A stretch of DNA of 64,000 nucleotides from Gari tellinella (Eukaryota; Mollusca; Bivalvia; Cardiida; Psammobiidae), in contig OV277868.1 in assembly GCA_922989275.2 (NCBI GenBank), positions 23,122,291-23,186,290 of the forward strand, in the 5' to 3' direction. The translations under genes were made by a program, and so were the position numbers. Positions 1 to 64,000 of this stretch are shown here, in pieces. The notes under the pieces are model-generated. The model worked only from the letters and a program-made list of their open reading frames with translations. It searched no databases and was not told the DNA's origin. The first letter of the stretch is position 1; each line of letters opens with the position of its first letter.

Positions 1-506
1 GTTATATCTTCTATACTTTACCAGACAATAAAATAAACCGATTGCTTCTGCAGCACAAAAGATAACCAGCTACTTCATAGATACACATATCTCAAACATC
101 CCCATCCCCCGGCCAACTGACCTTCTCTGGGCATATTGTTTGTCCTGTCTGTCTGTCCACATCTTAATCTTGGCTATAATTTTAAAACTACATGAAGATG
201 CAATAGAGATTCCATCTTTGACATGACTGTGCACTCAACTCAAAAATCTCTTGAACTCAGTACTGTTTGATTCATGTTCGACAAAGGTCAGGGTCATTTA
301 AAGGTCAAATAGGTTGAATTTCACATTGGCCATAACTTTAGCGATACATGTGATAGAGACTTCATATTTGACAAGTTAGTGTACTCAACACAAGAAGCTC
401 TTGAGCTTATAGTACCAGTTGGACCATGTCAGACAAAGGTCAGGGTCATATAGAGGTCATGGACATCAGACTCATCATATTTCACAAATATATCTTGATT
501 ATTCAG
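1..506. other. Intron with degenerate ~154-bp repeat
   Basis: Non-coding. Two diverged copies of a unit start near 172 and 327 (TTGGCTATAA / TTGGCCATAA, then CACTCAAC / TACTCAAC). A third begins with ACAAAGGTCAGGGTCAT near 427, matching 277. This is probably the interior of a larger dispersed repeat. Confidence 0.5.
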
Positions 507-674
507 TTGATGGAGGCTTGACTAATTGGACACCATGGGCGTCCTGCTCTGTATCATGTGGAACAGGAAGTCTGTCGAGGTCACGTGATTGTACAAACCC
601 AGCCCCTCAGTATGGAGGCAGTGCCTGTGTGGGGGACACTACAGAAACACAAGACTGTAACAATCCTTGTCTAG
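507..674 (+). CDS. Exon: TSP1 repeat 1
   Basis: One whole thrombospondin type-1 repeat, entered in phase 1 after acceptor attcag and left in phase 1 at gtaagt. It shows the WTPW tryptophan ladder (a C-mannosylation motif) and CSVSCGTG (the C-x-x-S/T-C-x-x-G site for O-fucosylation), with six cysteines. At 168 nt it is one codon shorter than the other nine and ends NPCLG instead of the usual PCP. Earlier repeats may lie upstream, because no start or signal peptide is seen. Confidence 0.93.
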
Positions 675-3600
675 GTAAGTTGATTGAATGACTAAATATT
701 GTTTTCCATGAACAGGCAATCTTGCCTCGTTGGTGTTGGTCTTTGAAAGAATAAAATAATTTAATGGTATGAAAATATTTTCCATTCTTTTTGGAGGTGG
801 TTAATAGAAATAGTTTTGCCTGTCAGAGAGAAATTATGTAGATAACTTTAGCTGTTTACAATTGGAATGTGACAATAGAAGTTCGATTATAAACATTTAA
901 CATCATCAACTAGACACGTTGGCATGAAAATTCCATGTTGAGATCAGTTTGACTTTAAAGATAGTATAAACATATTTTATCTCCATATACATAAGGGAGA
1001 TAGAAACTTTAAAGACAGAATAAGGATCATTTTTTACGCATTTACAGAAAAATGTTGTTTACAAAGTATTGCATTTGTAGCTCACCTGGCAGGAAGTGCC
1101 AAGGTGAGCTATTAGGATCACTGGATGTCCGTCAAATCTCGTTAGATCTGAATGAAACTTGTTCAAAATGTTTGCCTTATTTATATCTAGGTCATGTTTG
1201 AATATGGGTCATGTCGGGTCAAAAACTAGGCCACTAGGTCAATTCATGAAAATACATTGTTAACACTTTAGAAGCTACATTTCTCATTTCATCATGATGA
1301 AACTTGCTCAAAGTGTTTGCCACATTGAAATCTAGGCCACAATTGAATGTGGTTCATGCCGGGTCAATTCTAGGTCAGGATAGGTCAAGTTTACATGGTA
1401 TACCAGGTGAGAGATATAGGGCCATAGTGACCCTTGTTCTTGAAAATTGTCTCTTATTATAAAAGCAGAACTTTACAAGATAATCAACATTTTCCAGTTA
1501 CAGAAACTACTTAAAGCAGGTTGAAAATAAAGCAGACTGCCCCTTAAGGTGCTCTGTGCTTTAATTTCAGTCTGCTTTATTAGTTTAAGTTTCCATCTGC
1601 AAAGAAAAAGATACATTTCTAATAGTGTTACACATTCATTACTGTTTAAAATGGAATTATTTTCTTCAGTGGATAAATTACGTACATGCATAAAAAGCCT
1701 ATTTTATTGAGTGAAGTATTAAGATTAATCTGTATCATTTTGAAAGAGATGATTTGATCCTTTTTAGCTCACCTGGCACAAAGTGCCATGGTGAGCTATT
1801 CTGATCGTGCTGTGTCCGTCGTCGTGCGTTCGTTCGTCCTTCTGTCCATCGTCAACAATTTCTTTAAATGACATTTCCTAAACTACATGTCAGATTTTGA
1901 CCAAACTTACCAGGAATGATCCTTATATGGTCCTCTTTCAAAGTTGTTGAAATGGTTCCAGTTGGTTGCATATCTAGGTCACAGGAGCTAAAAATAGATC
2001 GCTTCAATAAAAACTTTAAAAATCTTCTTGTCTGAAACTGCAGTACTCTGAGCTTAGATATTTGGCAAAATTTAAAGCATCATCTACTGGTCCTCTATCA
2101 AAGTCGTTCAAATTATGTCCCTGGGGTCAAAAATGACCCCCCGGTGGTCACAAATTTACATAGAGTTATATAGTGAAATCTTCAAAAATCTTCTTCTCTG
2201 AAACTAACGTGGCCAGAGCTTAGATATTTGGCATGGTGACACTTCTAGAGGTACTTTAACAATATTGTTGAAATGGTTTCATTCCGTTGCATATCTAGGT
2301 CAAAGGAGCTAAAAATATAATCGCTTTAATTAAAACTTTAAAAATCTTCTTGTCTGAAATCGCATTTCTCTGCGCTTAGATATTTGACACAAAGCATCAT
2401 CTACTGGTCCTCTATCAAAATTGTTCAAATTATGTCCCTTGGGTCAAAAATGACTCCGCCCAGGGGTCACAATTTACATAGAGTATGTTTTATAGTGAAA
2501 TCTTCAAAAATCTTTTTCTCTGAAACTAACATGGCCAGAGCTTAGATATTTGGCATGGTGACACTTCTAGAGGTACTTTACCAATTTTGTTGAAATGGTT
2601 CCGTTCCGTTGCATATCTAGGTCACAGGAGCTAAAAATAGATCGCTTCAATAAAAACTTTAAAAATCTTCTTGTCTGAAACCACAGTACTCTGATCTTAG
2701 ACATTTGGCACAAAGCATTATCTATAGGTCCTTTATCAAGATTGTTCAAATTATGTCCCTTTGGGTAAAAAAATAACCCTACCCCGGGGGTCACAGTTTT
2801 ACATAGAGTTATATAGTTAAACTTCAAACATTGCTTCAAACATTGCTTTGATACTTGGCATGGTGTGACTTCTAGAGGTACTTTACCAATTTTGTTCCAA
2901 TGGTTCCGGTCTGTTGCACATCTAGGTCACAAGAGTTAAAAGAACGATCGTTTCATTAAAATTTGAAAAATCTTGTTCGTGAAATCTTCAAAAGATTTCG
3001 TGTCAAATTTTCCAGCTTTTGTTTGTCACAAATTTTACTAAATGTTTGCTGTCAATATTGTTCAAATAATTGCCCTTGGCATATACTCAGTGACTGGCTA
3101 AATCGTATAATAAACTATTGTCATAATTTCTGAGCTTTCCCGGATATTTTACGCTTATTTCAGTTGTTCCAGGTGAGCGATTTAGGGCCATATACAGCTC
3201 TTGTTTATTTTAGATGAACTTTACTATTTGGAAGAAATGCATTTTAATTTAACAAAACGTCAAACAGCTTACCTATATCTTCTTGTTATAGTTGATGGAG
3301 GCTTGTCTAATTGGACATCATGGACGCCCTGCACTGTATCATGTGGAACAGGAAGCTGGTCGAGGTCACGTGATTGTACAAACCCAGCCCCTCAGTATGG
3401 AGGCAGTGACTGTGTGGGGGACACTACAGAAACACAAGACTGTAACACTCAGCCTTGTCCTAGTAAGTTTATTAAATAGTAGAAACATTGTAAAGCACAT
3501 CCTTCTATGACCCCGCAAGACTTAATTGGGCATTCTGTTTTTTGCTATGGGCATATCTTTTATACTATTGCAGACAAAATATTGAACTAATGGCACTTCT

Positions 3601-6600
3601 CTGCAGGATGTGTGGCAAGTTTTAGAAATCCCTGGTATCTACTGAATCAGTGCACATAGACCATGAGCCCTTCTAGTTTGAACATCAAGGAGGCAATCTA
3701 ATCAGAGCACATCATGGAGGTAATCTACATCAGAGCACATCATGGAGGCAATCTACATCAGAGCACATCATGGAGGCAATCTACATCAGAGCACATCATG
3801 GAGGTAATCTACATCAGCACATCATGGAGGCAATCTACATCAGAGCACATCATGGAGGTAATCTACATCAGAGCACATCATGGAGGCAATCTGCATCAGA
3901 GCACATCATGGAGGCAATCTACATCAGAGCACATCATGGAGGCAATCTACATCAGAGCACATCATGGAGGCAATCTACATCAGAGCACATCATGGAGGCA
4001 ATCTACATCAGAGAACACAAGCTGGTCCTCAACAAGGACGGGCCACTACAACTCGCCACTCATTTGGGACAAAGCATTAACATTGCTCACTACAATCTCG
4101 AGTGGTGTTAAATCCAAGTGAAACATCAGTTGGTTGACAAAACCTTTAAAGTTTAAAATAAACCATAAAAAAGCAATTTTTTTTAACATTTTGATATTGT
4201 AGTTAATGGAGGGTTGACCGAGTGGACAACATGGACGTCCTGCACTGTATCATGTGGAACAGGAAGCTGGTCGAGGTCACGTGATTGTACAAACCCAGCC
4301 CCTCAGTATGGAGGCAGTAACTGTGTGGGGGACACTACAGAAACACAAGATTGTAACACCAGCCCTTGTCCTAGTGAGTTTATAAGCTTGTTAATATCAA
4401 AGTAAGATTTGCTGATGGGAACAGTTTTAGCTCTTCTGTTTTTGGAAGAAAGAAAATAGTAACTGTTGTCACTCCTGGGGCGGCCTTTATCATTGTTGTT
4501 GTCATCAGGGCTGCCATTTCTCCGGATTTTTCCGAAATCTTCGGATTTTTATTCCAACAGATGGAAGCTTAAAGCAGGCTGAAAGCAAAGCAGAATGCGC
4601 CTGAAGGCGCATTCTGCTTTACTTTCAACCTGCTTTAAGCATCACGTGTCTTAAAAACTAGAAACAGGCTATGGGTTAAAGGTATAATCAGGAAAATCGG
4701 GCTTGAAAAGTGGACAGATTTGAAATCTTAGGATTTTTTTTATCAACTTATGGCAGGCCTGTGTCATAAATCTTAATGTTTGCCATAACTTCTTCCATTT
4801 TTCATCTACAATCTTCAGTTTTGGTAGGCTAATCATCTTGACAAGTCCTACAGTGGAGAATCTGTTATTCTTTCCCGTTTAAACGCAAAGCACTAAAACG
4901 TAGAAAAGAACAACTTTTGGACAATTCTGATAATTCTTGTTTATCTTGGTGGCAAACAGTTTGGAGCCTGATCAGACGCCGGGTTACCCGGCGTCTGATC
5001 TGGCTCCAAACTGTTTGCACTGCAAATAATATTGTGAATTGGTAAGATGCAAATTCCCCTGGTCAGTTCGGAGTGTTAGGACATCCAGTGTATATAATAT
5101 AGCTGGTGGTGAAGCAATTCTATTGAGTTATTTAGCTACCAGTCTGTTGTTATGCACTGTGTGTCTTAGCTAGGCGCTGCTGCCGTATCCGATTGATCAG
5201 GGAATGGACTGTATAAGAGTGGTTTACTGCATACATATGAGTCATATGATTTACCTGCAAATAATAGTTTTAGCGTAAACGCGTTTATTGGGAAAGAATA
5301 ACAGATTCTCCACTGTATCCAGATAATGTGCTTCCTTCCTACAACAGCCCTCCAAATAATGATTCCCTCCTTACAATAATGCTTGTTGCTGTTCCCCAAA
5401 TATAACAATTATGTCTAACACTTTCACTGCTCCAATACTGTCTGCCTAAAATCATTGTCTGCAGTTTTATCTCAAAGTCACTTATACAAGTGGACAGTTG
5501 TCAGAAGAAATATAATGACGAGTGACAAACAACTTGAATCCAGATCAGATGACTTGTTATGTCATTGTATTCCAAAAGTAGAATAAAACATAGTTTTCTG
5601 TTACGTGGCTAGCCACACACGCAAAAAAGAGAAAAAGTTACACAAAGGTCAAATGTTAGAACGTCCCTCCGTTTGTCAGTCAACATTTTGTTTGTCTGGA
5701 GTGCTCTCCGAAAACTACTGTAAGGATAATAATGAAACTTAAGACAAATTTTATATGCATCAAGATCTGAAGCTACGTCAACATTTTGTTTGTCTGGAGT
5801 GCTCTCAGAAAACTACTGTAAGGATAATAATGAAACTTAAGACAAATTTTATATGCATCAAGATCTGAAGCTAAGTCAACATTTTGTTTGTCTGGAGTGC
5901 TCTCAGAAAACTCCTGTAAGGATAATAATGAAACTTAAGACAAATTTTATATGCATCAAGATCTGAAGCTAAGTCAATTGTGAGGTTCTTTTGTATTATC
6001 ATTACAGAGTTATCTGCCCCTGGTGTACTCAGATATGCTAGAAATGGCTTTATTATGCCCCTGCGACGATCAGTCCAACAATACTGTTTTATTCCTGTCT
6101 GTCCGTCTGTCCTGCATACAGTACATACTTTGTTAGGCTAACTTCTCATACAGTTTTCAAACTACAGTCGATTTTCGATATCTCGAAGTCGGTTTTGTCG
6201 CTAAGCCACGTTTTAACTTTGAAATATGGGTATGTTTGACTTAACTGAGCATGAAATAATGCAGTTCATGTGTCGAACTATCGGATAGGTCGAGTTAAAC
6301 AAGTTTGAGATATCGAAGTTCGACTACAACGCATACATACTATAGATGTGCATGTGAACAGGGTTTTGATCTGCTATGATTTTCACAAATAAGTGAAATT
6401 ACAGTCAGTTGAACTTAGATAAAGTTTTGCCGACCGGGGCCTCATATTTGTCTTACAGACAAAGCCATCTCTCTAATTTCAGTATTGTTTATGCTCTAGT
6501 CTCTACTATTTGGAATGGATTTTGATAAAACTTTGTAAAACTATATATGGGGATAAGTTCTTGAATGAGTTCAATTATGGTCAATATTAGGCTGATTGGT

Positions 6601-9600
6601 TGATCTATCTAAACTTTATACCCTTCATGTGCTGAAAACGACATATTTTGAATTTTAACTGTGTCCACAGTTTTTACTTTAATTTGAATTTACTTGCACA
6701 CAATGTACAGTAAAACCTCGCTATTACGACCACTAAAACGAAAGCTAATTTCTTGTATAATAGAGAGGTGACAGCTTAAAGCAAGGTGAAAGTGAAACAA
6801 AAAGCTCCTAAAGGAGCTTTTTGTTTCACTGCCACCTTGCTTTAAGCGGTCACCTACCGTAAACACCCTAAACATTAACATAATTTAGAGGTCGTAATAG
6901 AGAGGTTCTACTGTATATGAGTATAGATGTGAGTGGATCAAATCATTGTGTTCAGATTTATTTGTCTACAAATTTGAAAATATTTAGATTTGACTTGTTT
7001 TAGCTCGCCTGGTATGAAGTACTTTCAACCTGCTTCAAGTGGTCACCTGTTTTCAATTTTAATACAGGTAATGGGTGAATGGAATTTTTTTAAAAAAATG
7101 CCTTTTTGCTAGACTAATGACTAAGAGGTACATTTTGCAGTTGATGGAGGCTTCACTTTGTGGACAGCATGGGAATCTTGTTCATTAACATGTGGTACAG
7201 GAAGTCAGCCGAGGTCACGTGATTGTACAAACCCAGCCCCTCAGTATGGAGGCAGTGCCTGTGTGGGGGACTCTACAGAAACACAAGACTGTAACACACA
7301 CTTGTGTGCTAGTAAGTTAGTTTAACCCATTACCCAAACACCTTTTTATGCCTTTGATTTATTCCACCATTGAAGAAAATAGTTCCAATTTATACAATTA
7401 TGAATATGTATAATACTGGTAAAAAAAAATAATTCTATATCCTTGCAGATGGTAGCTTAAAGTAGGTTGAAAGTAGAGCAGAATGCACCATAAGGTGCAT
7501 TCTGCTTTACTTTCAATCTGCTTTAGGGGTCAACTGTATAGACTAGAAACAGGCTATAGGGTAATGGGTTAAAGAAATAGAGAAATATAGTAAATAAAGA
7601 TAGAAACTCTTGTAGGGCTATTATGTTCGACAATTATACAGTTGTACCGCGATAACTCAAACCCTCTGAAGTTGAACTGATCAATATTTCTTCACTTGAC
7701 ATTTGACTGCTTGAGTTTGCTCAAGTCAAACATACCCGTATATCAAAGTTAAAACATGGCTATATTCAAATACAGGTATATTCTACTTCAATAAGTTTGA
7801 GATAATGAGATTCATCTGTTCCACATGTGCTAGTTTGAATACATTGTTATATCCCATCTTGATAATTTGCCAGTCATATAGTACCTGTGTCTGCATGCAC
7901 ATCCATATATCCTACTTATTAAGTACAGTGATGCTCACTTATAACGAACTCGGATATAGTGAAAAACCGCTTAGTATAAAATAAAAATTATTCCCCGACC
8001 GTGTCCTTCTTTATTTCTATGTACTACCACTTGCTTAAGATGAAATCGGATATAGTGAAAAATCGGTTAAGATAAACGAATTTTCAGGTCCGTATAATGA
8101 AGTTTACCTGTAAAATGGTTCGGATAATATAAAATTCCAATCGGTAATTATCACAGTTTGACGAGTGCTCACAACCGTCACGCTAGTTCATTGTTTGACT
8201 GGCTATCACCTCGGGCACGAGCGTTATGTATACATTGAGACCATTTAACCCTTATCATGCAAAATACGACTGTTCACATTTGCAAACAGTTTTGATCCAG
8301 ATCAGACGCCGCATGACGCGGAATCTTATTTTGTATCCAAACTGTTTGCCACTCATCTTCAACCTTTCGACACGTTGACAAGCTAATAAAGAAATCTTTT
8401 GTTTTGATTTTCGCAGGCAATATATTCGAAGCAGACGACAATTTGGCATAACACGGGTTAAAGGATAGTTTCAAGTGAATGCTTATTCTCCATTTAGAAA
8501 TACTCAAATTATCCAAAACAAAAAAATTGTTTTTTTCCTGTTGTAATTCACTCGCGCTCTTGATAGATTGTCAAGACCATTTCAAAATGTATAGTCCATC
8601 CGTTTTATTTCAAGAATGGCTGATTCGTCTTGACAGGAAATTTAAACGAGAAAAGCGAAAGGTGAGTAGATTTGTCTTTAAATATAAATGTAACTTATTT
8701 ATAAATACCGAAAAGTTCGAACGTCGTAAAGATAGTCCAAATACAAAATTTGGGTCAAACAAGGGAAGCTACTCTAAGATATGTCATGGCGACTTTCAGA
8801 ATTGCCACTTTAACACTTTTGTTGCCAAGCTCTATAACACTAACACTATTATGCAAACAGTTCAGATACAGATCAGACGCCGCGTAATGCGGTGTCAGAT
8901 CTGACTCTTTACCGTTTGAGACTCATACACGTATTTGGTAAGTAAAACACGCATGGATTTCTAAGCGAATTTTTTTAATCGCCAGGTTCTACGATGATAA
9001 TGTACCGCTGGCTACACTGCTAGAGGAATATCAAGACTCCTTGCCACTGTCCGTGTACTGCCAGAAAACACAAACGCAGGTCAGTCATATGCATATTCAA
9101 CAAGGGGAAAATATAAACAACACATCATCAATAAGGATTTAATTTTCTTCTTCTTACAGTTTACCTGGATGAAAGAGTTACATGGACATGTACTGGCAAA
9201 AAGTTTAAAGCAAACATTGTAGACCCTGGTCACAGGGCTATAATATCTGTCCGATGTGGGTCTATTCTGTTTGCAAATGTTTTAAAAATACACATGTACT
9301 TTGTTTTACTTATGCTTGCAATGAATGCTGAAAGTTTATGATTTTTCAGCTTTCTCTCTCAGATGTAGTCAATGTTGATACGGGTGTGGCTACAACTGAG
9401 GACAAAACAGACAGCGGCATCATCACTGATATTCAACAGCCAGGCTCTCAGGATGACAGCGATGATGATGATGAGGAGGAGGAAGAGACAATACTTGCCA
9501 GAACAGTCACATCTAAAGAGACGACATTGGAGTTAATTGAGAATATTAGACACTATTTGGAAAATACTGATGACATTGGGGAGCATGTCTTTTCTGCTCT

Positions 9601-12600
9601 TAATGTAGTTGAGCATAACATTCAAACAGGAGCCAAAAAACAAACAAAAATTAGTGATTTTTTCACAAACTCTTCATAAACCTTTCATAGACAGTGATGT
9701 TGAGATACAATAAGAAATACAATGTAAAGATACACTGCCCAGGGTTATTTTTATATTTCTGCCTATTCATTTGTTTTTGTACCAAGAATATGGTGTTTCA
9801 TAATTTTCGTTATATCCAAACAGTTTTGACCAAAATTTCGCTATATGGATATAGCGAAATTTGGATATAGCGAACAAATTTTCAAGGTCCCTAGAATTTC
9901 GTTATAAGTGAGCATCACTGTATTTGGATTTAGTACAATAATGGACTGGAGTACATTTTACTTCAGTAAGGGTCAGACAATTTCACATGCTCCTGCACCT
10001 CAATGTATATGTCACAGGGATAATGTGTAATCAGGGATTACGCGTAATCACTGGGCGTTTTAGGGAATTGATGAAATGTCCCTTTTTTCATCAAATTAAT
10101 AGATTTGTATTATGATTGTTGCCTAGCTCTGAGGGTCCATTATAGCAAGACAAAGCCAGAAGTAGGTTGAATCTTCATTCATGATGTTACATAGTCAATA
10201 GATGATGGTACAGTGGAGAATCTGTTATTCTTTCCCAATAAACGCGTTTACGCTGAAACTATTATTTGCAGTGCAAACAGTTTGGAGCCAGATCAGACGT
10301 CCGGTAACCCGGCGTCTGATCAGGCTCCATACTGTTTGCCACCAAGATAAACATGAATTATCAGAATTGTCCGAAAGTTGTTCTTTTCTATGTTTTAGTG
10401 CTTTGCGTTTGCGTACGTTTGCGTTTAAACAGGAAAGAATAACAGATTCTCCACTGTAATGGATATGTGGGATGATGATATATACAATACTGAGTCTCAA
10501 CTCAACTCAACTGCAAGTTGACAACCAACTGCAATCTGAAAGTAATAATGAATACATGAGTGATCATGCCAAATAATTCTAAACCCTGCTGGCATGAATA
10601 TAAAACATGACACATGGTAATAACAATAACATGTAAATAAACGCCTTTACTATTCCTTATGAAAAAAGGGCATGAAACACTATGGGGTAAAAATATAAAG
10701 TTATGTGGTTGCTAACAGCATAACATCCCATAACATGCTGTTATGTTATGTTATGGTTGCAAACACATAATAACAAACTATTGCTTCCTAAATGCAGGTC
10801 TGATAATGAATGGGCTTTACAGTACAAACTTATAACAAATACACAATACTCCACCCACTTACTAGTTTATGGAACTAAACGCAGTTACCACTCCTCCACA
10901 ACTCTGCCAACTCACACACTCACTGTAGGTGCTTAAATTGCAAATAATGTTATTCTGGTTAGTCAAATATCATAAACAGAAGGTACAGAAATGACAATTG
11001 CTGCTATTTCGATTCGCGAAAATACATTAGGCTACAGACAAGCCAGAGTGAAATAACTTCAATACGCATTGAAAACAATAAAGCAGAAGCTCATTACAAC
11101 CTGTGCCAATTCGTTGCTAATTCATAGTAATGATACAAACCTGTATAAAAATATATTAAATGTGTTTTCTTCTGAGATGTTTCCCTCTCAAATCTAATCA
11201 TACAACTGAAAACCGTGCGGAATGACGTCAGAGAGATAAAGAGTTACCGAACTTGGATTAAAATGAGTGAAAAGATAAAACTACCGAAATGACCGAAAAC
11301 ACAACCTGGTCACAATCATGACATTTCTTTTGGTTTAAAACATCATGCTGTCTTGAAATATCATGGTCTAATGAATGTTCATACAAAGTTTCTCGCACAA
11401 GTAAATAAAATTAAGTGAACAGTGTGAATATAAGCAACAACAATAAAAAAAAAACAAGACATCTGTCTTGTTAATACGGTTAACAAAATATTTCATAGTG
11501 TGGCATTTGCCTTTATTTTATGACTAGGGCAAAGACTAACTACTACTAACTAAATCCTGAGTTTATTTTTCAACTGCTGCGGGTGTCCCTACAGGGGTAG
11601 GCAGCAGGCGGCCAGAGTTTCCCACACCTAACCTCCAGGCTTCTCTATTCTGCGGATCTATGCCGTCGAGGCTGCATGTCCTAATGTCAGCCTCGACACA
11701 TTCCAACCAAGTCTCCTTTGGCCTCCCTCGCCCTCTCGATCCTGGCACTTCCATAGGCAAAGACACAAGACTGAAACACTGGAACTTAATATAATAACTT
11801 TATATAGTATGACTGTCTTTGACAGGATTCATATGACAATTATGAAGAATATTGTAGCAGTAATGGCCGTGGTAAAGGAGGACGAACGGGTGTGCCTTAA
11901 AACAATATAAATGTGTATGCCAACACTTAATGATAAACTGCAGATACCAAGAATTACGCTGAACTTCCATGGGCAAAACCTTGCACTGCGATTTGTCCCC
12001 TTAAATTATGCACAATAGGGACAGATTGATACTAGAAACATCCAAGATTCCCGAGTTAACTCTTAAACTAGGAATACTGAAAGAATAGGACTCTACCATA
12101 TTCGTAAAAGGCAAAAACAAAAAGCAGCAACTGCATGCTGTACAGAATATGCAACGTAATGAGACCATACCTCTATACTAATCTGATTGACTCAACATCA
12201 CAATTGACAACATAGCAACCGATTAAATCCCACCCCGGAATTATATTCTACATACTAGTACAAACTACAAGCTTTGACAGCGCGTTGCCTGCTATAATTA
12301 CCTACGTACCTGCTTTAGCAACTGTCCGACCGGCCCGAGCAAAAGTTTGACTTGCCCTAGCAACAACCGTCCAGCAGCCCCAAACCTCCCTAAAGCAATA
12401 TTCCTATGCACTATAGGAATCCTGTTAGAGCCACCCTGGGCAACATTGTTGATGCCTTAAAAAACGGTTTGTATTCACGCTGGTGTCCTACCAGCTATAG
12501 CGACTGTCCAACTGGCTTAAGCAACAGTTAGTCATATGATAGCAACAGTCCACCCGCTATAACGTTACCTTCCTTCCAGCTACCGCGACTGTTCGAACGG

Positions 12601-15600
12601 CTAGAGCAAAAATTTATCTTGCCCTGGCAACAACAGTCCAGTCCCTACGGCAGCCTAAGTATTCGCTACATCAATAGTCCTATGCACTATAGGAATCCTT
12701 TTAGAGCCACCTTGGGCAAGGCTGACACTATAGTAACGTTCATACACCAGCTATGGCGACTGTCCAACCAGCTAAAGCAACAACTGGTCCTGCATAAGCA
12801 CAGTCCCCCGGCTATAGCAACCAAATACATATCTAAACCAACATTCCTTCCCGCTTTAGGCAATTTTAGCAACATACGCTACGACCACAAGCCTAAGCCA
12901 GCGGTTCCCTGGCAGTAAGATAATATGGTAAAGCCCCATTTGATGTATCTACAAATACCAGCAACAACAATTGACTAAACATTTGTGCAATCTTAGCATG
13001 AACCCGGTTTAGAGATGAGCCATATTAGACTTCTTGTGGCCTAAAATCAATTTTGACTTTCAAAATTAACGATTAGCACTTAAGACACACCCACGCCCTC
13101 TTCAAGCACAACTCATGTAAGAGTCTTAAAAACCATGACAGATTGAGATAAAAAAAAAATGAGGTATGAGCAAGTGGTAATTGCTCTTTAAGGCAAACAA
13201 AGTCCTATGCAGTCCACTACTCTGTATAGGACTACAATGTTAATTTAAAGTTCTAACAATATGTAGGTTTGACACATTGATGTATCCCCAGCTGATGGCA
13301 CATCACACACTGTCACAAGGTCCTGTTAGTACACTTGGGGCTAGTTCTGTCGTTAAAACAGTCTTCTGAATTAATTAGCGCTGTGACGCCAGATCTCAAA
13401 AATTAAATGTCACTTGGATTACAAACTCTCCTGTACCTATTGTAGTCAAGATGGAAAGTTCATACACTTGCACATTGCTGTATCACTATCCCAGAACTTG
13501 TAGCTGTAGCCTGTGGATTTTCCACCTTCTGCAAAGACATGGTCTGTACTGATCTGGCTGACAGGTCTGAACATATGATTGACCTCTGTCTCATGGCGCC
13601 ACAGTCACCAACATCAACTGAAGACAATAAATAAAACGGAAGCATTTTTGTCAATAAAGTCTATATGCTATTTCTATCTCTAAAATTATAACATGTTCAA
13701 GTGGGAGGGTGGGTGGGTTAATTGCTGATTCTCTGTAGCGCTGTTTGGACTGACTGAGGCCGAACAGCGCATGGTCAAGCCTTTTTATGAAGAACTGACC
13801 GGAAGTGTTCCGCATGTAAATTACAAAACTAACGTCATTGTTGGTTACCCTAGCAAGCCGCACCGAGATCTGACTGGCCTAAGTCGCCAACCAACACATT
13901 CCCCCCTGAGCAAAAATAAATGTTATTATTTTGATATTAAATCAAAATAATAATTATTAAACTTAAAGAACTAAACAAGGTAAGATTCATTACTTTAACC
14001 AAAAGAAACTGTCAAATATTTATAAAATAAATCAACAAAAAGCTTCAAAATTATACCTTTTCCCTAATTTCCTGATTACTTTAATCCTAATGGCGGAAAT
14101 AGTCTAGTGGTAAAGCCCCGGATTATGACGTCAGGAGTTGTTAGTACGATCCCCTGCGGGACCAAGTCCTTCAGATGAGACTTTATAAACCGAGGTCCGA
14201 TGTATAAGTTCTTTACACTGGGCATCGCGCCGGTTTCTCTGTATCTGCTCCCCTCTCTGAGGCGTCCAATTAGCCCATAGATGTCAGAAAAGGACATTAA
14301 CAAACAAAACAAAACATGTAATTCGTGTAATATATACAGTAGTACCCTTGACATTGACCTCTGTGTCCTTAGTTAACCCATTACCCCATAAATATGCCAT
14401 TTAAAACCTTTAATTTAATTATCCACTGAAGAAAAAGCTCAACTATAAACAGTCATGAATAATTATGATAAGAAACACTTTTACTATATGCTATCAGATA
14501 GTAGCTTAAAAGGGTTGAAAGTAAAGCAGAATGTGCCTGAAGGTCAAAATAGGGGCAGTGGCACAGTTTGGAGTGGCTAATAAGTGGCTTGGTGTTGAAT
14601 TTAACCAAAAACATTGTCATCTTTGAACATTTCCAAAATGTCTGCATCAGAAATATCACCTAATGGATCCATGGCATTTGATGTTGCTGCCATAGGCACA
14701 CTTGTCATGTTTGTTTTACCATCTGAATTGGTCAAACTGTTTTCTGCCGCTGGGGCAGTATAAGTGTCTACAGTCCTCATTGAAACAGTCATCCTCGACA
14801 TTGCCAACATGTCAGATATATCTCACTGTTTTCCTTCGGACAAACGTTTTGAGTAACTTTGAATCAAAGATTTACACTTGTAACCAGACAAGCGAACAAC
14901 GTACTTTGCTTCCATACTGGCGCGGTCAAGAGAAGTAAACACGGTGGCCCTAATACAATGGTTTGCATACCGTTTCGAAAGTCCAGCAAAGCAAGAAATT
15001 TCAGGCATTCTGGGAGCAAGATTGTTCTTCCCATGAGGAACCTTACAGTATCGCACATATGTGTTGGGTTGATACTTGCCAAGTGGCCTCTGATTTGATT
15101 TGAGGAGGTTTTCTGTCTTTGCCTTAGGTGCCTAAAACTTACAAAAAATGCTTTTTTCACTGTTATATTGATATGCAAAGTTCTGATGCAAATATCACTA
15201 ATTTTGAATACTATTGCCCAAATCAGAAACCACTTGACCCGGGCTTCGGGTAAGTAGGTTTGTGTGAAGACTGGGTTTTTGGACAGGAAGCATACACTAT
15301 TGTACATTTTCTTCTGACATGAATCCATGACATAATCACTGTGCAATTTGATTTTTTTTAAAAACCGAGCCTCGACAGATCACTGTTGTAAATAGATAAA
15401 ATTTTGTACTCACTCGTGGTTCTTGTCTGCCTTGTCCACTGGTAGACAGATAGATAGATTTATTTCAGTAAAAAGAGTACATAACATGGCAAAGCATAAT
15501 TCAAGCAAAACATATAAGAGCCATGTAATGCGCACTAGAAACCAAGGATAAAATAAAAAAGGAAAAATATTTTCCTTATTTCCATTGTGGTCCTTGATTC

Positions 15601-18600
15601 TAGTGGCAAGACACAGAGAGTCATGGTATTATTATAAATAAATATCACAGATAGTATTTTAAACTAAAAATATCACAGAAATATCATTGTAATCGCTGTT
15701 AAGCTCAAAGTTAGTCAGTTTCAGAATGACTAAACCATGTTCACAAATTAACACAGCAGAGTATCAGAACAAAACATAAGAGTAATGATAAAATGAAACA
15801 AACCTATCTTAATTAACACAGATATATCAGAAATGTTGCCCTGCTAAATCGACATCCATAGCAAACGTGACCTTGGTCATCTTGTGCAGGTTTTCCTGCC
15901 CTCTTCTACACAAGAAATACATGATATTGAACCACACGTAGTTCTGAAGACCGAATAGTGTCGCTCTGTTGAATGCCGCATTCTCCGGGCAGTGCGATTT
16001 TTGCAGATCCTCAGGAGATATTGCACTCATGTGATCAACAGATCCTCGTCCCTTCTTCTTTAACTCTTTCCTCCCTGAAACTTTAAATGGACAATTCTAG
16101 TTTCCATTTTAGTCTTGTCCATTTCTGACTTTTAAGGGTTGTTTTTGTCAATGTTTGGCATTATGACAAACAGTGAAGACCCTGATCAGAGGGCTCCTTT
16201 CGGAGCCCTCTGATCTGGGTCTTCACTGTTTGCACAGGACAAGTGTACTGTTCACAAGTACACTGTTTGAAAAGGACGCCTATAAGCGGGACTAGGGCTC
16301 AAAGGGTTAAATCAGGGGGGGTTTGCTTTTAAATGTAGTACCCAAATTCACTGTCTTTGATGTCTACATTGCAGGTATCTTTCAAATACTTTCCAATACC
16401 ATACTTGATTGATTGCAAAGATGATTTCTTCCGTTATGAACCATCTCTCGTTGGCACAGAAGCGTAAAATGTTCTCAGGGAGGAATTCAATTTTGCCTTA
16501 GGATATGTATAAAACTCTGGTACAACTTGTTTGGATTCCAGGAATTGCCGGAAGAGCCCAAGGGACCGATTTATAACCCGTTTTGTGTTTTGGGCGTCTT
16601 TTTCACTCTGTAATTGACATATGTCCTGCTCCGAAATAGGTGCGAAGGGTTTAGATGCCATGTTTGTTGTCATCTGATGACAAGTAATCTGGGTCAGAAA
16701 AAGCATGATCAAGTAGTCTAGGCACTTGGATTCTTGTAAGGGGAGTGGAAAAAGGGAAGCAACTTGTACAGAAAATGCTAAAATTTGATAAGGAGTTACC
16801 TGCCCTTAAAAATGTTCTGCCACGTTCCCATAGCAAAAATGATATCATATAGAGTGACAGTATTTTTTTGATAAAAAGTTACCTGCCCTTATGGATTTTC
16901 TACAACATTCATGTTGCAAAAACAACATCAAATTGAGTGACAGTATCTATGGATAGATGTAAAAGACATGCAAAATGTTAAATTTAGGTCTATGGGAAAT
17001 AACATTGTAACTGAAAGCGAAGTGTAATAAATTTATTTGTGTCATCCTGACCAAGAGCTGACTCAAAGCAGTCAACACAATGTTATATTATATATATATT
17101 AGATGTAATTTGAACACCTTACTGATTTTTGCATATCCAAATGTATGGTTCAGAAACTTTGTAGTTTTGACAACATGGAAAATTATCGATTTTGCAATAG
17201 TTTTCAGGGGTTGGATATGCATAGAGTGGAGAAAAATATAGAACACCTAGAAATTATACAAATGTGGCGTAGAGGAAAGACTCCCAGAAAATGTATTGGT
17301 TATTTTGAAGACAGGCAACCACTTAAAGCAGATTGTAAGAATAGCAGCCCATTCTTCTTTACTTTCAGCCTGTTTTAAGCTACTATCTTATCTGCTAGAA
17401 TATAGAAATTATTTCTTATGCTGCATATTCACGACTTTATGATAGGATCTATTCTTCTTTGAAGGAATAAATAAATGGTATATTATGTATATTTATGGCG
17501 TAATGGGTGAAGAAAATTAATACAATGTAATCCCTCCCTAGACCATTAGAAAAATGTTTGGACTGTCAACCCAGTATGGAGTGACTAATAAACAGAAAAA
17601 ACTTCAAAATACAAAAAACCGATACCAATTATCTGTTCTATATAGTTGATGGAGGTTATACTGAGTGGACACCATGGACGTCCTGCCCTGTAACATGTGG
17701 AACAGGAAGCTGGTCAAGGTCACATGATTGTACAAACCCAGCTCCTCAGTATGGAGGCAGTGACTGTGTGGGGGACTCTACAGAAACACAAGACTGTAAC
17801 ACCAGCCCTTGTCCTAGTAAGTTTATTACATGGTAAAAATGTATCAAGCTCTCTATCACTACCAACAAAAAGGAGACCAATTGATTCATGACAGACAGGT
17901 ACCAGCTTAAAGCAAGGTGAAAGTAAAACAGAAAGCTCCTTAAGGAGATTCTGTTTTACATCCACAATGCTTAAATAGCCAACTGTCTTAAACACCTAAT
18001 AATTAACACAATTTAGTTGTCATAATAGAGGGGTTTTACTGTATGGTGAAGCAGGTCATTTTTATTCGCCCGTCTTCAGACGGGAGATATTATGTCGTGG
18101 CGCTGTCCGTCCGTGCTTACGAGAGGGTACTTACGTGGCTAAAATTCTTAGCCCCATAATTGAAAAACATTAACCTGGCCGTCTCTTGTGACATTAACCT
18201 GGCCATTTCTTGTGACAGTAACCTGGCCAGTTGTAGGACATAGAGTTAGGGGTAGGGTTAGCCTCCAGATAATTTTTTCCAAGTTTGAGCAAAAAGAAAT
18301 TATCTGTTGTGTGGCTAGCCACGCAACAGAAAACAATAGATATTAGCCACATAAGTATCCTCCCTTAAGAACGTCTGTCCGGCTGTTAACTTTTTCATGT
18401 CCGCTCTCTAACTCAAACAAGTTTATTCCAATCCTTTTGAAACTTGGTCAGAACGTGTATGACCATAATATCTCGGTCAAGTTCGATAACCAGCAAGATT
18501 GCCCCAGACATTTTAAGAGTTATGCCCCTTTTTTCATCAAAAACGGGCATTTTAGTTTGTCCGCTCTATAACTCAAACAAATTTATTCCAATCCTTAAGA

Positions 18601-21600
18601 AACTTAATCAGCATGTGTAATACCATAATATCTCGGTCAAGTTCAATTACCAGCAAGATTGCCGTAGACATTCAAGAGTTATGCCCCTTTTTTGTCAAAA
18701 ACGGGCATTTTTTAGTTTGTCGGCTCTCTAACTCAAATTTATTCAAATCCTTTTGAAACTTTGTCAGCATGTGTATGACCATAATGTCTCGGTCAAGTTT
18801 GATAACCTGCAAGATTCCCCTAGACATCCAAGAATTATGCCCCTTTTATCGTAAAAAAACGGGCATTTTTTAGTTTGTCCGCTCTCTTACTCAAACAAAT
18901 TCATTCCAATCCTTTTGAAACTTGGTCAGCATATGACCCCTAACTTTCAGGGTTCTTCCCCTTTTTTCCACTTTACCTTGATAGGGTTTTAGTATGACTA
19001 CATTCTAAGATCGATTTGACGGGCGTATAATGTGCCAGGCTTGCGTTGCTCTTGTTATTGGTAGGGACATTTACTTGAGTTTTTCAGCCTTTGGTTTAAA
19101 CTTAGAGATGGCAGCCATTCATTAACTAATCCTTGGAACATTTGATTATCGGCTGGAACAATCAGTTACTGGATAATCTTAAAAAAATATTAAGTGTAAT
19201 TAAAAAATTTAATTTAACATCTTAATTTCCATTCATGATTCTAACTTTCATAAGGTATTTGGGAAGCTCTTGAAATAACTTTCCATCACTTTGTACAGCG
19301 GCATCTGATACTTATTTAGTAATATCTAAGTTTGATCACAAGAAAAGATTTTATCAAGACAAATGTTTACAGAGAAATGTCTATTTATAGTTGATGGAGG
19401 CCTCACTGAGTTTGTAAAAACAAATGTTTACAGAGAAATATCTATTTATAGTTGATGGAGGCCTCACTGAGTTTGTAAAAACAAATGTTTACAGAGAAAT
19501 GTCAATTTATAGTTGATGGAGGCCTCACTGAGTTTGTAAAAACAAATGTTTACAGAGAAATGTCTATTTATAGTTGATGGAGGCCTCACTGAGTTTGTAA
19601 AAACAAATGTTTACAGAGAAAGGTCTGTTTATAGTTGATGGAGGCCTCACTGAGTTTGTAAAAACAAATGTTTACAGAGAAATGTCTATTTATAGTTGAT
19701 GGAGGCCTCACTGAGTTTGTAAAAACAAATGTTTACAGAGAAATGTCTATTTATAGTTGATGGAGGCCTCACTGAGTTTGTAAAAACAAATGTTTACAGA
19801 GAAATGTCTATTTATAGTTGATGGAGGCCTCACTGAGTTTGTAAAAACAAATGTTTACAGAGAAATATCTATTTATAGTTGATGGAGGCCTCACTGAGTT
19901 TGTAAAAACAAATGTTTACAGAGAAATATCTATTTAAAGTTGATGGAGGCCTCACTGAGTTTGTAAAAACAAATGTTTACAGAGAAATGTCTATTTATAG
20001 TTGATGGAGGCCTCACTGAGTTTGTAAAAACAAATGTTTACAGAGAAATGTCTATTTATAGTTGATGGAGGCCTCACTGAGTTTGTAAAAACAAATGTTT
20101 ACAGAGAAATGTCTATTTATAGTTGATGGAGGCCTCACTGAGTTTGTAAAAACAAATGTTTACAGAGAAATATCTATTTATAGTTGATGGAGGCCTCACT
20201 GAGTTTGTAAAAACAAATGTTTACAGAGAAATATCTATTTATAGTTGATGGAGGCCTCACTGAGTTTGTAAAAACAAATGTTTACAGAGAAATGTCTATT
20301 TATAGTTGATGGAGGCCTCACTGAGTTTGTAAAAACAAATGTTTACAGAGAAATGTCTATTTATAGTTGATGGAGGCCTCACTGAGTTTGTAAAAACAAA
20401 TGTTTACAGAGAAATGTCTATTTATAGTTGATGGAGGCCTCACTGAGTTTGTAAAAACAAATGTTTACAGAGAAATATCTATTTATAGTTGATGGAGGCC
20501 TCACTGAGTTTGTAAAAACAAATGTTTACAGAGAAATATCTATTTATAGTTGATGGAGGCCTCACTGAGTTTGTAAAAACAAATGTTTACAGAGAAATGT
20601 CTATTTATAGTTGATGGAGGCCTCACTGAGTTTGTAAAACAAATGTTTACAGAGAAATGTCTATTTATAGTTGATGGAGGCCTCACTGAGTTTGTAAAAA
20701 CAAATGTTTACAGAGAAATGTCTATTTATAGTTGATGGAGGCCTCACTGAGTTTGTAAAAACAAATGTTTACAGAGAAATGTCTATTTATAGTTGATGGA
20801 GGCCTCACTGAGTTTGTAAAAACAAATGTTTACAGAGAAATGTCTATTTATAGTTGATGGAAGCCTCAGTGAGTTTGTAAAAACAAATGTTTACAGAGAA
20901 ATATCTATTTATAGTTGATGGAGGCCTCAGTGAGTTTGTAAAAACAAATGTTTACAGAGAAATATCTATTTATAGTTGATGGAGGCCTCACTGAGTTTGT
21001 AAAAAACAAATGTTTACAGAGAAATATCTATTTATAGTTGATGGAGGCCTCACTGAGTTTATTAAAACAAATGTTTACAGAGAAATATCTATTTATAGTT
21101 GATGGAGGCCTCACTGAGTTTGTAAAAACAAATGTTTACAGAGAAATGTCTATTTATAGTTGATGGAAGCCTCAGTGAGTTTGTAAAAACAAATGTTTAC
21201 AGAGAAATGTCTATTTATAGTTGATGGAGGCCTCACTGAGTTTGTAAAAACAAATGTTTACAGAGAAATATCTATTTATAGTTGATGGAGGCCTCACCCA
21301 GTGGACAGCATGGGGATCTTGTTCTTACACATGTGGAACAGGAAGCCTTTCCAGGACACGTGATTGTACAAACCCAGCCCCTCAGTATGGAGGCAGTGAC
21401 TGTGTTGGGGACACTATGGAAACACAAGACTGCAACACACACCCATGTCCTAGTAAGATAAGTTTAATATGACTTTTGTTATAATGAGTTTTCATCACTT
21501 ATCCCAATTCCCCATAGAGGTGTCTTTTTTGCCTCCTTTAACTATTCCGTACATGGAATAACATTTTATATCTCTATGTTCTGTTATTAAACATAATCTG

Positions 21601-24600
21601 TAGAGCTGTGCATCAGCAGTTATTTCCTTCACAATTTGTATATATCCTTATGTTTCAATTGATTGACGATATACAGTAGAACCTCTCTATTACGACCACT
21701 AAAATGTGTCAAATATTAGTCGTTTAAGACAGGTGACTGCTTAGAGCAATGTGAAAGTGATAGGAGCTTTCTGTTTCACTTTCACATTGTTCTAAGCTGT
21801 CACCTGTTCTTTATACAGACAAATAGCCTTCTTTTTAGTGGTCGTAATAGAGAAGTTCTACTTTATATCATGATACTCATTGCCTGTTGTGTATTGCAAT
21901 ATTCAAGTCATGATACAATATGTACAGTAAAACTTTTTTATAACGAACTCTGATACAGCGAATTTCGGCTTATAGCGAATTTATTTTCGTTCCCCGGCCG
22001 AGCTCAGCATTAATTCTATGTTGACTATCATGTTTAGTACGAATTCGGTTATAGCGAATTCTCGTTTATGGCGAACTGATTTTCAAGTACCTTTATTCAC
22101 AAAACAGTGTAAAATACCTTCGTTAAAGCGAAGTCTCATCTTGCTTCAGTCTTCAGTCACCTATGTAATTCTCGCGATAAACATAGTGACGCATAGGTGT
22201 TAAAACACACAATAAGATCTGGATGACTTGTGAATTGATCCGTAATTACGATACGGTATAATTACCGTATAATCTTAATGCTTTGTGAACTCCATTAGTC
22301 CTGGAAGCATAATGTGCGCTCCACTGTACGTGTTGCAACTATGCATATATTCTTTCAGTTCTCGTGTAAACGTTTATTTTTATCCGTGTCGAATTATAGA
22401 TATGCGTAAGTAACAGGCCCCATATCTTGTCCATTTCCTACGTGTAGACGAAAAAGATGAAGTAATCCTATTGTCGTGTCATTTACATAACCGGGTCTGA
22501 TTATTTCGACTTGTTTGATTGGATGTTTAAAAGAATAAATAAAAACATGATAACTCTCAACCGGTGAAGCAGAAGATTTAAGTAAACGGAATCTCAATGA
22601 TTTAAAAATTAGAGGTCGGTAATGTTATCACGGAATATTAAATCCTTAATATTTATAACAACTCAAGTGAATGAGCATATGACGGCTCGCGTGTTAATCT
22701 AACTGTACACACTAGTGTATTTACGTGTTTGGTATCATGGAAGTTTAAGAGAATACACGGCATATGCGCTAACAAATAGCGTTATCGCTGCATATTTTTC
22801 TTTTCCATTATTTCGCTTGAAGATGTGACATAGATCGTGAATTGCATTCCAAGATTAAATGGTAGACAAGGTAAATAATAACCAGTGTATGAATATAGAA
22901 TGTGACCGCGTACATGTATTATGGCGACGTATTTCAATATGGCAATGAATATAAAGTTCAGTCGCAAACCAGGATGATAACTTATAACGAATTTCGTACT
23001 ATCAATATAGCGAATAATGTTTAGAGCGAAATAAATCCTCAGGTCCCTTGGAATTCGTTATAACCGAGTTTTACTGTATCATGATACAGATATTTAAATA
23101 TAAACACAACACTTGTTAGTTTACAACCACCCTAATTGCTTTAAATCAAATTTGTATATATTAACAACTATATTTAATGTTAAAAGTATTATGTTGGAAG
23201 AGGTATTTTTCCTTCAAAAAGTATATCATTTTACTGCCATGTCAGTTACATCGATGTCTGCAAAACATTCAAAGACTTAAGGTGTCCTATGGTGTAAAAT
23301 GCTGACTCTATGGTGTGGATACTTATCAGAATCATCTCTAGAGACGTATCTAATGAGTAGTCATAGGATTTGTTGCTGAAATGAGTGAGAAAATGTTGTA
23401 TTTGTTCAGTTTACTCCTTCTTATCTGGAGCCCTGGCAAATGAAGGGTTTCATGTGTCCTATAAATGGTGCATATGCAGACGAAAACATTAACCCATTCC
23501 CCCATAAAAATGCCTTTTTACGCCTTCAAATAATTCCTCCACTGAAAAAAACCAGACAGTAGCTTAAAGCAGGCTGAAAGTAAGGTGCATTCTGCTTTAC
23601 TTTCAACCTGCTTTAAGTTGTCAACTATTTTCAATTCTACAAATAGGCTATGGGGTTATGGTTTAAACAAACAGCTTTTTACAAAGAATGACTATAAATA
23701 CTATGTGAATGGGCTATGTGTACTATAGTGCTCCCTCTCTACAACGACATCCAATGGGAGACACATATTGTGTGCGTTGTTTGGAGGGAGTCGTTTTAAG
23801 CCTTGGCTTACATTTGCAAACAGCTTGAATCCAGATCAGACGCCGCGTTACGCGGCGTCTGATCTGGATTCAAGCTGTTTGTCACTCGTCATTATACTTA
23901 TTCTATCAAAATCTCCACTTAGAAAAAACAGCAGACGACAAATTTAAGTAGACGACATTGCAGCCATGAAAAGGTTGGATATAATTGTCTTGTTTGGAGG
24001 ACAGCGGCAAGAGTCGTTGTAAGGAGGGAGTCGTTGTAAGGAGGGCCGTTGTAGGGAGGGAACACTGTATGTGAATATTATATGGGCTATGTATACTACT
24101 AGATATGGAGGATAGAGTTAACAATTTTTTTCAGTTGATGGAGGCTTCACTATTTGGACACCATGGACGGCCTGCACTGTATCGTGTGCGACAGGAAGTC
24201 ATAACAGGTCACGTGAGTGTACAAACCCAGTCCCTCAGTATGGAGGCAGCGACTGTGTTGGCGACTCAGCTGAAACAGGCGATTGCAACACTCAGCCATG
24301 TCCTAGTAAGATTTGTAAATTTGTTTATAACATAACCTACAGTTTGAGCTGTGTATAACACTCATTGTTTATTTCTTGTATATAGCTAGTGGTTTAACTA
24401 TGCAAATGAGGCTGTTTTACTAAATTGTGTAATCCTAAGCGCTGTCAAAATTTGTAAACAAATATGGCGTCAAATGACATTTCTGTCTGCAATCGAGTGG
24501 CTCTAGATTAGAAGGGACAGGATATGTTTGCTCCCTAGATTTGTTTTGAATAAATCGAAATTAACTTTGGAACTACGTTTTGTATGTTTTCTCACTTGGG

Positions 24601-27600
24601 AGGTCCACTCATGTGTCATCAACTGACTTATAATCAAACTAATATGCTAAAGACAAGTATCAAAATTTACAGATTATGCTATAAATAGAATTTAAAATTC
24701 GTGCATAAAACTTATTGGATTCATAAAACAAGTTTTTTAGAAAACGATAAAACTTGGCAAGCCTCGTTTTTATAGTTTAATAAAAGGCTCGTTTTATAAA
24801 TCCAATAAATTATGAACACTCATGTAAGATCCTATATTTATTCTATGTTATTTTCAATAAATACAGTAAAATCTCTCTATAACGACCTCTATATTGTGTT
24901 GATTATCAGTGTTTAAGGCTGCCGTATCAGTGTTTAAGGCTGCCGTGACTGCATAATAAGACTGCTGTGTTCAAGCAAGTTGACCGTAAAAAAAACAGTT
25001 CCTTACAGAGCTTTCTGTTTCATGTTCACCTTGCTTTAAGCTGTCACCTGTCTTTTATTTTGTCAATTAAAATTATTTTTTTGGTCATAATAGAGAAGTT
25101 TTACTATATTTTGATATGGCAATGATTTGACAGTCATTTGTGTGATTAGAATAGTTTGAAAAAAACATTCAGAAATGTAAATCTTGAAGGCCTTTATCTT
25201 TAAACTTCTTTTTTTTTACTTTCATAAGAAGATTTTTTTAACCTATTTTCCCATAGGTCTTAGCCTCTTTCTACTTATGAAGACAAGTTACAGCTTTAAG
25301 CAGGTTGAAAGTAAAGCAGAATTAGCCTCAGGTACATTCTGCTTTACTTTCAACCTGCTTTAAGCTATCATCTGCTACAATATAGAAATCTTTTGGTACA
25401 TATTCATGGCTAGATAAAGTGGAATTGTTTTTCTTAAGTGAAGGAATAAAAGGCATATCTATAGGTTAATAAATTGCTGGATAATTTTGCAAGAAACCGA
25501 TATAAATGAAACTGATTGATTTCACATGGTATTAATTGGGTATCTTCTTGGAAATATCCTCTTTATGTGGAAAATATTTGGTGGATTAAAACTTTCCCCC
25601 ATAGAAGTTTCTTTTGAAGCTTTTACTTAATAAAGTGTAGTTTTTCCAGAAATTTGATTTGAGTTACAGTTTGGGTCCAGATCAAGCCTCTAATTTGTAA
25701 GTTTTTGATCTTGTCCCAAACTGTTTGCGAAAGGTTGTTAACAGTTTTTGAAAATTCAATCCTGAAAAGAGCTCAATTATAGCTTGTTTTGATGTCTGAA
25801 ACAGAAACATCAAAAGGTTTAACCCATTATCTCATAAATACGCCTTTTTACGCCTTTCATTGATTCATCCACTAAAGAAAACATTTCCAATTTATACAGC
25901 CATGAACATGTATCATAAGAAAGTTTTTCCATTTTCTATCAGACTGTAGCTTAACCCTTTCCCCCATAGAAGCGCCTTTTAGCGGATATGATTTATTCAT
26001 CCGCTGAAGAAATAGTTCCAATTTAATCAGTTATGAATATGTATTATGGGGAATATTTTCTATATTATAGCACATGATAGCTTAAAGCAGGCTGAAAGTA
26101 AAGCAGAATGCGCCTTAGGGCGCATTCTGCTTTACTTTCAACCAGCTTTAAGTAGTCACCTATCTTCAATATTATAACTAGGCTATCAGGTAAAGGGTTA
26201 AAGCAGGCTGAAAGTAAAGCAGCGCATTCTGCTTTATTTTCAACCTGCTTTAAGTGGTCACCTATTTTCAAAACTAGAAACAGGCTATGGGGTAATGGGT
26301 TAAATGGATGCTGCTTGAAGTGGAATACGTTGATGATATTTACCTCAGAACAGTAAAACCTTTCTATTACAACCACTAAAATGTATGCTATTTGATGAAT
26401 AAAAGACAGGTGATCGACAGCTTAAATTCAAGCAAGGTAACAGTAAAACAGAAAGCTCCTAAATGAGCTTTCTGTTTAACTGTCACCTTGCTTGAAGCAG
26501 TCACCTGTCCTAAACACCTAATACTAAACACAGTTTAGTGGGCATAACAGAGAGGGTTGACTGTTTATACCAGTTTGATTTTACAGTGACACCAAGAAAT
26601 GGTTTAAAAATAAGATATCATTATTTTACAGTTGATGGTGGCCTTACTCAATGGACAGAATGGGGTTCCTGCTCTGACACATGTGGAACAGGCAATAAGT
26701 GGAGATCACGTCATTGTACAAATCCAACCCCTCAGTACGGAGGCAGTGTCTGTGTTGGGCACACTACAGAATCACAAGACTGCAACCCGAATCCATGTCC
26801 TAGTATGTTATGTTTATGCCCCCACAATTAACCCATTAACTCATAAGCGATTAACAATTATCGCTGCTTATCTCAATACAAGCTAGTGGATTAAAGTGTA
26901 TCAAATGAGTCAGTATGAGGCTATTGGGCAATGAGTCAGTATGGCTTAATGGGTTAAATGGCAGGGGCATATAGTCTTACCCATTCCATCATTCCATCTT
27001 CCATCATCATCCAGTTTCCATTCATTATCTCTGCCATAGATACTTCTATTTCACCAAAATTTGCTATGTAGATGCATTGTGGCAATATATCAAGTTTGAA
27101 TTTGGTTTCATTGTTGAATAACTTTTAGCAGAGTTATGTCCCTTGTACTTGGAAAATTCCTAACTAATTGTGATTTATGGTCATTATCTCAGTCATGCAT
27201 TGACATTTTGCATTGAAATTTCAGATGTTTGTTCATCATGAGAATGTGCATATCAGATATGAATTAGGTCCCAGTTGAAGTATTCTTGCTCTTTACACTT
27301 GCAAACTTTCTGATACACTTGGAACTTGGAAACTTTCTAATACACTTGGAAACTTTCTAATACACTTGGAAACTTTCTGATACACTTGGAAACTTTCTGA
27401 TACACTTGGAACTTGGAAACTTTCTGATACACTTGGAAACTTTCTAATACACTTGGAAACTTTCTGATACACTTGGAACTTGGAAACTTTCTGATACACT
27501 TGGAAACTTTCTAATACACTTGGAAACTTTCTGATACACTTGGAAACTTTCTGATACACTTGGAACTTTGAAACTTTCTAATACACTTGGAACTTGGAAA

Positions 27601-30600
27601 CTTTCTAATACACTTGGAAACTTTCTAATACACTTGCAAACTTTCTAATACACTTGGAAACTTTCTAATACACTTGGAAACTTTCTGATACACTTGGAAC
27701 TTTGAAACTTTCTAATACACTTGGAACTTGGAAACTTTCTAATACACTTGGAAACTTTCTAATACACTTGCAAACTTTCTGATACACTTGGAACTTGGAA
27801 ACTTTCTAATACACTTGGAAACTTTCTGATACACTTGGAAACTTTCTGATACACTTGGAACTTGGAAACTTTCTGATACACTTGGAAACTTTCTAATACA
27901 CTTGGAAACTTTCTGATACACTTGGAACTTGGAAACTTTCTGATACACTTGGAAACTTTCTAATACACTTGGAAACTTTCTGATACACTTGGAAACTTTC
28001 TGATACACTTGGAACTTTGAAACTTTCTAATACACTTGGAACTTGGAAACTTTCTAATACACTTGGAAACTTTCTAATACACTTGCAAACTTTCTAATAC
28101 ACTTGGAAACTTTCTAATACACTTGGAAACTTTCTGATACACTTGGAACTTTGAAACTTTCTAATACACTTGGAACTTGGAAACTTTCTAATACACTTGG
28201 AAACTTTCTAATACACTTGCAAATTTTCTGATACACTTGGAACTTGGAAACTTTTTAATACACTTGGAAACTTTCTAATACACTTGGAAACTTTCTGATA
28301 CACTTGGAACTTTGAAACTTTCTAATACACTTGGAACTTGGAAACTTTCTAATACACTTGGAAACTTTCTAATACACTTGCAAACTTTCTGATACACTTG
28401 GAACTTGGAAACTTTCTAATACACTTGGAAACTTTCTAATACACTTGGAAACTTTCTGATACACTTGGAACTTTGAAACTTTCTAATACACTTGGAAACT
28501 TTCTAATATACTTGGAAACTTTCTAATAATTTGCGTTTTTTGCTCAATATCTCAATTATGCACAAACATTTTGAAATGAAATTAAGGTATATAAGAACAT
28601 CTTGAGAATATGCAGGTCAAGTTTGAATTTATTCCTGTATTCCAATATATACTGTTACAAATAAGAAATATTTTCTATATTCTAGCAGATAATAGCTTAA
28701 AGCAGGCTGAAAGTAAAGCAGAATGCGCCTTAAGACGCATTCTGCTTTGCTTTCAACCTGCTTTAAATGGTCACCTGTCTTCAAAACTAGAAACAGGCTA
28801 TGGGGTAATGGGTTAATAGAAAACTCTTATTTATGTTGTTTAAGAACATGTTATCAAAGGATGTCTTTTACAGTTGATGGAGGCTTCACTAAATGGACAG
28901 CCTGGGATTCCTGTACATTGACATGTGGGACAGGAAGTCAGTCCAGGTCACGTGATTGTACAAACCCAGCCCCTCAGTATGGAGGCAGTGACTGTGTCGG
29001 GGCCTACACCTCGACTCAAGATTGCAACACCCAACCATGTCCTAGTATGTAATTGTTTGATTTGAAAGTACATTGTTAGCTCGTCTTTTTATCAAAGAAA
29101 ATATAAGCTATTGTCACGTGAGCGTCAGCATTGTCTTCGTCCGAAATCTTTCCCTTCAATGTTTCATCTACCTTAATATCTGATATGCATGTTCATCTTG
29201 ACAAGTCCTATCCAGACAAACCAAAATATGTTACTCCTTGACCTTGATCTTTGACCTAATTTTACTGATCAAAAACAGACAAGCGTTGGCACTTGTATGT
29301 GGTGCTCCTGTTTCCCTTGTGTTTGAAATGATATCATTGCCCTTAAGTATGAAAGGCCTTGTAATCATTGAATCGTCAAGAGATAGAGGGATGTTTTGGA
29401 CATGTAGTAGTATCTTCATAGGCAAGTCTTTGTGGGTTAGCTCCCAGTAAAGGCTAAGAGTATTCTGTGATAAGTTTGACCTCTGTCAGATTGTCCAAGT
29501 ATATGTGCCACATTCCTTTAACACGTAGCCCAGTGACATCTGATCCAAGTCCATGACTTTTTGTGATCCAAATTACGTGTGTAGAGGTCATATACCCAGA
29601 TCAGGCTCCGACGTACCTGACGTGAGCCCGATCTGGGTGTATACGATCTAGACAGTATCTCCAGTTTTATCTTGTTTCTTAATGTGCATGCTTTTATTAT
29701 GTAAATGTGATACTTGTTTGCATGTTGTGCTTTACAAATGTTATTTAATGTTGATTTTTCATATGTTTGTCGGAGTAAAAGCCCTTCCGGGCTTATGTTA
29801 TATTGTTACAAATAACCGACGTAAAATAAAATTTGTCTATATATATATATATGATGTTAGAAAGACCTGTATACAGTTCCTAATACTTTAGGAATTCATT
29901 ACAGCTTGGTTATGTTTTTTAATGAGGCTTTCTTCATGTCAACGAGTTAATGGTATGATTATTGTTTTACAGTTGATGGAGGCTTCACTATATGGACAGC
30001 TTGGGGTATCTGTTCAATGACTTGTGATACAGGAAGTCAGTCAAGGTCACGTGGTTGTACAAACCCAGCCCCTCGGTACGGTGGAAAAGACTGTGTGGGC
30101 GACTCTACAGTAACACAAAACTGTAACACACACCCTTGTATTGGTAAGACAAAGCCATTTCTCTGTATCTGATTCTTTCTCTAGTTTAACCCACCACCCC
30201 ATAAATACACATTTTTTACACCTTTGATTTGTCACTCCACTCAGGAAATAGATCCGAATTTATATAGTCATGAATATGTACAGAAAGAACTCTTTTCTAT
30301 ATCCTAGAAGTTTGCAGCTTAAAGCAGGTTGAAAGTAAAGCAGAATGCGCCTTGATGCGCATTCTGCTTTACTTTCAGCCTGCTTTAAGTGATCACCTAT
30401 CTTCAATACTAGAAACAGGCTATGAGGTAAAGGGTTAAGAACTAGATAATTACTTTCTGTTTTATTTTCTATTGATCTGATCCTTTAACCCATAGACTGT
30501 TTCTAGTTTTGAAGACAGGTGATCACCTAAAGCAGGTTGAAAGTAAAGCAGAATGTGCCATAAGATGTATTCTGCTTTACTTTCAGCTTGCAATAAGCTA

Positions 30601-33600
30601 CCTTCTGCTAGAATATTGAAAATATATCTTGTGATACATTTATGGCTGTAAAAAGTGAAACTATTTTTTTTAGTGGAGAAATAAATTAAAGTCATAAAAA
30701 TAAGTATCTATGGAGTAATGGGTTAAAATTTAAACCTTTCTCTACCTTGGTGCATTGAGTGTGCTTGACCTTGTCATTTCCAAACAGTCAGGAATAGAGC
30801 TGAATTTTGATACATTGTTTTGATGACCTGCATAAATTCTTCAACTTATCCATGACCTATCCCCAGTGATGGGTACATTATGTACTGGTCGCAGTTCTGG
30901 TTGTGTTTAGAACTAATAGAGTGTTTGCCTCTATGGTTAAACTTGCCAGAGGAGATTTGAGTCTTATACAGTCAAATTTCTAGTTTATTCCGAAAACTGG
31001 TAGATTTCAAATTTATGGACACAAATTTAAAACTTGCTGTTATTTTGTTTGATTTTGTTTTCAGATCCTTATGTGCCTGGGACAGTATCAATTTTCTTTA
31101 GGTGAGAATACAATAAGAAAGCTAAACTTTTTACAACCTTTAAAGCATGGTTTCTAGTTTTGAGGATAGGTAACCACTTGAAGCAGCTGTTTTCTAATAA
31201 ATTAAAAATGCTATGGTTTATCCATGTATTTTGATGACATTTTGCACCAATTTTATACATGAGATGATCTTTTGCCTCTGGAAAATGCCACCGTTTGTTC
31301 AATTCTAACCAGAGATACAACATATGGCTAATTATCTGAGAACCTTTATCTGGAGGGGTCAGTATGCAAGGACATTTAAGTTAGCTCCAAGTCCTTCTGG
31401 CGAGACTTTATGAACCGGGGTCAGATGTACAGTCAGGACTCGATACAACGACATTCGTTACAACGGAATACTCACTTACTGACACGAAATATATTGGAAC
31501 GAACCTGCACAAAGCTATATATATGAGATTCAATATAACGACAAACTCGTTACAACGACATTTTCGTTGGGAACGAACTGTGTCGTTGTATTGAGTCCTG
31601 ACTGTATCAATGCTTTACACTGGACATCCAAAAGAACTAAAGAACTCTGTCGATAATAAGAGTAGGGCATCATGCCCAGGTTAATTGTATTGGCTCCACT
31701 CCCTCTTGGGCGTCCAATTAGCCCATTGATGGCAGAAACGGACATTATTACAAAAAAAAAGCCCAACCAGTGAACCTTTGTTCTGCAATAAACAGCTACC
31801 AGCAATTACAGATCGCTGTCCTTTTTCAGAGTAGCCATTTTTACGCAAGTTTTACTGTACAGTGAAACCACTCTAAACTCTATATACCGGAATTCTCTCT
31901 AAACCGGACAAAAGCTTTGGTCCCCGTTCCAAACCTTCTTTATTTTAACCTATTACACCATAAATACGCTTTTTTACGTCCTTGGTTTATTCTTACACTG
32001 AAGAAAATAGTTTGTACATTCTAGCAGATGATAGCTTAAAGCAGGTTGAAAGTAAAGCTTTAAGTGGTCAGCTATCTTCCATACTAGATACAAGTCAAAA
32101 CCCCTCTAAACTGGAAACCCCTCCAAACCGGACACTTTTGTTGTCCCCACAAACGTCCGGTTTAGAGGGGTTTCACTGTACTACTTTAATACATTCAACC
32201 CTATCAGTGCGTATATTCGTATATTCGTCATTCGTATATTCGTCATTAACCAAAAGTGTACCTTTGGAGAGTACACTTGTCCTATGCAAACTGTAGAGCC
32301 TGATTAGAGGGCTCCTGTAGGAGCCCTCTGATCAGGGTCTTCACTGTTTGACATAATGCCAAACATTGACAAAAAAAACCTTAAAAGTCAGAAATGGACT
32401 AGACTAAAATGGAAACTGGAATTGTCCATTTAAAGTTTCAGGGAGGAAAGAGTTAATACATTCAACCCTATCAGTGCATATATTCGTTATTAACCAAAAG
32501 TGTACCTTTGGAGAGTACACTTGTCCAATGCAAACTGTAGAGCCTGATTAGAGGGCTCCTGTAAGAGCCCTTTGATCAGGGTCTGCACTGTTTGTTATTT
32601 ACGTTATATTGTTAAAATATCAACCATAAATAGTCAAAAATTGACTAGGCTAAATTGGATGTTGGAATTGTTTATTTAAAGTTTAAGGGGTGAATGTCAG
32701 TTACAGTGGAGAATCTGTTTAAACGCAAACGCAAAGCACTTAAACGTGGAAAAGAACAACTTTTGGACAATTCTGATAATTCTTGTTTATCTTGGTGGCA
32801 AACAGTTTTGAGCCTGATCAGACGCCGGGTTACCCGGCGTCTGATCTGGCTCCAAACTGTTTGCACTGCAAATAATAGTTTTAGCGTAAACGCGTTTATT
32901 GGGAAAGAATAACACATTCTCCACTGTATGCCACATGTTTTTTGGGGCTACATGACTTTCAATTGCCGCTAATCTGAGGCTTTACAATATACTCACCACA
33001 TACAGTAGAGAAAACACTTTTCTTTACCTAAAAAGTGATTAGGCTAAAACTAATATTTTCATTGCAAACAGTTTGGAGCCAGATCAGAGGCCGGGTAACC
33101 CGGCCTCTGATCAGGCTCTAAACTTATTACCACTCATATTAAAATGACCTCAGAATTGTTAAAAATTTGTCCTTTGCTACACTTTATTGCAATGCATTTG
33201 CATTTTATATGTTTAACCCTTTACCCAATAACCTGTTCATAACATTAAATACAGGTTCTCACTTAAAGCAGGCTGAAAGTAAAGCAGAATGTGCCTTAAG
33301 GCACATTCTGCTTTACTTTTAGCCTGCTTTGAACTACCTTCTGCTAGGCTATATAAAATATATGCTATGGTAATTGTTCATGAGGGTATAAACTGGAACT
33401 ATTTTCTTCAGCGGATGAATACATTAAATACGCTAAAAGTCGCGTCTATGGGGGAAAGGGTTAAACGGGAAAGAATATTGTCTTCTCCACTGTTTAAAAG
33501 ATGACAGTCTGTTACAGCTGCCTGCCAAAATGCACCAGTCTGATGAGCTCTGCTGAAGCCATAGAGTTTGGTGTGACCTGTAAAGACTGTGAGAGGCCGG

Positions 33601-36600
33601 TGACCAGCTATGAGTGGAGTCTGAGGCCATGTGACGGGTACCAGGTGGAGACGTGTACTATCTTAATGTCACAGATCCACTACATTAGCCACACGGGCAA
33701 ATTGTACAAATATCAGCCGTCCACATCACAGTATGATGTTGTGGGATGGACATATCTTGGAATGTTTGTTAAAGGTGAGTTTTACATGTACAAATATCAG
33801 TATGCAAAATTTCCAATTGTCCGATTGCCCCAGAAAACTAAGTATGAGGTGCACCATTACAAAACCTGCCTTATTGAATATCTCATTGTTAAAACCAAGC
33901 ACCGTTGTTATCACAGGCTCTGAATCGGAGTTTGGTCTACACTCAAATATTGTTTAGAATACTGCTAAATACAATGCTTTATATGCATGTGGGTGTTGAA
34001 TCGTGTAGATCAAGGCCAGCCACCCCGTCTATGACGGGGTGGCTGGCCTTGACCTACACTGTTTGAAATGCAATAAGGCAGGTTTCCTTATGGCACGGCT
34101 CATAAATTTAGACAACCATTATTTTTGTTTGTCAGTATGTCTGTCTGGTGGACAATCTGTCACTGTGACAAAATACAGGAAACTTTTCCTACATCCAACC
34201 AGCGGGCTACCTGAGGGTCCGTACTGGTCTGGAAAAGTCCTGGAATTTAATTGGTTTCAGTCTTGGAAAACTCCTTGAAAGGGAAAAGTACTGATTTTGT
34301 CCTGGAAAAGTCCTTGAAAACATAAAATTGTCAGAAGTCCTTGAATTTTAGAAAAATTGGATTATCATGGGACTTAAAATGTGAACTATGAATCTTTGAT
34401 GTTTACATTTTCAAAATAAATGTGTTATTGATGATAACAACGGTACAGGTAAGAGCTGCTGTGTGCAAAAAGCACATGTAAAGTGTTGCTAATGACAGCA
34501 ACAGATATTGATTTTAAATTTAAATTTTTACCGCATATTAATGCAGCAAACATGAGTCTTGAGAAGAAAGTATGATTATAACACAAATGGGCTTATTCGC
34601 GAATAGATAGGACTGTTCAAATCAGATATAATGAGAGCACTGTGTTATTTCAGCCTGTGACTGGATTATTTGACATTTCAAGTAAAGGAGAGTCAGCTTT
34701 AATCATCATCATCATCATCGGTATTTATATTAACGTGCAGGAGTGGGAGTGTCGTCCACATCGGTGGGCCCCCTTCCAGGCAGCTGGCTAACTGCACGCA
34801 TAGCAGATCTCACATTGGATCTCCACATATCCCTGTCACAAGGGTCGACTTCAGAAAGTTTCCACTCTCGTCTATCTCTCTCTGCTAGAGTCTTCCATGT
34901 CATCTTGGGTCGCCCTGGACCACGTCTTCCCTCAATCTGTATGGTGCACAATACGTACACAAAAGGAGGAACGCACTTGAGAAACTTAAATTGGGATAAG
35001 AACAATAATAAGACGGACCTGGAAACTAATAAATTTAGTCCTAGGCCAATGTCCTGGAATTTGACTTGAACTGATTTGTATTTACCATAGCTACTATATA
35101 TGACATAGATATGCTTTTTTATGCCTTTCATTTATTCCTACACTGAAGAAAATAGTTTCATTTGATATTCATGAATGTGTACCACAAGAAAAAGTTTCTA
35201 TATCTTAGCAAATGGTGGCTTAAAGTAGGCTGAAAGTAAAGCAGAATGCGCCTTAAGGCGCATTCTGCTTTACTCTCAACCTGCTTTAAGTGGTTACCTA
35301 TATTCAATACTAGAAACAGGCTATGGAGTAATGGGTTAACCTATAGGGGAAACACAGGGCTGCCATTTCTCCGGATTTTTCCTAAATCTTCGGATTTTTT
35401 TTCTAGTACATGGTAGCTTAAAGCAGGCTAAAAGTAAAGCAGAATGCGCCTTAAGGCCCATTCTGCTTTACTTACAGCCTGCTTTCTGGAGTCGCATGTC
35501 AATAAAACAAGAAACAGACTGTGGGGTAAAGGTACGATTCGTAAAATCGCACTTGAAAAATGCAACTTTGGAAATGATTGGATTTTTCATGTCATGTTAT
35601 GGAAGCCCTGGAAACAGTTAACTTTAAATTTGTAAAGTTTGAAAAATAATCATATGTAAAAACAACATTTGGAGGAGATTTTCTGAAATTGAATTGTACT
35701 TTTTCATGCAAAAGTTGTGTGTATAATCCAATCCTTTCTTAATCTGGTTGTTTATTTCAGTTCAGTTGACAGACGGTCAGCAAGGAATGATTTATCACAT
35801 ATGGAAGTTCTTTGATCCTGTTAGATCCCCAGTAGCCTGTAGTACAGCCCCACCCACTGGGTACACCATGGAAACCCAGTACAACACCAGCTGTGAGGAG
35901 GTGGTGATGCCTGAACCTTACCCAGTGGTTTACAGCCTCTATACAGATGAAACACTCCTGGGTAGGAATTACTGTAAAACATCTCTAGTACCATCATTAA
36001 TTTGTGTTAATTATTAGGTTTTTAAGACATGTGACTGCTTAAAGCAAGGTGACAAAAGCCAGGCTCTATAACACTACAATAATTATGCAAAAAGTTTAAA
36101 TCCAGATCAGAATCCACCTAGCGGGCATCTGATCTGGATCTAAACTGACACCCATATTACAAAACCACATAAAATTCCAAATTTTAAAAGTAAGAGAATT
36201 CCAAAGATTTTCAAAAAATCTGTAGGTCCAGAATTTCCGAAAAATCCAAAGATTGCGGACAAATCCGTAGAAATAACGGCCCTGGTATGTCAGCTGAACC
36301 CTTTTATGGTATATTGGAAATGCCAGTAAGAGCTGGTTTAAATAGTATTATAGACACTGAAATAATAGTCTATTAACCTTTTCAATGCTGGATATGGATA
36401 TATACATCCTTATTAGCTCACCTGGCACGTAGTGCCAAGGTGAGCTATTTTGATTGTCCTATGTCCAACGTAGTCCGTCGTTCGTTCGTTCGTTCGTCGT
36501 CAACAATTTCTTTGAACAACATCTCCTCTGAAACCACTGAATGGATTTTTACCAAACTTGGCAGGAATGATCCTTATATGGTCCTCTTTCAAAGTTGTTC

Positions 36601-39600
36601 AAACATTTCCGGTCTGTTACATATCTAGGTCACAGGAGCTAAAAATAGATTATTTCAATGAAAACATAAAAAATCTTCTTGTCTGAAACCACAGTACCCT
36701 GAGCTTAGATATTTGGCACAAAGCATTGTCTTCAGGTCCTCTATCAAGATTGTTCAAATTATGTCCCTGGGGTAAAAAATGACCCCGCCCCAGGGGTCGT
36801 AATTTTACATAGAGTTATATAGTAAAATCTTTAAACATCTTTTTCTCTGAAACTAATATGGCCAGAGCTTTGATATTTGGCATGGTGACACTTCTAGAAG
36901 TCCCAAACCAATATTGTAAATATGGTTTTGGTCCGTTGCATATCTAGGTCACAGGAGCTAAAAATAGATTTCTTCAATGAAAACTCCTAAAAAATTATTG
37001 TCTGGAACCACAGTACCCTGAGCTTAGATATTTGGCACAAAGCATCATCTTTAGGTCCTCTTTCAATGTTGTTCAAATTATGTCCCTGGTGTCAAAACTG
37101 CCAAGGCCCTAGGGATTGCAGTTTTACATAGTGTTATATAGTGAAATCTTCTTCTCTGAAACTTTTATGGCCAGAGCTTTGATATTTAGCATAGTGACAC
37201 TTTTTGATGTTTTTTTACCAATATTGCTGAAATGGTTCGGGTCTGTTGCATATCTGGGTCACATTAGCTAAAACTAGATTTTTTTCAATGAAAAGTCTTC
37301 CTGTCTGATACCATCCATGTACAAAATATTTGACAGAACAGTTAATTGTCAAGTTCATCAGCAAGAATTTTGAAACTGTCTCTTGGGTAAAAAATGATCT
37401 CACCCCAGGGGTTATGTGACCCATGTGTTGGTTTTTCAAGGTGAGCGATATTTAGGCCCGCATGGGCCTCTTGTTTAACAGTGTAGACCCAGGTTTGCAC
37501 TGCATGTTTGCCATACTTGATAATAGTTTTTAATTAGAAAATGGATGTGTCAATTTAAAAATTCATCATGGTAAAGGTTAACCATTTACCCCATAGCCTG
37601 TTTCTATTATTGAAGATGGAAGACCACCTAAAGCAGGTTAAAAGTAAAGCAAAATGCACCTTAAGGCACATTCCGCTTTACTTTAAGCCTACTTTAAGTT
37701 ACCCTTTGAAAGGATGTAGAAAATAAATTTTGTGGTACTGTACATATTCATGACTATAAAAAGGAACTATTTTCTTTAATGGAGGAATAATTTAAAGGTG
37801 TAAGAAGGCATATTTATGAGGGTAATGGGTTAATTTATTGTTTTTCTGTTTCAACCAGTTCTGTTGTACAGAGGAGAAACTCCAAACGTTACCAAGCTAC
37901 TCCTGCCTGTAGGATATTTGGATGGTCAGAATAATGTCCATCTCCAGATGGTGGCTCGCATTTATGGTCGTCACTTTTACCAGTCTCAGATTATAGCCCA
38001 GGTACTCTTATTCATGTGTGTAGAACTGTAAAACTTGACCAAAATTGCCGATGACAATATTTAGCCTTTTTATCCCAAAACCAGTTTGTATTTTGAAATC
38101 ATGTTATCACTTAAAGCAGGTTGAAAGTAAAGCAGAATGCTCCTATCGGAGCATCCAGCTTTACTTTCAACCTGCTTTAAGTTAGCATCTGGAAATATGC
38201 TAGAAATACCTTCAATGTTTAATGTTTGGGACATTCTAGGTGGGGATTGCTTACTGTCATTTATATTTACCATCAAATCATGACATTTATGATAAAATCA
38301 TCTCAAATTATGTCACTTGGTGACCAGCTTAAATAAGACGGTGCTTTTGGACGAACAGGACTGGATCGTAATCCAAAAATGGATTATTTACTAGTGTATA
38401 ACTGTAGCCCGGTTGAGTTTATGGTAAAAAAGTGAAAGATTTGTGTAAGCAGTCCAGATGACTCGGTAGAGCACTCATCAGGATCGAAATTGTTTGGCAC
38501 TCTGACCCTGTTTTGAAACGAAATTTTGAAAAATCTTTTTTAGAACAGTAGCAGACCACATAATTGCTGCAGATGATAAAAATTCCCAGCATCCGAAGAG
38601 TAAAAGTTTCAGCAGTCTATACATTAAGTCATTGAACATAGCGACAATTGTACTACAGTGCTCTCTACAACGGCTCTCCCAACAACGACCCCCTCCTTAC
38701 AACGACGCTTTTCGCTGTTCCCAAGACAATTATGTCTCTAACCCTTTCCCTGCTTCAATATCGTCTGCTTAAAATTACTCTGCTGTTTTTCTTACATAAT
38801 GGACATTCTGACAGATAAAAACATAATTACTATTGACAAACAGTTTGAATCCAGATCAGACGCCGCGTAACGCGGCGTCTGATCTGGATTCAATCTGTTT
38901 TCAGAGGCAAGCCAGATTTCCCTTCCTATAACGACTCCCTCCGAACAACACACATAATATTGGTCTCCCATCGGGTGTCGTTGTAGAGAGGGAGCGCTGT
39001 AATTCTTTTCAAATAGTCTATCTATGAAGAGTATATTTGTCTATACAACTTTGTAGACCCAGTGTAACATGCCATTTCTTCCATGGCCAATTTCTTCCCC
39101 TGGGGGAAAAATGGCCCAGCCAGTCAGTTTCTTCCCTAGGGGGAAGAAAGAGACCGGTCCATTCTTTCTCTTGGGGCAAAAAATGGTCTGTTAGTGTTAC
39201 ACCAGGTCAGCCCTCTGATCAGGGTCTACACTGTTTGTCATTCTGCAATATATTGCAGAAAACAACTCCAAATACCCATAAATAGACTAGACTTAATTTG
39301 AAATTAGAATTATTTGAGGTTTTTGAATAAGTTCAGGTATTAAGGCCTAAAAAAAAAGTTGTGTGTTTAGGGCAACCCGACCCTACCTAGCAAAACACCC
39401 CTGACCCTAAAGTTTTTTTAAGATTTTGAAAAAAGATTTTCAAAATGGAGGAAAAACCTGTTTTAAAACAGGTTTTGGACCAATTTGGCACCTAAAAAAA
39501 AATTAATTAAAAAAAAAACTTGATCCCTACCCTACCTAAATTTTTTCAGATCGTTGCCCTAAACACAGATTTTATTTTTTTTGGCCTAAGGCAAACTTGT

Positions 39601-42600
39601 GTATGGTGTATATTTGTTACAGGTGAAGCCAGTCAGTATTGAGGTTTTGATTGGAAGTGGTGAAAACTCTGTCGAGCAGCTCATCCAGGAAGGAGATGCT
39701 TTTGGTAAAGTTCAGTTAACATTCAGACATAGGAGTACATACAGAAGATACCAATATCTCCTGTTTAACTCTTTCAACTCTAAGTATCTCTTGTGGATTA
39801 TTAGGTTCCCTTGTGGATGATTTTAGTTACCAAAACATGAACCAGTCTACTTGGAACGCTCTGTAGTTAAATAAATACTGCTCTAAGTTAGCAAACAGTG
39901 TAGACCCTGATCAGAGGGCTCCTATAGGAGCCCTCTGATCAGGGTCTTCACTGTTTGCAAATGTAATGAGTACATTTTAAACAGGTCCATGGTATTGAAA
40001 GAGTTAATGAAACTAAAGGCATTGCAATAAAGTATCTTATAATATAACACACAATGCAAGCAGTGAATAACACCATTTGTTTATTTTTCGTATACATGTA
40101 TTACTAGTGGTATAACTATGCAATGAGACTTCATATACAGTGGAGAAAACGTTATTCTTTCCCAATAAACGCGTTTACGCTAAAACTATTATTTGCAGTG
40201 CAAACAGTTTGGAGCCAGATCAGACGCCGGGTAACCCGGCGTCTGATCAGGCTCCAGACTGTTTGCCACCAAGATAAACATGACTTATCAGAATTGTCCA
40301 AAAGTTATACTTTTCTACGATTTAGTGTTTTGCGTTTTGTTTGCGTTTAAACGGGAAAGAATAACAGATTCTCCACTGTATTTATGACGTCATTATGTAC
40401 AACTGAGTTCAATATCATATGTCATCGCTCCTTCATGTAGATTTAATTCATAGATTTCATGTTTAATTAAATACCTGCCCAGTTTCTTTCATATCTGATA
40501 TGGATTTTTTATGCCCGGCGACAATCAGTCGGGGCATACTGTTTTATGTCTGTTCGTTCATCCATTAGTTTGTTCCTCCATCCCCTTGAGGGGTAAAGTG
40601 CCCGATTACAAAGTTCTTTGGACGAGACTTTAAAAACTGAGGTAAGATGTATCAGTGCTTTACACTGGGTATCTAAAAGAACCAGAGAACACTGATAATA
40701 ATAGCAAGGCATCGCGCCCGGGTTCTCTGTATCCGCTCCCCTCTCTCAGGTTGAAAGTAAAGCAGAATGCACCTTAAGGGCATTCTGCTTTACTTTCAAC
40801 CTGCTTTAACTTACTATCTACTAGGATATAAAAAATATTTCTTATGGTACATATTCATGACTGTATAAAATGGAAGAATTTTCTTTAGTGGAGGAATAGA
40901 TTTAAGGCGTATTTATGGGATAATGGGTTAAGAAACAGATTATGGAGTAGAAGGTTAAATGAGATTGAAATATCAGTGTTTGACTGTAGCAAACTGAATT
41001 ATCAAGTTAGCTAATTGACCCATTACCCCATAGCCAGTTTCTAATTTTGAATACAGGTGACCACTTAAAGCAGGTTGAAAGTAAAGCAGAATGTGCCTTA
41101 AGGCACATTATGCTTTACTTTCAGCATGCTTTAAGCTATCATCTGCAAGGATCTAGCAAATATTTCTTATGAAGCTTATTCATGGCAGTATAAAATTGCT
41201 CTATTTTCTACAGTGAAGGAATTAATCAAAGGCGTATTTATGGGGTAATGGGTTTAACATGTGTGATTTGCAATGCTAGGAGCTCTGAGGAGGTTGGATA
41301 GTGTAGTTGCAATGCTGAACCATGTGGAGGTAGGACATGACGACCATACAGACAACAGTAGCAGTGAGAAACAAGACAGTACTCAGAGCAGTGAGGAACA
41401 AGTAAGTATTAACTCTTTCCTCCCTGAATCTGTAAATGGACAATTCCAGTTTCAATTTTAGTCTAGTCACTTTCTGACTTTTAAGGGTTGTTTTTGTCAA
41501 TGTTTGGCATTATGACAAACAGTGACGACCCTGATCAGAGGGCTCCTTTCGGAGCCCTCTGATCTGGGTCTTCACTGTTTGCACAGGACAGGACTGGTGT
41601 ACTATTCACATGTACACTGTTTGAAAAGGACGCCTATATGCGGGACTATAGGGTTCAAATGGTTAAAGTGTTTATTTTTGTACATGTATAAATAAAACAT
41701 GTGTATAGGCATTTATCCCTCATACAATGTATGAGTTAACCCATTACCCCATAAATATGCCTTTAACACCTAATTTATTCCTCCGCTGAAGAAAAAAATT
41801 CCATTTATATAGTCATGAATGTGTACCATAAGAAACACTTTCAATATCCTGATAAATAGTAGCTTAAAGCAGACTGAAAGTAAAGCAGAATGTGCCTTAA
41901 CATAGAGGTCATGGTCACATTAACCCTTTCCCCAATAGAAGCTCCTTTTAGCGGATATGATTTATTCTTCCGCTGAAGAATATGGTTCCAATTTAATCAG
42001 TAATAGATATGTATTATAGGGAATATTTTCTATGTTATAGCACATGATAGCTTAAACCAGGCTGAAAGTAAAGCAGAATGCGCCTTAGGGCGCATTCTGC
42101 TTTACTTTTAACCTGCTTTAAGTAGTCACCTATCTTAAGTACCAGAAATAGGCTATCAGGTAAAGGGTTAAGGGGCATAATTTTTCGCAAACAAATTTTG
42201 TGACAGTCCTTCTATAATAGGGGTTGAAATTGGATGTCATACCGATTGCAAAATGCCTGTTTTATCCCCCAAATTCATTGAAAGAATTTCCCCCAAATGT
42301 AGTGCATATTATTCTCTCGAAACCTATGTCAAATCTTCTGTAAAAAAAACTTCATTACAATTGTCATATTCAATTACCTGTCCTGTTTTTAGCTCACCTG
42401 AGCCAAAGGCTCAAGGTGAGCTATTGTGACCGCTCACCGTCCGTAGTACGTCTGTCCGTCTGTCCGTTCACATTTACTTCAAACGACATCTCCTCTGAAA
42501 CCCGCCGATTGTAGGGAGAGTTCAAACTGCTCATGATGTTCCTTGGATGCTTCTCTACAGAAGTTGTTCAAAAAAAAGGAAAAAAAGCACAAACTCGGCT

Positions 42601-45600
42601 TGAAAAAGCAAAAATGCAAAAATCTTTAAAAAATCTTCTTGCCCAAAACTACTAGGCCCTAAGCTTTGATATTTGTACAGTAGAATCTCCTGGTGGATCC
42701 CTCTATAGTTTGTTAAAATGAAATCCCTAGGGTCACATTTGACACCACCCTGCACAGTTTAAGTGCTGCTCTAGGCAGGTTTTACAGTATTTTTGATTTA
42801 GGCAGAACTGTATTTACCTGAGTTACCCTTAATATACTATGGGCAAATAACCAATATTTGCAAACAGTTTGGATCCAGATCAGATGCAACATAATGCTGC
42901 ATCTAATCTGGATCCAAACTATTTGCCACTCATTTACCAACTTAACATTTTCTAAAAAAAAAAAATGTACATTTTTTACACACAGAAGGTATTTAGCAGA
43001 CATCATTTCAGTCTGGTAAGGGTAAGCCACCAGCAGCAGTGCTGCTAATGCTACAGTACCGTACTCTTGCATAATAGTTGACCTCAGTGATCAGGCCAAC
43101 TGAACTGAACATGTTGTCTGCTAAAGTTTAGAAATGGTTCAGTCTTCTTCATACTTAGAGAAACAGGATCTGGAAGTGATCCACTGACAGTTATGTAATT
43201 ATGTCTTATGCCATATTTATACATATGTTTAATATTGGTTTTGTCACAGTTATCTGCATGTTTTGCCAATTTTTCTTGTCCAGGATTCAACCCTTTTTCC
43301 CAATAAATACTGACGTTTGTTAACCCATTACCCCATAAATGTGCATTTTTAGGCCTTTGATTTATTCCTCCACTTAAGAAAATAATTCCCCTTTAACCCT
43401 TTCCCCCATAGCATATCTCTAGTATTGAATGTAGGTGTCCACTTAAAACAGGTTGAAAGTAAAGCAGAATGCGCTTTAAGCGCATTCTGCTTTACTTTCA
43501 GCCTGCTTTAAGCTATCATCTGCTAGAATATAGAAAATATTTTGTATTATACATATTTATGAATGTATAAATTGGAACTATTTTCTTCAGAGCAAGAATA
43601 AACTGAATGCGCTAAAAGGCGCTTCTATGGGGGAAAGGGTTAAACAGTCATGAAAATGTAAGATGTGAAATAAGTTTCTATATCCTAGTAGATGGTAGCT
43701 TAAAGCAGTTTGAAAGTAAAGCAAAGTGTGCATTAAGACCCATTCTGCTTTACTTTCAACCTGCTTTAGGTGGCCACCTATTTTCAAAACTAGAAACAGG
43801 CTATGGGGTAATGGGTAAAATGAAATTGCCTATTTGGAAAGAGCCTAATGAGAGGAAGTGCCATTTGCAAAGGCCATAACTCTGACATCATTGTTTTTTT
43901 TAGTTATTTCCCTTTGTCATATTTTCTTGTCAAGAAGACAACTCCAGTTCTACTGATGCTATTGTAATGAAATTTTATGTATGGAAAGAAACTGATGAGA
44001 GAAAATGCCATGCATAAGGGCAGCAATATTTTGTTTTCCCCTTTGTCATATTTTATTGTCAGGAAAATAACTCCAGTTCTGCTGACGCTAGTGAAATAAT
44101 TATCATTTACCGGAAATGGAAATAGCTTGATAAGAGGATGTGTCATGGATAAGGGTCATAAGCTTGGCAACAAAATTCACTTTTGTCATGTTTTCTTGTC
44201 CGGAAGATAACTCCATTTATAGCTATATTAAAATGTTGTCTTGCCCAGTCAACTTAGGTACAAACTTCAATGTCCTCAGGTGAGCGAATTTAGGGCCATG
44301 GCCCTCTTGTAATGTTAAATAATTTTGTTTTCAGTTATTAAATGAAAGAAATATTTCTGTCTACTTTTCCCATTTTGGCTGAAAATCGCACTTGAGTTTT
44401 TGTAAAAAGACCCTGTGTAATGGTGGACAGTCTACTGACAGCTCTTGTTTGTCCATTCCTTACTTTGAATATTTGTGTGAATATTACAGGTAAAAATTCG
44501 GACAAATGTTATACAGACTATTGCCAGCGTGGAGCCCACTAGCCCTCACCTGGTCTCTACAGTCTCAACTGTCTTGAAGAAAGTTACAGAGAATCAGCCG
44601 GATCTCTCAGAGGAAGCCAAGGTACCAGTATATGAGCCACATTGGGAGGAATATGATAATGATTGCTGAAGCGATTTCCTAGAAGCAGCAGGATATAATT
44701 ATGTTAACTCTTGTCATGCTGAATTATCGTCGGCTTCTACCCTATTGTCTGCTACAATACTAAAATTTAGTTTTCATGCTTTTGAAACAGAGTGACAAAC
44801 AGTTTGGATCAAGATCAGATGCCGTGTTACTGTTTGCAAACATTGGCCAAGTCTTGCTTAGCATGACAAGGGTTATAACCCTTTCCTCAACGTAGATTCC
44901 ATATGACGCCTTTACCCCTTGCTTCGCATAAGTGCCATCAACACAACCTTATTTTGATAACTGCATGCACTTAAATGAGGATTCACTGAAGGTGTAAATT
45001 ACAGGTTGCAGCGTAAGGCAAGATAAAAGTAGAGCAGAAAGCTCCTAAAGCAGCCTTCTGTTTTACTCTTATCTTGCTTTAAGCAGTCACCTATCTTTAA
45101 CAACACCAGAACTCCATAAAATCTATGATCTTGATCCAAACTGTTTGCAAATATTAGCCAAGTTGTGCTTAGCATGGTAGGGGTTAACCCTTCCCTCAAC
45201 ATAGACGCCATAAGGTGGCTTTACCCCTTCCTTCACATGAGCGGCATAGGTCCCCACTACCTTGTTTTGATATCTGCACTCAAATGAGGATTCACTGAAG
45301 GTGTAAATTACAGGAAATTGATGATTTACACTAATGGTTATTAAGGAAAGGTTTAAAGAGTTTGAACATAAACTAATTTGGTGACTTTTGAAAGCAAATG
45401 ATTTGCATACAGTATACAGTATATATACATTTAGTATTGTGTCTCTACCACCCCCAATATTTATATTGGAGGGGGTGGGGGACATTGTTTTGTCTGTCTG
45501 TCACACATTTGGTCCAAAATATAACCCCAGTTCTGCTGATGCTAGTGAAATGCAATTTCATGTATGGAAAGAGCTTGATGAGAGGAAGTGTCATGCACAA

Positions 45601-48600
45601 GATCAATAACTATGGAATTTCATTACAAAATATTCAAATGGCTATCCCAAGCTATTTCTATGTGTGTGTGGTTTGGTTCTAATGTGGGAGACATCTGATC
45701 TATTTTCAATGAAAACAAACCTCTATTTGTTGAATGTTCACATTTTCTACTGCAGGATTCTGTCATTGAAACATACAGTAATCTAGCAGAGAATCTTGAA
45801 CAGATGGCACATGTACAAGATGAAGAAGCTGACAAGGAGGAAATCTTGTTTGAAGAGCTAGTTGGTAGTGCAGGGTATGTTTGGACTGTCAAATACTTCA
45901 GCAAACACTAATCTTCTGTACCCCTTAATTTCTTAACAGTCAAACGTGCAAACTACACACGTTTAATATATTATCTACTTGCCAGTTTCCATTTGAAAAG
46001 CCGTGAGACAGGGATTTGAAGCTGCATGTAATTGAGTTGTGTTATGTGAGAGGTTCTCTGCACATGCACATACATAAAAACAATGTATTTCCACTACACC
46101 CTATCGGAATACCTCCCTGTCTCAGATTTCCATTAAACCTAATTGTTACGATTGTTCTATATAGGGATATATCAGTTGATCAATAGCGCTCAAAACCTCG
46201 CATACAGACGGAATACCCAGACATGTGTTATTATGTTGCTACAACACATAAAGTGATTGTTTCCGACATGTACTACTACTTTTACATACAGGGCCATTTT
46301 ACAAGGTACCAGCTCTATGATACAGTTACTGACAGACACCATGCCAGTGAATCAGACAGGCCCAGCTAGTACACCAGCACCAATAGATACAAAGGTATAT
46401 ATCTCTACTAGTAGTGGTCAAACAGAAGCACTTACTATCATTTTGGGGGCATATTGTTTTACCCCTGTCTGTTTTTCCGTCCATCCATATGTCCATATAT
46501 ACGGTACTTACTTTGTCTGCTTACAGTTTTAAAAGTACAACATTATAATTTGGCAGTGTTTACCGGCGGCAGTAGTACAGTGGTAACACATTGGACTACG
46601 GTACCAGGGGTCGTGAGTTCGATCCCCCGCCGGACCAGCGGTCTGACTAGGGGATTTTTTCTGAATCCCCGAATGATGTACAGGAATGTTCTTGAGCAAG
46701 ACATGTACCGCGAATTGCTCCTCTCCACCCAGGGGTTAAAATGGGTACCTGTGAAGGGTCTGAGTCGGTACAACCATCGACTACCTTTCACATGCTTTAT
46801 GTTGATTTCGTAGACTATTGAAATGACTGGAAAGCTGGTGAAGACTGTGGACAAAGTGTGTGACTCCCTGCTGCACAGACAGATAGGGGACGCTGAACCC
46901 ACTGTCATAGTAACAGATACAGTCAAGGTGGCTGTACAGAAACTCTCCCCTGAAAAGTTAGCCGGTGCAAAAATACAGATTGATGCCAAAATACAGATGG
47001 ACACCTCGGAAGAGGAGGAAAGTTTGACTACTGTCGGTAGTGTAACAATGCCACAAGACTTTGTCCCTCCTGAGACAGTGAAGGATTACAGCATACAGGT
47101 GAGCTAATATCACAAGAAGGGCATTTTAATATAAGATACAGTCGAACTTCCATATCTCGAAGTTGGTTTTGTCGAACATACCCGTATTTCAAAGTTAAAA
47201 AAATGGGTATGTTCGACTTAACTGAGCATGAAATAAAGCAGTTTATATGTCGAACTATCTGATAGTTAGAGTTAACCCTTTCCCCCATAGAAACGACTTT
47301 TAGCGTATCTAATTTATTCCTCCGCTGAAGAAAATAGTTCCAGTTTATACCCTCATGAACAATTACCATTACAAATATTTTATATTACCTAGCAGATTTT
47401 AGCTTAAAGCAGGCTGAAAGTAAAGCAGAATGTGCCTTAAGGCACATTCTGCTTTACTTTCAACCTGCTTTAAGTGGTCACCTGTCTTCAAAACTAGAAA
47501 CAGGCTATGAGGTAAAGGGTTCGAGACATGGAAGTTTGACCTAAGTATTGTGACATATAAGCCTGATCAGACAATGTAGACCCTGATCAGACTGCTCCCT
47601 CAAGAACTATTTTTTTATTTCGCATGTTCATGACTGCATACAATAGAGTGGAACTATTTTCTTCATTGTAGGAATAACTCAAAAGGTGTAAAGAAGGCAT
47701 ATGAATTGTGTATGTGTTAACTTGTTTACATTGAACTACCAAACTCAGGGCTACAGTGGAGTGAGTAACGGAACAAATCAAACATTTTCTCTCTCATTTA
47801 AGCACCCAATCCTATTGTGTGAATACTCATAATGAGTAGTCACATTATAGGGCTAAAGCAGGTATGAAGATTCTAGTTTTCGAAGTACAATAAAACCTTG
47901 CTATAACCACCACTAAAACGAAGGCTAATTGATTGGATAATAGAGAGGTGACCGTGCTTAAAGCAAGGTAACAGTAACACAGAAAGCTCCTACTTTCTAC
48001 ACAAAAAGCTCCTACAGGAGCTTTCTGTGTTACTGTCACCTTGCTTTAAGCAGTCACCTGTCATAAAACCTAATAACTAACACAATTTAGTGGTCATAAT
48101 AGAGAGGTTTTTATTGTACTCCCCTTTATCTGGTGCCCTGCAATCTGAGAGGTACAATTGGAATGACACTCTTGTATTTGTTACAGACTGTCCTGATGAA
48201 GAATCCATACATACCAACCAGTTCCTCTGGCTACGTACAGACCGATGTGATTTCTGTTTCACTGAAAGACTCCTCCAATAATGTGGTTGATATCAGGGAT
48301 CTGTCGCAGCCTTTGAAGATCTCTTTCCCAGCAAATCAAAGTTTGTTGCTCTTAAATAAATTACAAAGAATATTCAAACTTTCATTAACCCTTTCAACCC
48401 TACAGCCCTCTGTAGAGATTATTTATTACATAATGCAAACAGTGTAGACCCTGATCAGAGGTCTCCTATAGGAGCCCTCTGATCAGGGTCTGCACTGTTT
48501 GATGTTTTCATTGGTTTTTGTTGTCTTACCAGAAATACAAAAGTAGCTAGACTGGTTCAAAATGCATGTACTAGAAGGGTCCAAAAGGATTATAAATACC

Positions 48601-51600
48601 CGCAAGAGATATTTAGGGTTGAACGAGTTAAACAGTCTCAATATAAAAGTGAATTTATATCAATTTGTACCTTGTCTGTTTTTCCTCACTTTTCATCATT
48701 TTCTTTCCTGCAGATTTTCTCTGTTATACTGAAGATTCTGAAATGAAATTTCATTTATGGAAGGAGATTGATGAGTGAAAGTGTCTTGCACAAGGTTTAT
48801 AACTCTTGCAGCAATACTGTGAGAGTTATTTCCCTTTGCCCTATTCTCTATATTCAGCAAATTACTTCTGTTCTACTGATGCTTTTCAAAGGAAATTTTA
48901 TTTGTTTAAAAGAGTTTGATGAGTGGCAGTGTCTTGCACATGGTTAATAACTCTTGTATCAATACCATTTGAGTTATTCCCCTCTACTGATGGTTGCTGG
49001 CAGGTGACACATGTGTTACGAGGAACATCTGTCTATTTTCTTAGTAATATATGAATAATTAGAAGCATAAAAAAGTATATACATGGGGCAAAGCAGAGCC
49101 CCAGATAAGGGGAGCATTTCAAAAATTAAAATCTTTATTTCTGCATAAAACCCAATGGTGTCACTACTCATTAGAATCGTCTCTTCGAGACGATTCAATT
49201 GAGTAGTAACACCATAGGATTTGGTGCTGAATGATTTAGAAAATGTTTTATTTATTCAGTTTACTCCCTCTTATCTGGAGCCCCGGCAAAGGGTTAAACA
49301 GCCTCTTACCTTAAAAATCATAAAAAAAACCTTGTTATAATCATGTTCGTTACTGTACAGATTTGAATCTTTTCTTCTAGATACAAGTGCCTCTCAATAT
49401 GTAAGACTGAAAGTTGTAATGGACAAAACAGGGGGAAGTGTATCGATCAAGTCCATCCGTACGTACAAAAGCTTGGCATCTTTCAACCTTCACGTATCAT
49501 CAGATAAAGTAGCCGGCCTCAAGTTCAACATACCCACCAACTTCACCAGCTTTAAGCTTTATATCAATCAGACCAACAAGCCAGACCTTAATAGGATTCT
49601 TCAAGATGGCCGTCTGTATCCGGAGGAAACTTCATTTTTTACCGAGAGATTTAGTGATTTCCTTACCAATGGTCAAAACAGTTCGATTGTATACTTTGCT
49701 CCATCTTCATCAAACCAGTCTGAACATCTGAGTGATCAGGAAACCTATGTTGGAGTGAGCTTAGATATGACAGATAATCATACCCTAGAGGCCCTAGCGC
49801 ATCTTGATCCCGTGTGTGTTGGCAATGCTGAGGTGGAGTCATGCAGGGGCTTTGCAGAGCTGAGAGTAGAATTCCAAGCTTTCACTTTGGAGTGTCTGTA
49901 CTGGAACGTCACAAGACAGACATGGTCCAGTGAAGGCTGCTGGGTACGTAGTTGGAAATTTATCAAGGCAATGCTCAACACATTCAACCCTAGTGACGAG
50001 TAAACTCATAATTTACAAACGGTGTTCCTGTGATATCAGGACTGCTCTTGTTTCATGCAAACAGTGAAGAACCTGATCAGAGGGCTCCTTAAGGAGCCCT
50101 CTAATCAGGGTCTACACTGTTTGTCATTTTGAATTATATTGTTAAAATCAACCCTAAATAGTCAAAAATGGACTAGACTTATTTTGAAATTGAAACTGTC
50201 CATTAAAAGTTTCAGGGATGAATGAGTTAACCCATTACCCCGTAGCTTGTTTCTAGTATTGACGATAGTTGACCACTTAAAGCAGGTTGAAAGTTAAGCA
50301 GAATGCGCCTTTGGGCGCATTTTACTTTACTTTCAGGCTGCTTTAAACTAAAATCTTCTAGGATACAGAAAGTAATTCTTATGGTACACATACATGATTG
50401 TATAATAAAGTGGAACTATTTTCCTCAGTGGAATGATAATTTAAAAGTGTAAATAGGCATGTCTATGGGAAATGGTTTGAACAGTATTGTAAAGCTGAAA
50501 ATGGTGGTAATATTTTGATATGGTTATTGCTATAACTTAATCCATTACCCTACCCATAGCTTGTTTCTGTATTTGAAGACAAGTGACTACTTTAAGCAGG
50601 TTAAAAGTAAAGCAGAATACGCCTTAAGGTGCATTCTGCTTTACTTCTAACCTGCTTTAAGCTACCATCTGCTAGGATATTGAAACAATTTGTTATGGTT
50701 CATAATTATAACAACATGTATATAAATTGGAACTATTTTATTCGGTGAATGAATACATTAAAGGCGTAAAAAAGTGGGTTAACATGTGTTTAACTTTGTA
50801 GGTATCTAAGGAGACATATGAAGGCCAGATGAGCTGTGAGTGTGACCATATGACTGTGTTTGGAGGCAGTGTGTTAACCCTGCCTGCCTCTAAAGACCCA
50901 GTGTTTGACTTTCCCCTTGAGATGTTTGATAACCCTGTCATTGTCACCACTGTGCTATTTATCTGGACTATCTACTTTCTCCTCGTATCTTGGGCAAGGA
51001 AAGAAGACAGGAGGGATAAGAGAAAGGTACACTAGAATTGGTTATAACCCTCTTCCACCATAGACTGTTTCTTGTTTTGAAGATGGGTGACTACTTAAAG
51101 CAGGTTGAAAGTAAAGCAGAATGTGCCTGAAGTTGCATTCTGCTTTACTTTCAACCTGCTTTAAGCTACTATCTACAAGAAAATAGAAAATATTTCTTAT
51201 GGAATATATTTATGACTATATAATGTGGAACTATTTTCTTTAGTGGAGCAATAAATCAATGGCGTAAAAAGGCGTATTTATAGGGTAATGGGTTAAAACA
51301 CTCTCCCACCATAGCCTGTTTCTTGTCTTGAAGAAAGTTGACTACTTAACCCATTACCCCATAGCCTATTTCTAGAATTGAAGATATGATCTCACTTAAA
51401 GCAGGTTGAAAGTAAAGCAGAATGTGCCTTCAGGCACATTCTGCTTTACTTTCACCCTGCTTTAAGCTACCATCTGCTAGAATATAGAAAATATTCCTTA
51501 ATATGTATATTCATGACGGTAAAAAATGGAACTATTTTCTTCAGTGGAGAAATAAATTAAAAGCGTATTTATGGGGTAATGGGTTAAAGCAGCGGTTGAA

Positions 51601-54600
51601 AGTAAAGCAGACTATTATAATCCTTTCCCACCTTATCCTGTTTCTAGTCTTGAAGAAAGGTGACTACTTAAAGCAGGTTTGGATCCCGATAAGATGACAA
51701 TCTGGATCCGAACTGTTTGACACTCTTATATAACTAAACTTCAGTTTAAATAGCTTACAAATGATATTGATTTTGTTCACAGACAAATACATTTAAAGCA
51801 GACAACAATTCAGCATGAATCATTGATAAGGGTTAAATTAAAAACTTTAAAATGTCTATAGGAACAAAAAATATTTGTTTTATAAAAAACCTTCTTCTCA
51901 AACCAGAAAGCTTAGAAATTTAATGGAAAGTACCACCTAGTAGACTTCTACCAAGTTTATTAAAATAAATGCCCTAGGATTAAATGCAATAATCCCAACC
52001 CCTGGGGTACTTTTTTAACAGTTTCATATCAGGGCTGCCATAAGTTGACATGAAAAATCCTAAGATTTCCATATTTGCATTTTTCAAGTGCGATTTTACG
52101 AATCGTACCTTTACCCCATAGCCTGTTTCTTGTTTTGTTGACATGCGACTACTTAAAGCAGACTGTAAGTAAAGCAGAATGCACCTTTAGGCGCATTCTG
52201 CTTTACTTTCAGCCTGTTTTAAGCTACCATGTACTGGAGAAAAAAATCGAAAGATTTAGGAAATATCCGGAGAAATGGCACTTGTATAAGAAATCAACTT
52301 AAATCCTGAAGGTCCTGTACCAAGATAAACAAGTTCAAGGTTCAATATAATGAGGTAAGCGATTTAGGAGTCCGAGCCATCATGTCCGTCTTGTTTATCT
52401 TATTCAGATAGGAGTGATCAGATGTGCTGGTAACTCAGAGACCCACATGTACCAGTACCTGGTGTGTGTTATAACTGGCTGGTGGAGTCAGGCAGGCACC
52501 ACTGCAAATGTCTTCATCAAGTTAACAGGTAAGTTAACTCTTTGAACCCTAGTCACGCATATAGGTGTCATTTGAAAACAGTGTACCTGTGAGGAGTACA
52601 CTTGTCCTATGCAAACAGTGTAGACCCTGATCAGAGGGCTCCTTTAGGAGCCTTCTGATCAGGGTCTACACTGTTTGTCATTTTGACAAATTTTGTAAAA
52701 ATCAACCCTAGAAATTAAAAAATGGACTAGACTGAATTGAAACTTAGAATTGTCCATTTTAGTAGGTTTCAGGGAGGAAAGGGTTAAAAATTGAACATAC
52801 TTGATAAGCTATATACAAACTTTAGCTGTGAATCAAACTAAGGCAAATGGAGATTTCTAAAGACAAGTAGCTGAATGCAGCAAAAATAAAAATCCATTTG
52901 TTTTAGTTTTTCACCGAATAACAACCAGTTTAACTTAGTCATTTCTTGCCTACAGTCAAACTTCGATATCTCAAACTCGGTTATATCGAACATACCCATA
53001 TTTCAAAGTTAAAACGCGGCTAAGCCGCGTTTTAACTTTGAAACACAGGTATGTTCACCTATACCGAGCTTGAAATAAAGCAAATTCATGTTTCGAAATA
53101 TCCGATATTTCGAGTTAAGCAAGTTCGAGATCGAAGTTCGACTGTATAAAGTTCATGCAAGCATTATGAGACTATTTTGAACCTATTGTCACATGTATTT
53201 GGGTCACATATTAACTCAAGTTACAGTCTAACAAATAGTGAGGGAATCATGTATCTTACAGACACAGTTATGTCTCTAGTCTTGACAAGTTTGATGCCAA
53301 CATCTAGTAGCCTGTTCCTTTTCTTTTGAATTACAACAGTAAGAACTTGGACATCATTTGCGCACAATGTCATCCGTTTTGACATCATGGGTTGAAAAAT
53401 TGATTGTATATGCACATCTTTTACAGTGTACCTGTGAAGAGTAAATTTGTCCTATGCAAACATTGTAGACCCAGATCAGAGGGCTCCTGTAGGAGCCCTT
53501 GATCTGGGTCAACCATATTTTTCCGGGCAAGAATGTTGTCTAAGCATTGTTACGTGTTGGTATTATATATTTAGGTAACCTTGGTGATAGCTCTAGAGTG
53601 TACCTTACCTCCAGCAGTAGGAAGTGTTTCCAGAGTGGCTATGAAGACTGGTTCCTGATCACTACAGAGAGTTGTCTGGGCAAGCTGCAATCTGTTACCC
53701 TGTGGCATGATAACTCTGGGACAAGTCCACACTGGTATGGAAGACAACAGTCCACTCTTGTGTTAAGAAGAAACCAGTGATTACTTAAATGAAAGCTTAA
53801 AGCAGCTCCTATAGGAGCTTTCTGCATTACTTTTGTTGTACACTAGTAAAAGATTGTTTCTTAACTCTTTGAACCCTAGTCCCGCATAAAGGCGTGCTTT
53901 TCAAACAGTGTAGATGTGAATAGTACAAATGTCCTATGCAAACAGTGAAGACCCAGCTCAGAGGGCTCTGAAAGGAGCCCTCTGATCAGGGTCTCCGCTG
54001 TTTGTCACAATGCCAAACATTGACAAAAACAACCCTTTAAAGTCAGAAATGGACTAGACTAAATTGGAAACTGGAATTGTCCATTTTACGTTTCAGGGAG
54101 GAAAGGGTTCACCAATTGAACCCAAGCAGCAAGAATATTTGTCAATTTACAAAGAGGTGTACTTGCAAAAAATACATTTGTCCTATACAAACAGTGTAGA
54201 CCCTGTTCAGAGGACATTGTATGCACCATTTATCTTTTAGCCATTTATTGTAAAAAATACCCAAAGTAAGTCAAAAACTGGATTAGACTTTATTGGAAAT
54301 TGTCCATTTAAAATGTTAAGGGTTATTGGGTTAACACAAATTTGACTATATAGTTTGCAACTAAAATATGTTTATCCCTTTAGGTTAATGATCTGAAGAT
54401 CAGTATGGATTGTTATTACCAGGGCTGCCATTTTTCCGGATTTTTTCCAATACATGGTAGCTTAAAGCAGGCTGAAAGTAAAGCAGAATGCGCCTTAAGG
54501 CACATTCTGCTTTACTTACAACCTGCTTTAAGTAGTCGCATGTCAACAAAACACAAGAAAAAGGCTATGGGGTAAAGGTACGATTCGTAAAATAGCACTT

Positions 54601-57600
54601 GAAAAATGCAAATTTGGAAATCTTAGGATTTTTTATGTCAACTCATGGCAGCCCTGTATTACTTTTGTATTGTGTTTTATATGAGCAATGCTCTTATTTA
54701 TATACATTGACCTGATCTCATTAGGGACATGTGGTTGTTATGACAGGTATCTGGAGCAAGTATATATAAAAGAACTGGCCAGTGGGGAGTCATGGATGTT
54801 CATTTACAATGACTGGTTAGATGTTGACAGAGGACACATACAGAAAACATCAGCGACAGTCTATGCTAGCCCAAAGGTACATACTTGAGGTTTATACTTA
54901 TATTGAATTTGTCCATACGTTGGTCTGTCCGTCTGTGAATCAACATTTTGTTTGTCCAGAGTTTTTCAGGAAAGCTGTCTGAAGGATATTAATGCTACTT
55001 CACACAAATGTTATATGCATGAAGATCTGAAGCTCAGTCAAGTTGGAGTTTCATTATATTTTTTATTATAGAGTTATCTGCCCTTATACTATCTGACTTA
55101 AAGGCTTTCAGTGGGCGTATTATGTACTGTTTGCGGTGCTCTTGTTAATCATTCTTTTAATTCTTCTATACTAGCAGATGTGGCTTAAAGCAGACTGAAA
55201 GTAAAGTAGAATCCCTTGAAGGCGCATTTTGCTTTACTTTCAACCTGCTTAATCCCTACTTTCAACCTGCTTTAACACCTTACTTCACAGCATGTTTCTA
55301 ATATTGAAGATAAATGACCAATTTAAGCAGGTTGAAATTTCACTCCTTTATCCATAGGTCAAGGTCACAGGATAAGATTACGTTGTTACAAACTTTTTGA
55401 CTGGTCTGTAATTTCTTTATCGTTGAAAAGATTTCAAAACAATTTGCACACATGGTCACCAGATAAAGATAATGTATCGCATTCAACTCCCTTGTCCATG
55501 GGTCAAAGGTCAATTTTGTGTCCGGTCAGTAATTTCTTTATTTTGTGACTGATTACACCTTGGCACAGATGTTTACTGGACAATTAAGACAACATATTAT
55601 TTCAAAACAATTTGCCACAAATTATGACCAGATAAAAGGCAGTTTGTCCCGTTAAAATTAATGGCTCTAGATCAAATGTCAAGGTCACAGGATAAGATGT
55701 CTTCAAGAATTTCATGTCTGGCAATGTATGCAATGTCTCCATAATAACTGAACATTTGTTGGTGTCATTTTCAAGTCCCTTGTCCATGTGTCAAAGACAT
55801 ATGTTTCAAAAGTCAAGGACAAGAGTACAATTCTGTTTTGACAAGATGGCAGTTTTGGGACTTTACCCCATAGCCTGTTTCTAGTTTTGAAAATCGATGA
55901 CTTCTTAAAGCAGGTTGAAAGTAAAGCATACTGCTTTACATTCAGCCTGCTTTAACCTACTACCTGCTAGAGTAATGAAAATTTTCCTTATGATACATAT
56001 TCATGACTGTATACATTAGGACTATTTTCTTCAGCGGAGGAATAAACTGTATGCCCTAAAAGGAGCTTCTATGGGGGAAAAGGTTAATCACATTAGTCGC
56101 ACTCACTGTGACATTTCATGTTTCAGAGAGATACCCAGGTCAAACAGAAGTTCCACTTTTTATTGATGACCAAAAAGAGTCTCCTTGAAGACCATGTTTG
56201 TGCAAGTATTTTCACGAAGCCTGCTCGCAGCACCTTCACCCGTATTCAGAGACTGACCTGCTTCCTGTCTCTACTGCTGACCACCATGCTGACTGACATT
56301 ATGTTTTATGGCATTCAAACCAATGACCGTGAGGAGCATCAAGATGCCCAAGAGTTCAGTCTGTCTTTGTCACAGATTTCTGTAGGTAAGTACAAGTGTT
56401 CAATAATTGTTGATTGATTGATTGAGTTGGTTTTACGGCACTGCGACACATGGCAATAATTGCACAGTAAAACCTCTCTTTAACCCTTTGAACCCTAGTC
56501 CCGCATATTGGCGTTGTTTTTAAACAGTGTGCATGTGAAAAGTACACCTGTCTTGTGCAAACAGTGAAGACCCAGATCAGAGGGCTCCGAAAGGAGCCCT
56601 CTGATCAGGGTCTTCACTGTTTGTCATAATTACAAATATTGGCAAAAACAACCCTTACAAGTTAGAAATGGACCAGACTAAAATGGAAACTGGGGTTTTA
56701 GGGAGGAAAGGGTTAAAGCAAGGTGAAAGTAAAGCAGAAAGCTCCTAAAGGAGCTTTCTGCTTTACTTTCACCTTGCTTTAAAGCAGCCATCTACCTTAA
56801 ACACCAAATAGAGTACATAATTTAGTAGTTATTTAATTTCTCTATATTAGAAATAGCTCCAGTTTATACAGTTATGAATATGCACCATAAGAAATATTTT
56901 CTAACTGGTGAAAGCTGAAAGTAAAGGATCCTTCTGACCAGGGTCTGCACTGTTTGTATTTTTTGCAACATATTGTTAAAACAATTCTAAATAGCAATAA
57001 AATAGACTTAATTGAATTTTTAACTTTCCATTTAAAGTTTCCAGGGTGAATGAGTTAACTTACAGTGGAGAATCTGTTATTCTTTCACGTTTAAACGCAA
57101 ACGTAAGCAAACGCAAAACACTAAAACGTAGAAAAGAACAACTTTTGGACAATTCTGATAATTCATGTTTGTCATGGTGGCAAACAGTTTGGAGCCTGAT
57201 CAGACGCCGGGTTACCCGGCGTCTGATCTGGCTCCAAACTGTTTGCGCTGCAAATAATAATTTTTAGCGTAAACTCGTTTATTGGGAAAGAATAACAGAT
57301 TCTCCTCTGTACATGTACTTATTATTACTACAGGGGTACAGAGCAGCCTGTTGATGTTTCCTGTCAACTTCCTCATCACTCAGCTGTTTATCTGGGCTAA
57401 GCCCGTACAACATGGGCTCCAGCATGATCAGACAAACTTAATCAGTGACGAGTCACAAGGACAGCCACTGCCTAGTAATATTACAGGTTTACCAGACATT
57501 TATGACAATTTCTACAACATTACTAAAGACTTGGAAGAACTGCGAGACTTACTTGACATGCTAGAAGGTCATTGTGTGTCAGCCATGGACTGGTCTGTCA

Positions 57601-60600
57601 CTAGGCTGTTGCCATTGTATGCATATGTAGACTTTGATAGCGGGAGTGAGTCTGGTAGTCTGTTTTCTGCGGGCAGTTGGGATCTTGTTGATAATGAGCA
57701 GGACTGGGATGAAGGGACACTCATGGATGGTACCAGTACCAAGATACAGAGAAAAACTAAAGAGTATGTGAACTTACTTATACAGTAAAACCCCTCTAAA
57801 CCGGAACCTCTAAATACCGGAATTCTCTCTAAACCGGACAAAAACTGTGGTCCCGTTGCCCACCCATTTTTACAGTTGAAAATACATTCATGAACATATA
57901 TCATCAGAAATATTTCTTTTATATTCTAGCAGATGATATCTTAAAGCAGGTTGAAAGTAAAGCAGAATGCGCCTTAAGGCGCATTCTGCTTTACTTTCAA
58001 CCTGCTTTAAGTGGTCAGCTATACCTTCCATACTAGAAACAAGCTATGGGTTAAAACCCCTCTAAACCGGAAACCCCTCTAAACCGGATGTTTTTGTTGT
58101 CCCCACACGTGTCCGGTTTAGAGGGGTTTCACTGTATTTTGATTTTATGTATTTTCTGTAAGTTACCACATAGCCTGTTTCTATACTCATATGCAAAAGA
58201 ACTGTGCATTTTTAGCTCACCAGGCAACGACTCCCTCCTTACACTTGTTACTGTTACTGCTACAATTATGTCTACACTTTCACTGCTAAAATATCATCTG
58301 CTTAAAATTGTTGTCTGCTGTTTTTTCTTACATGGTGGACATTTTGACAGAAAAATTAAGACTTGGTTTTTACATTTTGAAACCAGATCAGACGCCACGT
58401 TACGCGGTGTCTGATCTGGATTCAAGCTAATTGCAAATGTAAGCCAATTTCCCTCCCTATAACAACTGCCAAGGAACACACGATCTTTGTCTCCAATTGG
58501 GTGTCATTGTAGGGGGGGGGGGGGGGGGGGCACTGTATTTGTATTTATCAATTAATTGTAGCAGTGTGCTTACACAGTTCTCTCCGTTTCAGACTGCGCT
58601 TGTGGTGTATGTATACAGCTTGGTGTCTGGTGATGCTCACCTGCCTGATTGCTTCCTATTTTGTCATGTTGTATGGTATGAGGTACGGCTCGAAGCACAG
58701 CATGGAGTGGCTGGTTTCCTTCTTCACAGCATGTTTCAGTTGTACCTTGTTGCTGGAACCAATCAGGGTAAGTACCTTCCTATTTTGTCATGTTGTATGG
58801 TATGAGGTACGGCTCGAAGCACAGCATGGAGTGGCTGGTTTCCTTCTTCACAGCATGTTTCAGTTGTACCTTGTTGCTGGAACCAATCAGGGTAAGTACC
58901 TTCCTATTTTGTCATGTTGTATGGTATGAGGTATGGCTCGAAGCACAGCATGGAGTGGCTGGTTTCCTTCTTCACAGCATGTTTCAGTTGTACATTGTTG
59001 CTGGAACCAATCAGGGTAAGTAGAGACATGATTCGGTGTTGTGAATGGTTTAATAACTCATACCTTTATTTATAAACTACATACAGTCAAATTCCTGGTT
59101 ATTTAACTCTTTCCTCCCTGAAACTTTAAATTGACAATTCCAGTTTCCAATTCAGTCTAGTCCATTTCTGACTTTTAAGGGTTGTTTTTGTTAATGTTTG
59201 GCATCACGACAAACAGTGAAGACCCATATCAGAGGGCTCCTTTCGGAGCCCTCTGATCTGGGTCTTTACTGTTTGCACAGGACAAGTGTACTATTCACAT
59301 GTACACTGTTTGAAAATGACGCCTATATGCTGGACTAGGGTTCAAAGGGTTAACTCCCCTCCCCCAACTTGTTTACATAGTTGGGAACAGGTGTTTGCTT
59401 AAATCAAGACTGAAAGTAATGCAAAATGCTCCTTAAGGCCTTAGAAGCATTCTGTCTCACTTTCAGCCTTCCTTAAGCCTACTGATTTGTGTCAGAATGA
59501 ACTAATAGAATTCCCTTCAAGTTTCTCAGTTGGGCTTCTAGTTTTCAGTATATTATTTTGAGATAATGAAAAAAAGTAAGATCTTTATTGATAGAATTAC
59601 GTCTCTTTGAAGTTAAGCAGTTTGTACGTTTTACTAGCTGACCATGGCTCATTTTAACCCTTTGAACCCTGGTCCCACATATAAGCGGCCTTTTCAAACA
59701 GTGTACATGTAAATAGTACACTTGTCCTATGCAAACAGTAAAGTCCCAGATCAGAGGGCTCCTTAAGGAGCCCTCTGATCAGGGTCTTCACTGTTTGTCA
59801 TAATGCCAAACATTGACAAAAACAACTCTCAAAAGTCAAAAATGAACTAGACTTAAATGGAAACTAGCATTATCCATTTAAAGTTTCAGGGAGAAAAGAG
59901 TTAAACCAGCTCAGTGTTTCTGCCTCAACATGCATAGCTCACACATTATTGTCAGTTGAGTACTTGTCGTTTTCTCAAACTTCATGTTTTTTTTCTCCAT
60001 TACAGATTGTTGGGGTATCATTTTTTCTTGCCATTATTTGTAAGAGAACGTTTTCATTAGATGGTTTGGAACCAAACATACAGACAGGTAAGGGAAGAAT
60101 GGTATTATTCTGTAATAAACATGTTTGTGTTAAAACATTCCAGTCTATTGCAAATAGTTTGGAGCCTGGTCAGACTCCGGGTTTGCCTCTCAGAAATCAA
60201 TTGTCAGAGCTTTTTAATGTTGTCATCATTATGCCCCAGGGAGAAGAAGTCGGGGGCATTCTTTTTTAACCCTATTGCACTTTTTAGTTTTACCCCTGTT
60301 TGCATTTTTGAAAGAATCATAATGTCTCCGCTGTACTGTGGAGAATACGTTATTCTTTCCCAATAAACTCGTTTACACTGACACTGTTATTTCCTTTGCA
60401 AACAGTTTGGAGCCAGATCAGACATCCGGTAACCCGGCGTCTGATCAGGCTCCAAACTGTTTGCCATTCAGATTAAAATGAGCTTTCAGATTTGTCAACA
60501 AGTTATTATTTCCACATTTGATTGCCATGCGTTTGCGTTTCATTTGTGTTTAACCCATATTTCATGCGGGATACACTTTTAGGTGTACCTCTAGGCAAAG

Positions 60601-62281: not shown

Positions 62282-62289
62282 GTAAGTGC

Positions 62290-62431
62290 GTTTACTGTTT
62301 CATCACCAATATTATTACGAACTTTTTTCTATGGACAACCAATTTCTTCCGAGGCCCACATGGAAGATTGGGCTTGCCTAAATGTGTAGCCTCAGTAAAT
62401 AAAGTCGTTATTATTATTATTATTATTATTA
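62290..62431 (+). mobile_element. Possible LINE 3' end with (TTA)n tail
   Basis: GGCTTGCCTAAATGTGTAGC, CTCAGTAAATAAAGTCG then (TTA)n at 62409-62431. It has the form of a LINE 3' end, but no coding part is recognised. Confidence 0.45.
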
Positions 62432-62523
62432 ATTTCAAAGAATTCATGCAGTTGTCTGAAGGACAACTAAAATTATCAGACTGTATTATCATTCTGCAGA
62501 ACTCTTGTCTATAATGCTTTTTA

Positions 62524-62829
62524 TACTCCCACCTCTAAAGGTGGTTATATATTGGCATGGCCCTGTCCGTTCATTTGTTAGTATGTCCGTCCGTTCATTT
62601 GTCTGTTCGCCCGTCAACATTTGGCTTAATTGTCTGCAGTTTTTCAGGAAAACTATTTGAAGGATATTATTGAAACTTCACACATGTTATATACACCAGG
62701 ATCTGAAGCTGAGTCAAGTTTTAGGATCATTCCATTTGTCGTTACAGAATTATCTGCCCTTAAGGTACTCAAATAGGCTATAAGTCTGTCAGTGGGAGTA
62801 TAATGGACCGTTTGCGATGCTCTCGTTGT
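62524..62829. repeat. Dispersed repeat related to 54905
   Basis: ACTCCCACCTCTAAAGGTGG (inverted repeat start), CAGGATCTGAAGCTGAGTCA, AATTATCTGCCCTTAAGGTA and CGATGCTCTCGTTGT end. Confidence 0.7.
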
Positions 62830-64000
62830 AAATGGTGAAGACTCAGATCAGGCAAGTCCGGAAGGATCAGGCTGTCCGATCAATATACTGATTTTTAAAT
62901 CAATTGCTGTTAACCAATGCAATAGTTCAAGTTGTAGATATTCGTAGTGGGTGGAATATTCACAAGAAGATGTAATATCCTACAGGAACGTATATAGATA
63001 GGGACTGGCCACTTCTTATATAATCGGTTATTTTATCGATTTATCTCTGTCTTCCCTTTCGCCGCGGTAGATAAGCGGGTGTAGCCGTTTTGGGTAGGTA
63101 AGCCTCTTGCCGCTACATTTTTAGATAACAGATAAGCTCATTTCAGTAATTAATGCGTGCAGCTCCGAACGGCGTGTCCAAGTAAAACAATATTTGTCAC
63201 TTATTTAGTCAATTTTTGTAAGTGTTATTAAATCGAGGGAAGCAATCCTCAAAATAGACATTAAATAGCTTAAAATACCGAATCTCTCCATACCTCCAGA
63301 GACGTACATAAATAATCAATTTCTATAGTTCCCTTTGTGTACAGCTCCCAAGTTAATTAATCCGTAATTGAACAATTACACAATGAACCATCTTCAACAC
63401 CTCTAGACTTGAACCTAACACCGGCTAGGCCGTTACGTCACTGTAAATGATTTGTCCAGATGAATGTGTTCACAATCTAATTTAAACGCGCAAGCGTCAA
63501 CAGTTAGTACACACACAAATTAGCTGCTCTAAATAGCCGCGAGATGTGTAGGTTATTTCTCCCAAAGATTAACACTGACCTGTGTTTTAGTGTCAATTCA
63601 CCAGGCTTGAAATTGAATTTCTGTGAATCTGGATTTCTGTTTAAAGTTACAATTACAATTTATTTTGTATATTGATACAGAATAGGAGATTAGGACAGCA
63701 TTCGCGGGAACTTATGCTGCGATATTTAAGCCCGCATAACTCGACAGATGGCTGCGAATAAATGGTAATTATTATAATTGGTATTCTCTTGTGGTGTGTT
63801 TGTTTAATATTAACCTGGTTAGTTATCAGTGAAAGTATTAAGTAATTAACGTTTCTCATCAATAAATTTTCAAACACGTTCTATAGGACGCTTCACACGG
63901 CATCGCAGCTCATTTTTCAAATTCTGCAAAACATATTAATTACACAGATTAGATATGCAACCATAAAATAAATGATTATAGATCTACATGATTGCAGACA
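62830..64000. other. Intron to window end, no recognised feature
   Basis: The donor at 62282 opens an intron whose acceptor is beyond the window. One half core II-like word occurs at 62835 (TGAAGACTCAGATCAGGC). Nothing else is supported. Confidence 0.5.

Follow-up and report, generated by a model that had tools for sequence, protein, structure and literature searches.

Two near-perfect inverted repeats of about 70 bp, here called core I and core II, occur under three classes of transposon ends in one genome, and in three of the element families that carry them (A, D and E) the cores diverge about two to three times less than the arms beside them. These repeats are integral internal modules of very abundant miniature inverted-repeat transposable elements (MITEs), many of which have TTAACYC (piggyBac-like) ends. 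The explanation we put forward is that the cores are cis modules that aid amplification and that they have spread by nested capture; capture is shown for families B and G, the function is what we infer, and taken as a whole we consider the explanation about as probable as improbable.

Two core hairpins and the elements that carry them

Core I is a 72-nt and core II a 66-67 nt near-perfect inverted repeat. The genome comprises 1.6 Gb in 80 contigs; the window, that is, the whole 64-kb stretch analysed, covers positions 23122291-23186290 of one contig, and a 200-kb sample was made up of twenty 10-kb stretches (L001-L020) drawn from eight other contigs. Searching the window with four core consensi as blastn-short queries gave 48 matches to core I (40 of at least 51 nt) and 36 to core II (29 of at least 51 nt), and the same threshold gave no match in ten dinucleotide shuffles of the window. 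The first-pass annotation, in which approximately 44 and 39 copies were counted by eye, has a span starting at position 4506 that leaves out another core I upstream (1510-1579). With the same 51-nt minimum, the 200-kb sample contained 75 copies of core I and 98 of core II, or 59 and 98 after removal of L019, a stretch occupied by a tandem array. Scaled to the genome, the order of magnitude is half a million core I and three quarters of a million core II, with a wide error, the standard deviation per 10 kb being roughly equal to the mean. Across the whole genome, 95,949 exact places were counted for a 30-mer half of core I (48,087 forward and 47,862 reverse), a perfect core I hairpin scoring one place per strand and hence twice, and the reversed 30-mer used as control has none; a 57-mer of the family D core II has 48,430 exact places and its control none. 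The viral contigs searched contained no core. A palindrome scan of the window that used no core sequence returned 56 palindromes; in the window and L001-L020 together there were 178, of which 68 overlap core I, 81 overlap core II and 29 overlap neither.

Several other repeats and features were seen on the way. L019 is along its whole length a tandem array with core I in each unit, matches recurring every 1,277 bases, so that core I is also part of a satellite-like repeat. On one contig, three exact half-core II places lie 100 bases apart (C1:26337426, 26337526 and 26337626), a spacing suggestive of a piece of core II repeated in tandem over a short distance. Palindromes unrelated to either core lie at 34003-34059, 49148-49222 and 52988-53056 in the window, and ones resembling the latter two are also present in L018, L013, L015 and L002. 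The window further contains a tandem repeat with a 61-bp unit at 19359-21297 (31.8 copies, 98% matches) and a thrombospondin type 1 domain exon at 7140-7313 (Pfam TSP_1, E 3.3e-14).

Element families were defined by clustering the outward arms of 242 cores and then building consensi. Core I is found in family A (TTAACCCWTTACCCCATA ends) and family B (CAGGGCTGCCAT ends), and a variant of it in family C (TA-CAGTAAAACCTC ends). Core II is found in family D (TA-CAGTGGAGAA ends), in family G (TA-CAGTG ends), in families H and I (TTAACCC ends, with a GCAGACGACA motif on one side) and, as a variant, in family E (TTAACCCTTTGAACCC and TTAACTCTTTCC ends). The GCAGACGACA motif, read outward with at most one mismatch, occurs in 28 of 254 core II arms and in 2 of 230 core I arms, and 27 of the 28 lie 49-81 nt from core II. 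For 55 of the 242 cores neither arm falls in a cluster of at least three, and several of these adjoin TTAA ends in low-copy arms. The consensi of families A to E alone account for 17.1% of the 200-kb sample. The elements have the marks of MITEs, namely a length of about 210-260 bp, inverted ends, a 6-bp duplication in B and a high copy number; the TTAA and TA duplications are putative, as they are read as part of the element ends. Representative copies in the window are as follows (no strand assigned).

61829..62080: family A element, TTAACCC ends, core I at 61878-61949 (core match and arm clusters; ends by eye)
4506..4761: family B element, CAGGG ends, duplication TGTCAT, core I at 4568-4639 (core match, duplication)
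35355..35610: second B element, duplication GAAACA, core I at 35417-35485 (core match, duplication)
54420..54656: third B element, duplication TATTAC, core I at 54461-54532 (core match, duplication)
6706..6915: family C element, TA-CAGTAAAACC ends, core I variant at 6775-6846 (core match; ends by eye)
40136..40380: family D element, TA-CAGTGGAGAA ends, core II at 40200-40266 (core match; right end by eye)
59654..59904: family E element, TTAACCCTTTGAACCC / TTAACTCTTT ends, core II variant at 59732-59797 (core match; ends by eye)
23724..24069: family G element, TA ends, core II at 23816-23881, H/I-type arm on the right (ends by eye)
7924..9922: F, a 2-kb element with inverted ends CAGTGATGCTCACTTATAACGAA (ends by eye)
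8255..8461: TTAA element inside F, core II at 8282-8349, GCAGACGACA motif (core match; ends by eye)
60334..60806: family D element, core II at 60398-60464, with a nested TTAA element inside (ends by eye)
60550..60779: TTAA element inside the preceding D element, core II-like palindrome at 60595-60661 (palindrome scan; ends by eye)

The core is a regular part of these elements. When elements were located by their outer 45 nt only and the core was then sought at the expected distance, it was there for 40 of 48 left and 56 of 66 right ends of A, for 28 of 40 in C (both C ends give the same places), and for 11 of 12 left and 13 of 22 right ends of E. For D left ends, whose probe cross-matches with that of the other D end, the core was at the expected distance in 46 of 90 cases and elsewhere in 37, and 7 were without core. 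The exceptions that were inspected include nested insertions, truncations and diverged copies. Arm pairs identified independently of the core enclose an insert of 50-80 nt in 39 of 43 cases for A, 38 of 42 for D and 12 of 16 for E, and among the 242 clustered cores the type of core tracks the arm family in nearly all cases.

End classes and capture between elements

Three classes of ends enclose the cores: TTAACYC in A, E, H and I, TA-CAGT in C, D and G, and, in B, CAGGG together with a 6-bp duplication. The TA-CAGT ends of C, D, F and G may be pogo-like, and two open reading frames of F that were searched had no transposase match in Pfam. Among 227 cores with two 200-nt arms, 25 have clear TTAA-anchored inverted ends (a match at 9 or more of 12 places), compared with 4 in the control; 23 of these 25 elements start with TTAACYC, the next base among the 25 being T in 14, A in 8 and G in 2, and TTAACYCNTT is common to the TTAA families. 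The piggyBac/TTAA MITEs described in the relevant passages of PMC2872659 are recognized by a TTAA duplication and a terminal inverted repeat (TIR) starting CC[C/T]T; this TIR motif is seen only in part here, because the next base is T in just 14 of the 25 TTAA elements. The 6-bp duplication of B is perfect in 10 of the 12 elements listed (9 of 11 if L045 and L046, one element in overlapping loci, are counted once), and no other length from 2 to 10 fits. All 12 listed B elements contain core I; three come from loci fetched by a core I pattern, and the remaining nine also all contain it. The ends are thus unrelated between classes and related within the TTAA class.

These observations refine the first-pass annotation. 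Of the four hosts it named for core I (A, B, C and J), the first three are confirmed, under TTAA ends, ends with a 6-bp duplication and TA ends respectively. Of the hosts it proposed for core II, D and E stand and F does not, the core II at 8282 being situated in the nested TTAA element. That ends and core are separable follows from the occurrence of the same hairpin under different end classes; however, the proposal that they behave as separate modules needs to be narrowed, since the TTAA types are related to one another and what B and G carry are parts of TTAA elements. There is true modularity, but it involves about three end classes rather than many unrelated families.

Repeated capture, one of the explanations offered initially, is well supported by the arms of B, the arm of G and the nested TTAA elements. 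When the consensi are compared by eye, the core of B is seen to be flanked by A sequence, 14 nt (12 of them identical) to one side and 44 nt to the other, beyond which B has a sequence of its own; judged from sequence, this shows B to be an A element that was captured and truncated. In G, the right arm can be aligned with the right arm of I nearly to its TTAA end (z 18.7) and with part of the right arm of H (z 16.9), which by the same kind of evidence shows that G contains a captured TTAA element. Since B and G share A or H/I flank, what was carried was pieces of TTAA elements and not isolated hairpins, and part of the modularity is the capture of TTAA elements together with flanking sequence. 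Nested TTAA elements with core II or a core II-like palindrome are present both in F and in the D copy at 60334-60806. Insertion of one element into another with later loss of a part accounts directly for B and G, and would probably explain C and D as well. For C, the consensi have GTCACCTGTCTT beyond the core in common with one arm of A, and an anchored comparison gives z 46.5 for C against that arm and 17.3 against the other A arm. For D, comparison of the consensus with TTAA core II arms found no similarity beyond the core, and anchored comparison gives z 7.8 for D right and 14.7 for D left against TTAA right, with control pairs reaching 6.9. Given the value for D left against the control, some shared flank is possible and a core-only relationship of D is not proved. 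In L017, at about 5111-5402, an E element is apparently inserted at the TTAA on the core I edge of an A element.

The presence of TTAA on both edges of core I (C-TTAA-AGC ... GCT-TTAA-G) raises the idea that the cores are themselves small mobile elements and that the TTAA-bounded core I could insert as a unit. This is very improbable, as C and one A arm share about 14 nt beyond the edge TTAA and core II is without TTAA edges.

Variation and pairing within the cores

The lower divergence of the cores was measured in copies found by their arms alone, CpG sites being omitted. The mismatch in A is 0.063 in the core and 0.177 in the arms, with the core lower in 39 of 40 copies; the corresponding values are 0.040 and 0.114 in D (37 of 40 copies) and 0.064 and 0.118 in E (14 of 14), and in C, with 3 copies only, 0.065 and 0.119. 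As the effect persists in arm-found copies, it is not a bias from finding copies through a good core. Common variants, for which a site qualified if 20% or more of the copies had a second allele, are likewise rarer in the cores (14 of 265 sites) than in the arms (76 of 521, outer 17 nt omitted; p 7.5e-5 for the families pooled). The difference is significant in A (1 of 68 against 17 of 142, p 0.008) and D (0 of 59 against 18 of 132, p 0.001) and not significant in E (5 of 66 against 22 of 147, p 0.18) and C (8 of 72 against 19 of 100, p 0.20). The outer 17 nt of both ends have 4 of 34, 5 of 32, 4 of 34 and 4 of 34 such sites in A, D, E and C, respectively. In this analysis and in the two that follow, each C element was counted once, after removal of both-strand duplicates.

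Private changes were estimated with neighbours picked by one arm and judged on the other arm. Their apparent rate is 0.064-0.070 in the core and 0.096-0.111 in the arm for A, 0.038-0.043 and 0.063-0.075 for D, 0.046-0.052 and 0.073-0.078 for E, and 0.055-0.059 and 0.083-0.103 for C. Equal private mutation in core and arms, hinted at by a first run, was thus rejected, and since the private rate too is lower in the cores we do not claim a purely source-level effect. In the closest pairs the core/arm ratio is 0.48 in A, 0.71 in D, 0.53 in E (3 pairs) and 0.85 in C (2 pairs). The low private changes in the cores, together with a ratio that does not clearly approach 1, mean that some of the effect could be due to repair or conversion after insertion.

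Hairpin repair or conversion remains a serious rival. On this account the cores would have no function and would reflect descent and capture only, either because hairpins are corrected or converted more than other sequence or because arms recombined around the core; we regard it as possible, if somewhat doubtful. The lower apparent private changes in the cores fit it, as do the pieces exchanged between elements in B and G, and the pairing of the stems bears on it in both directions. In a table of core consensi that mixes copies of both orientations, and in which the I consensus is out of register, those of A, B, C, D, E, G and H have at most one pair that is not complementary. Once copies are oriented by their arms, a C.A pair appears at position 12 in 32 of 47 A copies and an A.A pair at position 18 in 38 of 45 D copies; E and C have majority mismatches too, mainly at the hairpin tip. 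Changes between families are mostly two-sided and leave the bases paired (two-sided changes against broken pairs: 6 to 1 for A-C, 4 to 1 for D-G, 9 to 1 for D-E and 16 to 1 for D and a variant in L018), and comparisons with a single copy from L016 give 2-3 broken pairs. Within families, two-sided changes are more numerous than expected from a random redealing of the arms (observed 24 against 11.0 in A, 14 against 4.6 in C, 4 against 1.6 in D, 3 against 1.1 in E), which speaks for the rival, but one-sided changes far outnumber them (220 to 24 in A, 115 to 4 in D, 54 to 3 in E, 43 to 14 in C). Moreover, D has kept its stem mismatch, the 48,430 exact copies comparing with 1,499 that have the pair as A-T (the T-A form being outside this count). 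The dominance of one-sided changes and the commonness of the D mismatch indicate that stems are inherited from source elements, with no efficient repair copy by copy. Hairpin self-repair is consequently disfavoured as the main cause of the near-perfect stems, and could still have contributed in a minor way. The close match of core type to arm family also speaks against descent and capture alone.

In length and pairing the hairpins resemble small-RNA precursors, and the cores might accordingly be hairpin RNAs kept for a role of their own, as was suggested at the outset. That suggestion found no support: the window has no Rfam match at the gathering threshold, and the mismatch common in D leaves an unpaired A.A in a transcript of one strand and an unpaired U.U in that of the other. 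We therefore think an RNA role improbable.

A proposed cis role in amplification and its precedents

Our preferred explanation, a cis aid to amplification spread by nested capture, would proceed as follows. A TTAA element inserts into another element and part of the composite is lost; the composite may then amplify under the other ends (CAGGG with a 6-bp duplication, or TA-CAGT). Source elements with an altered core would amplify less, and it is this that would make the core a cis aid to amplification. Because the core is kept under more than one end class, its action would not pass through a single cognate transposase; it would rather depend on something common to all, either the DNA hairpin itself or a site for a host factor, which might favour excision during replication with a gain of copies by repair. 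The earlier idea of a hairpin that helps replication or excision is supported indirectly, by the constraint on the cores. The existence of core-less or altered copies speaks against the amplification reading.

The usual picture of a MITE is of two ends with dispensable filler between them. In the elements described here, the hairpins in that filler are less variable than the remaining sequence, and they are found with three classes of ends. A bolder version would see the hairpins as interchangeable cis amplification cassettes that work across transposase classes, with selection acting on the cassette while ends are swapped around it, in parallel with the conserved domains common to SINE families with different heads and tails; we hold this version to be rather unlikely. 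Should a function be confirmed, it would offer a direct handle on the very high copy numbers of some MITEs.

In the clam Donax trunculus, tandem-repeat MITEs are reportedly modular, with palindrome-bearing core repeats between flanks (Satovic and Plohl 2013), those cores being, it is said, tandem repeats inside one kind of element. A literature search, with most subscription journals outside its scope, retrieved no paper on the present core hairpins, and the passages of PMC10294476 and PMC3212995 that were covered contain nothing on such hairpin sharing. The initial statement that no such modular sharing had been described was nevertheless too strong, as coral CMITEs (PMC2872659) and MER6 (PMC6887750), in the relevant passages of both papers, precede it. 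MER6 is described there as a Tc1/mariner-type MITE carrying the V domain of a SINE (PMC6887750). As in our case, a conserved internal domain enters an element with other ends by insertion; in MER6, however, the domain comes from a retroelement and concerns one MITE group, whereas here hairpins occur in several classes of DNA elements.

The closest precedent is that of the CMITEs, at least as presented in the passages of PMC2872659 devoted to them. These TTAA elements of two corals (Acropora) have different TIRs and a common 75-base internal region, which is more conserved than the TIRs and which the authors speculated might take part in transposition; they also form tandem arrays, a new element has arisen by one inserting into another, and about 1600 copies were estimated in one coral (PMC2872659). 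The likeness is considerable, since here too an internal region is more conserved and common to families with different TIRs, and by eye the CMITE VI TIR CCCTTTCACTGCCA matches family I at 13 of 14 places. The CMITE internal consensus itself was not found in the 355 kb searched, where its best matches were 15-37 nt (E at least 0.49). If function is confirmed, our results would extend that 2010 coral observation, the cause of which the authors left open in those passages (PMC2872659). In contrast to the CMITEs as described there, the module here is a hairpin and also lies under TA-CAGT and CAGGG ends. The present analysis adds that the common module is a hairpin, that a single genome has it under three classes of ends, and that its conservation was measured in copies located by their arms and not by the core.
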